DNA of 64,000 nucleotides from Flavobacterium phycosphaerae (lineage in GTDB: Bacteria; Bacteroidota; Bacteroidia; Flavobacteriales; Flavobacteriaceae), in contig NZ_JAAATZ010000001.1 in the NCBI RefSeq assembly GCF_010119235.1, positions 2,944,501-3,008,500 of the forward strand, in the 5' to 3' direction. Within the stretch, counting starts at the first letter, position 1. Each line of letters begins with the position of its first letter. The position numbers and the translations under genes were made by a program. Below are positions 1 to 64,000 of this stretch, one piece after another. The notes under the pieces were generated by a model. The model was not told where the DNA came from and did no database searches. It saw only the letters and a program-made list of their open reading frames with translations.

Positions 1-255
1 AACGAATTTAGTTTGAGAAGTGTTGTTCAAAAATACTCCAACATAAGCAATGAAAGAATAGCCTAATTTTTCATAATCCAAAGATAATGAAGAACCCATA
101 ATGATACCTGAATCTTCCATTTTCTTCACTCTGACGTGAACGGTTCCCGCAGAAATCAATAATTTTTTTGCGATATCAGTAAAAGGGATTCTGGTGTTGT
201 CAATCAACATGTCCAAGATTTGGTGGTCTACTTCATCTAAGCGAAACTTACTCAT
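1..255 (-). CDS. Lrp/AsnC family transcriptional regulator (N-terminal part, cut by window edge)
   Basis: The minus strand from 255 to the window edge reads 85 codons beginning MSKFRLDEVDHQILDML. This is the N-terminal winged helix-turn-helix of the Lrp/AsnC (feast/famine) family, including the motif ILDMLIDNTRIPFTDIAKKL and the recognition-helix segment ISAGTVHVRVKKMEDSGII. The ligand-binding RAM domain just begins (GYSFIAYVGVF) before the sequence ends. Family members bind DNA as dimers or octamers and respond to amino acids. The start is the only ATG with an upstream gap. The downstream neighbour is a separate peptidase gene on the same strand. The effector cannot be told from this fragment. 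Confidence 0.85.
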   Translation of the reverse strand, partial: MSKFRLDEVDHQILDMLIDNTRIPFTDIAKKLLISAGTVHVRVKKMEDSGIIMGSSLSLDYEKLGYSFIAYVGVFLNNTSQTKFV

Positions 256-313
256 AAAAAAGATTTTATTTACTATAACTTGTTAGGCAATTCAAAGATT
301 ACTAATCAAACTG

Positions 314-1456
314 TCAGTGGCTTACTGAACCGTTAACTATTTTTATATTTTTTCCTAAATAAAAATCAGCCTTTTGTTCGATATTCGGGAAATTAGTTAA
401 GTCATCTTGATATAATGCTTCGTTTGCATCAATAACCACATGGCCAAAATAATTTTCTAAATGATCTATTTGAGCAATTTTTGCTTCAAATGTTACTTCA
501 TCTTTAGTCAGAACTTCTTTGAATTGAGCTGCAAAATTGATAATTTTTTCGTTATCATCATAATTTATTTTGACATTTTTATAAACAAAGTCATAAAAAA
601 CGACTTTATTTTGCGGAATTTTTAAATAATCTTCGATTTCGTTGCTAACTACATCGTTGTCGTAAAGAAATAGCAGTCCGTCAAGTAGGGCAATAAAAAT
701 GTATTTTCGGGTAGTCTCTCTTTGATAATCATTTGGAAAATGGCCGGCTTCAAATAAAACAGTTGGCACATTTAAATACTGAAATGTATCTCCTACACAA
801 TTAAGATTAAAGGAATCGTCAAACCGCCCAACTTGATTGGGGATAAACTGTTGCAGGGTTTTATTCATTGCCGCAATAACGTTCATGGCTTTTGTTCGAA
901 CGTCATTGATGTCGCGATTTTCGTTATAGGCAGGTGCTAAAAAAGAAACGGTAGCCGGTTTCCCGGAATCGGCCACGCCAAAAATGGTACGTTGATCGTG
1001 AAGATTGTAGCAATAATCCGGTTTGAAGTCATCGAATACTTTTCGCAATACTTTGCTCTCGGGTTGCGATTGATTTTGGGCGTCTCTATTTAAATCGATA
1101 CCATTCGCGTTTTCACGGGTGTAGGCTTCTGCTCCATCTGGATTTAGCATTGGCAGCATACAAAAGGTGAATTCGGATAAGAGTTTTTTACTTAAATCAG
1201 TATTGTCGTTAAGCAGATTGATGAAGTCGAATAATGCTTTCGTAGTGGTGCTTTCGTTACCGTGCATTTGGGACCACAGTAAAATTCGTTTAGCTCCTGT
1301 CCCGGTTTCATATTTATAGATTGGTTTTCCTAAAACTGATTCACCAACCACTTCAACTCGAAACTTGGAGCATAAGGGTTCGATGTGTTTTAGTGTGATG
1401 TATCTTCCGAAAAGACTTTCTTCTTTGTATTGTTGGTGTAAAGCTAGATAATCCAT
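314..1456 (-). CDS. M14 family zinc carboxypeptidase-like protein
   Basis: 380 residues with the M14 metallocarboxypeptidase layout. Zinc ligands are H65 and E68 in the motif MHGNEST, and H153 in YNLHDQR. NPDG (105-108) and DLNRD (121-125) are the substrate-binding segments, and E236 in VLFEAGH is the likely catalytic glutamate. I see no clear signal peptide at the N-terminus (MDYLALHQQYKEES), so it may be cytoplasmic, which is unusual for this family. About 100 residues beyond the catalytic Glu form a C-terminal extension of unknown role. A -7-like box (TACTTTTG on the minus strand, 1471-1478) lies just upstream. It probably trims peptides or peptidoglycan-derived peptides; the substrate is not deducible. 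Confidence 0.8.
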   Translation of the reverse strand: MDYLALHQQYKEESLFGRYITLKHIEPLCSKFRVEVVGESVLGKPIYKYETGTGAKRILLWSQMHGNESTTTKALFDFINLLNDNTDLSKKLLSEFTFCMLPMLNPDGAEAYTRENANGIDLNRDAQNQSQPESKVLRKVFDDFKPDYCYNLHDQRTIFGVADSGKPATVSFLAPAYNENRDINDVRTKAMNVIAAMNKTLQQFIPNQVGRFDDSFNLNCVGDTFQYLNVPTVLFEAGHFPNDYQRETTRKYIFIALLDGLLFLYDNDVVSNEIEDYLKIPQNKVVFYDFVYKNVKINYDDNEKIINFAAQFKEVLTKDEVTFEAKIAQIDHLENYFGHVVIDANEALYQDDLTNFPNIEQKADFYLGKNIKIVNGSVSH

Positions 1457-1503
1457 AAAATAAATTTACACAAAAGTAAGTAACGGAAACCATTTGCATA
1501 AAA

Positions 1504-1532
1504 AAAACCTTTGATAAATTACCAAAGGTTTT
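1504..1532 (-). terminator. Rho-independent terminator
   Basis: A ten-base-pair stem (AAAACCTTTG at 1504-1513 with CAAAGGTTTT at 1523-1532) and a nine-base loop. Read on the minus strand it runs into a T tract. It lies directly after the stop of the lipoprotein gene at 1554. Confidence 0.75.
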
Positions 1533-1553
1533 CTGAGTATAAGAACAAAAATA

Positions 1554-2567
1554 TTATTCTCTTAAAAGGTATACACTGCTTACACCGGCTTCTGCTCTGG
1601 AACTGGCCGGAGCTAAATTAGCGTTGGCATTTGGTAAATTAAATGTTAGTACTTTACCGCCGCCATTTAAACGTTCGGCCACAAAAATTTGTTTGGTGAT
1701 ATGGTCATAAGCCACGTCAACCGGATTTCCTAACGAAGTAGCCGAACCATAAATTCTGATTTGATTGTTCATAGCAATTGTTCCCATATTGGCAGTTGCG
1801 GCTAATACATCGGTAAATCCTCTGATGACAATAATACCCCCATCTGAATCAGAGGTAGCACTACCTACATCAGTTAAGACCATAGTGTTGCTTTTTTTAG
1901 AATAAGTAATACCGTGCGTTCTTACCAAACCTTCAACAGTAACTCTTTTGCTTGGCAAAATAGCACCACTAGCATTGGCGAAGAAATTGTCAAATACTAC
2001 TAAGTCTGAAGTTAAGTCGGCCACAGCATAAAGCGTATTACCTTCTAAATGAATACCCCAAACTTTGAAGTTAACGGTATAGGAATTCATTAAATTGATA
2101 CCGGTCGTGGTTTTTTGATATACTACTAATTTGTTAGTATTGGCATTGGCGGCACTTTGATCCTGAGTAACCACAATCCAATCGCCGGAAACGGCAATTT
2201 CTCTAGCATTATTAAAATCAGAGGCGCTGGACATGTCTAAAGCTAATGCTGACGCGTTGGTCATAATGGCATCTTGTACACCATCATACAATTCGATTTT
2301 GTTGTTAGAACGGGAAGCTAAAATGAATTCATCGCTTTCGTTAAAATAGTAAGCACCGTCAGCATCGGCAGAAGCCACCGAGAAACTGTACGTCATAGCC
2401 GTGTTTAAATCGGTAACAGAAGCTTTACCGGAAGTGTTGCTGGTAGTGAATAATTTGAATTCTTTTTTAGGAGATCCTTTTAATTCATTATTAGACATGG
2501 ATGCATCATCTGAGCAGGAGAATAGCATGGCAGACAATAAGACTGAAGTAATAATAGTTTTTTTCAT
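1554..2567 (-). CDS. Secreted lipoprotein, probable beta-propeller
   Basis: 337 residues starting with a lipoprotein signal (MKKTIITSVLLSAMLFSCSDD) whose lipobox ends at Cys18, so the mature protein should be membrane-anchored. The rest is a run of short strand-rich segments such as FILASRSNNKIELYDG, WIVVTQDQ, LYAVADLTSDLVVFDNF and IFVAERLNGGGKVLTFNLP. These resemble blades of an NHL or SMP-30-like beta-propeller. The pattern EAGVSSVYLLRE closes the chain. I do not recognise a specific family and see no catalytic residues. It is flanked by a terminator and stands alone. It could be a surface binding protein. Confidence 0.6.
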   Translation of the reverse strand: MKKTIITSVLLSAMLFSCSDDASMSNNELKGSPKKEFKLFTTSNTSGKASVTDLNTAMTYSFSVASADADGAYYFNESDEFILASRSNNKIELYDGVQDAIMTNASALALDMSSASDFNNAREIAVSGDWIVVTQDQSAANANTNKLVVYQKTTTGINLMNSYTVNFKVWGIHLEGNTLYAVADLTSDLVVFDNFFANASGAILPSKRVTVEGLVRTHGITYSKKSNTMVLTDVGSATSDSDGGIIVIRGFTDVLAATANMGTIAMNNQIRIYGSATSLGNPVDVAYDHITKQIFVAERLNGGGKVLTFNLPNANANLAPASSRAEAGVSSVYLLRE

Positions 2568-2627
2568 AATAAATAGTTTTTGTTGATTATTGACAATCCT
2601 ATCTACGAGAAAAAAAAAGAAAGGGTT

Positions 2628-3206
2628 TTACACTTGGAATTGTTTTTCGGGAAATTTGCCTTGAACCCCTTTAAAATGTGATAAAATTTGTTTCATATCA
2701 GTATCATAATCTCCTGAAACGGTAACGGGATTCCCAATTCTGACTTCTTTTTTGGCATAATCAAAAGCAACCGGAACTATTGGCACATTAGCTTTTAAGG
2801 CAATGTAATAAAACCCTGTTTTGAGTTGGTCCACTTTCTTTCTGGTTCCTTCCGGAGCTATAGCCATTCGGAAGACTTTGCGTGAATTAAATACATCGGC
2901 TATGGCGTCAACTAAGTTTTTACCGCCACTTCTGTCCAATGGAGCGCCGCCAATACTTTTGAAATAATACCCAAACGGAAACAGGAAGAGTTCTTTCTTA
3001 CCCACAAAATTCATTTCTACGCCTATGATTCCGCGGGAAAACAAGCCCAAAAAGAAATCAAAATTAGACGTATGCGGCATCACCATCAAAACACACTTTT
3101 TGACTTCCTCCTCAACCGTTCCGACAATTTTCCAGCCCAGTAGTCTGAAAAAAATAAATTGGTATAATCGCCTTTTCACTTGTTTTATTTTGTGTAAATT
3201 TAACAT
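2628..3206 (-). CDS. 1-acyl-glycerol-3-phosphate acyltransferase-like (PlsC superfamily)
   Basis: 192 residues with the acyltransferase motifs in order: H45-x4-D50 (HTSNFD, catalytic), GGAPLDR at 86-92, and EGTR at 119-122 (phosphate binding). The family moves acyl chains onto glycerophosphate-type acceptors at the inner membrane. The protein is short (PlsC is usually about 240 residues) and resembles the small Bacteroidota acyltransferases annotated as glycerol acyltransferases. Its exact acceptor is unknown. It is divergently arranged with the methyltransferase-like gene starting at 3238, leaving only about 30 bases between the two starts. Confidence 0.8.
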   Translation of the reverse strand: MLNLHKIKQVKRRLYQFIFFRLLGWKIVGTVEEEVKKCVLMVMPHTSNFDFFLGLFSRGIIGVEMNFVGKKELFLFPFGYYFKSIGGAPLDRSGGKNLVDAIADVFNSRKVFRMAIAPEGTRKKVDQLKTGFYYIALKANVPIVPVAFDYAKKEVRIGNPVTVSGDYDTDMKQILSHFKGVQGKFPEKQFQV

Positions 3207-3237
3207 TTATCACTTATTTTTGAGCAAATTATTTTCG

Positions 3238-3900
3238 ATGTTGCAAAAACTCTTCAGCTACTTTCTTCCGGTAAATGTGTACAAGAAAAATTCTTCGGTA
3301 AGTAAAACTTTAGAAGTAACTTGGAACAACGGACAATTGGTTTTAGACAGCAAGCACACCAATTATTCGTATGGCAGTTTGCAGCGCATCTTGCGAAAAG
3401 GATTGAAATACATAGGCTTTGAACGCATTCGAAATTTTGAAAGTGTTTTGGTTCTAGGCGTAGCCGGAGGCAGTGTGATTAAAACATTGGTGGATGAAAT
3501 TAAATTTAACGGTATAATAACCGGCGTTGAAATTGACGAAAGTATTATCGAAATTGCCAATGAGTACTTTAAGTTGGATACTATTCCTAATTTGGAATTG
3601 GTAATTGACGACGCTTTTGAATTTGTATTGAAAACCAAACTGACTTACGATTTAATAATCATTGACATTTTTCAAGATACCGTGATGCCGAATTTTTTGT
3701 TTGAAGATTTTTTCATCAATCGCATCAATTCGTTACTCAATCTGAATGGATTTATCTTGTTTAACACTATGGTGATTAATGACCGGCAAGTACAAAGAAA
3801 TCTGAATTATAAAAGCAAATTCAACGGCAATTATTCGTTGCGCATGTATCCTAAGGTAGAAGAACACAATGAATTGTTTACCATCAAAAAACTGGCGTAA
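3238..3900 (+). CDS. Spermidine synthase-like / SAM-dependent methyltransferase fold protein
   Basis: 220 residues. The Rossmann motif LVLGVAGGSVIKTL is followed by the acidic residue in ITGVEIDESIIEIA and by LIIIDIF, the pattern of the spermidine synthase family. The spermidine synthase active-site Asp region is weakly conserved, so amine-propyl transfer is not certain. An open frame extends upstream to 3025, but that would run through the divergent acyltransferase gene; the ATG at 3238 is preferred. The stop codon overlaps the next ATG by one base (TAATG), so it is translationally coupled with the channel gene. Confidence 0.65.
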   Translation: MLQKLFSYFLPVNVYKKNSSVSKTLEVTWNNGQLVLDSKHTNYSYGSLQRILRKGLKYIGFERIRNFESVLVLGVAGGSVIKTLVDEIKFNGIITGVEIDESIIEIANEYFKLDTIPNLELVIDDAFEFVLKTKLTYDLIIIDIFQDTVMPNFLFEDFFINRINSLLNLNGFILFNTMVINDRQVQRNLNYKSKFNGNYSLRMYPKVEEHNELFTIKKLA

Positions 3901-4619
3901 TGAAAAAATTCCTGAAGAAACTTTTACTGGGCAAAATAACCACACGGGACCGAAATCGGTTTAACGTAACGCCAATTCAGAAACGAATTTTGAACATTCG
4001 TGCCATTTGGAACAATGACCATCAGGATGATAACGGTATTGAAAAAATTGTGCGCTTGTTGCTTTCGCTATCGCAAATGTTGTTTCCCGGACTTTATATC
4101 AAACATTATTCGCATAAAATCGGACATGAATATCAAGACTTGGTAATGGATATTTATGTGCTGCTCAAAGTGGCATTTCCGCTGCTAATACTCATGAATC
4201 ATTGGCAAGGCAATGCTGTTTTAATCACTATAATGGTTTATGTTTTGTTTGAAACCGTTTTATACATTCCGACTTTGATATTTGCTTCGGATATGCTTTC
4301 GCGGCCTCGTTCTTATAAGCGTTCGATGCTGTTGTTGTTTTTTAATTACATCGAAATTGTATTCTCGTTTGGGGTGTTGTATTCTTGTGGCAACAATATG
4401 AATCGACCTTTTGTTGGTTGGTACGACCCAATTTATTTTAGTATGGTTACCTCCTCCTCTATTGGTTTTGGCGATTATGTTCCGATAACGACTTATGCTA
4501 AAGTACTGGTGAGCATTCAGGCGTTGTTTTTCTTATCCTTCGTGGTATTGTTCCTGAATTTCTTTTCGAACAAAATCAAAAACAAAGGCTATTTTGATCA
4601 CGAGAGTGAAGAGTTTTAG
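3900..4619 (+). CDS. Potassium-channel-like membrane protein (two-TM pore domain)
   Basis: 239 residues. After a basic cytoplasmic N-terminus come hydrophobic helices (roughly residues 85-125 and 140-160). A pore loop follows with the selectivity-filter-like motif SSIGFGDY, then a last helix (VSIQALFFLSFVVLFLNFF). GFGD is a known variant of the potassium filter GYGD. No cytosolic RCK domain follows, so gating is unknown. It starts inside the stop codon of the preceding gene. The pairing of a polyamine-synthase-like enzyme with a cation channel is suggestive, since polyamines block many potassium channels, but the link is only inference. Confidence 0.7.
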   Translation: MKKFLKKLLLGKITTRDRNRFNVTPIQKRILNIRAIWNNDHQDDNGIEKIVRLLLSLSQMLFPGLYIKHYSHKIGHEYQDLVMDIYVLLKVAFPLLILMNHWQGNAVLITIMVYVLFETVLYIPTLIFASDMLSRPRSYKRSMLLLFFNYIEIVFSFGVLYSCGNNMNRPFVGWYDPIYFSMVTSSSIGFGDYVPITTYAKVLVSIQALFFLSFVVLFLNFFSNKIKNKGYFDHESEEF

Positions 4620-4650
4620 CATTTAGGATTAAGGAATTGGGATTTAGGAT

Positions 4651-5379
4651 TTATTTGAGAAACTGTCTTGCTTTTTCTAAATCTTCGAGGGTGTCTATGC
4701 CAATGCCTACGTGAGTTGTCTCGACCATTTTAATTCGTTTCCCAAATTCTAAATACCGTAGTTGTTCTAATTTTTCGGAAGCTTCTAACGATTTCATTGG
4801 TAAGCGATAAAAAGCTAAAAGTGCTTCTTTGCGAAAAGCATAAATACCAATGTGTTTCATGTAGCGAACTCCGGCATTAGTATCACGAGGATACGGAATT
4901 ACCGAACGTGAAAAATACAAGGCAAAACCACTTTGGTCGGTTACCACCTTTACATTATTAGGATTATTGATATCGTCTTGGTCAGTGATTTGAACCATTA
5001 AGGAAGCTAAATCGACTTTCTTTTCAAAATCTTTATGAAACACTTCAATGACTTTTTCTAAAGGTTCCTTATTTATAAAAGGCTCATCGCCTTGCACATT
5101 AATTACAATATCAACCTCCAAATTCTCTACTGCTTCTGCAATACGGTCGCTCCCGCTTTCATGCTCTTTGATACTCATGATGGCTTTACCTCCGTTATTC
5201 AAAATTTCATCATAAATCAAAATCGAATCTGTCACCACAAATACATCAGCAAACAAACCGGTATTGACTGCTGCTTCATAAGTTCGGGAAATAACGGTTT
5301 TGCCTCCCAAGTCCTGCATCAGTTTAGCAGGAAAACGAGTAGAAGCATAACGGGCGGGAATAACGGCGATGATTTTCAT
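4651..5379 (-). CDS. kdsB: 3-deoxy-manno-octulosonate cytidylyltransferase
   Basis: 242 residues, the usual KdsB length. It opens with the nucleotidyltransferase signature [14 protein letters not shown] and carries [11 protein letters not shown] (metal and CTP binding), [12 protein letters not shown] and [15 protein letters not shown], all characteristic of KdsB. The enzyme couples CTP and Kdo to give CMP-Kdo for lipopolysaccharide core assembly in the cytoplasm. It is convergent with the channel gene. The short spacer holds an AT-rich ATTTAGGATT-type repeat. Confidence 0.93.
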
Positions 5380-5413
5380 ACTTAATAATTTATCCTTTGC
5401 ATATAAAATCTCT

Positions 5414-6505
5414 TTAATTATTACCTTCGAGATTTACATTCCATAATTTAAATGTCATATCAGAATTACGAACTGAAGAATAAACGTCAAAACCTACTAT
5501 TATAGCATCATTATAGGTATAGCCAGGAGGGGGAGGAGGTAAATACTCTTGGATTAAAGGTATGTAATCAAAAGTTATTTCAGTAGGTACATCCAATGAA
5601 TTTATAGAGGGCAAACCTAATTTATTGGCGAGAAGAAGAATTCGAGCAGATGTCTGAACGCTGTTATTAACCCAATTACCAGTCCAATCCTTCCAAAAGA
5701 TTGCGTCATTAGCATTTCCATTTAAATCGTCATTCATTGGATTACAGAAAATAACTCCTAGCAAATCCGTTCTCGTTGGATAACTTGCATTTGATTTCCA
5801 ATATTCAATTCTTAAATCAGCTGTTAAATAAGAAGTTTTTAGCTCACTAGCACCGTTATTTCTTGCATGTCCAACTAACATAGCATTAAAACTTGGCTTA
5901 ATTTTTATAAACGAATTTAAATTATATTGCCCTGTGAAAGCATAATTTGCTAACCCCCATTGATTATGGTAATGCTCAAAAACTAAGCCTGTTTCGTGAA
6001 GTGAATCCGAATTTGAAAGATTCTTAGCATTATTAAAGATGGTAAAATTGATTGGATTACCATTTACCCAATCTACCCAAAAAGCATAACCGGGATAAAA
6101 TCCATATTCTGAATTGTTATATCCTTCGGTGACTAATTTGAATGATGGGTATTGTCCATGTGGTGCATTTATCCATACATTAGCATTAGTCTCTAATTTT
6201 TTCACCAAATAACTATAAGCTGGAGAATTAGATGGAGGTGACCAAACATTCCCAGGACTTCCAATATTATCTGCTTGTGACAAATCAGACAATTCATATA
6301 AAGGCAGTTCTGTGCTTGCTACCCCATTAATTAAGGGTAAATGCATAAAAGACCTCCATCTAACCCCATTATCGTTCCAAAGCAAAGAAACTGGAGCTGA
6401 CAAAGTTGTATTACTAGTTTTAGCATTGGTCTTAATGGCTTCATCATAATCACGACTACAACATAAAACTGTTAAACCTAATACTATTAAAGCACATTTC
6501 TTCAT
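5414..6505 (-). CDS. Lipoprotein of unknown function
   Basis: 363 residues from the ATG at 6505. The open frame extends to 6586, but the later start gives a clean lipoprotein signal ([22 protein letters not shown]) and fits a promoter at 6527-6558. The body is rich in aromatic residues ([26 protein letters not shown]) and includes a proline run (YLPPPPPGY). I do not recognise the family; a carbohydrate-binding or secreted beta-sandwich protein is possible but not supported by a motif. It stands alone between kdsB and the helicase gene. Confidence 0.6.
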
Positions 6506-6526
6506 ATTATTAAATTTTAAGGTTTT

Positions 6527-6558
6527 CAAATATAAAAAAATTATTGTTAAAAAATCAA
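6527..6558 (-). promoter_or_regulatory. Bacteroidota-type promoter for the lipoprotein at 5414-6505
   Basis: On the minus strand TTG (6556-6558) is followed after 21 bases by TATATTTG (6527-6534). This fits the Flavobacterium -33 TTG and -7 TAnnTTTG consensus. The box overlaps the last codon of the upstream helicase gene. Confidence 0.55.
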
Positions 6559-7976
6559 TCTTCAAAACTCTCCTCCTTAAAACCAATCAAATACAGCTTG
6601 TCTTTGGCACGAGTGACGGCAGTATAAAGCCAACGCACATAATCGGTATCAATACCATCGGGCAAATAAGGTTGCTCGATAAACACTGTATTCCATTGCC
6701 CTCCTTGTGATTTGTGGCAAGTAATGGCATAAGAAAATTTTACTTGAAGCGCATTGAAATACTCATTGCCTTTTACTTTCAGGAATTTGCGGTATTGGGG
6801 TTCTCCTTCATAATCTTTCATCACTTCCTGATACAACGTATTGCTTTCATCATAAGTCAACGAAGGCGATTCGCTTGTAATGGTATCCAAAAGCAATACG
6901 GTTTCAAAAGGTTTCTGGTTGGGATAATCGACCATTCTTATTTTGACTTTGGCAAATTTAAAACCATACAATTCCTTGAAGCTGAAAATTTCCAGCACTT
7001 CAATAATATCACCATTGGCAATAAAGCCGGCTTCGTCAGTTTCTTTTAACCAAAAATAATTATTCTTCACCACCATCAAGTAATCTCCCACCGACAAGTC
7101 ACTGTCTTTGTCTAAAATCTTACTGCGAATTTGCTGATTGTATTGATTCGCTCTTTTATTGGAACGCACAATAAAGCACGTATCTTCTACACTATAATTA
7201 CTGTAGGCACTTTGAATAGCATCTTGTATATCGTAACCGTCCGTCAAACGAACAATGTCTTTGAAGCCTTTTAAGTTAAATTGAAAAGTATCCACAAACG
7301 AGCTTTTCAAAATCTCTCGCAACTCGGTAGCATTAAATAAAATTCCTGATTTTTCTTCTTGACGCATCACTTCATCCAACTCAATCGAGAACACTTCTTT
7401 ATGGTAATGCATCGCCAGCAAATCCGTATTTAGTGCCGGACTCACATCCAACTGTACCGGTGGCAACTGCGCCGTATCGCCTAATAACAAGAGTTTGCAA
7501 TTGTCACCATTATAAACATAAGACATTAAATCATCCAGTAATGAACCGTTTTCATACAGCTTTGATTCGGTATTCACATCCGAAATCATTGAAGATTCAT
7601 CGACTATAAAAATGGTATTCTTGTGTTTGTTGGCTTGCATGGTAAAAGACACGCCTCCACTTTTGCCTTTCTTGGGGAAATAAATTTTCTTGTGAATCGT
7701 AAAAGCCGGTTTGTTTGAATAATTGGCAATGACTTTTGCCGCTCTTCCCGTGGGTGCCAATAAAACATACTTTTTATTGATGGCAACAAGATTATTAACA
7801 ATCGTAGAAATCACAGTCGTTTTACCCGTTCCGGCGTAGCCTTTTAAAACAAAAAGCTCTTCTTTATTGGTATTGGTTAAAAAAACGGCAATCTGTTGAA
7901 AAAAAATATCCTGTTTTACAGTTGGCTGAAACGGAAACTGGTTGCGCAAAACACTGTAAAATTGGGAAGAAGTCAT
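6555..7976 (-). CDS. RecD-like ATP-dependent DNA helicase (superfamily 1)
   Basis: 473 residues. Walker A is GYAGTGKT (46-53) and Walker B is FIVDESS (123-129). LLLLGDTAQLPPV (motif III) follows, and the C-terminal half contains YAITCHKSQGGQW and LYTAVTRAKDKLYLIG (motifs V and VI, UvrD-like C-terminal fold). This is the RecD/Pif1-like architecture of helicases that move 5' to 3' on single-stranded DNA. It lacks the RecD N-terminal extension, so it is probably a stand-alone repair helicase rather than part of RecBCD. The gene ends just before the next lipoprotein promoter. Confidence 0.8.
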   Translation of the reverse strand: MTSSQFYSVLRNQFPFQPTVKQDIFFQQIAVFLTNTNKEELFVLKGYAGTGKTTVISTIVNNLVAINKKYVLLAPTGRAAKVIANYSNKPAFTIHKKIYFPKKGKSGGVSFTMQANKHKNTIFIVDESSMISDVNTESKLYENGSLLDDLMSYVYNGDNCKLLLLGDTAQLPPVQLDVSPALNTDLLAMHYHKEVFSIELDEVMRQEEKSGILFNATELREILKSSFVDTFQFNLKGFKDIVRLTDGYDIQDAIQSAYSNYSVEDTCFIVRSNKRANQYNQQIRSKILDKDSDLSVGDYLMVVKNNYFWLKETDEAGFIANGDIIEVLEIFSFKELYGFKFAKVKIRMVDYPNQKPFETVLLLDTITSESPSLTYDESNTLYQEVMKDYEGEPQYRKFLKVKGNEYFNALQVKFSYAITCHKSQGGQWNTVFIEQPYLPDGIDTDYVRWLYTAVTRAKDKLYLIGFKEESFED

Positions 7977-8052
7977 TTAGGATTTATTCTGAAAATTGGA
8001 TTTCAAATATAGGATTAAGAATTGTAATTTATACTATAATATAAGTTGCGTA

Positions 8053-8068
8053 TAAATTTGTAAGTTTG
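8053..8068 (+). promoter_or_regulatory. Two adjoining -7-like boxes upstream of the DUF3822 gene
   Basis: TAAATTTG (8053-8060) and TAAGTTTG (8061-8068) are two consecutive matches to TAnnTTTG, about 25 to 40 bases before the ATG at 8094. I do not see a well-spaced TTG for either. Confidence 0.4.
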
Positions 8069-8093
8069 CCATTCGACAAAAGCAAAAACAAGT

Positions 8094-8906
8094 ATGTGGC
8101 AAAACACCAGCGTTATTGATAAAATGTATCAAAAACTTGCGATTCAGGTTTCACTGAATGGCTTGTCCTTTGCTACGTTTGACACGTTGATAAACAAACC
8201 CTTGGTGCTGCAAAAAATCGATTTGGGCAAAGTGCATGTTACCACCAAAATTGAAGACTTGTTTGCCGAAGCCTTTCAAAACCATCCTGAACTCAAAGCC
8301 GGCTATGATGATATCGTTATTGTTCACAATAATAATTTATCGACGTTTGTACCTACCGCGCTGTTTGATGAAGAGTACTTGGGAAGCTATTTGCAATTTA
8401 ATACCAAAGTTTTTGAAACCGATTTCTTTGCTTTTGATGAATTGGCCAACTACGAAATGAACAATGTGTACATTCCGTATGTAAATATGAACAATTATTT
8501 CATTGATCGTTTTGGTACTTTTGACTACAAACATGCCAACACGGTTTTGGTCAATAAATTATTGGAGGTATCCAAAAACAATGAAGAGCGCAAAATGTTT
8601 GTACATGTAAGCGATACGCATTTTGAAATTGTTGTGATTCAAAATCAACAACTGCAACTTTACAATTCCTTTGATTATAAAACACCGGAAGATTTTCTGT
8701 ACTATATTTTATTCACTGCAGAACAATTGCACCTGAATCCGGAAAACTTCAAATTGGAATTGCTTGGAAAAATCACAGAAGGCGATTCGCTTTACAACAT
8801 CGCTTATAAATACGTTCGCAACGTTTCCCTGTTTGATGTAAGCTTTATGTCGAATCCTTTCTCGGAAACCGAAAATCGCGAACACTTTATCCTATTACAT
8901 TCATGA
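8094..8906 (+). CDS. DUF3822 family protein
   Basis: 270 residues matching the Bacteroidota DUF3822 family by general features. It has an N-terminal LAIQVSLNGLSFATFD segment and an internal FVHVSDTHFEIVVIQNQQLQLYNSF segment. Both recall an actin-like ATPase fold of the type seen in PilM/FtsA relatives, though I see no clear phosphate loop. Function is unknown. Its stop overlaps the rsmD start by four bases (ATGA), and this pairing with rsmD is frequent in flavobacteria. A role tied to RNA modification or membrane assembly cannot be shown here. Confidence 0.75.
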   Translation: MWQNTSVIDKMYQKLAIQVSLNGLSFATFDTLINKPLVLQKIDLGKVHVTTKIEDLFAEAFQNHPELKAGYDDIVIVHNNNLSTFVPTALFDEEYLGSYLQFNTKVFETDFFAFDELANYEMNNVYIPYVNMNNYFIDRFGTFDYKHANTVLVNKLLEVSKNNEERKMFVHVSDTHFEIVVIQNQQLQLYNSFDYKTPEDFLYYILFTAEQLHLNPENFKLELLGKITEGDSLYNIAYKYVRNVSLFDVSFMSNPFSETENREHFILLHS

Positions 8907-9487
8907 GAATCATCTCGGGCAAATACAAAGGCCGACGCATAGCACCACCCAAAAACCTCCCAGTTCGTCCTACGACAGACATGAGCAAAGAGGCACTGTT
9001 TAATGTCTTGAACAATCATTTCAACTTTTCGGAACTGAAAGTATTAGAACTTTTTGCCGGCACGGGAAGCATTAGTTACGAATTTGCCTCTCGCGGTTGT
9101 TCGCCGATTCTTTGTGTTGATGGCGATATGGGTTGTGTAAATTTCATCAAAAAAACGGCTAAGGAGTTTGACTTTGATATTACGGCCATAAAAAGTGATG
9201 TCTTTAAATTTCTCGAAAAACATACCGGTAACTATGATATTATTTTTGCCGACCCTCCTTATGGCATGAGTCAGCAGGAATTCGAGAAAATCATTCAGCT
9301 TATCTTTGAAAACGAATTATTGGATGAAGAAGGAATGCTCATTGTTGAACATTCCAAATACACCAAGTTGGATCATATGGCGAATTACTCGTTCCAAAAA
9401 AACTATGGCGGTTCTGTTTTTACGTTCTTCGAATTTGAAAGTGATGAAGAAGAGTCAGAAGACTTTGAAGAGGAGGATGAAAGCTAA
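8903..9487 (+). CDS. rsmD: 16S rRNA (guanine(966)-N(2))-methyltransferase
   Basis: 194 residues. RsmD signature MRIISGKYKGRRI at the N-terminus, RPTTDMSKEALFNVL, SAM-binding LELFAGTGSISYE, and the catalytic (D/N)PPY motif as FADPPYGM. The enzyme methylates G966 of 16S rRNA during small-subunit assembly. The C-terminus is an unusual acidic tail (FESDEEESEDFEEEDES) absent from E. coli RsmD. It starts four bases inside the stop of the DUF3822 gene, so the two are likely coupled. Confidence 0.93.
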   Translation: MRIISGKYKGRRIAPPKNLPVRPTTDMSKEALFNVLNNHFNFSELKVLELFAGTGSISYEFASRGCSPILCVDGDMGCVNFIKKTAKEFDFDITAIKSDVFKFLEKHTGNYDIIFADPPYGMSQQEFEKIIQLIFENELLDEEGMLIVEHSKYTKLDHMANYSFQKNYGGSVFTFFEFESDEEESEDFEEEDES

Positions 9488-9510
9488 AAAAACTTCGTAA
9501 TTCAAAAAAA

Positions 9511-9808
9511 GCAGACCTATAAGCCGGATTCTGTATCCACTGTTGTGGTGGACCCTTATCATTTATCTAGACCAACAATTGCTCATTGGTTCGAGCTTCC
9601 TACCCTTCGACAACGGACGAGTAGCCCTTAAATGCCGATATACTTGGAATTTCACCGCATAGAGTTTACCTGGTTTCACTACAGCCGAACTGTACTTGCT
9701 TTCTGTTGCACTTGTCCTCGCCTTTCAACGGACGGGTGTTACCCGCTATGCTACTCTGTGGTGTCCGGACTTTCCTCTTCAACAAGTTGAAGCGATAAGG
9801 CGGTCTGC
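9511..9808 (-). ncRNA. rnpB: RNase P RNA component (bacterial class A)
   Basis: About 298 nt on the minus strand. The conserved CR-I segment GAGGAAAGTCCGGACACC is present near the 5' end. Further on come GGCGAGGACAAGTGCAACAG-type segments, GTGAAACCAGGTAAACTC, and the 3' region with GGTTCGAGC-like and AGGAAGCTC elements. The 5' GCAGACC and 3' GGTCTGC ends pair as helix P1. The RNA is the catalytic part of the ribozyme that removes tRNA 5' leaders. A -7 box ends just before the predicted 5' end, agreeing with the transcription start. The short T run after the 3' end may end transcription. Confidence 0.95.
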
Positions 9809-9812
9809 GAGG

Positions 9813-9820
9813 CAAAGGTA
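9813..9820 (-). promoter_or_regulatory. -7 promoter box of rnpB
   Basis: TACCTTTG on the minus strand (9813-9820) matches TAnnTTTG and ends four bases before the RNA 5' end at 9808. No clear TTG lies at the normal distance upstream. Confidence 0.55.
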
Positions 9821-9866
9821 GTAATTAAGAATTACGAATTAGAAATTATGAATTATGAATTGAAAA

Positions 9867-9897
9867 TTTGAGTCGTAAGTTGGATTTGTTATATTTA
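9867..9897 (+). promoter_or_regulatory. Candidate promoter for the TIMP-like gene
   Basis: TTTG (9867-9870), a 19-base spacer, and TATATTTA (9890-9897), one base off the TAnnTTTG consensus. The gene starts 17 bases later at 9914. Confidence 0.45.
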
Positions 9898-9913
9898 GTA
9901 CAAATTTGTGATT

Positions 9914-10567
9914 ATGAAAATTGATAAAATTTGGATTCTTAGCCTGATGATTTGTTGGAACTTTTCTTTTGCCTGCAAATGCTTTGAAATTGAGAAGGAA
10001 GTAATGGTTGAAAAAGGCCTGAAAAATGCTGACATTGTTTTTTATGGAGAATTAATCAAATCTGACAGTATACAAGAAACATATACTTTTAGAATAATAG
10101 AACTCTTTAAAGGAAATTTCAAATCAGCTATCATATCAGGTAAAACTACAAGTGATTGCTCAATTTTTCCATTTGAAAAAGGTTTTTGGATTGTGTATTC
10201 AAAACTTTCTAAAGACAAAATCATAGATATCAGTATGTGTTCTCCGTCGCAATCGATGGATTTTGGATTTGGCTATCCTCCTCCTCCTCCCAAAATTAAT
10301 ATAAATGGCAAATTGGTTAATCCAAGCGAAACAGAAATCCGGTTATTTGAATTGGAATATAAAAACAAATCTCTTAGCAATTTCATTTACCAACTGGAAA
10401 AACTTAGACAATATAAAACATCACATATTTCATTAGCTGAAGAATCAAAAAACAGATTTCAAAATAAAATTACCATCATTTCACTTACAACCAATATGTT
10501 ACTTTTATTAACCATACTCCTTATAATTGTTAGTAAAAAAAAGTCAAATAACCGAATAACTCCATAA
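9914..10567 (+). CDS. Secreted/membrane protein with probable TIMP/NTR-like domain
   Basis: 217 residues from the ATG at 9914 (a GTG six bases earlier is less likely). The signal peptide (MKIDKIWILSLMICWNFSFA) ends just before CKCFE. This CxC at the mature N-terminus, followed by ADIVFYGELIK and YTFRIIELFKG, is the layout of the TIMP/netrin-like OB fold. Further cysteines at SDCSIFP and SMCSPS could pair with the CxC. A hydrophobic segment near the C-terminus (NMLLLLTILLIIVS) followed by KKKSNN is a membrane anchor with a cytoplasmic basic tail. Function unknown; the domain call is by pattern only. Confidence 0.6.
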   Translation: MKIDKIWILSLMICWNFSFACKCFEIEKEVMVEKGLKNADIVFYGELIKSDSIQETYTFRIIELFKGNFKSAIISGKTTSDCSIFPFEKGFWIVYSKLSKDKIIDISMCSPSQSMDFGFGYPPPPPKININGKLVNPSETEIRLFELEYKNKSLSNFIYQLEKLRQYKTSHISLAEESKNRFQNKITIISLTTNMLLLLTILLIIVSKKKSNNRITP

Positions 10568-10585
10568 CCAAACCAACTATTATTT

Positions 10586-10593
10586 TATATTTG
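10586..10593 (+). promoter_or_regulatory. -7 promoter box of dnaX
   Basis: TATATTTG matches TAnnTTTG, 17 bases before the ATG at 10611. No well-placed TTG element is seen. Confidence 0.5.
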
Positions 10594-10610
10594 TAATCCG
10601 ATTAAATCGT

Positions 10611-12331
10611 ATGGAACAATTTGTAGTATCAGCGCGTAAGTACCGTCCGCAAACGTTTAAAGACGTTGTTGGGCAACAGGCTATTACCAACACTTTGCTC
10701 AATGCCATAGAAAGTAATCACCTGGCTTCTGCCCTTTTATTTACCGGTCCGAGAGGTGTGGGTAAAACCACTTGTGCTCGTATTTTGGCTCGAAAAATCA
10801 ACCAACCGGGTTATGATGATCCATTTGAAGATTTTGCTTTTAATGTTTTTGAATTAGATGCCGCTTCTAACAACTCGGTTGACGATATTCGTAATCTGAT
10901 TGACCAAGTTAGAATCCCGCCACAAACCGGGCAGTACAAAGTGTATATCATTGACGAGGTGCACATGTTGTCTTCGGCTGCTTTCAATGCTTTTTTGAAA
11001 ACACTCGAAGAACCGCCAAAGCATGCCATTTTCATTTTGGCCACGACTGAAAAGCACAAAATCATTCCCACTATATTATCGCGTTGTCAAATTTTTGATT
11101 TCAAACGTATTACCGTTAAAGATGCTAAAGAACATTTAGCCGAAGTCGCCAACAGTCAGGGCGTAGCTTTTGAAGATGACGCTTTACACATCATTGCTCA
11201 AAAAGCCGATGGTGCCATGCGTGACGCTTTGTCGATATTTGACCGAGTGGTTTCCTACTGCGGTAACAATTTAACCCGTCAGGCGGTAACCGAAAATTTG
11301 AACGTTCTGGATTACGAGACTTATATCAACATGACCGATTTGATTTTGGAAAATAAGATTCCGGAAGTACTGTTGGCCTATAATGATATCTTATCAAAAG
11401 GATTTGACGGTCATCATTTCATAGCCGGACTGGCTTCGCATTTCAGGGATTTATTGGTAGCCAAAAACCCTGCAACACTTTCTTTATTAGAAATGGGTGA
11501 AGCTGCACAACAACTCTACGGACAACAAGCACAAAAAGTAACTCAAGACTTTTTATTAAAAGGAATTGATATTGCCAATGATTCCGATTTGAAATTCAAA
11601 AGCAGTCAAAACCAACGCCTCTTAGTTGAACTGGCCCTGATGCAAATTGCCTCTATCACTTTTGATGGAGAAAAAAAAAAGCTGACTTCATAATTCCGGC
11701 AACGTATTACCGCAACAATAGTTTTTCAATACAAGAAGTACAACCTACAAAGTTGGAAGTTCAAAATATTGAGAAAGTTGAAGTTGTTCAGCCTCCAGTA
11801 ACCACAACCCAGAAATCAGAAGAAGTTGTCGCAAAAACTGAACAACCAACAACTAGTAATCAGCAACCAACATCCAAAGTTTCCGCTTTATCGTTAGCCA
11901 GTATCAAAGCCAAAAAAGAAATGGCTGAAAATTTTAAAGCTACCATTAAAGAGGATACGTATTTACCCAATGAAGCTTTTACCGAAACCGAAATGCTGGA
12001 GCAATGGCTCAAATATGCTCAGCGAATGGAAGACAAAGGCTTTCGTATTATTGCTTCATTATTAACGATTAACGACCCAACTTTAGACGGCACTACCATT
12101 ATTCATGAGTTACCTAATGAAAGTTCTAAAATAGATTTTGAAAAAGAAAGACCGGAGCTTTTAGGATATTTACGTGGCAAACTACACAACCACGATTTAC
12201 AAATTCAGGTAAAAGTTAACGAGGCTTTAGTGGTCAAAAAAGCCTTTACCAACCAAGACAAATACAACCGTTTGGTGGAAATCAATCCAAACTTGGCACT
12301 TTTAAAGAAGATGTTTGATTTGGATGTATAG
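10611..12331 (+). CDS. dnaX: DNA polymerase III subunits gamma and tau (reading frame changes at an A10 run)
   Basis: The 0 frame (10611-11693, 360 residues) holds the AAA+ clamp-loader ATPase: Walker A GPRGVGKT (46-53), DEVH box (115-118), sensor 1 LATTEK, then the lid and collar domain. It stops right after an A10 run. A -1 shift at that run joins, without an intervening stop, the frame that ends at 12331 (ADFIIPATYYRNN, a linker rich in Q, P and T, then NEAFTETEMLEQW). Full length would be 573 residues. The short product resembles gamma and the full one tau, which joins the replication fork. The four-cysteine zinc module of E. coli DnaX is absent. Either programmed slippage or one under-called A explains the break. 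Confidence 0.88.
11671..11681 (+). other. Slippery A10-G run in dnaX
   Basis: Ten A residues followed by G, containing the heptamer A AAA AAG in the correct phase for -1 slippage. A purine-rich GGAG (11667-11670) lies just upstream and could act like the stimulatory Shine-Dalgarno of E. coli dnaX. The 0-frame stop TAA follows at 11691-11693. I see no strong downstream stem. Confidence 0.6.
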
Positions 12332-12334
12332 CCC

Positions 12335-12520
12335 CTATGGCTGCTTTTTGTCTTTTAAAATTCCCAATAAAAAACTCAATGCCACTAAGATCATGGCAAA
12401 AATTCCTAAATAGTGGGTCATATTGGTTTTAAACCTCAAATCTTCATAATCAATATTGAAGAGATGATATCCAATAATAACAAGAGCTATTACCAATCCG
12501 AGTGTTCTAAATGTTTTCAT
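12335..12520 (-). CDS. Small two-helix membrane protein in the polyphosphate cluster
   Basis: 61 residues (MKTFRTLGLVIALVIIGYHLF...) with two hydrophobic helices, near residues 7-22 and 39-54, and a basic tail (LKDKKQP). It starts 14 bases inside the 3' end of ppx, so it is the last gene of the sixA-ppk-ppx group. No motif allows a function; small membrane partners of polyphosphate enzymes are not established in this phylum. Confidence 0.6.
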   Translation of the reverse strand: MKTFRTLGLVIALVIIGYHLFNIDYEDLRFKTNMTHYLGIFAMILVALSFLLGILKDKKQP

Positions 12521-13412
12521 ATTTTATTTTTCCATGATACATAGCTTTCACGATACCATCGGAAAGTCCAATTTTTGGCACATACAAATGACGGGCACCA
12601 CTCCACTTCATAGCATTCAAATAAATGCGCGTTGCGGGTATAATTACGTCGGCACGGTCCGTGTTCATTGCCAATTCAGCAATGCGTTGTTCGTAGGATA
12701 ACGAGTTTAAATATTGGTATTGCGAGTTCAGGTACAGGAACGAAAGTGGTTTGTCCTGCAGTTTGCCTGACATTTTGAAGAGTCGATTAATGTTTCCACC
12801 GGAGCCAATCATGGTGATATTATCGTAGTCTTCGGTAACGGTTTTAATCCATTTTTCAATTTCCTGCCAAACGATATCGGTGACCATATTGTTGAGTAAA
12901 CGTACTGTACCGTTTTTGAACGATTTGGATGCCACCATTTTGCCTTCAGAAAACAGAGAGAACTCGGTACTACCTCCACCCACATCAACATACAAGTAAG
13001 TTTGGTCGGTTTTCAGGAAGTTATGCAAATCGGAAGAAGCAATGATAGCTGCCTCAGATTTACCGTCAATAATTTCGATATCAATTTCTGATTTTTCTCG
13101 AATAATATCAGCAACATCCTTGCCATTATAGGCCTCACGCATGGCCGAAGTGGCGCAGGCTTTGTATCGTTCAACCTTATATACTTTCATTAATAACTTA
13201 AAAGCTTTCATGGCATCAATCATTCGATTAATGTTTTCATCTGAGATTTCACCAACAGTAAAAGCATCCTGCCCAAGTCGAATAGGCACGCGAATCAAAG
13301 CACTCTTGTTGAACTGCGTTTCTTTATCGGGTTGTTCTACTACGTTGGCAATGAGCAGTCTCATGGCATTGGAACCAATATCGATTGCTGCATATTTTTT
13401 GATTGAAATCAT
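12507..13412 (-). CDS. ppx: Exopolyphosphatase / guanosine pentaphosphate phosphatase family
   Basis: 301 residues, the short Ppx/GppA form. N-terminal phosphate loop AAIDIGSNAMRLLIA and the second phosphate loop YVDVGGGSTEFSLF are actin-like ATPase motifs typical of the family. The conserved ATSAMREAYNG and IGSGGNINRL segments also fit. It removes terminal phosphates from polyphosphate, or converts pppGpp to ppGpp. It lies directly after ppk on the same strand, which supports a role in polyphosphate turnover. The C-terminal HD-type domain of longer Ppx proteins is absent. Confidence 0.9.
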   Translation of the reverse strand: MISIKKYAAIDIGSNAMRLLIANVVEQPDKETQFNKSALIRVPIRLGQDAFTVGEISDENINRMIDAMKAFKLLMKVYKVERYKACATSAMREAYNGKDVADIIREKSEIDIEIIDGKSEAAIIASSDLHNFLKTDQTYLYVDVGGGSTEFSLFSEGKMVASKSFKNGTVRLLNNMVTDIVWQEIEKWIKTVTEDYDNITMIGSGGNINRLFKMSGKLQDKPLSFLYLNSQYQYLNSLSYEQRIAELAMNTDRADVIIPATRIYLNAMKWSGARHLYVPKIGLSDGIVKAMYHGKIKYENI

Positions 13413-13436
13413 TCTTTTTGCTATAAGATTTGAGGT

Positions 13437-15556
13437 TTATATTTTATCCTGAATTACTTCTAAACGATCGCGGTAATAATTATAGGTTTCATGTTGTGCT
13501 CGGAAAATAGGCTCACCTTCTTTGCGAACACGGTATTTGTTTTCAAATTTATCGGAATGGAAACGGGCTTTCACATTTCCTTTCCATCCTACATTAAAGG
13601 TATCTATGATTTGCTTTTTGATTTCTTCATCATAAATAGGACAAGTAACTTCAACCCTGCCGTCTAAGTTACGAGTCATAAAATCGGCCGAGGAAATATA
13701 AACCTCAGGATCATCATTATTGCAAAAAATATAGGAACGGGTGTGCTCTAAAAAGTAGTCCACTATGCTCACCGCTTCTATATTTTCACTCATGCCTTTT
13801 ACTCCGGGAATCAACGAACAAATGCCACGAACTTGCAATTTTATTTTCACTCCGGCATTACTGGCTTCGTATAATTTGTCAATAATAGGGTAATCCGAAA
13901 GGCTGTTCATCTTTAAATTGATGTATGCAGGACGGCCCACTTTGGCATTATTTATTTCGCGGTCAATCAGTTTATAAAACTTAGAACGGGTGTAATGTGG
14001 AGACACAATCAGATGCTTGTATCGGTGAATTCGATAATTCACATCAAAGAAATCAAAGATTTTGTTGACGTCTTTTAAAATTTGCTGATGACTGGTAAAC
14101 AAAGTCAAATCGGTATAAATCTTAGCTGTTGTTTCATTGAAATTTCCGGTAGAAATAAAGCCATAGCGTTTAAGTTTTCCGTCTTCAATTCTATCAATTA
14201 CACATATCTTACTATGCACTTTTAAGCCTTTGATACCAAAAATCAGTTCGATACCTTCTTGTTGCATTTGCTCGGCATAAGAAATATTACTGGCTTCATC
14301 AAAGCGCGCTTGGAGTTCAATTTGCACAGTAACTTTTTTGCCGTTTTTGGCAGCATTAATAAGCGAACTTACGATTTGCGAGTTTTTGGCCAAACGGTAT
14401 AATGTAATTTTTATGGTCGTAACTTTAGGGTCTAAAGCTGCTTCGCGCAGGAATTTAATAAGATAAGAAAACGACTGAAACGGAGCATTAACCAAATAAT
14501 CCTTCTTGGCTATCTTATTCAAAATACTTCCATCAAGCGACAATCCTTCCACCGGAAGCGGCACTCGTGGCGGATACAATAAATCAAATCGACCCAGATT
14601 GGGAAAGCTCATATAGTCACGACGGTTGTGGTATCTTCCGCCGGGAATAATTCCATCAGAAGCATCAATCCCCATTTTATTCAAGAAAAATTTCAGTGTA
14701 TCTTTATCAATATGTTGATCGTAAACAAAACGAACAGGCTCTCCTATTCTTCTATCTTTTACGGATGTTGCAATCTTTTCGAGCATACTTTTACTCATAT
14801 CACTATCAATGTCGAGCTGGGCATCACGCGTAATTTTTATCATGTGTGCCGAAATGCTTTCGTAATCAAAAATATTGAAGATGCTACTCAAATTATAGCG
14901 AATCACATCATCTAAAAGCATCAAATATTGTTTGCCGTTTTTAGCCGGAAGTTCTACTATACGATTGGTGTTTTTAGGAATTTCGATAATAGCATATCGT
15001 ACTTCAGGTTTAGCTTTTTTACTAAGCCCAGCATCGTAGGTTTTGACTCGGTTTTCATAACCAATTTGACAGCCAAGTAGCCGGAAGTATCTTTCAGCAA
15101 AGGGAATTCAGCCAAATCATTTAGGATAATTGTAACGAGTTCGGGGCTTATTTTTTGAATAAAAAACTCTCTGACAAAATTCTCGTGCTCCGGAGAGATT
15201 TCGGTTTCATCAACAATAATGATATTTTGTTTTACAAGTTCGTTTTCAATGATTTTCAACACTCTTAAACTTTCCGCTTGTTGTTTAATCACAATTTCGG
15301 TAATGTCTTTAACCAATTGTTGCGCCGTAATCCCTCCGAGAATTTTTTCACCGGTCGCACCTGATAAACTTAAACGACGAATAGCGGCAAAACGCACTCG
15401 GAAAAACTCATCTAAATTATTAGAAAAAATACCTATAAACCGTAATCTTTCTAACAAAGGAACCGCTTCATCAGCGGCTTCCTGTAATACTCTGGCATTG
15501 AATGCCAGCCAACTTTTTTCTCTGTCTATGTAGCGAAAACTATTTTCTGTGCTCAT
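13437..15556 (-). pseudogene. ppk: Polyphosphate kinase 1, interrupted by an apparent 1-base frameshift
   Basis: Two frames together give Ppk1. The N-terminal part (15556 to 14957) begins MSTENSFRYIDREKSWLAFN and holds the N domain. The second part, in the other frame, begins before 14990 (RYAIIEIPKNTNRIVELP) and contains the catalytic core, GGRYHNRRDY, STGNFNETTAKIYTD and ISSADFMTRNLDGRVE. The frame changes between about 15060 and 14990; one extra A in the A6 run at 15015-15020 would join them into about 706 residues, the normal length. Ppk1 makes polyphosphate from ATP. An under-called homopolymer is more likely than a true mutation. It follows sixA by two bases. Confidence 0.85.
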
Positions 15557-15558
15557 AA

Positions 15559-16044
15559 TTATTTTAAATCTCTTGGGAAAATAACTTTTTTAGTAATGCC
15601 CTTTCCGATATCATTCCAACTGTGATTGTCAAAGATAATATTCACAAATCCGGCAGTCGAAACATTATCAATAAAAACGTTCCCAAATTTATTGACAAAA
15701 TTTGTAATAGCCTCATTATGGCCAAAAACAATCAAATGTTCGTATTCATCAGAACACGACTTTATGATTTGCTCTAACTTACTTTCATCAAAAGTGTATA
15801 AGTCATCTTTAAACTGTATACTTTCCACCGGAAAGGAAAGGTTCTGGGCAAAAATCATGGCAGTTTCCGAAGCTCGCTTAGCGGCACTACTCCACACCAA
15901 AAACGATTTGGGAATTTCGTTTCCTATATGAGATGAAACCAAATGTGCATCTTGAATACCTCTACCGGTCAATGGCCTGTCAAAGTCGCGAAGAGGAGCT
16001 TCCCAACTTGATTTAGCGTGGCGAACAAGGATTAACTGTTTCAT
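15559..16044 (-). CDS. sixA: SixA-like phosphohistidine phosphatase
   Basis: 161 residues of the histidine phosphatase superfamily. The N-terminal RHAKSSW motif carries the catalytic His, and GHNEAI is the second conserved His. SixA removes phosphate from histidine on phosphotransfer domains in E. coli. Next to ppk and ppx it may instead act in phosphate or polyphosphate metabolism; this neighbourhood is seen in other flavobacteria. It is the first gene of the minus-strand cluster (ppk starts two bases after its stop). Confidence 0.8.
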   Translation of the reverse strand: MKQLILVRHAKSSWEAPLRDFDRPLTGRGIQDAHLVSSHIGNEIPKSFLVWSSAAKRASETAMIFAQNLSFPVESIQFKDDLYTFDESKLEQIIKSCSDEYEHLIVFGHNEAITNFVNKFGNVFIDNVSTAGFVNIIFDNHSWNDIGKGITKKVIFPRDLK

Positions 16045-16300
16045 ATCTGAACTATTTTGAAAGTATAAATTTAAGGTATTAAAATGTATAATGAAAACAT
16101 TATTGAAGAGTTTGCTGTTTAGTGCACTTCTCTATATAAATATTGACCAACCAAAATATTACAACTGATATAAATCATGTTATTTAACAATTGTAATGGG
16201 TAACTTTAATATCTAAAATAAAATGTTAAAATGAAAAAATGTTATAAACAAGCTAGTGTTAATAAATAAATGTAGTAATAAACCTTACAAAAAAGTTAAA

Positions 16301-16339
16301 TAATGCACTTTATCTATAAAATAATGCATTTTATCGATG
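16301..16339. repeat. Imperfect direct repeat, 21-base period
   Basis: TAATGCACTTTATCTATA (16301-16318) and TAATGCATTTTATCGATG (16322-16339) differ at only a few positions. It sits just before a candidate promoter of the adhesin operon and could be a regulator site; this is inference. Confidence 0.5.
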
Positions 16340-16344
16340 TTTTT

Positions 16345-16376
16345 TTTGGTCATTTAAAAAACATGTACTACTTTCG
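16345..16376 (+). promoter_or_regulatory. Candidate promoter of the first adhesin cassette
   Basis: TTTG (16345-16348), a 20-base spacer, then TACTTTCG (16369-16376), one base from TAnnTTTG. It would give a leader of roughly 290 bases before the adhesin start. A second -7-like box, TACTTTTG, occurs at 16558-16565. Confidence 0.35.
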
Positions 16377-16495
16377 AACTGTTAAAACAATCTATTTAAT
16401 GAAAATTTAACCTTAAAACCCCAAATAACATGTCAAAAATCAAACAAAAAACCAAAAAAAACCGCTACCCTAAGACGGAAAATTGAAAGAAAAAC

Positions 16496-16674
16496 GTCAT
16501 TTTGTCGAGTTTTCGAGTCGTTTACAGAGAAAATAGATGAATAAAGTTAGTCAGCCCTACTTTTGTTGACATAGTATAACCCAATTATCTATCCTACCAA
16601 AAACGCCTACATTAAAGATACTCTACGCCCAAAATGCTAGTTTTCAAAAAATTATTTTTACTAAACCTAATTGT
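16496..16674 (+). promoter_or_regulatory. Conserved leader upstream of adhesin 1
   Basis: This stretch matches the region before adhesin 2 (30808-30985). Shared blocks are the direct repeat CGAGT-TTT-CGAGT (16506-16518), an AGTATAACCCAA block and a CTACCAAAA block. The CGAGT repeat lies 169 bases before the ATG here and 168 there, so spacing is kept. It is probably a shared promoter/operator/leader; the factor is unknown. Confidence 0.55.
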
Positions 16675-19600
16675 ATGAAATCAAAATCTACTATTTCAAA
16701 AAAATTGTATGCCTTTTTGATATTTAGTTTACTAAGTATCTCCATGACATACGGGCAAGCTTTCCCGCCAGCCAATACCTCATGTACGTCGAAAGACCTT
16801 GAGATTGTGGCAGCCCAGTTAACCGGCGGAGATGTTTGTAACTCTTGCCCAACAGCTACTACGCTGACAAGAACACTTACTTTAGGAATTAAAAACACTA
16901 CCGGTTCCACAAGAACTTCATTTGCCTTTTGGGGAATGTTGGAAATTTATAGTGGTACCACCGGTGCATTAATTTCTTCTGTACAGAGAACAGGATGTGG
17001 AGGACCTTTACCGGGTGGCTCAACAACCTATTTGAGTTTTGGTGACATTACCTATACTTGTGGTGATGTTATCAAAATTTCTAATATCTGGGAAGCTTGG
17101 ACCACGGCGAGTGGAAGTGAAGTTTGTCCTTTAGATCCAAACAATATTTCTCCAAAATGTGGTAAGATACCATCTATAACGGTTAATGGTGGAGTCAATG
17201 GTGAATTTGTTTTGACAAGTTCACAATGTGGTTCTGCAACTGGTGCTATAGATTTAACACCAACCGGAGGAACATCACCTTTTACTTATACATGGACTGC
17301 TTCCGATGGTGGAGTTGTACCTGTTGGTCAAGCAAACAATCAAGATCTTACCGGTCTAGTATCGGGAACTTATACAGTTGTTATCAAAGATGCTAATAAT
17401 TGTACAATAACTAAATCAAGAACTATAACAGCAACTACACCTGCTGTTGCCACGTTTAATTCAACTAGTAATATTACTGTAGCTTGTGGCTCGGCAACAA
17501 CAAGTTCATTAAGTTATACCAACAGTGGTTCCGGATCTTGTTTAATCAGTGGTTCAGTTACTTCAACTTTAAGTACACAAACACCTGCTGGTGCTTGTGG
17601 TGGTACAGTAACCGAGACTTGGACATTCACAGATGCTTATGGCAGAACTATAACCAAAACAAGAACTATAACAGTAAGTCCTGCAGCTTTACCAACGATG
17701 ACAGCTCCGGCTAATACAACGGTAGCTTGTGGTGCCTTACCGGCTCCTTCTACTATTGCATTCTCTAACGGTTTAACCGGAGGATGTTTAGTAAGCGGAA
17801 CTTCTAATCCGTCTACTTTCTCTGCAACGCCTAACGCTTGTGGGGGAACTGTTACGGAAACTTGGACAGCAACTGATTCCTGTGGAAGAGCTTTGGCTCC
17901 GGTTTCAAGAACGATAACAGTAAGTCCTGCAGCTTTACCAACGATGACAGCTCCGGCTGCTACAACAGTAACTTGTGGCGCCTTACCGGCTCCTTCTACT
18001 ATTTCATTCTCTAACGGGTTAACCGGAGGATGTTTAGTAAGCGGAACTTCGAATCCTTCTACTTTCTCTGCAACGCCTAACGCTTGTGGGGGAACTGTTA
18101 CGGAAACTTGGACCGCTACTGATTCTTGCGGAAGAGCTTTGGCTCCGGTTTCAAGAACGATAACAGTAAGTCCTGCGGATTTACCAACAATGACAGCTCC
18201 GGCTGCTACAACAGTAGCTTGTGGTGCTTTACCGGCTCCTTCTACTATCTCATTCTCTAACGGGTTAACCGGAGGATGTTTAGTAAGCGGAACTTCGAAT
18301 CCTTCTACTTTCTCTGCAACACCTAATGCTTGTGGGGGAACTGTTACCGAAACTTGGACTGCTACCGATTCTTGTGGAAGAGCTTTGGCTCCGGTTTCAA
18401 GAACGATAACAATTAGTCCTGCAGCTTTACCAACGATGACAGCTCCGGCTAATACAACAGTAGCTTGTGGTGCTCTACCGGCTCCTTCTACTATATCATT
18501 CTCTAACGGGTTAACCGGAGGATGTTTAGTAAGCGGAACTTCGAATCCTTCTACTTTCTCTGCAACGCCTAATGCTTGTGGGGGAACTGTAACAGAAACT
18601 TGGACAGCAACTGATTCTTGCGGAAGAGCTTTGGCTCCGGTTTCAAGAACGATAACAGTAAGTCCTGCAGCTTTACCAACGATGACAGCTCCGGCTGCTA
18701 CAACAGTAGCTTGTGGCGCCTTACCGGCTCCTTCTACTATTTCATTCTCTAACGGGTTAACCGGAGGATGTTTAGTAAGCGGAACTTCGAATCCTTCTAC
18801 TTTCTCTGCAACGCCTAATGCTTGTGGGGGAACTGTAACAGAAACTTGGACCGCTACTGATTCTTGCGGAAGAGCTATGGCTCCGGTTTCAAGAACGATA
18901 ACCGTAAGCCCTGCGGATTTACCAACAATGACAGCTCCGGCTGCTACAACAGTAGCTTGTGGTGCTTTACCGGCTCCTTCTACTATCTCATTCTCTAACG
19001 GGTTAACCGGAGGATGTTTAGTAAGCGGAACTTCGAATCCTTCTACTTTCTCTGCAACGCCTAATGCTTGTGGGGGAACTGTTACCGAAACTTGGACAGC
19101 AACTGATTCTTGTGGAAGAGCTTTGGCTCCGGTTTCAAGAACGATTACCGTAAGTCCTGCGGATTTACCAACGATGACAGCTCCGGCGGCTACAACAGTA
19201 GCTTGTGGTGCTTTACCGGCTCCTTCTACTATCGCATTCTCTAACGGTTTAACCGGAGGATGTTTAGTAAGCGGAACTTCGAATCCTTCTACTTTCTCTG
19301 CAACGCCTAACGCTTGTGGGGGAACTGTAACGGAAACTTGGACAGCAACTGATTCTTGCGGAAGAGCTTTGGCTCCGGTTTCAAGAACGATTACCGTAAG
19401 TCCTGCAGCTTTACCAACGATGACAGCTCCGGCTGCTACAACAGTAGCTTGTGGTGCCTTACCGGCTCCTTCTACTATAGCATTTTCTAACGGTTTAACC
19501 GGTGGATGTTTAGTAAGCGGAACTTCGAATCCTTCTACTTTCTCTGCAACGCCTAATGCTTGTGGGGGAACTGTAACGGAAACTTGGACAGCAACTGATT

Positions 19601-22600
19601 CTTGTGGAAGAGCTTTGGCTCCGGTTTCAAGAACGATAACAGTAAGTCCTGCGGATTTACCAACAATGACAGCTCCGGCTGCTACAACAGTAGCTTGTGG
19701 TGCCTTACCGGCTCCTTCTACTATATCATTCTCTAACGGTTTAACCGGTGGATGTTTAGTAAGCGGAACTTCGAATCCTTCTACTTTCTCTGCAACGCCT
19801 AATGCTTGTGGGGGAACTGTTACGGAAACTTGGACAGCAACTGATTCTTGCGGAAGAGCTTTGGCTCCGGTTTCAAGAACGATAACAATTAGCCCAGCAG
19901 CTTTACCAACAATGACAGCTCCGGCGGCTACAACGGTAGCTTGTGGTGCTTTACCGGCTCCTTCTACTATCGCATTCTCTAACGGTTTAACCGGAGGATG
20001 TTTAGTAAGCGGAACTTCTAATCCGTCTACTTTCTCTGCAACACCTAACGCTTGTGGGGGAACTGTTACCGAAACTTGGACCGCTACTGATTCTTGTGGA
20101 AGAGCTTTGGCTCCGGTTTCAAGAACGATAACCGTAAGTCCTGCGGATTTACCAACAATGACAGCTCCGGCCGCTACAACAGTAGCTTGTGGTGCCTTAC
20201 CAGAATCTACTACTATATCATTCTCTAACGGTTTAACCGGTGGATGTTTAGTAAGCGGAACTTCGAATCCTTCTACTTTCTCTGCAACGCCTAATGCTTG
20301 TGGGGGAACTGTTACGGAAACTTGGACAGCAACTGATTCTTGCGGAAGAGCTTTGGCTCCGGTTTCAAGAACGATTACCGTAAGTCCTGCGGATTTACCA
20401 ACAATGACAGCTCCGGCCGCTACAACAGTAGCTTGTGGTGCTTTACCGGCTCCTTCTACTATCGCATTCTCTAACGGTTTAACCGGAGGATGTTTAGTAA
20501 GCGGAACTTCTAATCCTTCTACTTTCTCTGCAACGCCTAACGCTTGTGGTGGAACTGTAACGGAAACTTGGACCGCTACCGATTCTTGTGGAAGAGCTTT
20601 GGCTCCGGTTTCAAGAACGATTACCGTAAGTCCTGCGGATTTACCAACAATGACAGCTCCGGCCGCTACAACAGTAGCTTGTGGTGCTTTACCGGCTCCT
20701 TCTACTATCGCATTCTCTAACAGTTTAACCGGAGGATGTTTAGTAAGCGGAACTTCTAATCCTTCTACTTTCTCTGCAACACCTAATGCTTGTGGGGGAA
20801 CTGTTACGGAAACTTGGACAGCTACTGATTCTTGTGGAAGAGCTTTGGCTCCGGTTTCAAGAACGATAATAGTAAGTCCTGCTGATTTACCAACTATGAC
20901 AGCATTAGCTCCAATTACAGTAACTTGTGGTGCAGTACCAGAATCTACTACTATTCCGTTTACTAACGGATTAAGTGGAGGATGTTTATTGAATGGAACT
21001 TCAAATCCTTCTACTTTTACAACTACTGTTGAAGGATATTGTAATGGAAAAGTTGTTGAAACTTGGACTGCTACTGATGCTTGTGGAAGAGAATTAGCCT
21101 CAGTATCGAGAACCATAACTGTTGACGATAATATAGCGCCAACATTTACAACACCGGATAATATTACCATAAACACAGATGCAAATTGTAACGTAAATCT
21201 TGATCCAACAGCAACTGGAGGTGTAAAAAATCCAAGCGATAATTGTGATCCTAATCCAACCGTTAGTTATGTTGACAACGATTGTTTCGGAAACTTCACT
21301 GAAGGTTCTGTAAATGCAGGAACGGGGAATTACTTCACCTTTGATATTTCTGGTTTTGATAATTTAACTGCAAAAGATATTGAAAAAGTAGCTTTAGCGT
21401 TTGACACTAATCAAGGAAAAGGTAGAGTTCAATTCACTTTAGTTTCTCCAAGCGGTCAAGGGGTTGTCCTTGTTGGACCGTACTGTAACGGAGGGAATTG
21501 TGATACCACAAATACAACTGAATTATATTTACCTATATTCTATCCTAACGCTTCTGGTTATCCACAATGGAATAATGCCAATATAATCACTAGCGGCTCA
21601 ACTGTTAATCTTACTCCAAACGGAAATCTTTCCGGGGCGAATACTATTAACGGATTAACTTCTTATGTTTCCGGTTTTGAAAATTTAACCGGTCCGATGA
21701 ACGGAACTTGGTTTGTTTATGCTCAAAAAGTAGGGAATGAACTTGGTGCCATCCGTTTCAAAAGCGTTTGCTTAACACCGGCTAATACTTGTCCGAATAA
21801 TAAAGTAATTACCAGAACTTGGACTGTTACTGATATGTGTGGTAATTCCACTTCAGGAAATCAAACCATAAAAATTCAGGATGTAACTGCTCCTAATTGG
21901 GATACTGCTACAGGTTCATTAGACAGAACACTAGAATGTAGTGATACGGCAGGTATAACTGCAGCTCAAGTCTTAGCGCCAATCGCTATTGATAATTGTG
22001 CAGGAACAGTAACTTATACTAAAACGTCTAGTGCTTTTGTAGCCTCTCAAGGCTGTATTAATGCCGGTACATATACTAATACTTGGATTGCTAAAGACGT
22101 TTGTAGCAATACTTCTACAGTATTTACTCAAAAAATTACGATTCAAGATACCACCGCTCCTATTTGGACAACAGCCAACGGAACATTGAATATGACTGTT
22201 GAATGTAGTGATAATCAAGCATTGGAAGATGCTCAGGCACTATTCCCTGTTGCGTCTGATTTATGTGATGCTGATGTTACTAATATAGTTAAAAAAGGAG
22301 GTAATTTCGTAGCCAATACCAATTGTGCTAATACTGGTACTTATACCAATACTTGGAGTGTTATGGATGCTTGTGGTAATAATTCTGTTGAATTCACACA
22401 AGTCATTACAGTTGTTGATACCACAAAACCACAAATTACAACTAGTGCTTCAGATTTAATTGTACAATGTGATGGTAGTGGAAATTCAGGCGCATTACAA
22501 CAATGGTTAGATAATCATGGTGGTGCTGTAGCCTCTGACAGTTGCTCTAATGTAACATGGTCTAACAACTTTGCCTCTATTGCAAGTGATTGTTCTGCTG

Positions 22601-25600
22601 CTGTTACAGTAATATTTAAAGCTACGGATGGTTGTAACAATTCTGAAACAACTTCAGCTACATTTACTATCCAAGATACCATTGCTCCAATATGGAGTAC
22701 TTTTGCAGGGTCATTAGACAAAACTTTAGAATGTAGTGATTTGGAAGGACTTGCAACTGCAAATACCGTATTCCCAACAGCTACTGACAATTGTGACAGC
22801 GTTTTAACTAATATTGTTAAAACTAATGGTCAATTTGCACCTTCAAGTACATGTTCTACTATTGGTACTTATACTAATACATGGAAAGTAACAGATACTT
22901 GTGGAAATGCATCAGAAAATTTCGTTCAAACCATTACGATAATTGATACTACCAAACCTACATTCACAGCTCCTGCAGATATCACTATCTACACTACTGA
23001 TGCTTGTACGTATGATGCTTCTGTTCAATTTACTGGTGATGTGACTGATGAGGCTGACAATTGTTCAACTGATTTGAATGCTACCTTCACTGATGCTGAT
23101 CCGGTAGCAGGTGCTTGTGCAGGTTCATATACTATCGTTCGTACTTGGTCATTAACCGACTGTGCAGGAAACAATACAACTCACGATCAAACCATTACGG
23201 TATCAGACAACATCAAGCCTACTTTCACAGTTCCTGCAGATATCACTATCTACACTACTGATGCTTGTACTTATGATGCTTCAGTTACTTTCACTGGAGA
23301 TGTAACTGATGAAGCGGACAACTGTTCAACTGATTTGAATGCTACATTCACTGATGCTACTCCGGTAGCGGGTGCTTGTGCCGGGTCTTACACTATCGTT
23401 CGTACTTGGTCATTAACCGATTGTGCAGGAAACAATACTACTCACGATCAAACCATCACCGTGTCTGATAACATCAAACCTACATTTACAGCTCCTGCAG
23501 ATATCACTATCTACACTACTGATGCTTGTACTTATGATGCTTCGGTTCAATTTACTGGTGATGTGACTGATGAGGCGGACAACTGTTCAACTGATTTGAA
23601 TGCTACATTCACTGATGCTACTCCGGTAGCGGGTCAATGTGCCGGGTCTTACACTATCGTTCGTACTTGGTCATTAACCGACTGTGCAGGAAACAATACT
23701 ACTCACGATCAAACCATCACCGTGTCTGATAACATCAAACCTACATTTACAGTTCCTGCAGATATCACTATCTACACTACTGATGCTTGTACTTATGATG
23801 CTTCAGTTACTTTCACTGGAGATGTAACTGATGAAGCGGACAACTGTTCAACTGAGTTGAATGCTACATTCACTGATGCTACTCCGGTAGCGGGTGCTTG
23901 TGCAGGTTCATACACTATTGTTCGTTCATGGTCATTAACTGATTGTGCCGGTAATAACACTACTCACGATCAAACCATTACGGTATCGGATAACATCAAG
24001 CCTACTTTCACAGCTCCTGCAGATATTACTATCTACACTACTGATGCTTGTACATATGATGCTTCGGTTCAATTTACTGGTGATGTGACTGATGAAGCGG
24101 ACAACTGTTCTACTGATTTGAATGCAACATTCACTGATGCTGATCCGGTAGCCGGAGAATGTAGCGGTGGGTATGCCATAACACGTACATGGTCATTAAC
24201 CGATTGTGCCGGTAATACAACTACTCATACACAGTTGATCACTTTAACTGATAACATAGCACCTACTTTCACAGCTCCTGCAGATATCACTATCTACACT
24301 ACTGATGCTTGTACCTATGATGCTTCGGTTCAATTTACTGGTGATGTAACAGATGAAGCAGACAACTGTTCAATAACTAACTTAAATGCTACTTTCACTG
24401 ATGCTGCTCCTGTAGCTGGTCAATGTGCAGGTTCTTACACTATCGTTCGTACTTGGTCATTAACCGATTGTTCAAATAATAACACTACTCACGATCAAAC
24501 CATTACGGTATTGGATAATATCAAACCTACATTTACAGCGCCTGCAGATATCACTATCTACACGACTGATGCTTGTACTTATGATGCTTCGGTTCAATTT
24601 ACTGGTGATGTGACTGATGAGGCGGACAACTGTTCTACTGATTTGAATGCTGCATTCACTGATGCTACTCCGGTAGCGGGTGCTTGTGCCGGGTCTTATA
24701 CTATCGTTCGTACTTGGTCATTAACCGATTGTGTAGGAAACAATACTACTCACGATCAAACCATCACCGTGTCTGATAACATCAAACCTACATTTACAGT
24801 TCCTGCAGATATCACTATCTACACTACTGATGCTTGTACGTATGATGCTTCAGTTACTTTCACTGGAGATGTGACTGATGAAGCGGACAACTGTTCAACT
24901 GATTTGAATGCTACATTCACTGATGCTGCTCCGGTAGCGGGTGCTTGTGCAGGTTCATATACTATCGTTCGTACATGGTCGTTAACCGATTGTGCAGGAA
25001 ACAATACAACTCACGATCAAACCATCACGGTATCGGATAACATCAAACCTACTTTCACAGCTCCTGCAGATATCACTATCTACACTACTGATGCTTGTAC
25101 TTATGATGCTTCAGTTCAATTTACTGGTGATGTGACTGATGAGGCTGACAACTGTTCAACTGGCTTGAATGCTACATTCACTGATGCTGCTCCGGTAGCG
25201 GGTGCTTGTGCAGGTGCGTATACTATCGTTCGTACTTGGTCGTTAACCGATTGTGCAGGAAACAATACAACTCACGATCAAACCATCACGGTATCGGATA
25301 ACATCAAACCTACTTTCACAGCTCCTGCAGATATCACTATCTACACTACTGATGCTTGTACCTATGATGCTTCAGTTACTTTCACTGGTGACGTTACGGA
25401 TGAAGCGGACAACTGTTCAACTGATTTGAATGCTATATTCACCGATGCTGCTCCGGTAGCGGGTGCTTGTGCAGGTTCATATACTATCGTTCGTACATGG
25501 TCTTTAACCGACTGTGCAGGAAACAATACAACTCACGATCAAACCATCACGGTTTCCGATAACATCAAACCTACATTTACAGTTCCTGCAGATATCACTA

Positions 25601-27711
25601 TCTACACAACTGATGCTTGTACATATGATGCTTCGGTTCAATTTACTGGTGATGTGACTGATGAAACAGACAACTGTTCTACTGATTTGAATGCTACATT
25701 TACTGATGCTACTCCGGTAGCGGGTGCTTGTGCTGGTTCATATACTATCGTTCGTACATGGTCATTAACCGACTGTGCTGGGAACAATACAACTCACGAT
25801 CAAACTATCACGGTATCGGATAACATCAAGCCTACATTCACAGCTCCTTCAGATATCACTATCTACACTACTGATGCTTGTACTTATGATGCTTCAGTTC
25901 AATTTACTGGTGATGTGACTGATGAAACAGACAACTGTTCTACTGACTTGAATGCTACATTTACTGATGCTACTCCGGTAGCGGGTGCTTGTGCAGGTTC
26001 ATATACTATTGTTCGTACTTGGTCTTTAACTGACTGTGCAGGTAATAATACTACTCATGATCAAACCATCACGGTATCGGATAACATCAAACCTACTTTC
26101 ACAGCTCCTACAGATATTACTATCTACACTACTGATGCTTGTACGTATGATGCTTCGGTTACTTTCACTGGAGATGTGACTGATGAGGCGGACAACTGTT
26201 CTACTGATTTGAATGCTACATTCACTGATGCTGCTCCGTTAGCAGGTGCTTGTGCAGGTTCTTATACTATCGTTCGTACTTGGTCGTTAACCGATTGTGC
26301 CGGTAATACTACAACTCACGATCAAACCATTACGGTATCGGATAACATCAAACCTACTTTCACAGTTCCTGCGAGTATTACTATCTACACCACTGACACT
26401 TGTACTTATGATACTACAGTAACCTTTACTGGTGATGTTACGGATGAAGCAGACAATTGTTCTACTGGTCTTGAGGCAACATATACAGATGGAGCTCCAG
26501 TAGTAGGTGCTTGTGCCGGTTCATATACTATAACTCGTACATGGTCATTAACCGACTGTGCAGGTAATACTACCACACAATACCAAACCATTACTGTGTC
26601 TGATAATATCAAACCTATATGGGCAACATTAGCCGGTAGCTTAGATGTGACTTTAGAATGTAGTGATGCGCAAGGATTGACAAATGCTCAGGCTCTTGCT
26701 CCACAAGCTACTGATAACTGTACCGCGAATGTAACTTACATCAAAACACCAGGTAGTTATGTAGCTGGCGATTGTCCAAACAGAGGTACTTACACCAATA
26801 CATGGGTAGCTATCGATGCTTGTTCAAATGCAACTTTAGCCGCATTTACCCAAGTAATCACTATTCAGGATACGACTAAACCGGTTTTAGATACAACAAC
26901 TTTTGATCCTAATCCACAAGTTACTTGTAACAATATTCCGCCAACACCTGCTTTACAGTTCTCTGATAATTGTTCTTCAGTAAATGTTCCAACTCCTGTT
27001 GAAACGCAAACTCCAGTAACAAATAACGCTTATACCATTACCAGAACATGGACAGCAACTGATGAATGTGGAAACGTTACCATCGTTACACAAACTATCG
27101 ACGTGACGATTCAAGTTCAACCTGGAGATGTAATAACAGCACCTGACAAAATTTGTAACGACGATGATATTTCAGTTACATGGGACTTGGAAAATTATTT
27201 GACACTTGGAACACCTTTAAATGGTACTTGGACTAATGTAGATAATGTTGGTACATTAACCGGATCAATATTTAACGCCAATCAAGTAGCTGTAGGTAAT
27301 CACTCTTTTATCTATACTTATGATAATGGTAGTCCTTGTCCACAAAACATAACTGTTATTATGCCGGTTCAAGAATGTGGCGGTGTTGTAGTTGGATGTG
27401 ATGACATCGAGGTTCACAATGCCTTTACTCCTAACGGAGATGGTGTAAACGAATATTTCGACATCGAGTTTATCGACCAGCCTTGTCACCAACCAAACAG
27501 TGTGGAGATATACAACCGTTGGGGAGTTTTAGTATATGAAACTAAAAACTACGATAACAACACCCGTAAATTTACCGGGGTTTCTGAAGGAAGATCTACC
27601 GTGAGTAAATCAGATGAATTACCTGCCGGTACTTACTTCTACATCTTACAATATTCTGACGGAAACGGAAACACGGTAACCGAATCTAAATATTTATACC
27701 TTACTAGATAG
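16675..27711 (+). CDS. Giant SprB-like repeat adhesin 1 with type B T9SS C-terminal domain
   Basis: 3678 residues. Signal peptide (about 1-28: MKSKSTISKKLYAFLIFSLL...TYGQ). A unique N-domain (30-250) with a SprB-like repeat segment (PTGGTSPFTYTWTASDGG). Then 13 near-identical 82-residue units (340-1405) and one diverged unit (to about 1484). A P-domain-like jelly roll (about 1552-1702) follows, then diverged HYR-like units to 2094, fourteen 87-residue HYR-like units (2095-3313), and a C-terminal type B T9SS domain (3575-3678, beginning CDDIEVHNAFTPNGDGVNEYF). Each repeat carries four cysteines. Such domains send proteins through the T9SS to the cell surface and need a PorP/SprF partner, here the next gene. 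The likely role is adhesion, perhaps gliding. Confidence 0.88.
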   Translation: MKSKSTISKKLYAFLIFSLLSISMTYGQAFPPANTSCTSKDLEIVAAQLTGGDVCNSCPTATTLTRTLTLGIKNTTGSTRTSFAFWGMLEIYSGTTGALISSVQRTGCGGPLPGGSTTYLSFGDITYTCGDVIKISNIWEAWTTASGSEVCPLDPNNISPKCGKIPSITVNGGVNGEFVLTSSQCGSATGAIDLTPTGGTSPFTYTWTASDGGVVPVGQANNQDLTGLVSGTYTVVIKDANNCTITKSRTITATTPAVATFNSTSNITVACGSATTSSLSYTNSGSGSCLISGSVTSTLSTQTPAGACGGTVTETWTFTDAYGRTITKTRTITVSPAALPTMTAPANTTVACGALPAPSTIAFSNGLTGGCLVSGTSNPSTFSATPNACGGTVTETWTATDSCGRALAPVSRTITVSPAALPTMTAPAATTVTCGALPAPSTISFSNGLTGGCLVSGTSNPSTFSATPNACGGTVTETWTATDSCGRALAPVSRTITVSPADLPTMTAPAATTVACGALPAPSTISFSNGLTGGCLVSGTSNPSTFSATPNACGGTVTETWTATDSCGRALAPVSRTITISPAALPTMTAPANTTVACGALPAPSTISFSNGLTGGCLVSGTSNPSTFSATPNACGGTVTETWTATDSCGRALAPVSRTITVSPAALPTMTAPAATTVACGALPAPSTISFSNGLTGGCLVSGTSNPSTFSATPNACGGTVTETWTATDSCGRAMAPVSRTITVSPADLPTMTAPAATTVACGALPAPSTISFSNGLTGGCLVSGTSNPSTFSATPNACGGTVTETWTATDSCGRALAPVSRTITVSPADLPTMTAPAATTVACGALPAPSTIAFSNGLTGGCLVSGTSNPSTFSATPNACGGTVTETWTATDSCGRALAPVSRTITVSPAALPTMTAPAATTVACGALPAPSTIAFSNGLTGGCLVSGTSNPSTFSATPNACGGTVTETWTATDSCGRALAPVSRTITVSPADLPTMTAPAATTVACGALPAPSTISFSNGLTGGCLVSGTSNPSTFSATPNACGGTVTETWTATDSCGRALAPVSRTITISPAALPTMTAPAATTVACGALPAPSTIAFSNGLTGGCLVSGTSNPSTFSATPNACGGTVTETWTATDSCGRALAPVSRTITVSPADLPTMTAPAATTVACGALPESTTISFSNGLTGGCLVSGTSNPSTFSATPNACGGTVTETWTATDSCGRALAPVSRTITVSPADLPTMTAPAATTVACGALPAPSTIAFSNGLTGGCLVSGTSNPSTFSATPNACGGTVTETWTATDSCGRALAPVSRTITVSPADLPTMTAPAATTVACGALPAPSTIAFSNSLTGGCLVSGTSNPSTFSATPNACGGTVTETWTATDSCGRALAPVSRTIIVSPADLPTMTALAPITVTCGAVPESTTIPFTNGLSGGCLLNGTSNPSTFTTTVEGYCNGKVVETWTATDACGRELASVSRTITVDDNIAPTFTTPDNITINTDANCNVNLDPTATGGVKNPSDNCDPNPTVSYVDNDCFGNFTEGSVNAGTGNYFTFDISGFDNLTAKDIEKVALAFDTNQGKGRVQFTLVSPSGQGVVLVGPYCNGGNCDTTNTTELYLPIFYPNASGYPQWNNANIITSGSTVNLTPNGNLSGANTINGLTSYVSGFENLTGPMNGTWFVYAQKVGNELGAIRFKSVCLTPANTCPNNKVITRTWTVTDMCGNSTSGNQTIKIQDVTAPNWDTATGSLDRTLECSDTAGITAAQVLAPIAIDNCAGTVTYTKTSSAFVASQGCINAGTYTNTWIAKDVCSNTSTVFTQKITIQDTTAPIWTTANGTLNMTVECSDNQALEDAQALFPVASDLCDADVTNIVKKGGNFVANTNCANTGTYTNTWSVMDACGNNSVEFTQVITVVDTTKPQITTSASDLIVQCDGSGNSGALQQWLDNHGGAVASDSCSNVTWSNNFASIASDCSAAVTVIFKATDGCNNSETTSATFTIQDTIAPIWSTFAGSLDKTLECSDLEGLATANTVFPTATDNCDSVLTNIVKTNGQFAPSSTCSTIGTYTNTWKVTDTCGNASENFVQTITIIDTTKPTFTAPADITIYTTDACTYDASVQFTGDVTDEADNCSTDLNATFTDADPVAGACAGSYTIVRTWSLTDCAGNNTTHDQTITVSDNIKPTFTVPADITIYTTDACTYDASVTFTGDVTDEADNCSTDLNATFTDATPVAGACAGSYTIVRTWSLTDCAGNNTTHDQTITVSDNIKPTFTAPADITIYTTDACTYDASVQFTGDVTDEADNCSTDLNATFTDATPVAGQCAGSYTIVRTWSLTDCAGNNTTHDQTITVSDNIKPTFTVPADITIYTTDACTYDASVTFTGDVTDEADNCSTELNATFTDATPVAGACAGSYTIVRSWSLTDCAGNNTTHDQTITVSDNIKPTFTAPADITIYTTDACTYDASVQFTGDVTDEADNCSTDLNATFTDADPVAGECSGGYAITRTWSLTDCAGNTTTHTQLITLTDNIAPTFTAPADITIYTTDACTYDASVQFTGDVTDEADNCSITNLNATFTDAAPVAGQCAGSYTIVRTWSLTDCSNNNTTHDQTITVLDNIKPTFTAPADITIYTTDACTYDASVQFTGDVTDEADNCSTDLNAAFTDATPVAGACAGSYTIVRTWSLTDCVGNNTTHDQTITVSDNIKPTFTVPADITIYTTDACTYDASVTFTGDVTDEADNCSTDLNATFTDAAPVAGACAGSYTIVRTWSLTDCAGNNTTHDQTITVSDNIKPTFTAPADITIYTTDACTYDASVQFTGDVTDEADNCSTGLNATFTDAAPVAGACAGAYTIVRTWSLTDCAGNNTTHDQTITVSDNIKPTFTAPADITIYTTDACTYDASVTFTGDVTDEADNCSTDLNAIFTDAAPVAGACAGSYTIVRTWSLTDCAGNNTTHDQTITVSDNIKPTFTVPADITIYTTDACTYDASVQFTGDVTDETDNCSTDLNATFTDATPVAGACAGSYTIVRTWSLTDCAGNNTTHDQTITVSDNIKPTFTAPSDITIYTTDACTYDASVQFTGDVTDETDNCSTDLNATFTDATPVAGACAGSYTIVRTWSLTDCAGNNTTHDQTITVSDNIKPTFTAPTDITIYTTDACTYDASVTFTGDVTDEADNCSTDLNATFTDAAPLAGACAGSYTIVRTWSLTDCAGNTTTHDQTITVSDNIKPTFTVPASITIYTTDTCTYDTTVTFTGDVTDEADNCSTGLEATYTDGAPVVGACAGSYTITRTWSLTDCAGNTTTQYQTITVSDNIKPIWATLAGSLDVTLECSDAQGLTNAQALAPQATDNCTANVTYIKTPGSYVAGDCPNRGTYTNTWVAIDACSNATLAAFTQVITIQDTTKPVLDTTTFDPNPQVTCNNIPPTPALQFSDNCSSVNVPTPVETQTPVTNNAYTITRTWTATDECGNVTIVTQTIDVTIQVQPGDVITAPDKICNDDDISVTWDLENYLTLGTPLNGTWTNVDNVGTLTGSIFNANQVAVGNHSFIYTYDNGSPCPQNITVIMPVQECGGVVVGCDDIEVHNAFTPNGDGVNEYFDIEFIDQPCHQPNSVEIYNRWGVLVYETKNYDNNTRKFTGVSEGRSTVSKSDELPAGTYFYILQYSDGNGNTVTESKYLYLTR
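17692..20889 (+). repeat. 13 tandem 246-bp units (82 residues each) in adhesin 1
   Basis: Thirteen units of exactly 246 bp, starting PTMTAPA and ending TITVSPA(A/D)L. They differ at a handful of sites (PAAL/PADL, TISF/TIAF, AAT/ANT). A diverged fourteenth unit follows (20890 to about 21130). Four Cys per unit sit at VACG, GGCL, NACGG and DSCGR. Confidence 0.93.
21328..21780 (+). other. P-domain-like segment inside adhesin 1
   Basis: Residues about 1552-1702 hold FTLVSPSGQGVVLVG and NGTWFVYAQKVGNELGAIRF, the two hallmarks of the proprotein convertase P domain jelly roll. It has no counterpart in adhesin 2. Identification is by pattern only. Confidence 0.45.
22957..26613 (+). repeat. 14 tandem 261-bp units (87 residues each) in adhesin 1
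   Basis: HYR-like units beginning PTFT(A/V)PADITIYTT and ending TITVSDNIK; unit 6 has one extra residue. Units vary in a mosaic way at ASVQF/ASVTF, TAPAD/TVPAD, DEADN/DETDN and ATPVAG/AAPVAG. Units 5 (VAGECSGG) and 6 (NCSITNLN) are a distinctive pair also found in adhesin 2. Confidence 0.93.
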
Positions 27712-27722
27712 ATAAATCAAAT

Positions 27723-27751
27723 TCCTGAGGATTTTGCCCAAGTCCTCAGGA
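27723..27751 (+). terminator. Intercistronic hairpin between adhesin 1 and porP-like gene
   Basis: Stem TCCTGAGGA (27723-27731) with TCCTCAGGA (27743-27751), 9 bp, followed by TTTAAAAAAG rather than a long T tract. It could attenuate transcription or stop mRNA decay, setting adhesin and PorP levels apart. The same hairpin lies in the second cassette. Confidence 0.5.
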
Positions 27752-27766
27752 TTTAAAAAAGAAATT

Positions 27767-28678
27767 ATGAGAACAAAAATTTTAATATTCGCTTTGATGT
27801 TAACGTGTTACACCGGGATTGCTCAGCAAGATGCCCAGTACACCCAATACATGTATAACACTATCAATATCAATCCCGCTTACGCAGGATCGAGAGGAGT
27901 TATGAGTATTTTTGGTTTACATCGTACCCAATGGGTAGGACTTGAAGGCGCACCTACTACTAACGCCTTCTCTTTAAACACTCCAATTAACAATAGTAAT
28001 CTTGGAGTTGGTTTATCTTTTGTAAATGATAAAATCGGACCTACTAACGATAATACTATCTCTGCTGACGTATCCTATACCGTTCAGATGTCGGAATCTT
28101 ACAAATTGAATTTTGGAGTAAAGGCATCCGGAAACTTCTTTAATCTGGATAGAGACAAATTAAATCCACAAGATGATACAGACAACCATTTGCAAAATGT
28201 CAACAATGACTTCTCTCCTAACTTGGGAGCCGGTGTCTACTTGCACTCTGATAAATTATATCTCGGAATGTCGGTACCTAACTTTTTGCAGGATAAAAAA
28301 TACAACGACAATGAATTTGCTGTGTTTCAAGAAAGAATGAACTTTTATTTCATCGGTGGGTATGTATTTGACATCTCCCCTTCTATCAAGTTCAAACCTG
28401 CTTTCTTAACCAAAGTAGTTACAGGATCTCCGCTTCAGGTAGATGCTTCGGCCAACTTTTTGTTCTTTGACAAGTTGATGCTAGGTGGAGCTTACCGCTG
28501 GGATGCCGCGGCAAGTGCCTTGGCCGGGTTCCAAATAACAGACGGATTGTTCATAGGATACAGCTACGATATGGAAACTACTAAGCTTAAACATTACAAT
28601 TCAGGGTCTCACGAGGTATTTTTGAGATTTGAATTATTCAGTAAAGTCAGCAAAATGACATCACCTAGATTCTTCTAA
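27767..28678 (+). CDS. PorP/SprF family T9SS outer membrane protein, copy 1
   Basis: 303 residues from the ATG at 27767; an upstream in-frame TTG lies inside the hairpin and is unlikely. Signal peptide MRTKILIFALMLTCYTGIAQQ, then the family signature DAQYTQYMYNTININPAYAGSRG. The rest is strand-rich with alternating residues, as in a beta-barrel. Members act as partners of type B-CTD proteins; in Flavobacterium johnsoniae SprF is needed for SprB to reach the surface. Its protein sequence is identical to copy 2 at 38049. It sits 55 bases after the adhesin stop and 18 bases before the PorE-like gene. Confidence 0.9.
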   Translation: MRTKILIFALMLTCYTGIAQQDAQYTQYMYNTININPAYAGSRGVMSIFGLHRTQWVGLEGAPTTNAFSLNTPINNSNLGVGLSFVNDKIGPTNDNTISADVSYTVQMSESYKLNFGVKASGNFFNLDRDKLNPQDDTDNHLQNVNNDFSPNLGAGVYLHSDKLYLGMSVPNFLQDKKYNDNEFAVFQERMNFYFIGGYVFDISPSIKFKPAFLTKVVTGSPLQVDASANFLFFDKLMLGGAYRWDAAASALAGFQITDGLFIGYSYDMETTKLKHYNSGSHEVFLRFELFSKVSKMTSPRFF

Positions 28679-28696
28679 TAACACAACGATTATATT

Positions 28697-30655
28697 ATGA
28701 AAAATAAATTTATATATTTAGTACTGATAGCTATCACTTGTGTGAATAGTTATGCGCAGACTTCCACTGCTACTAACAAAAAAGAAGTGAAAGGCAATAA
28801 GGAGTATGAAAAATTAGCCTATATAGATGCTATCAAAACCTATGAACGCATTTATGAAAAAGGATATAAATCTCCCGATATGCTGCTCAAAATAGGGAAT
28901 GCCTACTACTTTAATGCTGAGCTTGAAAAAGCCAACAAGTATTACAGTGAACTTTATGCCATGAATCCGGAACAGGAACCCGAGTTCTATTACCGTCATG
29001 CACAAACTCTCAGAGCAGTTAAAGAAAATGAAAAAGCTGATGCTATGTTGGCCTTATTCATGCAAAAAAAAAGTAATGATGCCAGAGCCAAAATACTCTC
29101 TAAACACAGAGATTATATGGCAGAAATCAAGAAAAACTCCGGTCGTTACAAAATCGAAAATGCAGGGATAAACTCAAAATACTCTGATTACGGTCCGGCT
29201 TTTATGGGCACCAAAGTAATCTTTTCTTCTGCGCGTGATACAGGGAATTTCTCTAAAAGAATACACTCTTGGACAGGCGAACATTTTACCAACCTTTACA
29301 GTGCCAATATGGGCGAAGACGGCTCTCTTTCTGCCGTAGATAAGTTTGGTAAACAAATCAACACCAAGTTCCATGAAGATACTCCTGCTTTTACCAAAGA
29401 CGGTAAAACAGCTTACTTCACCCGTAACAACTACCTTGACGGTAGAGGATTTGATGCCGGGAAAGTAACGTTGCTTAAAATTTACAAAGCTACTCTTGAT
29501 AAAGACGGAAATTGGACCAACATAACTCCGCTGCCTTTTAACAGCGATAGTTATCAAACCGCTCACCCTGCGCTTTCTTTTGATGAAAAAACCATGTACT
29601 TCGCTTCCGATATGCCGGGAACTCACGGGTTATCTGATTTATATCGCGTAAAAATTACAGAAGACGGTTCTTTCGGAACTCCCGAAAACTTAGGGGATGC
29701 CATTAACACCGAAGGACGTGAAACCTATCCTTTTGTTAATGAAGACAACGAATTGTACTTTGCCTCTGACGGACAACCGGGTCTGGGTGCCTTGGATATT
29801 TTTATCACTAAAGTACCTAAAGACGGCTCGCTGAACTTCAAGCAAGTACTCAACGTAGGAGAAGAAGCCAACGGACCTAAAGATGATTTTGCTTTAATCA
29901 TTGATTCGAAAACCAAAAAAGGATTCTTAAGCTCTAACCGTGACGGTGGACAAGGCAATGATGATATTTACAAATTTGTGGAAACCAGACCTATCTGGTG
30001 TGAGCAAGTGTTATTTGGCGTAGTAACCGATCAGGATACCAAAGTTATTCTACCGGGTGTTGCCCTGACTTTAATGGACAGTAACTTCAACAAAATCAAA
30101 GAAACCGTATCTGATGCTCAAGGTAAATACGAATTTACCGAAGTGGAATGTGGTGAAAAATATTATGTAAGAGCTTCTCTGGAAGGATACAACACCAAAG
30201 AATCTCCGGTGATTATCGGGAAAGATACCGGAAAAACAGAGCTAAACATCGAACTTGAAAAAACAGCTAAACCTATTCCGATTGGTGGGGATTTAGCCGA
30301 TGTATTCGGAATCAACTTAATCTATTTTGACTTAGATAAATGGAATATCCGTCCTGATGCTGCCATCGATTTAGCAAAAATCCTCGATGTATTAGAACAA
30401 TATCCGACTATGAAAATTGATATTCGTTCACATACCGATAGCCGTGCTTCTTTTGCTTACAACGAAAAATTATCAGACAGAAGAGCCAAATCAACCAAAG
30501 ACTGGTTAATCAAAAACGGTATCAAAGCCGACAGATTAACGGCTAAAGGATACGGAGAATCACAACTCGTGAACAAATGTGCCGATGGCGTACAATGTAC
30601 CGAAGCGGAACACCAGCTTAACAGAAGAAGTCAATTTATTATTACTGCGTTGTAA
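28697..30655 (+). CDS. PorE-like OmpA family protein (TPR, PD40 propeller, CRD, OmpA_C), copy 1
   Basis: 652 residues. Signal peptide (1-21), TPR-like helices (about 25-130), a beta-propeller with PD40-like repeats (about 150-430: FSSARD, YFTRNNY, YFASDMPG, YFASDGQPG, LSSNRDGG), a carboxypeptidase-regulatory-like domain (about 435-515: GVVTDQDTKVILPGVALTL) and an OmpA C-terminal domain (about 530-652: IDIRSHTDSRASFAYNEKLS). This is the layout of PorE of Porphyromonas, which links the T9SS to peptidoglycan and associates with PorP. Copy 2 has one residue changed (A474T). It ends at a strong terminator. Confidence 0.88.
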   Translation: MKNKFIYLVLIAITCVNSYAQTSTATNKKEVKGNKEYEKLAYIDAIKTYERIYEKGYKSPDMLLKIGNAYYFNAELEKANKYYSELYAMNPEQEPEFYYRHAQTLRAVKENEKADAMLALFMQKKSNDARAKILSKHRDYMAEIKKNSGRYKIENAGINSKYSDYGPAFMGTKVIFSSARDTGNFSKRIHSWTGEHFTNLYSANMGEDGSLSAVDKFGKQINTKFHEDTPAFTKDGKTAYFTRNNYLDGRGFDAGKVTLLKIYKATLDKDGNWTNITPLPFNSDSYQTAHPALSFDEKTMYFASDMPGTHGLSDLYRVKITEDGSFGTPENLGDAINTEGRETYPFVNEDNELYFASDGQPGLGALDIFITKVPKDGSLNFKQVLNVGEEANGPKDDFALIIDSKTKKGFLSSNRDGGQGNDDIYKFVETRPIWCEQVLFGVVTDQDTKVILPGVALTLMDSNFNKIKETVSDAQGKYEFTEVECGEKYYVRASLEGYNTKESPVIIGKDTGKTELNIELEKTAKPIPIGGDLADVFGINLIYFDLDKWNIRPDAAIDLAKILDVLEQYPTMKIDIRSHTDSRASFAYNEKLSDRRAKSTKDWLIKNGIKADRLTAKGYGESQLVNKCADGVQCTEAEHQLNRRSQFIITAL

Positions 30656-30685
30656 AAAAGTTAACTCCTTTATAATCAAACTTTA

Positions 30686-30713
30686 AAAAAGCCACTCAAA
30701 TGAGTGGCTTTTT
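30686..30713 (+). terminator. Rho-independent terminator after cassette 1
   Basis: Stem GCCACTCA/TGAGTGGC (30691-30698, 30701-30708) extended by flanking A and T tracts to about 13 bp, followed by T5. It separates the two adhesin cassettes. Confidence 0.9.
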
Positions 30714-30807
30714 GGTTATAATCCTAAAACTTTTTATAAAATACTAAGCAAAAAAACAAGATAAAAAGAAAGAAAAATCGATAAGAAACAAAGGATAAAT
30801 GAAAAAT

Positions 30808-30985
30808 GTCACTTTAACGAGTTTTCGAGTTGTTTGTAGAAGAAATTCAGTAGTGAAGCCATGTTACCGTAATTTAGCCAACTATATAGTATAACCCAAA
30901 ATCGCTATCTACCAAAATGCCTACTAAAATTACTTCAAGCCCAAAATTCAAATTTTCAATAAATTATTCTACTAAAATTAATTGT
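30808..30985 (+). promoter_or_regulatory. Conserved leader upstream of adhesin 2
   Basis: Aligns with 16496-16674. The direct repeat CGAGT-TTT-CGAGT lies at 30818-30830, 168 bases before the ATG at 30986. The AGTATAACCCAAA block follows. A TAATTTAG near-match to the -7 box precedes it. This second leader means adhesin 2 need not be read through from cassette 1. Confidence 0.55.
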
Positions 30986-33900
30986 ATGAAATCAAAAATT
31001 ACTATTTCGAAAAAACTGTTTGTGTTTTTGGTATTTAGCTTGCTATGTACCTCAATGACATTCGCGCAATCAGTTCCACCGGCAAACACCTCGTGTACAT
31101 CAAATGACCTTGAGGTGGTAGCAGCAAAATTGACTGGTGGAGATGTATGTAACTCGTGCGCCACAACAACGCCATTAACGAGAACACTGACCTTGTCCAT
31201 CAACAATAAAACCGGTTCAACCCGAGCTGTTTTTGCTTTTTGGGGAACGCTAGAAATTTATAGCGGTACTACAGGAGCTTTAATATCTTCTGTAACCCGA
31301 ACAGGATGTGCAGGACCTGTTGCTTCAAACAGCATCACTTCGTTAGATTTTGGCACCATTACCTATAACTGTGGTGATGTTATCAAGATTACCAATCTAT
31401 GGGAAGCTTGGACAACACCTAGCGGTGCATGTCCTTTAAATCCAAATGACATTTCTCCAAAATGTGGAAAACTACCATCGATTACAGTTAATGGTGGTGT
31501 GAATGGTGAATTTGCTTTAATACAATCACAATGTGCTTCACCAACTGGTGCGATTGATTTAACACCTACAGGTGGAACAGCTCCTTTTACTTATACATGG
31601 ACGGCTTCAAATGGCGGTGTAGTGCCTGCAGGACAAGCTACCAACCAAGATCTTACCGGTTTGGTTCCCGGAGATTATACAGTTGTCATCAAAGATGCTA
31701 ACAATTGTACTATATCAAAAACAAGAACTATTACTGCTACCATACCTTCAATTGCCGTTTTCTCCAATACGAGTGATACCACGGTAGGCTGTGGCGGAGC
31801 AACTACCAGTTCTTTAAGCTATACCAACAGCAGTTCAGGAACATGTTTGATCAGTGGTACAGTTACTTCTACTTTAAGTACACAAACACCTGCTGGTGCT
31901 TGTGGCGGTACTGTTACTGAAACGTGGACCTATACAGATGCCTATGGCAGAACAATAGTTAAAACACGAACAATAACAGTAAGTCCAGCGGCTTTACCAA
32001 CAATGACAGCTCCGGCTGCTACAACAGTAGCCTGTGGTTCATTACCTGCACCAAGTACTTTGCCATTTACTAATGGATTAAGTGGTGGTTGTTTAATTAG
32101 TGGAACTTCAAACCCTTCTACTTTCTCTGCAACTCCTAATGCTTGTGGTGGAACAGTTACTGAAACTTGGACTGCTACTGATTCATGTGGAAGAGCCTTG
32201 GCTCCTGTTTCAAGAATAATAACGGTAAACCCTGCGGCTTTACCAACAATGACTGCAAAAGCTAATACAACTGTGGCTTGTGGCTCATTGCCGGCTCCAA
32301 GTACTATTGCATTCTCAAACGGATCAACCGGAGGATGCTTAATCAGCGGTACTTCAAATCCGTCAACTTTTTCTGCAACACCTGATGCTTGTGGCGGAAC
32401 CGTAACCGAAACTTGGACTGCAACTGATTCTTGCGGAAGAGCTTTAGCGCCTGTTTCAAGAACAATTACAGTAAGTCCAGCAGCTTTGCCAACGATGACG
32501 GCTCCTGCTAACATCGTAGCTTCTTGCGGAGGGTTACCTATTGCCAGCACACTTCCATTTACTAATGGATTAAGTGGTGGATGTTCAATTAACGGGACTT
32601 CAAACCTTTCTACATTTTCTTCAACTACTACCGGTTTTTGTAATGTAACATTCACCGAAACCTGGACTGCAACAGATTCTTGCGGAAGAGCTTTAGCTCC
32701 TGTTTCAAGAACAATTATAATTAATGATACTACCAAACCTACATTCACTGCTCCTGAAGATATTACAATTTACACTACTGCAAATTGTACTTACGATGCT
32801 TCTGTGGCTATTACTGGTGATGTAACTGATGAAGCGGACAACTGTTCGACTAATCTTAACGCAACGTTTACTGATGTTGTAACCAATGGAAATTGTCAAG
32901 GTTCGAAAACAATTACACGTACTTGGAGTTTATCTGATTTATGCGGAAATCAAGCTATCCCACAAAATCAAATTATAACAATTACTGATAATATTGTACC
33001 TTCTTTTACAGCTCCTGCAGATATCACTATCTACACGACTGCTAATTGTTCTTATGATACTTCAGTTGAATTTACAGGAGATGTTACAGATGAAACTGAT
33101 AATTGCTCAACAAATCTAAATGCAACCTTTAATGATTTAATTACAAATGGAACTTGTGAAGGTTCAAAAATTATTACTCGTACATGGAACTTAATGGATT
33201 TATGTGGTAATAAAGCAATTTCACAAACGCAAACCATTACTGTAGAGGATAACATCAAACCAACATTCACAGTTCCAGCAGATATTACTATCTACACTAC
33301 TGATGCTTGCACTTATGATGCTTCGGTTACTTTTACTGGAGATGTGACTGATGAAACAGACAACTGTTCTACTGATTTGAATGCTACATTCACTGATGCT
33401 ACTCCGGTAGCGGGTGCTTGTGCAGGTTCATATACTATCGTTCGTACATGGTCGTTAACCGATTGTGCAGGAAACAATACAACTCACGATCAAACAATCA
33501 CGGTTTCCGATAACATCAAACCGACATTTACAGTTCCTGCAGATATCACTATCTACACTACTGATGCTTGTACTTATGATGCTTCGGTTCAATTTACTGG
33601 TGATGTGACTGATGAAACAGACAACTGTTCTACTGATTTGAATGCTATATTCACCGATGCTGCTCCGGTAGCAGGTGCTTGTGCAGGTTCATATACTATC
33701 GTTCGTACATGGTCGTTAACCGATTGTGCCGGAAACAATACTACTCACGATCAAACTATCACGGTTTCCGATAACATCAAACCGACATTTACAGTTCCTG
33801 CAGATATCACTATCTACACTACTGATGCTTGTACTTATGATGCTTCGGTTCAATTTACTGGTGATGTGACTGATGAGGCTGACAATTGTTCAACTGATTT

Positions 33901-36900
33901 GAATGCTACATTCACTGATGCTGCTCCGGTAGCGGGTGCTTGTGCAGGTTCATATACTATCGTTCGTACATGGTCGTTAAACGATTGTGCAGGAAACAAT
34001 ACAACTCACGATCAAACCATTACGGTATCGGATAACATCAAACCGACATTTACAGTTCCTGCTGATATTACTATCTACACTACTGATGCTTGTACTTATG
34101 ATGCTTCGGTTCAATTTACTGGTGATGTGACTGATGAAGCGGACAACTGTTCAACTGATTTGAATGCAACTTACACTGATGCTGCTCCGGTAGCGGGTGC
34201 TTGTGCAGGTGCGTATACTATCGTTCGTACATGGTCTTTAACAGACTGTGCAGGTAACAATACTACTCACGATCAAACCATCACGGTATCAGATAACATC
34301 AAGCCTACTTTCACAGTTCCTGCAGATATCACTATCTACACTACTGATGCTTGTACTTATGATGCTTCGGTTCAATTTACTGGTGATGTAACGGATGAAG
34401 CGGACAACTGTTCAACTGATTTGAATGCTACATTCACTGATGCTGCTCCGGTAGCTGGTCAATGTGCAGGTTCATATACTATCGTTCGTACTTGGTCATT
34501 AACCGACTGTGCGGGTAACAATACAACTCACGATCAAACCATCACCGTGTCTGATAACATCAAACCGACATTTACAGTTCCTGCTGATATTACTATCTAC
34601 ACTACTGATGCTTGTACTTATGATGCTTCGGTTCAATTTACTGGTGATGTAACGGATGAGGCGGACAACTGTTCTACGGATTTGAATGCTACCTTCACTG
34701 ATGCTGCTCCGGTAGCTGGTCAATGTGCAGGTTCATATACTATCGTTCGTACTTGGTCGTTAACCGATTGTGCCGGTAATAATACAACTCACGAACAAAC
34801 CATTACGGTATCGGATAACATCAAGCCTACTTTCACAGCTCCTGCAGATATCACTATCTACACTACTGATGCTTGTACTTATGATGCTTCAGTTCAATTT
34901 ACTGGTGATGTGACTGATGAGGCTGACAACTGTTCAACTGATTTGAATGCTACATTTACTGATGCTGATCCGGTAGCCGGAGAATGTAGCGGTGGATATG
35001 CAATAACACGTACATGGTCATTAACCGACTGTGCCGGTAATACTACTACTCATACACAGTTAATCACTTTAACTGATAACATAGCACCTACTTTCACAGT
35101 TCCTGCAGATATCACTATCTACACGACTGATACTTGTACTTATGATGCTTCATTTCAATTTACTGGTGATGTGACTGATGAAGCGGACAACTGTTCAATA
35201 ACTAACTTAAATGCTACTTTCACTGATGCTGCTCCGGTAGCTGGTCAATGTGCAGGTTCTTACACTATTGTTCGTACTTGGTCATTAACCGATTGTTCAA
35301 ATAATAACACTACTCATACACAAACCATCACAGTATCGGATAACATCAAACCTACATTCACAGCTCCTGCAGATATTACTATCTACACTACTGATGCTTG
35401 TACTTATGATGCTTCGGTTACTTTCACGGGTGATGTTACGGATGAAGCAGACAACTGTTCAACTGATTTGAATGCTACATTCACTGATGCTGCTCCGGTA
35501 GCGGGTGCATGTACAGGTTCTTATACTATTGTTCGTACTTGGTCATTAACCGATTGTGCGGGTAACAATACAACTCACGATCAAACCATCACGGTATCTG
35601 ATAACATCAAACCTACTTTCACTGCTCCTGCAGATACCACTATCTACACTACTGATGCTTGTACATATGATGCTTCGGTTACTTTCACTGGGGATGTGAC
35701 TGATGAAGCGGACAACTGTTCAACTGATTTGAATGCTACATTCACTGATGCTGCTCCGGTAGCAGGTGCTTGTGCAGGTTCATATACTATCGTTCGTACT
35801 TGGTCATTAACCGATTGTGCAGGTAACAATACTACTCACAATCAAACCATCACGGTATCGGATAACATCAAACCTACTTTCACAGCTCCTGCAGATATCA
35901 CTATCTACACTACTGATGCTTGTACTTATGATGCTTCAGTTACTTTCACTGGAGATGTGACTGATGAAGCTGACAACTGTTCTACTGATTTGAATGCTAC
36001 ATTCACTGATGCTGCTCCGGTAGCAGGTGCTTGTGCAGGTTCTTATACTATTGTTCGTACTTGGTCATTAACCGATTGTGCGGGTAACAATACAACTCAC
36101 GATCAAACCATCACGGTATCTGATAACATCAAACCTACATTTACAGTTCCTGCAGATATCACTATCTATACTACTGATGCTTGTACATATGATGCTTCGG
36201 TTACTTTCACTGGGGATGTGACTGATGAAGCGGACAACTGTTCAACTGATTTGAATGCTACATTCACTGATGCTACTCCGGTAGCAGGTGATTGTGCAGG
36301 TTCATATACTATCGTTCGTACTTGGTCATTAACCGATTGTGCAGGAAACAATACTACTCACGACCAAACCATCACGGTATCGGATAACATCAAACCAACA
36401 TTCACAGCTCCTGCGGATATCACTATCCACACCACAGCCGATTGTACTTATAATGCTTCGATTACTTTCACTGGAGATGTTACGGATGAGGCGGACAACT
36501 GTTCAACTGATTTGAATGCTACATTCACTGATGCTGCTCCGGTAGCGGGTGCTTGTGCAGGTTCATATACTATCGTTCGTACTTGGTCATTAACCGATTG
36601 TGCCGGTAACAATACAACTCACGATCAAACCATTACGGTTTCGGATAACATCTTCCCTACATTTACTGAACCTGCTGATATCACTATCTACACGACTGAT
36701 ACTTGTACTTATGATGCTTCTGTTCAATTTACTGGTGATGTAACTGATGAAGGGGACAACTGCTCAACTGGCTTGAATGCCACTTATTATGATGATCTGC
36801 CTGTAGTCGGTGCTTGTGCAGGATCTTTATCGATAGTACGTCATTGGTCTTTAACTGATTGTGCCGGTAATACTACTACACAGACACAATTTATTACCGT

Positions 36901-37993
36901 ATCAGATAACATCAAACCGACATGGGCAACATTGGCCGGCAGCTTAGACTTAACCTTAGAGTGTGATGATGCTCAAGGATTGACTGATGCTCAAGCTCTT
37001 GCTCCACAAGCTATTGATAATTGTACAGCGAATGTAGGATACATCAAAACTCCCGGAAGTTATGTAGCGGCTGATTGTCCTAACAGAGGTACTTATACCA
37101 ATACATGGATAGCTTATGATGCTTGTTCTAATGAAACATTATCAGCGTTTACTCAGGTAATTACAATTCAAGATACGAAAGGCCCTGAAATGACGACTGT
37201 ATTGAGTCCACTGTCTGTGACTTGTGATGCTATTCCTGCTCCACAAAGTGTAACTTTTGCGGATAATTGTTCTGGAGTAGTTGGTACACCTGTATTAACA
37301 GAAGTACAATCGCCTACAGTAAACAACACTTATACTATTACCAGAACATGGACAGCAACTGATGCTTGTGGTAACTTATCAGCTCCATACTCGCAAGTAA
37401 TTACTGTAACAACTCCGGATGCTCAAGAATTTCCGGCTGAAAGATGTAACGCTGCTGAATTTGACTCTATTGATTTGATGACATTATTGCCTAATGGTAC
37501 TCCTACTACCGGAACATGGACTAATGTAAACAACGTAGGTGGTTTTACTGGTACTGTTTTCAATGCTTGGCAAATTCCTACTGGTGATTATACGTTCAGT
37601 TATGCCATTACCAATGACCCTTGTCCAAGAGTCTACGAAGTTAAAATGAATGTAAATGATGAATGTAAACCAGAAGCTTGTGACGATATCCTTGTTCACA
37701 ATGCCTTTACTCCTAACGGAGATGGTGTAAACGAATATTTCGACATCGAGTTTATCGATTTGCCTTGTCACCAACCAAACAGTGTAGAGATATACAACCG
37801 TTGGGGAGTTTTAGTATATGAAACTAAAAACTACGATAACAACACCCGTAAATTTACCGGGGTTTCTGAAGGAAGATCTACCGTGAGTAAATCAGATGAA
37901 TTACCTGCCGGTACTTACTTCTACATCTTACAATATTCTGACGGAAACGGAAACACGGTAACCGAATCTAAATATTTATACCTTACTAGATAG
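30986..37993 (+). CDS. Giant SprB-like repeat adhesin 2 with type B T9SS C-terminal domain
   Basis: 2335 residues from the ATG at 30986, chosen over an in-frame ATG at 30917 because it gives a standard signal peptide (MKSKITISKKLFVFLVFSLLC...TFAQ) in line with adhesin 1. An N-domain similar to adhesin 1 is followed by three 82-residue units (about 338-583), sixteen 87-residue HYR-like units (585-1977, the first two diverged), a diverged tail and the type B T9SS domain (2232-2335). The P-domain-like insert of adhesin 1 is missing. The C-terminal domain is nearly identical to that of adhesin 1, so both should use the same secretion partners. It is followed by identical porP- and nearly identical porE-like genes. 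Confidence 0.88.
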   Translation: MKSKITISKKLFVFLVFSLLCTSMTFAQSVPPANTSCTSNDLEVVAAKLTGGDVCNSCATTTPLTRTLTLSINNKTGSTRAVFAFWGTLEIYSGTTGALISSVTRTGCAGPVASNSITSLDFGTITYNCGDVIKITNLWEAWTTPSGACPLNPNDISPKCGKLPSITVNGGVNGEFALIQSQCASPTGAIDLTPTGGTAPFTYTWTASNGGVVPAGQATNQDLTGLVPGDYTVVIKDANNCTISKTRTITATIPSIAVFSNTSDTTVGCGGATTSSLSYTNSSSGTCLISGTVTSTLSTQTPAGACGGTVTETWTYTDAYGRTIVKTRTITVSPAALPTMTAPAATTVACGSLPAPSTLPFTNGLSGGCLISGTSNPSTFSATPNACGGTVTETWTATDSCGRALAPVSRIITVNPAALPTMTAKANTTVACGSLPAPSTIAFSNGSTGGCLISGTSNPSTFSATPDACGGTVTETWTATDSCGRALAPVSRTITVSPAALPTMTAPANIVASCGGLPIASTLPFTNGLSGGCSINGTSNLSTFSSTTTGFCNVTFTETWTATDSCGRALAPVSRTIIINDTTKPTFTAPEDITIYTTANCTYDASVAITGDVTDEADNCSTNLNATFTDVVTNGNCQGSKTITRTWSLSDLCGNQAIPQNQIITITDNIVPSFTAPADITIYTTANCSYDTSVEFTGDVTDETDNCSTNLNATFNDLITNGTCEGSKIITRTWNLMDLCGNKAISQTQTITVEDNIKPTFTVPADITIYTTDACTYDASVTFTGDVTDETDNCSTDLNATFTDATPVAGACAGSYTIVRTWSLTDCAGNNTTHDQTITVSDNIKPTFTVPADITIYTTDACTYDASVQFTGDVTDETDNCSTDLNAIFTDAAPVAGACAGSYTIVRTWSLTDCAGNNTTHDQTITVSDNIKPTFTVPADITIYTTDACTYDASVQFTGDVTDEADNCSTDLNATFTDAAPVAGACAGSYTIVRTWSLNDCAGNNTTHDQTITVSDNIKPTFTVPADITIYTTDACTYDASVQFTGDVTDEADNCSTDLNATYTDAAPVAGACAGAYTIVRTWSLTDCAGNNTTHDQTITVSDNIKPTFTVPADITIYTTDACTYDASVQFTGDVTDEADNCSTDLNATFTDAAPVAGQCAGSYTIVRTWSLTDCAGNNTTHDQTITVSDNIKPTFTVPADITIYTTDACTYDASVQFTGDVTDEADNCSTDLNATFTDAAPVAGQCAGSYTIVRTWSLTDCAGNNTTHEQTITVSDNIKPTFTAPADITIYTTDACTYDASVQFTGDVTDEADNCSTDLNATFTDADPVAGECSGGYAITRTWSLTDCAGNTTTHTQLITLTDNIAPTFTVPADITIYTTDTCTYDASFQFTGDVTDEADNCSITNLNATFTDAAPVAGQCAGSYTIVRTWSLTDCSNNNTTHTQTITVSDNIKPTFTAPADITIYTTDACTYDASVTFTGDVTDEADNCSTDLNATFTDAAPVAGACTGSYTIVRTWSLTDCAGNNTTHDQTITVSDNIKPTFTAPADTTIYTTDACTYDASVTFTGDVTDEADNCSTDLNATFTDAAPVAGACAGSYTIVRTWSLTDCAGNNTTHNQTITVSDNIKPTFTAPADITIYTTDACTYDASVTFTGDVTDEADNCSTDLNATFTDAAPVAGACAGSYTIVRTWSLTDCAGNNTTHDQTITVSDNIKPTFTVPADITIYTTDACTYDASVTFTGDVTDEADNCSTDLNATFTDATPVAGDCAGSYTIVRTWSLTDCAGNNTTHDQTITVSDNIKPTFTAPADITIHTTADCTYNASITFTGDVTDEADNCSTDLNATFTDAAPVAGACAGSYTIVRTWSLTDCAGNNTTHDQTITVSDNIFPTFTEPADITIYTTDTCTYDASVQFTGDVTDEGDNCSTGLNATYYDDLPVVGACAGSLSIVRHWSLTDCAGNTTTQTQFITVSDNIKPTWATLAGSLDLTLECDDAQGLTDAQALAPQAIDNCTANVGYIKTPGSYVAADCPNRGTYTNTWIAYDACSNETLSAFTQVITIQDTKGPEMTTVLSPLSVTCDAIPAPQSVTFADNCSGVVGTPVLTEVQSPTVNNTYTITRTWTATDACGNLSAPYSQVITVTTPDAQEFPAERCNAAEFDSIDLMTLLPNGTPTTGTWTNVNNVGGFTGTVFNAWQIPTGDYTFSYAITNDPCPRVYEVKMNVNDECKPEACDDILVHNAFTPNGDGVNEYFDIEFIDLPCHQPNSVEIYNRWGVLVYETKNYDNNTRKFTGVSEGRSTVSKSDELPAGTYFYILQYSDGNGNTVTESKYLYLTR
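31997..32737 (+). repeat. Three 82-residue units in adhesin 2
   Basis: Three units related to the 246-bp array of adhesin 1 (PTMTAPA..., PTMTAKA..., PTMTAPANIVASCGG...). They are more diverged from one another than those of adhesin 1, as expected if only adhesin 1 has amplified recently. Confidence 0.85.
32738..36916 (+). repeat. 16 tandem 261-bp units in adhesin 2
   Basis: Sixteen HYR-like units; the first two are diverged (TTANCTYDASVAITGD, TTANCSYDTSVEFTGD). The VAGECSGG unit and the NCSITNLN unit appear as units 9 and 10. Unit 15 is also diverged (ITIHTTADCTYNAS). The remaining units interleave with those of adhesin 1 in variant content. Confidence 0.92.
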
Positions 37994-38004
37994 ATAAATC
38001 AAAT

Positions 38005-38033
38005 TCCTGAGGATTTTGCCCAAGTCCTCAGGA
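38005..38033 (+). terminator. Intercistronic hairpin between adhesin 2 and porP-like gene
   Basis: Identical to the hairpin at 27723-27751, a 9-bp stem with an 11-base loop followed by TTTAAAAAAG. Retained in both cassettes within the identical block. Confidence 0.5.
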
Positions 38034-38048
38034 TTTAAAAAAGAAATT

Positions 38049-38960
38049 ATGAGAACAAAAATTTTAATATTCGCTTTGATGTTAACGTGTTACACCGGGA
38101 TTGCTCAGCAAGATGCCCAGTACACCCAATACATGTATAACACTATCAATATCAATCCCGCTTACGCAGGATCGAGAGGAGTTATGAGTATTTTTGGTTT
38201 ACATCGTACCCAATGGGTAGGACTTGAAGGCGCACCTACTACTAACGCCTTCTCTTTAAACACTCCAATTAACAATAGTAATCTTGGAGTTGGTTTATCT
38301 TTTGTAAATGATAAAATCGGACCTACTAACGATAATACTATCTCTGCTGACGTATCCTATACCGTTCAGATGTCGGAATCTTACAAATTGAATTTTGGAG
38401 TAAAGGCATCCGGAAACTTCTTTAATCTGGATAGAGACAAATTAAATCCACAAGATGATACAGACAACCATTTGCAAAATGTCAACAATGACTTCTCTCC
38501 TAACTTGGGAGCCGGTGTCTACTTGCACTCTGATAAATTATATCTCGGAATGTCGGTACCTAACTTTTTGCAGGATAAAAAATACAACGACAATGAATTT
38601 GCTGTGTTTCAAGAAAGAATGAACTTTTATTTCATCGGTGGGTATGTATTTGACATCTCCCCTTCTATCAAGTTCAAACCTGCTTTCTTAACCAAAGTAG
38701 TTACAGGATCTCCGCTTCAGGTAGATGCTTCGGCCAACTTTTTGTTCTTTGACAAGTTGATGCTAGGTGGAGCTTACCGCTGGGATGCCGCGGCAAGTGC
38801 CTTGGCCGGGTTCCAAATAACAGACGGATTGTTCATAGGATACAGCTACGATATGGAAACTACTAAGCTTAAACATTACAATTCAGGGTCTCACGAGGTA
38901 TTTTTGAGATTTGAATTATTCAGTAAAGTCAGCAAAATGACATCACCTAGATTCTTCTAA
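38049..38960 (+). CDS. PorP/SprF family T9SS outer membrane protein, copy 2
   Basis: 303 residues, the same protein as copy 1 at 27767, including the MRTKILIFALML signal peptide and the INPAYAGSRG signature. It lies in the identical 2.5-kb block. Since the two adhesin C-terminal domains are also nearly identical, either PorP copy may serve either adhesin. Spacing to the adhesin and to the PorE-like gene is conserved. Confidence 0.9.
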   Translation: MRTKILIFALMLTCYTGIAQQDAQYTQYMYNTININPAYAGSRGVMSIFGLHRTQWVGLEGAPTTNAFSLNTPINNSNLGVGLSFVNDKIGPTNDNTISADVSYTVQMSESYKLNFGVKASGNFFNLDRDKLNPQDDTDNHLQNVNNDFSPNLGAGVYLHSDKLYLGMSVPNFLQDKKYNDNEFAVFQERMNFYFIGGYVFDISPSIKFKPAFLTKVVTGSPLQVDASANFLFFDKLMLGGAYRWDAAASALAGFQITDGLFIGYSYDMETTKLKHYNSGSHEVFLRFELFSKVSKMTSPRFF

Positions 38961-38978
38961 TAACACAACGATTATATT

Positions 38979-40937
38979 ATGAAAAATAAATTTATATATT
39001 TAGTACTGATAGCTATCACTTGTGTGAATAGTTATGCGCAGACTTCCACTGCTACTAACAAAAAAGAAGTGAAAGGCAATAAGGAGTATGAAAAATTAGC
39101 CTATATAGATGCTATCAAAACCTATGAACGCATTTATGAAAAAGGATATAAATCTCCCGATATGCTGCTCAAAATAGGGAATGCCTACTACTTTAATGCT
39201 GAGCTTGAAAAAGCCAACAAGTATTACAGTGAACTTTATGCCATGAATCCGGAACAGGAACCCGAGTTCTATTACCGTCATGCACAAACTCTCAGAGCAG
39301 TTAAAGAAAATGAAAAAGCTGATGCTATGTTGGCCTTATTCATGCAAAAAAAAAGTAATGATGCCAGAGCCAAAATACTCTCTAAACACAGAGATTATAT
39401 GGCAGAAATCAAGAAAAACTCCGGTCGTTACAAAATCGAAAATGCAGGGATAAACTCAAAATACTCTGATTACGGTCCGGCTTTTATGGGCACCAAAGTA
39501 ATCTTTTCTTCTGCGCGTGATACAGGGAATTTCTCTAAAAGAATACACTCTTGGACAGGCGAACATTTTACCAACCTTTACAGTGCCAATATGGGCGAAG
39601 ACGGCTCTCTTTCTGCCGTAGATAAGTTTGGTAAACAAATCAACACCAAGTTCCATGAAGATACTCCTGCTTTTACCAAAGACGGTAAAACAGCTTACTT
39701 CACCCGTAACAACTACCTTGACGGTAGAGGATTTGATGCCGGGAAAGTAACGTTGCTTAAAATTTACAAAGCTACTCTTGATAAAGACGGAAATTGGACC
39801 AACATAACTCCGCTGCCTTTTAACAGCGATAGTTATCAAACCGCTCACCCTGCGCTTTCTTTTGATGAAAAAACCATGTACTTCGCTTCCGATATGCCGG
39901 GAACTCACGGGTTATCTGATTTATATCGCGTAAAAATTACAGAAGACGGTTCTTTCGGAACTCCCGAAAACTTAGGGGATGCCATTAACACCGAAGGACG
40001 TGAAACCTATCCTTTTGTTAATGAAGACAACGAATTGTACTTTGCCTCTGACGGACAACCGGGTCTGGGTGCCTTGGATATTTTTATCACTAAAGTACCT
40101 AAAGACGGCTCGCTGAACTTCAAGCAAGTACTCAACGTAGGAGAAGAAGCCAACGGACCTAAAGATGATTTTGCTTTAATCATTGATTCGAAAACCAAAA
40201 AAGGATTCTTAAGCTCTAACCGTGACGGTGGACAAGGCAATGATGATATTTACAAATTTGTGGAAACCAGACCTATCTGGTGTGAGCAAGTGTTATTTGG
40301 TGTAGTAACCGATCAGGATACCAAAGTTATTCTACCGGGAGTTGCCCTGACTTTAATGGACAGTAACTTCAACAAAATCAAAGAAACCGTATCCGATACT
40401 CAAGGTAAATACGAATTTACCGAAGTGGAATGTGGTGAAAAATATTATGTAAGAGCTTCTCTGGAAGGATACAACACCAAAGAATCTCCGGTGATTATCG
40501 GGAAAGATACCGGAAAAACAGAGCTAAACATCGAACTTGAAAAAACAGCTAAACCTATTCCGATTGGTGGGGATTTAGCCGATGTATTCGGAATCAACTT
40601 AATCTATTTTGACTTAGATAAATGGAATATCCGTCCTGATGCTGCCATCGATTTAGCAAAAATCCTCGATGTATTAGAACAATATCCGACAATGAAAATT
40701 GATATTCGTTCACATACCGATAGCCGTGCTTCTTTTGCTTACAACGAAAAATTATCAGACAGAAGAGCCAAATCAACCAAAGACTGGTTAATCAAAAACG
40801 GTATCAAAGCCGACAGATTAACGGCTAAAGGATACGGAGAATCACAACTCGTGAACAAATGTGCCGATGGCGTGCAATGTACCGAAGCGGAACACCAGCT
40901 TAACAGAAGAAGTCAATTTATTATTACTGCGTTATAA
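38979..40937 (+). CDS. PorE-like OmpA family protein, copy 2
   Basis: 652 residues with the same order as copy 1: signal peptide, TPR, PD40 propeller, CRD, OmpA_C. One residue differs (A474T in SD(A/T)QGKYEF), with seven base changes overall, all in the last 640 bases. Its stop codon is TAA like copy 1, with a different codon before it (ttg versus tta). A separate terminator follows at 40967. Confidence 0.88.
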   Translation: MKNKFIYLVLIAITCVNSYAQTSTATNKKEVKGNKEYEKLAYIDAIKTYERIYEKGYKSPDMLLKIGNAYYFNAELEKANKYYSELYAMNPEQEPEFYYRHAQTLRAVKENEKADAMLALFMQKKSNDARAKILSKHRDYMAEIKKNSGRYKIENAGINSKYSDYGPAFMGTKVIFSSARDTGNFSKRIHSWTGEHFTNLYSANMGEDGSLSAVDKFGKQINTKFHEDTPAFTKDGKTAYFTRNNYLDGRGFDAGKVTLLKIYKATLDKDGNWTNITPLPFNSDSYQTAHPALSFDEKTMYFASDMPGTHGLSDLYRVKITEDGSFGTPENLGDAINTEGRETYPFVNEDNELYFASDGQPGLGALDIFITKVPKDGSLNFKQVLNVGEEANGPKDDFALIIDSKTKKGFLSSNRDGGQGNDDIYKFVETRPIWCEQVLFGVVTDQDTKVILPGVALTLMDSNFNKIKETVSDTQGKYEFTEVECGEKYYVRASLEGYNTKESPVIIGKDTGKTELNIELEKTAKPIPIGGDLADVFGINLIYFDLDKWNIRPDAAIDLAKILDVLEQYPTMKIDIRSHTDSRASFAYNEKLSDRRAKSTKDWLIKNGIKADRLTAKGYGESQLVNKCADGVQCTEAEHQLNRRSQFIITAL

Positions 40938-40966
40938 TTTAACCGCCAATAAGATTTAATCAAGAA

Positions 40967-40997
40967 CAAAAGCTCCTTATATAAGGGGCTTTTTTTA
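40967..40997 (+). terminator. Rho-independent terminator after cassette 2
   Basis: AAAGCTCCTTA with TAAGGGGCTTT (one G-T pair) around a TA-rich loop, then T7. Its T tract merges into the nhaA -7 box. Confidence 0.85.
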
Positions 40998-41003
40998 TCT
41001 TTG
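40996..41003 (+). promoter_or_regulatory. -7 box just before nhaA
   Basis: TATCTTTG matches TAnnTTTG, four bases before the ATG at 41008, so the mRNA would be nearly leaderless if used. Confidence 0.4.
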
Positions 41004-41007
41004 AAAA

Positions 41008-42150
41008 ATGATTATTACCAAACTTTTCAAGGATTTTCTGGATAGCGAAAAAGCAGGTGGTTTTACTTTAATTGCTTGCACGCTCTTGTCTTTACTTTTA
41101 GCGAACTCTATTTGGAGTGATAACTATTTACACCTTTGGCACTTCCAATTGAGCAATCATCCTCTTGAATATTGGATTAATGATGGTTTGATGACCATTT
41201 TCTTTTTATTGATTGGATTAGAATTAGAAAGAGAAGTTTATATAGGAGAGCTATCTAACCTGAAAAATGCCCTGCTACCCATTGCCGCAGCGCTGGGCGG
41301 AATGCTTGTACCAGCCGGACTATATTTGTTCTTGAACTACGGAACGGTTACTCAATCAGGAGCGGGAATTCCGATGGCGACCGACATTGCCTTTGCCTTA
41401 GGCATATTGTCTTTGTTGGGAAATAAAGTGCCCACTTCATTGAAAGTATTTTTGACCGCATTAGCCGTAATCGATGATTTAGGAGCTATTTTGATTATTG
41501 CTGTTTTTTACACCAAAACATTAATTTGGAGCAATCTGTTAATTGCCTTGGGAATCTTTGCTTTTTTGCTATTGTTAAATCGATTGAAAGTCCGCAACCT
41601 AATTCCCTATCTGGTTTGTGGTGTAGCCATGTGGTTTTTCATGCTCAATTCGGGCGTTCATGCAACTATTACCGGCGTGTTATTGGCCTTTGCCATACCT
41701 TTTGGTAACGGAGATGAAAAATCGACTTCCTATATATTGCAGCATTTTTTACACAAACCGGTGGCCTTTTTTATTTTGCCTTTGTTTGCTTTAGCCAATA
41801 CCGCAATTATTCTAACCTCAGATTGGCACTCCGCTTTGAGCCATAAGTATACTTTGGGAATTGCATTGGGATTAATCGTTGGAAAACCAATTGGTATTTG
41901 GCTGTTTAGTTTTCTTGCCGTGAAACTAAAAATTGGTCAGCTTCCCGAAGACTTGAATTGGAAAGCTATTTTAGGAGCCAGCTTTTTGGGAGGCATTGGT
42001 TTTACCATGTCCATTTTCATAACACTCCTCGCCTTCTCTGATAGTGAACATATAAACAATGCCAAAATCATGATACTGATTTCGTCCTTAATTGCCGGAA
42101 TCCTTGGTTTACTTTATTTGAAAATAAATCTTAAAATTCGTAATTCGTAA
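41008..42150 (+). CDS. nhaA: Na+/H+ antiporter NhaA
   Basis: 380 residues with the NhaA pattern: N-terminal SEKAGGFTLIACTLLSLLLANS, FFLLIGLELEREVYIGEL, GIPMATDIAFALGILSLLG (the ATDIAFA segment with an essential Asp) and ALAVIDDLGAILIIAVFY (the two adjacent Asp of the antiport site), then LGGIGFTMSIFITLLAF. Twelve hydrophobic helices are expected. It exports Na+ in exchange for H+ at the inner membrane and controls pH and sodium. Its last residues (KIRNS) are encoded by the start of a 7-bp tandem repeat. It is convergent with corA. Confidence 0.95.
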   Translation: MIITKLFKDFLDSEKAGGFTLIACTLLSLLLANSIWSDNYLHLWHFQLSNHPLEYWINDGLMTIFFLLIGLELEREVYIGELSNLKNALLPIAAALGGMLVPAGLYLFLNYGTVTQSGAGIPMATDIAFALGILSLLGNKVPTSLKVFLTALAVIDDLGAILIIAVFYTKTLIWSNLLIALGIFAFLLLLNRLKVRNLIPYLVCGVAMWFFMLNSGVHATITGVLLAFAIPFGNGDEKSTSYILQHFLHKPVAFFILPLFALANTAIILTSDWHSALSHKYTLGIALGLIVGKPIGIWLFSFLAVKLKIGQLPEDLNWKAILGASFLGGIGFTMSIFITLLAFSDSEHINNAKIMILISSLIAGILGLLYLKINLKIRNS

Positions 42151-42174
42151 TTCGTAATTCGTAATTCGTAATTC
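42136..42174. repeat. ATTCGTA tandem repeat (about 5.6 copies)
   Basis: Five consecutive ATTCGTA units plus ATTC. It contains the nhaA stop codon (42148-42150) and ends two bases before the corA stop. Related AATTCGTAATT motifs occur in other spacers of this window (9829-9860, 46656-46687). Confidence 0.9.
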
Positions 42175-42175
42175 T

Positions 42176-43246
42176 TTAATACCATTTCTTCTTTTTGAAA
42201 TAATAAACCATTCCCAAAAGTAAGAGTAACATACAGCCCAAAATAACAAAATAACCATATTGCCAATGCAATTCGGGCATATTATCAAAGTTCATTCCGT
42301 ATACACCTACTATAAAGGTTAGCGGCATAAAGAATACCGAAACAACCGTCAGGGTTTTCATTACTTCATTCATTTTGTGGCTTTGCGACGAAAAAAAGAA
42401 ATTGGCCGCGCTGTCTAAAGTGGTTAAATCGTATTCAATTTGTTCCAAAAGTTCTAAGCATTTTTGATGCAATCTTTCGAAAAAAGTAAAATTATTAGCT
42501 TCAATTGCATTGAAAACATTATCGTCTTTTATGCTTTTAATCGAATATAAAGAATCGCGCAACGGAATGATGGAACGCTTTAAAAAGTTATAATTGTCAC
42601 GGTGTTTTTCTATTTGTTCTAAAATAGAAAGGTTGGTGCTTTCTTTAGACAAGTTAATCAGTTCTTCTACTTTGTCCTCTTCATTTTCGATGGTAATGTA
42701 GAAATTTTCCATAATAGCATCCAGCAAAAGGTAGAGCAAATAATCTGCTTTTTTAGTTCTTACTATACCGGAATGCGTTCGGATTCGTTCCCGGATGTGC
42801 GTAAAAAAATCACTTCGCTTTTCCTGAAACGACACCAAAATTCCGTTTTTCAATAAAAAACTGATTTGTTCAACATTGATATTATTCGAATCCTCTTCGG
42901 GCAAAAGTGATTTAACATTGAAAAATAAAGTATCATGATATTCATCCAACTTGGTTCGTTTAGTGGTATTCAGAATATCCGAGAGCATAAAATTGTCAAC
43001 ACCCAAATAATCACCAATGGCTTTAATCACCTGTGGGTCATTTAATCCGTGAACATTAAGCCAATTGGTTTTCTCAAAATCAACATGTTTTTGCATTTCG
43101 CTAATATCAAATTCATGATACTCGGCCAAATCAGGGTCGTCATACACAAACAACTGAATTTCGGTTTGAGTATACTTGTGAACTCCGGTATATTCTAATA
43201 AAGTCGGCTGAACTTTTCTCCCTTTTTTGTATTTAATTTTTCTCAC
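42176..43246 (-). CDS. corA: CorA family magnesium/cobalt transporter
   Basis: 356 residues. A long cytosolic, helix-rich N-terminal domain is followed by two membrane helices near the C-terminus (VVSVFFMPLTFIVGVYGMNF and YFVILGCMLLLLLGMVYYF). The GMN signature lies at the end of the first helix, where it forms the magnesium entrance of the pentamer. The start codon appears to be GTG; no ATG lies in frame upstream before a stop. CorA takes up Mg2+ by the membrane potential. Confidence 0.92.
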   Translation of the reverse strand: MRKIKYKKGRKVQPTLLEYTGVHKYTQTEIQLFVYDDPDLAEYHEFDISEMQKHVDFEKTNWLNVHGLNDPQVIKAIGDYLGVDNFMLSDILNTTKRTKLDEYHDTLFFNVKSLLPEEDSNNINVEQISFLLKNGILVSFQEKRSDFFTHIRERIRTHSGIVRTKKADYLLYLLLDAIMENFYITIENEEDKVEELINLSKESTNLSILEQIEKHRDNYNFLKRSIIPLRDSLYSIKSIKDDNVFNAIEANNFTFFERLHQKCLELLEQIEYDLTTLDSAANFFFSSQSHKMNEVMKTLTVVSVFFMPLTFIVGVYGMNFDNMPELHWQYGYFVILGCMLLLLLGMVYYFKKKKWY

Positions 43247-43314
43247 GAACTCTAATTTTGTTTAAAATTAAGCATATTTATTTTTTTCAAACTATTTTTA
43301 CCAAAAATCATTGT

Positions 43315-44548
43315 ATGCAAACGTTACTCATCAACATAAAAGAACTCTTGCAAGTCAGAGAAACACCTATTGACAAAGTTTCCGGTGCGGAGATGGCTAT
43401 TTTACCCTCCATTAAAAATGCATTTCTGTTGATAGAAAACGATACTATAGCTGCTTTTGGACCAATGGAAAACTGCCCGAAATTAAACGTCGAAACGATT
43501 GATGCAACCGGAAGCATTGTTTTACCGAGCTGGTGCGACAGCCATACCCACATTGTTTATGCCGGAAATAGAGAACAAGAATTTGTAGACCGAATTAATG
43601 GCTTGACGTATGAAGAAATTGCCAATCGTGGTGGCGGTATTTTAAATTCGGCTAAAAAACTAAACGAAACTTCCGAAGAAGAAATCTACAACCAATCCAA
43701 AAAAAGATTGGAAGAAGTAATGCAACAAGGAACCGGCGCCGTAGAAATTAAATCGGGTTACGGCTTAACTGTTGAAGGCGAATTGAAGATGTTGCGTGTG
43801 ATTAAAAACTATCACAAAACTACCCCATTGCCATCAAAGCTACTTTTCTGGGCGCACATGCTTTTCCGATGGCTTACAAAGAAAACCATTCGGCTTATAT
43901 CGATTTAATCATCAACGAGATGTTGCCTAAAATTGCTGAAGAAAAACTAGCCGATTATATAGATGCCTTCCTGGAAACCGGTTATTTTTCGGTAATCGAA
44001 ACGGAGCGCATCATGGAAGCCGGTAAAAAATATGGTTTGCGTTCTAAAATACACGTAAATCAATTTACCGCTATTAACGGAATTGCCGCTTGTGTGAAGC
44101 ATAAAGCCCTTTCAGTCGACCATCTCGAAATTGTTACCGATGAAGATATTGAAGCCTTAAAAAACAGCGAAACCATGCCGGTAGCGCTACCCAGTTGTTC
44201 TTACTTTATCAGTATTCCCTATACTCCGGCAAGAAAAATGCTTACTGCAGGATTACCCTTGGCTTTGGCTAGCGACTTTAATCCGGGAACAACTCCTTCG
44301 GGAAATATGAATTTTGTAGTGGCTACCGCTTGTATCAAAATGAAAATGACCCCGAAGAAGCTATCAATGCTGCCACGATAAATGGCGCTTATGCTATGGG
44401 AATTTCAGCCACTCACGGAAGTATTACCGTTGGTAAAAAAGCGAATTTGATTATCACAAAACCTTTGAATTCGTTTTATGAAATTCCGTATGCTTTTGGT
44501 AGCAATCTGATTGAACAAGTTATTCTGAACGGAAAAAGTATCTCATAA
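43315..44548 (+). pseudogene. hutI: Imidazolonepropionase with two apparent 1-base deletions
   Basis: Three frames join to about 411 residues, the normal HutI length. Part 1 (from 43315, MQTLLINIKELLQVRE) has the metal site CDSHTHIVYAGNREQEF. Part 2 has FPMAYKENHS, SKIHVNQF and LASDFNPGTTPSG. Part 3 has AINAATINGAYAMG and ends at 44548. The first break is at CC, 43831-43832 (CCC would restore PLPIKATFLGAHAFPM). The second is at C4, 44350-44353 (C5 would restore MTPEEAINAA). HutI opens imidazolonepropionate to formiminoglutamate in histidine breakdown. Both lesions at C runs hint at sequencing error. A formimidoylglutamase-like gene lies nearby. Confidence 0.85.
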
Positions 44549-44577
44549 AAAAAGTCCCGATTGCTCGGGACTTTTTG
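44549..44577. terminator. Bidirectional terminator between hutI and the coiled-coil gene
   Basis: AAAAGTCCCGA, TTGC loop, TCGGGACTTTTT. A and T tracts on both sides serve both converging genes. Confidence 0.88.
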
Positions 44578-44594
44578 TTTTTATAATTATTAGT

Positions 44595-45479
44595 TTATCT
44601 CAAACTGAAACTGCTTTTTGAAACCAACTCTCCTTTGTCAAACACATTTACGAAGTAAGTGCCTTTGGCAAAATCTTTTCCTTTCAGTTGCTCTTTTACA
44701 TCAACCGTTTTGTTTTCATATTGAACGGTAGTTGTGAAACTGTAGGTCAAGGTATTTTCTCCAAAGGTAGCGGTAGCTTTATCTCCCAACACATTATTTT
44801 TGGCATCAATCACTTGTACATAATAGGTTTTATCACCTGATTTGGCAATTTTGTTTTCAGCAATAGTAAAACTTACTTGAAGCACATCAGTTCTACTGGC
44901 TTTATCCGTTTCTATTTGTTTTCCGGAACTTCTTTGTTTGTAAGCTGCCGTTTTCAAATTGGTAATGGTTAGTTTTGATCCTTTTTCAACCGTTTTGGCT
45001 AATTCTTCATTTTGACCAACCAAAACCTGATTGTATTTTTTAGAATCTTCCAAAACTACTTTGGTACTGTCTAAATTGGTCGTCAAGGTTTGATTTTGCT
45101 GCTTCAGGACTTCTACTTCCTGCATCAGATTCTTCATTTTGGCTTCCATATTTTTATACTGGTCTTTGTATTTTCTTAAGGAAGCATTATCGCCCTTTGA
45201 CTTTTTCAATTCATCCATTAGCTTAACCACTTTGTCACGTTCTGCAATTAATTCATCTGACATGGAAGTGTTTTCTTCAATCGCAGCATCATAAGTTGCT
45301 TTAAGTGCTGCCAGGTCTTTTAAGACGGCTTCTTTTTCAGATTTCGTAGTGGTAACAGTGGTTTCCAACGTTTTAGCATCTGAAGTAAGTTTAAAAATAT
45401 AAATCAAACTACCTATCAGTAAAACTGCCAAAAGGGCAATTATTCCTTTAAGTTTTGAATTATTGTTTTGATTTTCCAT
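44595..45479 (-). CDS. Membrane-anchored coiled-coil protein
   Basis: 294 residues. One membrane helix near the N-terminus (LKGIIALLAVLLIGSLIYIF, about 9-28) is followed by a long coiled coil (about 30-165, e.g. DELIAERDKVVKLMDELKKSK, NMEAKMKNLMQEVEVLKQQ). A C-terminal strand-rich domain (about 170-294: LKTAAYKQRSSGKQIETDKA, TYYVQVIDAKNNVLG) ends SKSSFSLR. No known family signature is clear to me. It probably spans from the inner membrane into the periplasm. Conserved neighbours are hut genes, but the link may be accidental. Confidence 0.65.
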   Translation of the reverse strand: MENQNNNSKLKGIIALLAVLLIGSLIYIFKLTSDAKTLETTVTTTKSEKEAVLKDLAALKATYDAAIEENTSMSDELIAERDKVVKLMDELKKSKGDNASLRKYKDQYKNMEAKMKNLMQEVEVLKQQNQTLTTNLDSTKVVLEDSKKYNQVLVGQNEELAKTVEKGSKLTITNLKTAAYKQRSSGKQIETDKASRTDVLQVSFTIAENKIAKSGDKTYYVQVIDAKNNVLGDKATATFGENTLTYSFTTTVQYENKTVDVKEQLKGKDFAKGTYFVNVFDKGELVSKSSFSLR

Positions 45480-45550
45480 TTCTTAGATTTTTTTTAATTA
45501 ACAAATTTAATACAATTTCTATTAGTAACGTAAGTTATGCATTTTTATTA

Positions 45551-45558
45551 TATTTTTG
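45551..45558 (+). promoter_or_regulatory. -7 box before the formimidoylglutamase gene
   Basis: TATTTTTG matches TAnnTTTG, 18 bases before the ATG at 45577. No clear -33 element. Confidence 0.4.
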
Positions 45559-45576
45559 AGGAAATATTTTAGCATT

Positions 45577-46614
45577 ATGGAGAATGTAATTCCTTTTACC
45601 ATCACTGATTTGGCTAAGGTGACCAATCATCGAAGCGGGGAAGTAAAATTTGGCGAAAAAATGATTACCATTCCCAAAGATGAAAATCCCATCGACTTTT
45701 TAAAAAACAGCGAAGCCAAATACGTCTTGTTCGGTATTCCCGAAGATGTAGGGGTTAGAGCTAATTTTGGCCGACCCGGTGCCGCCTCAGCCTGGAAAAG
45801 TGCTATCAGCAGTATTGCTAATATTCAACATAATCGTTTTTGCAAAGGAAGTCAAATCATTATATTGGGCACACTCGACGTGGCTCAAGAAATGGAAACC
45901 GCCAAAGACTTAGATTTTCATAAAACCGCCGACAGAAAACTATTGAGCACTTTGGTTGAAAAAATAGATAAAGAAGTGGTTCACGTCATTACTTCCATAA
46001 TCAAATGTGGCAAAATCCCGATTATCATTGGTGGCGGACACAACAATGCCTACGGTAATATTAAAGGAACGGCGCTGGGATTAGGAAAACCCATTAATGC
46101 CGTGAATTTTGATGCTCACTCCGATTTCAGGATTTTGGAAGGAAGACACAGTGGTAATGGTTTTTCGTATGCCTATGAAGAAGGTTTTTTGAAAAAATAT
46201 TTCATCTTCGGATTGCACGAAAACTATACTTCTAAGAATGTGGTTGATATTTTAAAGAAAATGGAAGATCGGGTGAATTACAATACATATGATGAAATTA
46301 AAGTTCGTCAACAGAAAAACTTCCAACAAGAATTAAACACCGCATTAGATTTTATCAAAAGTGAAGCTTACGGTATTGAAATCGATTTAGATGCTTTACC
46401 AAATATTGCCAGTAGCGCCATGACCATGAGTGGTTTTTCAGTGGAAGAATTGCGTCAGTTTGTGAACTTTTTCGGGAAAAATAAAAACGCTTCATACCTG
46501 CACATTTGCGAAGGCGCACCGGAACTTGGTGAAGAAAAAAACAACCATCTCATAGGAAAACTTATTGGCTACTTAGTCACCGATTTTATTAAATCAAGAA
46601 AGGAATTGATTTGA
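45577..46614 (+). CDS. Formimidoylglutamase / arginase (ureohydrolase) family protein
   Basis: 345 residues from the ATG at 45577 (an in-frame ATG 21 bases upstream overlaps the promoter). Manganese-binding motifs of the ureohydrolase family are present: IIGGGHNNAYG, NFDAHSDFR and GIEIDLDALPN. With hutI close by, it is most likely HutG, which cuts formiminoglutamate to glutamate and formamide. The family also includes arginase and agmatinase; the weak loop after DAHSDFR (ILEGRHSGNGFSY) fits the formimidoylglutamase-like Bacteroidota group. Confidence 0.82.
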   Translation: MENVIPFTITDLAKVTNHRSGEVKFGEKMITIPKDENPIDFLKNSEAKYVLFGIPEDVGVRANFGRPGAASAWKSAISSIANIQHNRFCKGSQIIILGTLDVAQEMETAKDLDFHKTADRKLLSTLVEKIDKEVVHVITSIIKCGKIPIIIGGGHNNAYGNIKGTALGLGKPINAVNFDAHSDFRILEGRHSGNGFSYAYEEGFLKKYFIFGLHENYTSKNVVDILKKMEDRVNYNTYDEIKVRQQKNFQQELNTALDFIKSEAYGIEIDLDALPNIASSAMTMSGFSVEELRQFVNFFGKNKNASYLHICEGAPELGEEKNNHLIGKLIGYLVTDFIKSRKELI

Positions 46615-46655
46615 AAATTTGACAATATGAAGATTTGAAGATTCTGCAATTTGCC

Positions 46656-46687
46656 AATTCCTAATTCGTAATTCCTAATTCGTAATT
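46656..46687. repeat. Two 14-bp AATTCCTAATTCGT repeats
   Basis: Units at 46656-46669 and 46670-46683 plus AATT. Same motif family as the ATTCGTA repeat at 42136, in the spacer before the helicase gene. Confidence 0.8.
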
Positions 46688-46696
46688 TTTTAACCC

Positions 46697-46704
46697 TATC
46701 TTTG
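46697..46704 (+). promoter_or_regulatory. -7 box of the RhlE-like helicase gene
   Basis: TATCTTTG matches TAnnTTTG, 32 bases before the ATG at 46737. Confidence 0.5.
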
Positions 46705-46736
46705 CCACGGCTTACACTTAATCGTAAGCAAAATTT

Positions 46737-47987
46737 ATGTTATTCGAAGATTTATCATTATCCAAAAGTATTCAAAGAGCGGTCTTTGAAGAAGGATACA
46801 CCAGTCCTACTCCTATTCAGGAAAAATCGATTCCCATTATATTGGCCGGAAAAGATTTAGTAGGCTGCGCACAAACAGGTACAGGGAAAACAGCCGCTTT
46901 TGCTATTCCAATTATACACAACCTACACAGAATGATAGGTTCGTCAAAAAAAACAAAAGAAATTCGCTGTTTAGTAGTAACACCTACTCGAGAATTGGCC
47001 GTTCAAATCGGAGAAAGTTTTGACACCTATGGAAAATACACCAATTTAAGACAGCTGACTGTTTTTGGCGGAGTTTCGCAAGTGCCGCAGGTTGACCAAC
47101 TCAAAAAAGGCGTTGATATCTTAATTGCCACGCCGGGAAGATTATTGGATTTACACAAACAAGGTTTTGTAGATTTTGATAGCCTGCATTATTTGGTTTT
47201 AGACGAATCCGATTTGATGCTCGATATGGGTTTTATCAATGATGTTAGAAAAATTGTCAAGCTGGTTCCAACCAACAGACAAACACTATTATTTTCAGCC
47301 ACAATGCCCATGGCGATTCGTGAATTGGCTGATACGTTTTTAAATAAACCGGAATACGTTTCGGTAACGCCGGTATCTTCTACCGCGGAAATCATTAAGC
47401 AACAAATTTATTTTGTTGACAAATCAGACAAGCGCGGTTTATTGTACCATTTGATTCGCAATGAAAACCTAAACAATGTGTTGGTTTTTGTTCGTACCAA
47501 ACATGGAGCTGATAATGTGGTGAAAGCCCTGAAAAAGCAAGGTGTTAATGCCGAAGCCATTCACGGTGATAAATCGCAAACCGCCAGACAACGCGTGCTG
47601 GATCATTTTAAAAACAAAGAAATCTCTGTTTTGGTAGCGACTGACATAGCCGCTCGTGGAATTGATATTGAAAGTTTGCCTTATGTAATCAATTTTGATT
47701 TACCCAATATTCCGGAAACTTATGTACACCGTATTGGTCGTACCGGTCGTGCCGGCAATGGCGGTATCTCAATTTCTTTTTGCGGGAAAGATGAAGAACC
47801 GTACTGGAAAGACATTCAGAAGCTAATCAAGGTGGATGTAAAAGTAATTAAAGACCATCCTTTTCCGTGGAAAGACGCAGAACCTGATCCGAATGCAAAA
47901 CCTGATTTAAGAAATAAAAAGAAACCCGAAGGAACTAATTCCAGAAAATCGGAAGCTTCTAAGAAAAACAAAAAACGCTGGTATTAA
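46737..47987 (+). CDS. rhlE: DEAD-box-family RNA helicase (RhlE type) with DESD motif
   Basis: 416 residues. Q motif with PTPIQEKSIP, Walker A AQTGTGKT (45-52), PTRELA, TPGR, motif II DESD (156-159), SAT, VFVRTKHGAD, DIAARGIDI and HRIGRTGRAG. A basic tail (KKKPEGTNSRKSEASKKNKKRWY) may bind RNA. The family unwinds short duplexes and helps ribosome assembly and mRNA decay at low temperature. Motif II is normally DEAD; the Ala-to-Ser change (GCC to TCC, one base) is unusual and might alter ATPase coupling. Stop codon lies in the loop of a hairpin shared with the convergent kinase gene. Confidence 0.9.
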   Translation: MLFEDLSLSKSIQRAVFEEGYTSPTPIQEKSIPIILAGKDLVGCAQTGTGKTAAFAIPIIHNLHRMIGSSKKTKEIRCLVVTPTRELAVQIGESFDTYGKYTNLRQLTVFGGVSQVPQVDQLKKGVDILIATPGRLLDLHKQGFVDFDSLHYLVLDESDLMLDMGFINDVRKIVKLVPTNRQTLLFSATMPMAIRELADTFLNKPEYVSVTPVSSTAEIIKQQIYFVDKSDKRGLLYHLIRNENLNNVLVFVRTKHGADNVVKALKKQGVNAEAIHGDKSQTARQRVLDHFKNKEISVLVATDIAARGIDIESLPYVINFDLPNIPETYVHRIGRTGRAGNGGISISFCGKDEEPYWKDIQKLIKVDVKVIKDHPFPWKDAEPDPNAKPDLRNKKKPEGTNSRKSEASKKNKKRWY

Positions 47988-47997
47988 CCGGCGTTTT
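47972..47997. terminator. Bidirectional terminator containing both stop codons
   Basis: An 11-bp stem (47972-47982 with 47987-47997, one G-T pair) and an ATTA loop. A tract on the left, T tract on the right. Both convergent stop codons (+ strand 47985-47987, minus strand 47986-47984) fall in or at the loop. Confidence 0.8.
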
Positions 47998-50187
47998 CGC
48001 TATTTTTTACTTGATTAGTAATCACCTGATAAAGCTTTGTGGGCTCAAACGGTTTGACCATGATATCATTCATTCCGGCCGCCAATGCTTCTTCCATTAC
48101 TTCTTGTTTATCAAAAGCGGTAAGGGCTATAATAGGGGTTTTAATTCCTTTTTCTCGTATCTTTCTGGTCGTATCAAACCCGTTGATTAGCGGCATATTA
48201 ATATCCATCAAAACCAAATCAAAAGTTTCTCTGTCCAAAGCCACCAGCGCAGCATAACCATCATCAACAATAGTACAACTCATGTTGCTGTTCTGGATGA
48301 TTTTTTTGGTAACCATTTGGTTAATTTTATTGTCTTCTACTACCAAAATATTATACAAGTGACTGGACGATAAATCAACATCAATGTTATTGATAATTTC
48401 CCTTGATTTTTCTTCGTCGTATTCAAAACCAATGGTAAACATAAAAGTAGTCCCTACGTTTTCTTCACTTTCCAAAAGAATTTCACTGTCAAATAGTTCT
48501 ATCAATCGGGACACGATGGATAATCCTAAGCCTGTTCCTTGATAATCTTCTTCTTTTCGTTCTATCTGAACAAATTTGTCAAAGATCTTCTCTTGATCTT
48601 CTTTGGCGATTCCAATTCCGGTGTCTTTAATTTTAAACTCTATGAAATGTGTTTTCCCTTCTACACGTTTCAAATCAGCCATGATGACAACTTCACCATT
48701 TTTGGTAAACTTTAAGGCGTTACTCACCAAGTTCATCACAATTTGAGACAATCGCAGTTTGTCACCAATTAAAAATTCGGGAATAGCGGTATCAATTTCA
48801 ATGGAAAGCTTATCGTTGTTTTTATCGGCGATATACTCAACCGAGTTTTTGATAGTGGTAATTTCATCGGTAAGATTGAAAATCAAGTTTTCTAAAACGA
48901 TTCGCTTTTCTTCAATTTTATTGATTTGCAGAATATCATTCACCAACGACAGTAAATATTTGGCAGAAAATTTCAAGGATTTTAAATGCGGACTGTTGCC
49001 CAGTTCTTTATGTTCATCCAAAATAATATTGGTAATTCCGATGACGCCATAAAGCGGTGTTCGCAACTCGTGCGTAATGGTAGAAACAAACTGTGATTTC
49101 AGTTGTGAGGCTTCTTCTGCTTTTTCTTTGGCTTCTTTTAAAGCTTCGTTAGCCTGTGTCAGTTCAAAATTGGCCTGCTCTCTTAGTTTAATGTTTTTAT
49201 ACAGAGTCAGTAAAAGCAACAATAAAACAACCAGAATAACAATAAAAAGTATAACAATGAGTTTCGATTCTTTTAAACTCTTTTGATGCTTTTGGTTTAC
49301 TTTTTCAATTTTATCTAATTGAATTTTATACTCGTCCAATTCAATTTGAACCGCCGCTTTTTGAATATTGTTTAACTTGTCTTCAGAATAAAGCACTTTG
49401 TTCAGCGAGTCCAGTTTGGCTTTGTAAACTTTAGCCTTTTCGGGTTCATTGTAAAGCTTATGATGACGCACACGGTTTTCATAAATACTGATTAAGTACG
49501 AGTTAAATTGGTTGTCTTTGGCAATTTTCTCGGCAGTAACATAATGTTGTTCCGCTTCAGCTTTTTTATTATGATTTGTGGTGTAAATCCCCATGAGAGA
49601 GTTCATCCTCATTTTGGATTCCTCGTCCCCATTTTTCAGTATATTATCCTTAATATCATCTAAATACAGATTCCCCTCATCAAACTCATCAATCGCAAAG
49701 TAAGCACTGGCGATATTCATTTTAATATAATTGATATCGGTACTATCTTTGATTTTTTAGCATAATACAATGCTTTCTTGTAATAATTTATACCCTTTGG
49801 GACATCAATTTGATTGTAATAATAAACGCTTCCCAAATTGCCGTAAATCCAATTGTAGAGTTTGTCTTTGTTGGTTTTTTTGGCAAAGAATAGAGCTTTA
49901 TCATAAAACTCTATCGCTTTAACTGATTCCGAACACTCGTTATAAATTCCGCCAATGGTATTGTAGGATTGCGCGATATATGAATTGTCATTAATATCAA
50001 ATGATTTTATCAAAGCTTGTTTTGAATACTCTAACGCTTTGTCATATTGAGCTTCATTAAACTCACCTACCGCTAAATTGAGTAGTTTCTCAATAGCCGC
50101 TTTTTCAACTTTATATTCTTGTGCCAAAGCAGTCGAAATACAAAGCAGTAAAAATAAAAAGGAATAAAAAAACTTAGTCTTACACAT
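47984..50187 (-). pseudogene. Hybrid TPR sensor histidine kinase with an apparent 1-base frameshift
   Basis: Start taken at 50187 (MCKTKFFYSFLFLLLCISTALAQ, a good signal peptide); upstream 50226 would run into a terminator. A TPR sensor region spans the periplasmic part. The frame breaks near 49755: an extra A in the A6 run would join ALYYAKK to KDSTDINYIKMNIASAYF, giving about 734 residues. Next come one membrane helix (LIVILFIVILVVLLLLLLTLY), HisKA with H box FVSTITHELRTPLYGVIG, HATPase motifs (NLVSNALKFT, GTGLGLSIV), and a receiver domain (ILVVEDN, VLMDINMP, VKPFEP). It senses an unknown signal and passes phosphate to its own receiver. A homopolymer error is likely. Confidence 0.85.
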
Positions 50188-50227
50188 TGAGTCAGTTAAG
50201 ACCTCAAATATAAAAGATTTATTCATA

Positions 50228-50255
50228 AAAAAATCCCGATTTCTCGGGATTTTAT
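50228..50255 (-). terminator. Rho-independent terminator after ettA
   Basis: AATCCCGA, loop, TCGGGATT on the minus strand, with a T run after it. It lies between the ettA stop (50266) and the kinase start. Confidence 0.88.
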
Positions 50256-50265
50256 AGTCGTTAAG

Positions 50266-51960
50266 TTAATTTCTAATCAACTTTCTGTATTTGATTCGCT
50301 TCGGAGTTACATCAGTACCCAAACGTTTCTTTTTATTCTCTTCATACTCTGAGAAGCCACCTTCAAAATAGTACACTTCAGAGTTGCCTTCAAAGGCTAA
50401 AATATGCGTACAGATTCGGTCCAAGAACCATCTGTCGTGGCTGATTACTACAGCACAGCCCGCGAAGTTTTCTAACCCTTCTTCCAAAGCACGTAGTGTA
50501 TTGATATCCAAATCATTCGTTGGCTCATCCAGCAACAATACGTTTCCTTCTTCTTTCAAGGTCATGGCCAAATGCAAACGGTTACGCTCACCCCCTGATA
50601 AAGCCGCTACTTTTTTATTTTGATCGCTGCCGCCAAAGTTAAAACGAGATAAATACGCTCTAGAGTTCACTTGTCTTCCGCCCATCATAATCAATTCCTG
50701 ACCATCGCAAAAGTTTTCCCAGATGGATTTATTCGGATCAATATTAGAGTGGGATTGGTCAACATAAGCAATTTTCACCGTGTCACCGATACTGAATTCT
50801 CCGGCATCAGGTTTTTCTTCTCCCATAATCATTCGGAAGATGGTTGATTTACCGGCACCATTCGGACCAATAATACCCACAATTCCCGCTTGCGGTAACG
50901 TGAAGTTTAAGTTATCATACAATAATTTTTCTCCAAAAGCTTTGGCTACACCTTTGGCTTCAATCACATTGGTTCCTAATCTAGGTCCATTAGGGATGTA
51001 GATTTCTAATTTTTCGTCTAGTTCTTTTTGGTCTTCGTTTAAGAGTTTATCATAGTTCTGCAAACGCGCTTTTTGTTTGGTTTGTCTTCCTTTTGCTCCT
51101 TGACGAACCCAGTCCAACTCCCTTTCTAATGTTTTTCTGCGTTTAGAAGCCACTTTCTCTTCTTGCTCCATACGTTTCGATTTTTGATCTAACCAAGACG
51201 AATAGTTTCCTTTCCATGGAATACCCTCTCCTCTGTCTAATTCCAAAATCCAGCCTGCCACATTATCCAAGAAATAACGGTCGTGCGTTACAGCAATTAC
51301 CGTTCCTGCATATTGTGCCAAATGTTGCTCTAACCAAAGAACGCTTTCTGCATCCAAGTGGTTGGTAGGCTCATCCAAAAGCAACACGTCCGGTTGTTGC
51401 AATAACAAGCGACATAAAGCTACGCGACGTTTCTCTCCACCCGATAAAACACTGATGGGCATATCGCCTTCCGGTGTACGAAGCGCATCCATCGCAACTT
51501 CTAATTTATTGTCAATTTCCCAAGCCCCGCAAGCATCAATTCTATCTTGTAATAGTCCTTGACGCTCCATCAGTTTGTCCATCTTATCAGCATCTTCATA
51601 TACCTCAGGCAAACCAAACATATCGTTGATTTGGTTGAACTCTTCTAAAAGCGCCATCGTTTCCGCCACACCTTCACGAACTACTTCAATAACGGTTTTC
51701 GTTTCATCCAATTGTGGCTCTTGCTCCAAATATCCTACGGTATAGCCCGGTTGGAAAACCACATCTCCTTGGTAATTTTTATCTACTCCGGCAATAATCT
51801 TCAATAACGAAGATTTTCCTGAACCATTTAATCCGAGGATACCGATTTTAGCTCCGTAAAAAAAACTCAAATAGATGTTTTTTAATACTTGTTTGTCGCT
51901 TCCTTGATACGATTTGCTCAATCGCTGCATGGAAAATATCACTTTCTTATCGTCTGACAT
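50266..51960 (-). CDS. ettA: Energy-dependent translational throttle protein EttA (ABC-F)
   Basis: 564 residues with two ABC domains and no membrane helices. Domain 1 has GLNGSGKSS, LSGGEKRRVALCRLL and LLLDEPTNHLD; domain 2 has GPNGAGKST, LSGGERNRLHLA and LLLDEPTNDLD. The inter-domain linker with ELDWVRQGAKGRQTKQKARL is the EttA type. EttA binds the ribosomal E site and gates the first peptide-bond step according to ATP/ADP. A -7 box (TAACTTTG, minus strand 51993-52000) lies upstream. Confidence 0.95.
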   Translation of the reverse strand: MSDDKKVIFSMQRLSKSYQGSDKQVLKNIYLSFFYGAKIGILGLNGSGKSSLLKIIAGVDKNYQGDVVFQPGYTVGYLEQEPQLDETKTVIEVVREGVAETMALLEEFNQINDMFGLPEVYEDADKMDKLMERQGLLQDRIDACGAWEIDNKLEVAMDALRTPEGDMPISVLSGGEKRRVALCRLLLQQPDVLLLDEPTNHLDAESVLWLEQHLAQYAGTVIAVTHDRYFLDNVAGWILELDRGEGIPWKGNYSSWLDQKSKRMEQEEKVASKRRKTLERELDWVRQGAKGRQTKQKARLQNYDKLLNEDQKELDEKLEIYIPNGPRLGTNVIEAKGVAKAFGEKLLYDNLNFTLPQAGIVGIIGPNGAGKSTIFRMIMGEEKPDAGEFSIGDTVKIAYVDQSHSNIDPNKSIWENFCDGQELIMMGGRQVNSRAYLSRFNFGGSDQNKKVAALSGGERNRLHLAMTLKEEGNVLLLDEPTNDLDINTLRALEEGLENFAGCAVVISHDRWFLDRICTHILAFEGNSEVYYFEGGFSEYEENKKKRLGTDVTPKRIKYRKLIRN

Positions 51961-51992
51961 TGTAATTGTTTTTAATATAAAATTTTGTGGGG

Positions 51993-52000
51993 CAAAGTTA
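51993..52000 (-). promoter_or_regulatory. -7 box before ettA
   Basis: TAACTTTG on the minus strand, 32 bases before the ettA start; it abuts the stop of the previous gene at 52003. Confidence 0.45.
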
Positions 52001-52002
52001 CA

Positions 52003-53337
52003 TTATTTTGCCTTTCTGTTTTCTAAAATTTTCTTGAAAGAACGGCCGCGAATTTCGTCTAAAGTCAATCCCGTTGCTAATACTTCTTCTTCAGTTATGG
52101 CACCACTGTTTAAAGCTCTTAGGAAATAATTCAATAATCCTTGTCCGGTAGCGGCATCATCAAATACATCACCGATTAAAGTCGCTCTCGCCGCTTTTTC
52201 CACAAAAGTTTTCAAACGATCAACCGCATCATCATAACTTTCTAAAAAGAAGGCATATACCGCAGCATAACGCATAGGAAACTGCGCCGGATTCAAATCC
52301 CAACCTTGATAATACCCATTCCATAACGAGTGGCGAATGTGGTCATATCCTTTTTTCCAAGCTCTGTGGACCACTTGTCTGTTTTCTTCTTCTTGTTCCG
52401 GAGTTAAATCACCACGATGTGGCCCAATTGGCATTGTATTCGTAGCGCCGTCGCTTAACCAAATTCCGGTATGAGCCAAGGCTACTTTAGTCATGTGGTG
52501 CGCAAAATCACAAACCGGATGATCCATTTCTTGGTATTTGGCCGTGATGCTGCAACTGGCAGTATAATCATAAGTTCCGAAGTGCATAGCGATACATCTT
52601 CCTTGAGCGGCTCTAATGAATCGGTATAACGGATTGGTTCCGTTAATATCCATAATGGCTTGTGTCGTTTCGACCATCATTTCCATTTTCAGAACTCCTT
52701 TTGTTAAGCCTAATTCTTCTTCTAAAATGGTAAAGAAATTGGCCAAGGTTTCCGGTTGTTCCGGTATGGTCACTTTCGGTAGCATTACCACAAAATTCTC
52801 AGGTAGCTTCCCTCCCGTTTCTTTTACCAAGGTACTCAGGAAAATATCCAATGTTCGTAAACCGCGCTCTCTCATTTCTTCGGTAAACGGTTTGATACGA
52901 ATTCCGATGAAAGGAGAAAGGGTTTTGTCAGCCATCCCTTTAGCCACTTCTTTCGCCGCTGATTCAGCTGTAGCGTCTTCTTCTTCGTTACTGCGGTTTC
53001 CGTAACCGTCTTCAAAATCAATACGAAAATCTTCAATGGCTTCCGATTTCAATTTGGCTACTACTTTATCATAGATGCGCTTGCTGAAATCATTGCCTCC
53101 GGTTAAGCCAAAAGCTTTTCCGAAAACTTCATGATTGGGTGCATAGGTTTCTAAAATTTCTAAAGCTCTATGTCCCAACGCAATTGGTGCATCCGACTTG
53201 AAAAGATTGGCCCCGCCGTACAACGTGTGCACCGGTTGACGCTCGCTTCGGTCGCCGGGATATATTTCGTTAAAAGTGTTATTGGCTTTGCTCAAGCTTT
53301 GGAACAATTGTTCTTTTTTATTGGAAGGAATTGTCAT
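52003..53337 (-). CDS. HpcH/CitE-like aldolase/lyase family protein (DUF6986-type) at the end of the urate operon
   Basis: 444 residues. Motifs resemble the HpcH/HpaI and CitE superfamily: RIDFEDGYGNR (acidic patch), IGIRIKPF, MEMMVETTQAIMD (a metal-ligand Glu), GRCIAMHFGTYDYTASC, and YYQGWDLNPAQFPMRYAAVY, which recalls the CitE C-terminal Gly-x-x-x-HP-Q segment. The family adds or removes two-carbon units such as acetyl-CoA or glyoxylate. It is last in a minus-strand run with allB, alc, puuD and uraD-uraH. It may use the glyoxylate that forms from ureidoglycolate, for example as a malate synthase-like enzyme. That role is inference; the fold call is moderately secure. Confidence 0.65.
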   Translation of the reverse strand: MTIPSNKKEQLFQSLSKANNTFNEIYPGDRSERQPVHTLYGGANLFKSDAPIALGHRALEILETYAPNHEVFGKAFGLTGGNDFSKRIYDKVVAKLKSEAIEDFRIDFEDGYGNRSNEEEDATAESAAKEVAKGMADKTLSPFIGIRIKPFTEEMRERGLRTLDIFLSTLVKETGGKLPENFVVMLPKVTIPEQPETLANFFTILEEELGLTKGVLKMEMMVETTQAIMDINGTNPLYRFIRAAQGRCIAMHFGTYDYTASCSITAKYQEMDHPVCDFAHHMTKVALAHTGIWLSDGATNTMPIGPHRGDLTPEQEEENRQVVHRAWKKGYDHIRHSLWNGYYQGWDLNPAQFPMRYAAVYAFFLESYDDAVDRLKTFVEKAARATLIGDVFDDAATGQGLLNYFLRALNSGAITEEEVLATGLTLDEIRGRSFKKILENRKAK

Positions 53338-53340
53338 AAT

Positions 53341-53368
53341 AATGGTGAATTGTAAATGGTGAATTGTA
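53341..53368. repeat. Two 14-bp direct repeats (AATGGTGAATTGTA)
   Basis: Units at 53341-53354 and 53355-53368 in the short spacer between the uraD-uraH fusion and the aldolase-like gene. Confidence 0.85.
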
Positions 53369-53393
53369 AATTTATTTTGTCTATCATCTTGTT

Positions 53394-54242
53394 TTAGCTT
53401 CCTCTGTAAGTGCTGTATCCAAAAGGATTGACTAACAACGGAACGTGATAGTGGGTTTCATCAAAAGTAGTAAACTGAATTTCCACTTCGGGATAAAATG
53501 TTTTCAGGTTTTGGTTTTTATAATAGCTTCCGGTATCGAAAACCATTTTGTAGGTATCGGGTTTTAGGTTTCTTTCTTGTGGCAATAAATCGGGAATTCT
53601 ACCGTCATTATTGGTAATTCCCTGAGCAATGGTCTGCCATACATTGTTGCGTTTCGCTTGCAATCGAATGGAAATATTCTTCCCCGGTAAACCAACGGCT
53701 GTATCTAAAACATGCGTGGTGATTTGACTTACTTTCAAGAAACTGAAATCGCCATCAGTCAATAACTTTTTAAACCGAATGATAGAAATTTTTTGTTGTT
53801 CGCCCATGGCAATATGCAACTCTTCTTCGGGAGTATTTTGCAATCGGTCCAAAAGAATTTGCAACATTTCTTCGGCTGATTTTCCGGTGGCACACACAAT
53901 AAAGATGAAACCGTTTTTATTTTCGTAATCGGTATTGGCTTTGGCCAAAGCTTCGATTGTTTCTGTAGTGGCTACGGCTACTCCCGCTTGTTCTTTTCCG
54001 GCAAATTTTTCAGTCAGACTTTTTACATCGCCAATTTTCGGATGGTGTGTAAAGGATTCTCTCCAATCACTTTCGGCACAGTCGTCGTACCAAATCTTAG
54101 CCGACAAATCCACCAATAGTTTTTCGGAGGCAAACGGAAAATGAGACATCATAGAATTGGTCCATTTTGTCGAACCACAACAAGCGAATAATTCTCTTTT
54201 TGCCGTTTCTTCCGGTAATGTATTAAATGCTAGTAAATTCAT
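53394..54242 (-). CDS. uraD-uraH: Bifunctional OHCU decarboxylase / 5-hydroxyisourate hydrolase
   Basis: 282 residues joining two enzymes. Residues about 1-165 are OHCU decarboxylase (CCGSTKWTNSM, FTHHPKIGD with the catalytic His, FIFIVCATGKSAEEML). Residues about 170-282 are the transthyretin-like 5-hydroxyisourate hydrolase (ITTHVLDTAVGLPGKNI, the C-terminal tetrapeptide YRGS, HYHVPLLVNPFGYSTY). UraH hydrolyses 5-hydroxyisourate and UraD decarboxylates the product to S-allantoin. Fusing them may pass the unstable intermediate along. The order (UraD first) is that of the known allantoin synthase type. It lies eight bases after puuD. Confidence 0.93.
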   Translation of the reverse strand: MNLLAFNTLPEETAKRELFACCGSTKWTNSMMSHFPFASEKLLVDLSAKIWYDDCAESDWRESFTHHPKIGDVKSLTEKFAGKEQAGVAVATTETIEALAKANTDYENKNGFIFIVCATGKSAEEMLQILLDRLQNTPEEELHIAMGEQQKISIIRFKKLLTDGDFSFLKVSQITTHVLDTAVGLPGKNISIRLQAKRNNVWQTIAQGITNNDGRIPDLLPQERNLKPDTYKMVFDTGSYYKNQNLKTFYPEVEIQFTTFDETHYHVPLLVNPFGYSTYRGS

Positions 54243-54249
54243 ATCGTTT

Positions 54250-55668
54250 TTATTTCAGGTTTGCACCTTGTTCAATCCAACATCGGATGGTATTTCGTTC
54301 TTCCTCAGTGATGTTGGTTTTATTGTTTTGCGGCATTGTTTTGGTAATTACCACGCGCTGCATAATCAAATCTTTTTTCTTGAAAATATCATCCGGAGTA
54401 TCATATTTTACTCCATTTGGAGCCACTTTATATGTGTCATCCGTAGGATTGGAAGAGTGGCATTGCACACAACGCTTTTGTACAATTTCCTGAACTTCGG
54501 TAATGCTCACCTCTTTTTTACATTCGTAAGGATTGGTACTTGGCGCAGTGATGAAACAAGCTGACAATAGAATTATTACCGAAACCGGTAATATCCAAAC
54601 GTTGAGTTGTTTTTTTTCTTTTAAATTCAAATAGTGTTTTACACCGGCCGCACCTAATGAAATAATAGCTAAAACCAACCATGGATATTCATACCCAAAG
54701 GTTGATGGAAAATGATTACTCACCATCACGAACAACACCGGTAAGGTAAAATAGTTGTTGTGCAACGAACGGGCTAAGGCTTTTTTTCCTAGGCTTGGAT
54801 CTAGCGGAATAACCAGTTTGGCGCAACGCACCATTTCTTTTTGTCCGGGAATAATAACGAAAAATACATTAGCTACCATCAAACTGCCTATCATGGCACC
54901 AAAATGAATATAAGCCGCACGAGCGCTAAACACATGGCAATAAAAGAAAGCGAAGCCTATCAATAAAACAAAACCAACCAAAGCAAATGCTAATTGATTT
55001 TTGATTAAACGCGATTTACACATCACATCATAGAGCAGCCAAGCCATTATGAAAGAACCCACTCCTGTCAAAATACCTTGAGTAGCTGTTATATCTAAAA
55101 CATTTTTATCGATTAAGAAAGCGGACGCATTAAAATAATACACCACAAACAATAAGCAAAAACCGGAAAGCCAAGTAAAATAAGCTTCGTATTTGAACCA
55201 ATGTAAATGTTTCGGAATAGTCTTTGGCGCTATTTTATATTTTTCCAAATAATAAAATCCACCACCGTGAACAGCCCAAAGATTTCCGGCCAATTCATCG
55301 CGCACGTCTTCCGTTCGGTTTAAGGCATTCTCCAAAAACACAAAGTAAAAAGAGGCGCCAATCCAAGCAATACCGAAGGTGATATGCATTAATCGAATGA
55401 CGATATTGAGCCATTCCATCATATGACTTTCTAATGGTGTTCCTTGTACTAAAAAATAAGTATTCACCAAAATACCTACGATAGATAACAGAATTCCTGT
55501 GTAAATATAATTTTGGCTTGAAACCTTAATATCTTCCGTATCTTCCGAATGTTCATCTGCTTTACTGACCTTTATTTTCGGCATTTTGTATGACAAATAT
55601 CCCAGCGTAATCAAAACACTGAAGTAGACCACATACAAGATGATTAATATGAATAAGTTGATTTTCAC
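54250..55668 (-). CDS. puuD: Membrane urate hydroxylase PuuD with C-terminal cytochrome c domain
   Basis: 472 residues. About eight membrane helices (first ILIILYVVYFSVLITLGYL) with the family segments LMHITFGIAWIGASFYFVFLENAL and GNLWAVHGGGFYYLEKY. The C-terminal domain has a c-type heme site CVQCH with MPQNNKT holding a likely Met axial ligand. PuuD oxidises urate to 5-hydroxyisourate and passes electrons to the respiratory chain, in place of soluble uricase. It starts with GTG, overlapping the alc stop by one base. The next gene acts on its product. Confidence 0.88.
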   Translation of the reverse strand: MKINLFILIILYVVYFSVLITLGYLSYKMPKIKVSKADEHSEDTEDIKVSSQNYIYTGILLSIVGILVNTYFLVQGTPLESHMMEWLNIVIRLMHITFGIAWIGASFYFVFLENALNRTEDVRDELAGNLWAVHGGGFYYLEKYKIAPKTIPKHLHWFKYEAYFTWLSGFCLLFVVYYFNASAFLIDKNVLDITATQGILTGVGSFIMAWLLYDVMCKSRLIKNQLAFALVGFVLLIGFAFFYCHVFSARAAYIHFGAMIGSLMVANVFFVIIPGQKEMVRCAKLVIPLDPSLGKKALARSLHNNYFTLPVLFVMVSNHFPSTFGYEYPWLVLAIISLGAAGVKHYLNLKEKKQLNVWILPVSVIILLSACFITAPSTNPYECKKEVSITEVQEIVQKRCVQCHSSNPTDDTYKVAPNGVKYDTPDDIFKKKDLIMQRVVITKTMPQNNKTNITEEERNTIRCWIEQGANLK

Positions 55669-56687
55669 TACTTACTGATTTTTCCAAAGATTCTTAATCG
55701 ACTTACACCACCATCCGGGAAGATATTCAAACGAATATGGGTTATGGCTCCCAAAGCATTTACTTCGGAACCAAATTCATGAATATGGTCGGCGCTCAAC
55801 TTTTGTTGCGGCAATAACGTTTTCCAATCGGTGTTATTTACGACATCATCGTTATCAGAAACACAAGCTTCAATAGAACAACTGTCAGGATAATTTCCTT
55901 TGAAATGACAAGTATCGACAATGATTCGGTCAACCATTCCTTTGTGCGCCAATTTTAAGATAACCCAATCACGGTTGTTTGGCGTTCGGTTTCTTTTGGT
56001 TTCCCAGCCGTCACCCATATTAACACCGCGGTTTGGCATAATCAAATTGCTCATCGCACTGAAGAACATATCGTTACAAGCAATGGCCTGTCCCCCATTG
56101 ATAGCCGCAGCTAAATCAAGTTCCTCTGTTACCGAAACAGCATCCCAATTTTTGAATACTTCGCCATAAACACGGAAACGCGCTACACCTCCATCCGGAT
56201 AAATATGCAAACGCAAATGGGTGTAGATTTCATTACTTTCACACTCATAAAAGTTCTGTGAACCCGCATCTAAATGTGATTTTGGTAAAATTTCTTTCCA
56301 AGCTACGTTTTCCCAATCGGTAATTCCGTCAGTACTTTCTAAATTAACTGCTTCTATGGAAGCGTGTGGTGGATGGTTGCCTAAAAAGAAATTAGTATCA
56401 ATATCAAAACCGGTAATTTTTCCCGAAGTAGCTAATTGAATAACAGCCCAATCGTGTCCGGGCGTTCTTTTTCTTCGGCTTTCCCAACCGTCCATCCATT
56501 TTCCACGGTCGGTATATTTATCATGAATAAAAATGCCTCGAGTCGGCATAATTAGGTTTTCTTTTTCGGCAAAAAAATCATCCGTAGCATATAATACTTT
56601 ACCGCCTAAACGCTCTGCAGCCAAATCGGTTAGTTGTGTAAATGCCGGTGATTCTTTGATAATCTCTGTTACTTTTGCAAAAGCCAT
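55668..56687 (-). CDS. alc: Allantoicase
   Basis: 339 residues made of two homologous halves (allantoicase repeats). Each has an FFAEKENLIMPTRG / FFSAMSNLIMPNRG segment, a DGWE(S/T)(R/K)R segment and an RLHIYPDGGVARFRVYG / RLNIFPDGGVSRLRIFG segment. It hydrolyses allantoate to ureidoglycolate and urea. Its start overlaps the allB stop by 19 bases, and its stop overlaps puuD by one base, so the three are translationally coupled. Confidence 0.95.
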   Translation of the reverse strand: MAFAKVTEIIKESPAFTQLTDLAAERLGGKVLYATDDFFAEKENLIMPTRGIFIHDKYTDRGKWMDGWESRRKRTPGHDWAVIQLATSGKITGFDIDTNFFLGNHPPHASIEAVNLESTDGITDWENVAWKEILPKSHLDAGSQNFYECESNEIYTHLRLHIYPDGGVARFRVYGEVFKNWDAVSVTEELDLAAAINGGQAIACNDMFFSAMSNLIMPNRGVNMGDGWETKRNRTPNNRDWVILKLAHKGMVDRIIVDTCHFKGNYPDSCSIEACVSDNDDVVNNTDWKTLLPQQKLSADHIHEFGSEVNALGAITHIRLNIFPDGGVSRLRIFGKISK

Positions 56688-57994
56688 TGTCCTTTATTTT
56701 TATTTTTTATTGATTTATTTTGATAGACTGTTTCTCCGTTTACTATGGTTTCGGAAACGGTTCCGTATAAGTTTTGCCCAATGTAAGGACTTATTTTATA
56801 TCTGAAAAGAATGTCATTTTCACTGATGATTTCACTTTCTTCCGGATGCCAAATCACAAAATCCGCGTCTTTACCAATTTCAATGGTTCCTTTGTTTTTA
56901 GCTTTAATAAAATCCGCAGGTTTTGATGTCACTAACGGAATAAATTGTTCCAAAGTCATAATCTCTTTCATGGCTGTCCAAGAACCATTTAGTAAAAACT
57001 GAATTCCCGCTATACCGCCCCAAGCTTTCTTTAAATTACCACTTTCCATTTCTTTGATATTGGGCGGTGCCGGCGAATGGTCGGTCGTGATGAAATCTAA
57101 AACTCCAGTTGAAAAAGCTTGTTTTAGTTGGTCATTGTTGGCTTTCTCTCTGATTGGCGGCGCACATTTATATATACAACTCGCATCCGGAATGGCTTCT
57201 GCATTGAAGTAAATATATTGGGTGCAGGTTTCAGCTGTGATTGGCAATCCTTCCTTTTTAGCCGCTTCAATTTGGACCAAAGCTTCCGCAGAAGCAACAT
57301 GAACAATATGAACCGGGCAATTATGCTCTCGGCATTTCCGAATCATTAAATCAATCGCATCGTTCTCCCATTTCTTTGGTCGACTGGCGAGATAATGTCG
57401 ATAGCTAGTTGGATTGTTTTCAAAATCGCATTCCACTTCGGCATCATACAACTCACAATGGGCTAACAAAGGCACTTGGTATTTAGCAATAATCGGCATC
57501 GCTTCGTCTAAATCTTTCTCCGTCACATTCGGAAATTCATCAATTCCGGAATGTGTCAAAAAACATTTTACGCCTACCACTCCGGCTTGCATCATCGCTT
57601 CCAACTGTGGTGAATTTCCGGGAATTAATCCGGCGTAGAAACCCACATTAGTATTCATTTTGCCGGTGGTTGATTCTAACTTTTGTTCAAAAGCTTTTAA
57701 AGTGGTCGTTACCGGACTCGCATTTAAAGGCATGTCGATAATCGTTGTTGTTCCTCCGGCGGCGGCGGCTTGCGTGGCAGTGTCAAAACCTTCCCATTCG
57801 GTTCTTCCGGGTTCGTTAACATGCACATGTACATCAATAACACCTGGCATTATCACAGCATTGCCAAAGTCTTCGGCAGTAGCTGATTTTTCAAAATGAA
57901 TAGCGGTAATGGCTCCGTTATCGAAACAAAGGGTGGCCGGTTGTAATTGGTTGTCAATCCAAACGCGGTTGCTGTATATTTTTCTTGAGTGCAA
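56669..57994 (-). CDS. allB: Allantoinase
   Basis: 441 residues of the amidohydrolase superfamily: DVHVHVNEPGRTEWEGF (metal His-x-His), GGTTTIIDMPLN, GVKCFLTHSGID (the Lys that bridges the metals), PLLAHCEL, IVHVASAEAL, and TTDHSPAPPN. It opens allantoin to allantoate. No ATG is in frame near the N-terminus; the start is likely TTG at 57994, just after a good promoter. It is the first gene of the urate operon. Confidence 0.92.
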   Translation of the reverse strand: MHSRKIYSNRVWIDNQLQPATLCFDNGAITAIHFEKSATAEDFGNAVIMPGVIDVHVHVNEPGRTEWEGFDTATQAAAAGGTTTIIDMPLNASPVTTTLKAFEQKLESTTGKMNTNVGFYAGLIPGNSPQLEAMMQAGVVGVKCFLTHSGIDEFPNVTEKDLDEAMPIIAKYQVPLLAHCELYDAEVECDFENNPTSYRHYLASRPKKWENDAIDLMIRKCREHNCPVHIVHVASAEALVQIEAAKKEGLPITAETCTQYIYFNAEAIPDASCIYKCAPPIREKANNDQLKQAFSTGVLDFITTDHSPAPPNIKEMESGNLKKAWGGIAGIQFLLNGSWTAMKEIMTLEQFIPLVTSKPADFIKAKNKGTIEIGKDADFVIWHPEESEIISENDILFRYKISPYIGQNLYGTVSETIVNGETVYQNKSIKNKNKGQWLLQK

Positions 57995-58023
57995 GGGGTT
58001 TTCTTTTTTTAATTGCGAACCTA

Positions 58024-58053
58024 CAAATATAGATTTAAATTAAAAATAAGCAA
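58024..58053 (-). promoter_or_regulatory. Promoter of the urate-degradation operon
   Basis: On the minus strand TTG (58051-58053), a 19-base spacer and TATATTTG (58024-58031), an exact Flavobacterium-type match. Transcription would start about 20 bases before the allB TTG start. Confidence 0.7.
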
Positions 58054-58085
58054 GTGTTGATTTCAGTAATGTTTGGTAAAAAAAA

Positions 58086-58115
58086 TAAAAAGTCCCTATT
58101 AAAACAGGGACTTTT
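58086..58115 (-). terminator. Rho-independent terminator of the MBG-repeat gene
   Basis: AAAAAGTCCCT, an eight-base loop, AGGGACTTTTT. It lies 30 bases after the stop at 58145. Confidence 0.9.
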
Positions 58116-58144
58116 TAAAGAAACATCTACTTTAATTAACAAAA

Positions 58145-61100
58145 CTACTCATCGTTGGCAATTTGTGTTTTTTCTAATGCCGGCTTATCTTTCTTAAGGG
58201 TCATTCTTTGTAATAGGTATTTTTTGGTCACTATAGTACCACTCTCCGAAGTAATTTGTACCAATACCACTTCATTTGACAAGCCAATAAACATTGAAGT
58301 TTGTGCATTGTGAATGTCTCTTTTCTCCAGAATTAATTTTCCGTTGATATCAAATATTTTTACAGTAGCCATACTTTCATTACCGGTATTGATAATTAAA
58401 TTATTTCCGGCATCTCTATAAATAACTACCTGACTTGCGTTAAATTGAGGATTAGAAACTCCCAATGGCAATTGGTAAAGCAATTCAAATCGGGTGTCAA
58501 AAGTACCGGCTTCCGATGTAAAGGTATAGCCTCCTGAACTCAGGTTGTGCACCGTTCCGGTAACATTATCTCTTAAATATACCTCCTGCCCCTCTGAAAA
58601 GAATCCGTCAGAGTGATCTATGGCAATAGTGCAATCACCGGCCGTAGCTGTTTTAAAACTCATCGGAACTACATCCCCGGCATCAAACGGCAAAGCTCTT
58701 CCCTGAATGGCGTATGGTGTAGTACCTATTAAAGATGTTAAGGCAATTTCGCCATCATTAATATACTTCCCATCTATGTAATTATCCACTCCCTGAGTAG
58801 CATTGGTTAAATAGCCTACCATCATTTGTGAAAAAGCTCCGTTGGTTGTTGTAGCATTTAGCCAAATACGATTGCGCTCGAACGCGGCTGCTTTTAGGAA
58901 AAGATTATTATGTGAATTGGTTCGCATGGAATTGGTAAATTGTACAGTACCATTCCCATTTCCGGTAGCTTCAACAAAAAAGCCTTGTCCCGGTTCTATA
59001 GCTATGTTTGGATTTTGCCCAAAAGCATTTGCCGACGGGTGACCGTTACTCACAAATCCTCCCAGCGGGGTAAGGGTACAATAGCTTGGTGTCAATGACC
59101 CGTTAATTTTTCTCCAGAAATACAAAGTACCGGTAATCGTAACAGCATTGTTGGCATTGTTGATAAAATCATCTGCATAAATTGGTGACGGATAAGGGTT
59201 TCCAATTAAATTAAAACGATTTCCAACACCAGTACCGGTTAATGTAAAGGTATAATTTCCGTTATTCGGAACCCCGGTAAACTGACCCAACCACGGTTGT
59301 AATTCGGTCGCCGATTGCGTATTAGAAGCTCTGATCAAATAGCCTTTTGCGGTTTCGAAATTAATGGTTGAGGGAGCAACAATCTGATCATAGACATTGG
59401 TGGCCGAATTATAAGAATAAAATCGATTGCTCATGGTTTGTGGTGAAAATGCTTGTAATTGTTGGCCTGATACCGGAGATGACCACAAAGTATAGTCAAG
59501 GCGCTTAATCATAGCACTTTCGCGTTTGATAATTACGGTACCCGAATTCGTATTAGTAGTACCGCTTTGAATTAAATTGGCGTTGTTTTGAAAAGTCAAT
59601 GAACTTCCGGAAGCTACCGTTACCGCTCCGCTCAATGTAACCGAATCACCAGAAGCAATAGTAACCACAGCATTGTTGTTTACGGTTAAGGAACAAGCCT
59701 CTATATTGGTACCGTTCGATGTATAGGCTCCGGCAAGCACTACTGCTTTGCTCGCATCCGGTGTTCCGTTGCTCCAAGCATTGCCATCCCATGAAGTTGA
59801 ATTACCCACAGTTACCGCAGCAATAGTCGAAATTACCGCAGGACTACTCCCATTTTGAACAACCGCTCTGAATTGGGTAGTTTGTGTCAAGGCTGTTGTG
59901 GTATAAGTTGTACTAGTATTGGCTATTGTTGACCAAGTGGTATACGGACTTACACCATATTCCCAACGAATGACATTACCTATATAACCTGATAATACCA
60001 GTGTGGCTGTGCTTCCGCTACAAATACTTGAATCGCCTGATATGACACCACCGGATGAACCGGTACTAACCGTTAATGTTCCGTTTGTATAAGTAATAGT
60101 ATAATTCACCGCATTAAAAGTACCACCCGTTGCCGCAGATGGAACTATTGGGTATGTTCCGACAGCTGCAGACGAGACAGCTCCTGAACTTGTTAAGGTT
60201 ACACCTCCTATGGTTTGTCCGCCTAATAAACCGGTAGCGGAGAAAGCGGATGTTCCTAAGGCATAAGTTGTTCCGTAGCTTTTTGAGGCATTGGAAGCTG
60301 TAATCGTAAGCACTGCCTTTTGAATTGTAAATGCAGTGGCTGCTGAGCTTGCCGAATTATAGTTTGTGTTAGTATCTACCGTAACCGTAACGGTGTAAGT
60401 TCCGGCATTGCTTGGTCGAATAGCTGATGGGCCATAAGTAGTGGTGCCAGTACCGGTATAGCTATAAGTATAACTGGTACTTGAACCGGTATTGGTTGCC
60501 GAATTGGGGCCTTGAGCTGTTGCATTATAAGTATATGTCCCAATAGTTGGTGTTACTGTTGGAGTTGCTTTTACAACCGTCAAAGTACCGTTAACATAAG
60601 TAATAGTATAATTATTGACATTAAAAGTACCACCAGTTGCAGCTGATGGAACTATTAGGTATGCACCGACTGCTGCTGACGAAACAGCTCCTGTACTGGT
60701 TAAGGTAACACCTCCTATAGTTTGTCCACTTAATAAACCGGTAGCGGAGAAAGCCACTGATCCTAAGGTATAAGTTGTACCATAGCTTTTAGAAGCATTG
60801 GAAGCTGTGATTGTAAGTGCCGCCTTTTGAATTGTAAATGCAGTGGCTACTGAACTTGCCGAATTATAATTTGTGTTACTAGCAACCGTAACCGTTACGG
60901 TATAAGTTCCGGCATTACTTGGTCGAGTCGCTGATGGTCCGTAACTTGTAGTTCCAGTACCGATATAACTATAGGTATAACTGGTACTTGAACCGGTATT
61001 GGTTGCCGAATTGGGGCCTTGAGCAGTTGCATCATAAGTATAGGTTCCAATAGTTGGAGTAACTGTTGGAGTTGCTTTGACAACCGTCAAGGTTCCGTTA

Positions 61101-61759
61101 ACATAAGTAATAGTATAGTTGCTGGCTGTAAAAGTACCACCAACAGCAGTATTAGGTATAATTGAGGAGGTTGAACCTACTGATGATGATGCGCTGATAG
61201 CTCCCCCTGAATAAGAAAGTGTTACACTGCCAATCGTTTCACTACCGGCTAAACCACTGACCGTAAAAGCGGTGGCTCCTGTAACCGGAGTAGATTGTGT
61301 AGTACCATAAGGTTTACTGGCATTATTAGCCGTAATGGTTACGCTTCTTTTACTTACAACAAAATTAGCTCCGCTTGATGTCACAGCATAATTTGTACTT
61401 GATATAGTAAATGATGTTGTCCCTGCCGGTGTGTTAGCCGATGTAGTAACCGTAAAAGTTACCGTTTGCCCGTCACCGGTTAAATTAATTGTTCCTAAAC
61501 CTGAAACGGTTACCCCTGTAGGGGGCGTCCAGTTTATTGACAGTATACTTGTTGAAGCCGGATTTCCATTACCTATCTCGCTAAGGGTCAATGTGTAGGT
61601 GGTGCTTGAAACTGTTCCATATGTTACCGTTGTCGATTGTGAACCAACACTGATAGCGGTAACTCTGTAATTAGCAGCTGAAATAGTATTAGAAGAGAAT
61701 ACTAAAAACAAGAAAAAAAAGAGCAGTTTACTCTTGGGGTTACATAAAATTAATTTCAT
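58145..61759 (-). CDS. MBG-repeat T9SS secreted protein with type C-like sorting domain
   Basis: 1204 residues from the ATG at 61759 (an upstream in-frame ATG at 61822 would give a poor signal). Signal peptide (about 1-28). Three MBG/YDG-type repeats (ITANNASKPYGTT, then twice ITASNASKSYGTTY) with TVTPTIGTYTY linkers; two 507-bp tandem units. An Ig-like segment with one Cys (DSSICSGST), then a large beta-rich region (SPVSGQQLQAFS, NLIGNPYPSPIYADDF, RIWLNATTTNGAF). The end (VVIYRDAGNNLIINTGNESM ... VTKKYLLQ) is a T9SS sorting domain of the type C kind, followed by a 20-residue polar tail. Likely a surface or secreted adhesin. Confidence 0.8.
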   Translation of the reverse strand: MKLILCNPKSKLLFFFLFLVFSSNTISAANYRVTAISVGSQSTTVTYGTVSSTTYTLTLSEIGNGNPASTSILSINWTPPTGVTVSGLGTINLTGDGQTVTFTVTTSANTPAGTTSFTISSTNYAVTSSGANFVVSKRSVTITANNASKPYGTTQSTPVTGATAFTVSGLAGSETIGSVTLSYSGGAISASSSVGSTSSIIPNTAVGGTFTASNYTITYVNGTLTVVKATPTVTPTIGTYTYDATAQGPNSATNTGSSTSYTYSYIGTGTTSYGPSATRPSNAGTYTVTVTVASNTNYNSASSVATAFTIQKAALTITASNASKSYGTTYTLGSVAFSATGLLSGQTIGGVTLTSTGAVSSAAVGAYLIVPSAATGGTFNVNNYTITYVNGTLTVVKATPTVTPTIGTYTYNATAQGPNSATNTGSSTSYTYSYTGTGTTTYGPSAIRPSNAGTYTVTVTVDTNTNYNSASSAATAFTIQKAVLTITASNASKSYGTTYALGTSAFSATGLLGGQTIGGVTLTSSGAVSSAAVGTYPIVPSAATGGTFNAVNYTITYTNGTLTVSTGSSGGVISGDSSICSGSTATLVLSGYIGNVIRWEYGVSPYTTWSTIANTSTTYTTTALTQTTQFRAVVQNGSSPAVISTIAAVTVGNSTSWDGNAWSNGTPDASKAVVLAGAYTSNGTNIEACSLTVNNNAVVTIASGDSVTLSGAVTVASGSSLTFQNNANLIQSGTTNTNSGTVIIKRESAMIKRLDYTLWSSPVSGQQLQAFSPQTMSNRFYSYNSATNVYDQIVAPSTINFETAKGYLIRASNTQSATELQPWLGQFTGVPNNGNYTFTLTGTGVGNRFNLIGNPYPSPIYADDFINNANNAVTITGTLYFWRKINGSLTPSYCTLTPLGGFVSNGHPSANAFGQNPNIAIEPGQGFFVEATGNGNGTVQFTNSMRTNSHNNLFLKAAAFERNRIWLNATTTNGAFSQMMVGYLTNATQGVDNYIDGKYINDGEIALTSLIGTTPYAIQGRALPFDAGDVVPMSFKTATAGDCTIAIDHSDGFFSEGQEVYLRDNVTGTVHNLSSGGYTFTSEAGTFDTRFELLYQLPLGVSNPQFNASQVVIYRDAGNNLIINTGNESMATVKIFDINGKLILEKRDIHNAQTSMFIGLSNEVVLVQITSESGTIVTKKYLLQRMTLKKDKPALEKTQIANDE
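60066..61079 (-). repeat. Two tandem 507-bp units in the MBG gene
   Basis: Two near-identical 169-residue units, offset 507 bases, each with a TPTVTPTIGTYTY linker and an ITASNASKSYGTTY MBG domain. Boundaries are approximate. Confidence 0.75.
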
Positions 61760-61977
61760 AATAAAAGCTTTAAGGGTTAGATTTGGGGAAATTATCCAAC
61801 ACAAATATCTACAAGCTATCAAGTTATTTACTTTGAAATAAGTTGAACAGACACTAAGTGTAGACGAAACGACAAATTATATCGTTTAATTCGCTTTTAA
61901 TCGATTAAATACATGAAATTTTATGATTTTATTCTTCAGAGAAGCATTTTATAAAAATGAAAACTATTTGCTAAATA

Positions 61978-62982
61978 CTAACCACCAATAGTAATCATAC
62001 TGCGGTTTTGGGAAAACAAATCAGGGTTTTGAAATTTCAAATCGTCATCCATACCACCACGGACGGCTTTTTTGGAAAGTAAATTTTTATGAATCAAGGG
62101 AAGGATAGATTCTCCGGCGCGTAAGGTTTCGAGCAAAGAGGTTTCAGAATTCGAAAACAAACAATTTTTCAACTTGCCGTCTGCCGTTAAACGAATACGA
62201 TTACAGGTAGTACAAAACGGATTGGTAACCGAACTGATAATGGCAAAACTACCCAAATGAGCTTTAATTTTAAAATTCTTCGCAGTATCATTCAGAGCAT
62301 CTGTCAAACGTTCAATTTCGCTAAATGCATATTCGGATTGTATGGTTCCCAGAATTTCGGCATAAGAAACCAGTTTTGATTTATCCCATTGATTGCCGGT
62401 AAAAGGCATGAATTCAATAAAACGAACTTGAATGTTTTTATGTTTAGTCAATTCAATAAAATCAATGATTTCATCCTCGTTAAAATCTTTCATCAAGACT
62501 ACATTGAGTTTTACTCTAAAACCTTCAGTAAGTAATAAATCTATATTTTCGAAAACGGTTTCAAAATAATTTCTTCGGGTTATTTTGTTGAATTTTTCTT
62601 TAACTAAACTGTCAATGCTGATGTTTATTGTTTTGATTCCGGCAATTTTAAACGTTTCAATGAAATTCGGAACCAGAATTCCGTTAGTCGTAAGGGTCAA
62701 ATCGACTCCCAAATTCCCTAATTGCAGGATAATGTCTTTAGCATCTTTTCGTACCAAAGGCTCTCCACCGGTCAATCGTATTTTGGTCACGCCCAATTCA
62801 ACAAAGGTTTTGGCAATATGAATAATTTCATTAGCCGTCATTAAATGGGGTTTTGGTGTTAGCGCTATTCCTTCTTCGGGCATACAATAAGCACATCTCA
62901 AATTACAATGTTCGGTAATCGAAATGCGCAAATACGTATGCTCTCGTCCAAAAGAATCTTGCAACTCCCGGTTATTTTCCAT
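61978..62982 (-). CDS. moaA: GTP 3',8-cyclase MoaA
   Basis: 334 residues from the ATG at 62982 (a TTG two codons upstream is less likely). Radical-SAM cluster CNLRCAYC, the SAM segment TGGEPLVR, and a second cluster near the C-terminus (FCTTCNRIRLTADGKLKNC), ending in the Gly-Gly that family members need (ITIGG). It rearranges GTP in the first step of molybdenum cofactor synthesis. Its start overlaps the end of moaC-mogA by 11 bases. Confidence 0.96.
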   Translation of the reverse strand: MENNRELQDSFGREHTYLRISITEHCNLRCAYCMPEEGIALTPKPHLMTANEIIHIAKTFVELGVTKIRLTGGEPLVRKDAKDIILQLGNLGVDLTLTTNGILVPNFIETFKIAGIKTINISIDSLVKEKFNKITRRNYFETVFENIDLLLTEGFRVKLNVVLMKDFNEDEIIDFIELTKHKNIQVRFIEFMPFTGNQWDKSKLVSYAEILGTIQSEYAFSEIERLTDALNDTAKNFKIKAHLGSFAIISSVTNPFCTTCNRIRLTADGKLKNCLFSNSETSLLETLRAGESILPLIHKNLLSKKAVRGGMDDDLKFQNPDLFSQNRSMITIGG

Positions 62983-63886
62983 GATCAAATCCGTTCAATA
63001 ATTTAAACAAATGTAGCACAGAAGGAAAAACCGCATCAATCGATTCTGAAGCTCCACCAACAGAGCCGGGTAACGCCATAATCAAAGTATCGCCTTTGAA
63101 TCCGACAACACTTCGTGAAAGCATAGCAAAGGGCGTTCTTTCTTGCCCATAAGCCCGAATTGCTTCTTCTATTCCCGGAATTCTTCTGTCTAATAACGGA
63201 ATTACAGCTTCGGGTGTGACATCTTTGTGTGACAAACCTGTGCCTCCGGTTACAATAACCAAATCGGTTTTTTGTTGTAAATGTTTATGAATTAGACTTT
63301 GAATATCGTCGATTTTGTCCGGAATGATATCGTATTGTGCTACGGTCAATCCTAATTTTTGAAGCTTTTCAGTGATCACTTTTCCCGAAGTATCTTGCTT
63401 AGTTCCTGCCGAAACACTATCGGAACAAACAATGACAGCGGTTGAAAGATTGAAATTTTCTTTGGTACCGAAATCAGATTTCCCTCCTTTCTTATGCAAC
63501 AACTTTACTGTCGAAATCTCTACCTTTTTATCGATAGGTTTTAGCATGTCGTACATTGTTAAGGCCACGATAGACGCCCCGTGCATGGCTTCCACTTCAA
63601 CACCGGTTTTGTATATGGTTTTCACGGTAACTTCAATTGAGATGTAATCTTCAAAACATTCAAATTGAATTCCCGTAAATTCAATCGGCATCGGGTGGCA
63701 ATCCGGAATGACGCTTGCTGTGTTTTTTACAGCAAATAAGCCTGCTGTTCTGGCTACTTCGAGCACATCGCCTTTGGGTACTTTTTTTGCTAAAACCGCT
63801 TGTATGGTTTCGGCTGAACCTACCTTTACAATAGCTTGAGCCACTGCTGTTCTTAGTGTTGTTATTTTATGGGTGATATCGACCAT
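62972..63886 (-). CDS. moaCB: Bifunctional MoaC/MogA-type molybdenum cofactor protein
   Basis: 304 residues from the ATG at 63886. Residues about 1-155 are MoaC (MVDITHK, CHPMPIEFTGI with the active-site segment, VEVEAMHGASIVALTMYDM). Residues about 165-304 are MogA/MoaB-like (VIVCSDSVSAGTKQDTSGK, VTGGTGLSHKDVTPEA, MALPGSVGG). MoaC completes cyclic pyranopterin monophosphate after MoaA; the MogA domain adenylylates molybdopterin. The fusion joins an early and a late step. One base separates it from moaE upstream. Confidence 0.95.
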   Translation of the reverse strand: MVDITHKITTLRTAVAQAIVKVGSAETIQAVLAKKVPKGDVLEVARTAGLFAVKNTASVIPDCHPMPIEFTGIQFECFEDYISIEVTVKTIYKTGVEVEAMHGASIVALTMYDMLKPIDKKVEISTVKLLHKKGGKSDFGTKENFNLSTAVIVCSDSVSAGTKQDTSGKVITEKLQKLGLTVAQYDIIPDKIDDIQSLIHKHLQQKTDLVIVTGGTGLSHKDVTPEAVIPLLDRRIPGIEEAIRAYGQERTPFAMLSRSVVGFKGDTLIMALPGSVGGASESIDAVFPSVLHLFKLLNGFDHGK

Positions 63887-63887
63887 G

Positions 63888-64000
63888 TTAAGTGTTTTTT
63901 TTCCAAGTATAGGTTTCGTCTTCAAAAATTTCTTTACCAAATACCGGAACCTTTGCTTTTATTGCTTCAACTAAAAATTCAATCGCTTCAAAAACTACTT
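63888..64000 (-). CDS. moaE: Molybdopterin synthase catalytic subunit MoaE (C-terminal part, cut by window edge)
   Basis: The last 37 codons on the minus strand (EAIEFLVEAIKAKVPVFGKE, then EDETYTWKKNT). The segment KAKVPVFGKEIFEDETYTW with the VPxxGKE motif is the MoaE C-terminus. MoaE adds sulfur to precursor Z with MoaD. It is the upstream gene of the moaC-mogA-moaA run. Confidence 0.82.
   Translation of the reverse strand, partial: VVFEAIEFLVEAIKAKVPVFGKEIFEDETYTWKKNT

Follow-up and report, generated by a model that had tools for sequence, protein, structure and literature searches.

How should two giant adhesin genes lying side by side in Flavobacterium phycosphaerae, each followed by the same two partner genes, be understood: as two separate gliding systems, or as two variants of one surface structure? 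In the analysed window, a 64-kb stretch of DNA, two tandem cassettes of three genes each occupy positions 16675-30655 (cassette A) and 30986-40937 (cassette B). In each of them a repeat adhesin with a type B domain of the type IX secretion system (T9SS) is followed by a PorP/SprF barrel and then by a PorE-like OmpA protein (Table 1). The original prediction had described this two-cassette layout at about the same positions, with a leader, a hairpin and a terminator in each cassette, and these elements were all recovered. The leaders are homologous (77.6% by blastn, the match running from 16486 and 30797 through the N-terminus), a 12-bp stem lies between the adhesin and PorP genes, and a terminator-like hairpin stands after each OmpA gene. 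An Rfam scan of the leaders gave no family at threshold, the sole match in the window being RNase P.

Table 1. Features of the two cassettes (positions in the window)
Feature	Position	Strand	Basis or remark
Leader of A	16486..16674	+	blastn 16486-18415 vs 30797-32723, 77.6%; homologous to B leader
Adhesin A, 3678 aa, Cys-rich repeats, type B CTD	16675..27711	+	ORF, signal peptide by eye, profile matches
246-bp (82-aa, 4 Cys) array of A, 13.7 copies	17660..21017	+	TRF
261-bp (87-aa, HYR_4C) array of A, 14.0 copies	22953..26617	+	TRF
Homogenised tract	27397..30655	+	99.5% identical to 37679-40937
CHU_C / type B sorting domain of A	27406..27702	+	PF13585, residues 3578-3676, 83.8 bits
Intercistronic hairpin, adhesin A/PorP, 12-bp stem, no U-run	27723..27751	+	fold of 27700-27780, -17.8 kcal/mol
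PorP/SprF-type outer-membrane carrier of A	27767..28678	+	PF11751, 311 bits; ATG start; ends PRFF
PorE-like OmpA/PD40/CarboxypepD protein of A	28697..30655	+	Pfam, NCBIfam, PDB matches
Terminator-like hairpin and T run after A	30689..30713	+	folding and reading
Leader of B	30797..30985	+	homology to A leader, blastn
Adhesin B	30986..37993	+	ORF opens 30917; start from alignment with A
246-bp repeats of B, 3.0 degenerate copies	31968..32717	+	TRF
261-bp array of B, 14.1 copies	33230..36923	+	TRF
CHU_C / type B sorting domain of B	37691..37984	+	PF13585, residues 2259-2356, 81.6 bits
Intercistronic hairpin of B, identical to that of A	38005..38033	+	inside exactly identical tract
PorP/SprF-type carrier of B, identical to that of A	38049..38960	+	blastn, tail comparison
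PorE-like protein of B	38979..40937	+	blastn to A copy
Terminator-like hairpin and T run after B	40970..40996	+	folding and reading

Domain matches bear out the earlier interpretation insofar as it assigned a type B substrate, a PorP/SprF carrier and a PorE-like protein to each cassette, but not its proposals of gliding, of separateness and of a pair not described before. Both adhesins exceed the PF13585 cut-off of 27 bits. TIGR04131 is borderline, with 34.9 bits per protein against a cut-off of 35, and with 42.0 and 40.6 bits in the genome search. The C-terminal domains (CTDs) of A and B are 99% identical, and the start of adhesin B is likely 30986, in line with the MKSK start of A. Membership of the carriers in the PorP/SprF family follows from PF11751 (311 bits, cut-off 22.3) and TIGR03519 (289 bits, cut-off 90.55); their genes start at the ATG codons 27767 and 38049, the TTG of the listed ORF falling inside the hairpin. 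A PDB sequence search with PorP returned a single chain of an unrelated designed protein. The OmpA protein comprises PD40, CarboxypepD_reg and OmpA parts (Pfam) and a TPR-like N-terminal match, and OmpA-family chains 6top were its match in the PDB (E 3e-17). By its domains it is predicted to be a PorE-like anchor of the peptidoglycan-binding type that lies under the curated PorE cut-off (NF052230, 336.6 of 600 bits) and also misses CHU_0125_OmpA (464 of 620 bits).

A stem in the adhesin-PorP gap was found in all nine relatives folded, two of which (G065 and L034) have the same gap sequence; the shortest arms, of 6-7 bp, belong to L035 and L036. Such stems are not universal. They reach at least 7 bp in 32 of 86 gaps and at least 8 bp in 28 of 86, the latter count averaging 6.85 and never exceeding 14 when 20 shuffled sets were scored.

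Several known systems are comparable with these cassettes. PG1035 of Porphyromonas gingivalis is not known to be a giant repeat adhesin. In the PorE-PorP-PG1035 complex, PorP holds this type B protein and binds PorE (PMC9143113), so that a type B protein, PorP and a PorE-type partner are common to both systems, whereas the OmpA protein considered here, unlike PorE of the complex, attains 337 bits versus the PorE cut-off of 600. In F. johnsoniae, according to PMC12618676, there are five PorE-linked type B operons, of which one substrate was imaged and proved static; Fjoh_3952, from the operon Fjoh_3952-Fjoh_3951-Fjoh_3950, gave static foci. Like this operon, each cassette contains a type B adhesin, a cognate PorP/SprF-like carrier and a downstream PorE-like gene; unlike it, the cassettes are tandem copies with identical carriers.

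The proposal of gliding would make the adhesins two SprB-like fibres moved on the gliding track. SprA and GldK genes were found in the genome, the SprB repeat profile PF13573 matches part of the N-terminus of A just over its cut-off (28.1 against 28 bits), and the combination of a giant type B adhesin with a PorP/SprF carrier is shared with SprB/SprF (PMC12635249). The same paper states that SprF needs its Cys-X-Cys tail for attachment to the track, and that sporadic track contact was seen with SprF deprived of those cysteines. Unlike SprF, both PorPs of the window lack this tail, ending in ELFSKVSKMTSPRFF with no Cys in either copy, and a PorE-like gene is linked to them; a different carrier of the same genome, at 1.423 Mb, does bear such a tail (CNCPAIN). 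An OmpA gene stands behind PorP in 79 of the 80 named loci listed, with the CTD just upstream in 70. Among the tails read, Cys-X-Cys was absent from all OmpA-linked PorPs (91/91) and an OmpA gene was absent behind all Cys-X-Cys carriers (11/11), counts that are drawn from large clades and so do not represent independent events. Seven PorPs ending in RFF or RYF have no OmpA gene behind them. Five of 101 PorP rows had been dropped, four as partial and one as weak, the latter being restored afterwards. Judging from the PorP tail and the gene order, and by analogy with the static imaged substrate of F. johnsoniae, a gliding role is unlikely, and propulsion of two SprB-like fibres on the track appears quite improbable.

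That the fibres would be related but distinct was foreseen correctly, since A and B differ in length and in the N-terminal half. The 246-bp units are 94.0% alike within A (13 units) versus 82.1% between A and B (two B units), and the identity of 261-bp units is 89.3% both within A and between A and B, the latter value leaving aside the 88-aa units in both adhesins, two divergent initial units of B and a single unit of G082, a close relative. By their sequences, the 261-bp repeats of A and B are one shared pool, and the 246-bp array and the N-termini remain separate, the array having apparently expanded in A only. An antisense ORF (17637-21176) spans the repeat region of A; as a gene it was rejected, being judged a by-product of the stop-free repeats.

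The 3' parts of the cassettes behave otherwise. Positions 27505-30018 and 37787-40300 coincide base for base (2514 bp) within a 3259-bp tract with 16 mismatches (blastn), and the edge is abrupt: identity falls to 43-58% in three 100-column blocks directly upstream of the tract. One alternative is that a single cassette was counted twice during assembly; frameshifted genes in this genome, including ppk, are a possible sign of error-prone assembly. However, the adhesins differ, the flanks and spacer are unique, both cassettes are on one 3.27 Mb contig and the independently assembled G082 has the same tandem, so that an assembly duplication is extremely improbable; short-read collapse or misassembly was rejected on the same grounds.

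In G082, contig C17 carries, in this order, the end of adhesin 1, PorP, OmpA and the beginning of adhesin 2, whose roughly 950 aa resemble B (83.7%) more than A (63.9%), and contig C10 terminates in the 3' part of a second OmpA gene beside NhaA, matching the end of B. A second PorP copy is absent from the G082 assembly (one PorP at 90%, the next at 43%); judging from the break in the contig and from the end of OmpA, it would be near-identical to the first. Only one close copy is present in G119, with both flanks visible, and likewise in L062, whose genome is complete. The 3' modules cluster by genome, with 99.2% and 98.6% identity within genomes and 85-86% between them. In the tree of the OmpA 3' part (900 bp, nine rows), A forms a group with B, as do the G082 copies with each other, both branches being starred, and pairing by position is rejected (p-AU 4e-85 and 2e-52). 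In the N-terminus tree B joins adhesin 2 of G082 (support 96/97) and a single clade of A and B is rejected (p 0.006); this orthology rests on five sequences, and the margin in N-terminal DNA is small (B-G082 78.9%, A-B 76.1%, A-G082 76.0%).

The identity of the tract and the conflict between the gene trees are direct observations. They bear on whether the second CTD-PorP-OmpA block was copied here lately, without repeated conversion. The 99.5% identity across 3259 bp and the sharp edges are what such a copying would leave, but two OmpA copies of G082 at the same two places and its B-like adhesin 2 indicate that two cassettes existed before the split from G082, and the pool of 261-bp repeats is also common to A and B. 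A recent partial duplication is therefore unlikely, and conversion between the copies in the two related genomes seems the better explanation.

The pair had been regarded as something not described, yet PorE-linked operons have been published and a repeat of this gene trio is present in F. psychrophilum (PMC12618676, PMC5808330). There a 10-kb inverted repeat of an adhesin, a PorP/SprF-family protein and an outer-membrane protein, as in A and B, flanks a 1.9-Mb inversion (PMC5808330, PMC4172266). Those repeats are inverted and far apart, leading to inversion, whereas cassettes A and B are direct and adjacent, so exchange between them would convert, delete or duplicate. Judging from searches of the open-access literature, what is new is the concerted evolution of tandem adhesin cassettes. 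In these searches gene conversion combined with T9SS gave a single paper, PMC5808330, which has the phrase only among its references, and concerted evolution combined with T9SS likewise gave a single paper, PMC7323717.

Summarizing these data, in our opinion the locus probably represents a Flavobacterium operon of an already known type, present twice in tandem and encoding a static giant Cys-rich adhesin, with homogenised 3' modules. The gene content and the absence of the gliding tail are read directly from the DNA. The SprA translocon of the T9SS would export the adhesin; the PorP barrel, by comparison with its homologues, would take it by the C-terminal domain and hold it in the outer membrane; and the PorE-like protein would tether PorP to peptidoglycan, a tie that would leave the fibre static and not propelled. 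The tandem would have formed before the split of this genome and G082, after which recombination within each lineage would have homogenised the 3' module (CTD, PorP and PorE-like gene), while the N-termini diverged, the 246-bp array grew in A only and the 261-bp repeats were pooled. The cassettes had also been called self-contained, but as separate units they hardly are: the carriers are identical, the CTDs are 99% identical and crosstalk is known for type B pairs with CTDs 68% identical (PMC12618676), so the parts should be interchangeable. Most likely, the pair works as one interchangeable static anchor with a long and a short fibre.

Close same-strand cassette pairs were found in five of 16 other genomes. 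In the pairs of G022, G036 and G058, PorPs are 95-99% and OmpA proteins 99-100% identical, and the N-terminal 250 aa of their adhesins, with starts set by a simple rule, only 16-47%; N-terminal and CTD values for G022 984624 were left out because of a wrong adhesin frame. In the G073 and G051 pairs, PorPs are 100 and 95% identical and OmpA proteins 65 and 72%, so homogenisation does not always extend to the entire module. It is conceivable, though rather doubtful, that a CTD-PorP-PorE-like anchor homogenised between cassettes serves flavobacteria as a common socket, and that this amounts to a general means of varying their static T9SS fibres at the surface; the first three pairs speak for such a socket and the OmpA values of G073 and G051 against it. 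If it exists, recombination could exchange adhesin heads and repeats, extend or shorten them, or remove them, with export intact. At the present locus the docking end is kept uniform and the exposed end is free to change, a natural setting for finding out which regions of a type B adhesin have to fit the carrier. Two recent results, on the gliding tail and on the PorE-linked static operon, combine into a testable rule, by which the order of the genes and the final residues of PorP may indicate in advance if an adhesin is mobile or static.

The source genome of the window, 3.31 Mb in two contigs, carries cassettes A and B head to tail. The gene order put forward in the original prediction (adhesin, PorP/SprF, OmpA protein, terminator-like hairpin) is present in both, and domain searches bore out the protein classes named there, i.e., a type B sorting domain, a PorP/SprF barrel and a PorE-like OmpA protein, the latter with PD40 and CarboxypepD_reg parts. 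The bulk of adhesin A consists of 82-aa and 87-aa units, the 87-aa unit being the Pfam HYR_4C domain, and each of the units counted (13 of either length) has four Cys.

Features of the window, the source genome and a related contig
Sequence	Positions	Strand	Feature
Window	9504-9811	-	RNase P RNA, bacterial class A
Window	13437-15556	-	Polyphosphate kinase gene in two frames
Window	16675-30655		Cassette A
Window	27397-30655		Tract of A nearly identical to B
Window	27505-30018		Exact A/B match
Window	30986-40937		Cassette B
Window	43258-44381	+	Two ORFs
Window	58145-61822	-	Protein of 1225 aa with MBG_2 repeats; likely a further surface protein
G000:C1 (source genome)	346789-349932		Adhesin-PorP-OmpA cassette, distant in sequence from A and B; PorP split by frameshift
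G000:C1	1224925-1227982		Adhesin-PorP-OmpA cassette, distant in sequence from A and B
G000:C1	1423436-1424313 (1.423 Mb)		PorP/SprF (L136), frameshift-split, Cys-X-Cys tail CNCPAIN; preceded by a canonical type B domain
L035 (metagenome contig)	4955-8404		Adhesin behind PorP-OmpA; ~450 aa extra before the homologous N-terminal part

Cassettes A and B are ordinary in kind and represent a known operon type. Among the best 80 of at least 582 named loci with related PorPs, 79 have an OmpA gene 3' of PorP and 70 have a type B domain directly upstream, contig starts being among the other ten; the matches listed belong mostly to Flavobacterium, as well as to other Flavobacteriaceae and metagenome genomes. 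One study describes five adhesin-PorP-PorE-like operons in F. johnsoniae and static foci of Fjoh_3952, the C-terminal domain (CTD) of which is reported to be handled also by a second carrier, the CTDs of the two carriers' own substrates being 68% identical (PMC12618676). In F. psychrophilum, genes for an adhesin, a PorP/SprF protein and an outer-membrane protein make up a 10-kb inverted repeat that bounds a 1.9-Mb inversion (PMC5808330); this inversion is positioned between two putative adhesins (PMC4172266).

The near-identical tract of A and B (99.5% identity, with an exact match of 2514 bp) includes identical PorP genes and has its downstream edge at the OmpA stop codon, and identity is 43-58% in the three 100-column blocks directly upstream of it. 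Comparison of 261-bp units (12 of A, 12 of B and three of the close relative G082, leaving out the 88-aa units of A and B, two divergent first B units and one G082 unit) gave 89.3% likeness between A and B, 89.3% within A and 89.1% within B; the G082 units were 98.7% alike among themselves and 79-80% alike to those of A and B. For the 246-bp units, likeness is 94.0% within A (n = 13) and 82.1% between A and B, two B units being compared.

A single cassette was found in G119, between a histidine-phosphatase gene and nhaA. One close copy is present in the draft genome G065 and one in the complete genome of L062 (next best 41%). The tandem recurs in G082, where contig C17 carries, in this order, the end of adhesin 1, PorP, OmpA and the start of adhesin 2, and a second OmpA gene, adjoining nhaA, is cut off by the end of contig C10. 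The C10 OmpA fragment is identical to C17 over the first 281 bp and shows 13 differences over all 900 bp. One single PorP at 90% in this assembly fits a collapse of identical copies and is not proof of it. In the tree of the OmpA 3' part, the copies group by genome, A next to B and both G082 copies together; pairing of the copies by position was rejected by the tree test. The N-terminus of G082 adhesin 2 groups with that of B (support 96/97), and a clade uniting the N-termini of A and B was rejected (p 0.006). The simplest account for the source genome and G082 is that the tandem would already have been present before the split of the two lines and that its 3' part would have been homogenised in both of them afterwards. 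On the contig L035, a homologous adhesin stands behind the OmpA gene, and therefore tandems may be older or may have arisen more than once.

Pairs of cassettes less than 25 kb apart (measured between PorP genes) on the same strand were found in five of 16 other genomes (G022, G036, G051, G058 and G076), counting cassettes that have both an ORF upstream and an OmpA gene; the G022 pair takes in a cassette whose adhesin frame was misread. Two comparisons among the three cassettes of G058 gave 95-97% DNA identity across the adhesin end, PorP and OmpA, and 16-47% identity of the adhesin N-termini. In G022, cassettes 1022080 and 937086 are 98.4% identical over PorP and OmpA, and no match between their 7-kb upstream regions was found by blastn. 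In G073 and G051, however, the PorPs are alike and the OmpA proteins unlike; thus, the pattern is recurrent, though not uniform. G022 has six PorP genes of the tail set described below within 170 kb, and G076 has 15, many of them preceded by short ORFs (about 430-460 aa).

A stem between adhesin and PorP was obtained in all nine relatives folded, with its sequence changed in several, and no U-run follows it. Stems of at least 8 bp occur in 28 of 86 adhesin-PorP gaps, the mean for 20 sets of shuffled gaps being 6.85 and the maximum 14. We infer that this hairpin may determine how much adhesin is made relative to its carrier.

The C-terminal Cys-X-Cys of SprF is required for gliding, and one of its cysteines is bonded to GldK (PMC12635249). 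PorP tails were read in 96 of 101 rows found with the cassette PorP in 16 other genomes (one to three contigs), in A and B, in 18 further Pfam-family rows from ten genomes (the gene of one of these rows, G010 2495673, also appears in the first group) and in the three other PorPs of the source genome. Cys-X-Cys is present in none of 91 PorPs with an OmpA gene behind (89 plus two more from the source genome; one seems to be out of frame at its end, and of the source genome's two, one is split), and an OmpA gene follows none of 11 Cys-X-Cys PorPs (nine Pfam-family rows, one of the first group and one of the source genome); the counts are not independent, because the rows mostly belong to large clades. 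Seven PorPs end in RFF or RYF without an OmpA gene behind, and nine of the 18 Pfam-family rows have neither Cys-X-Cys nor an OmpA gene, including G045 1390791, in which an internal stop cuts the gene and the true tail lies beyond the sequence read. Four rows (L286, L288, L289 and L290, from G051, G010 twice and G112) represent a further PorP-like class and have a CFGCP or CYSCP tail (Cys-X2-Cys), none with an OmpA gene behind.

Near the cassettes, the polyphosphate kinase gene is split, by a frameshift that is genuine or that stems from an indel in the assembly; in G119, the gene forms one 729-aa open frame. The ORF pair on the other side, homologous to stretches within a single ORF in G119 and G065, is likely another frameshift.

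Summarizing, a homogenised anchor (adhesin CTD, PorP and OmpA gene) with free adhesin heads is well supported as the course of evolution at the A/B locus and unproven as a working system of variation. In our opinion, it is this combination of anchor and heads, and not the type of cassette, that is of interest.
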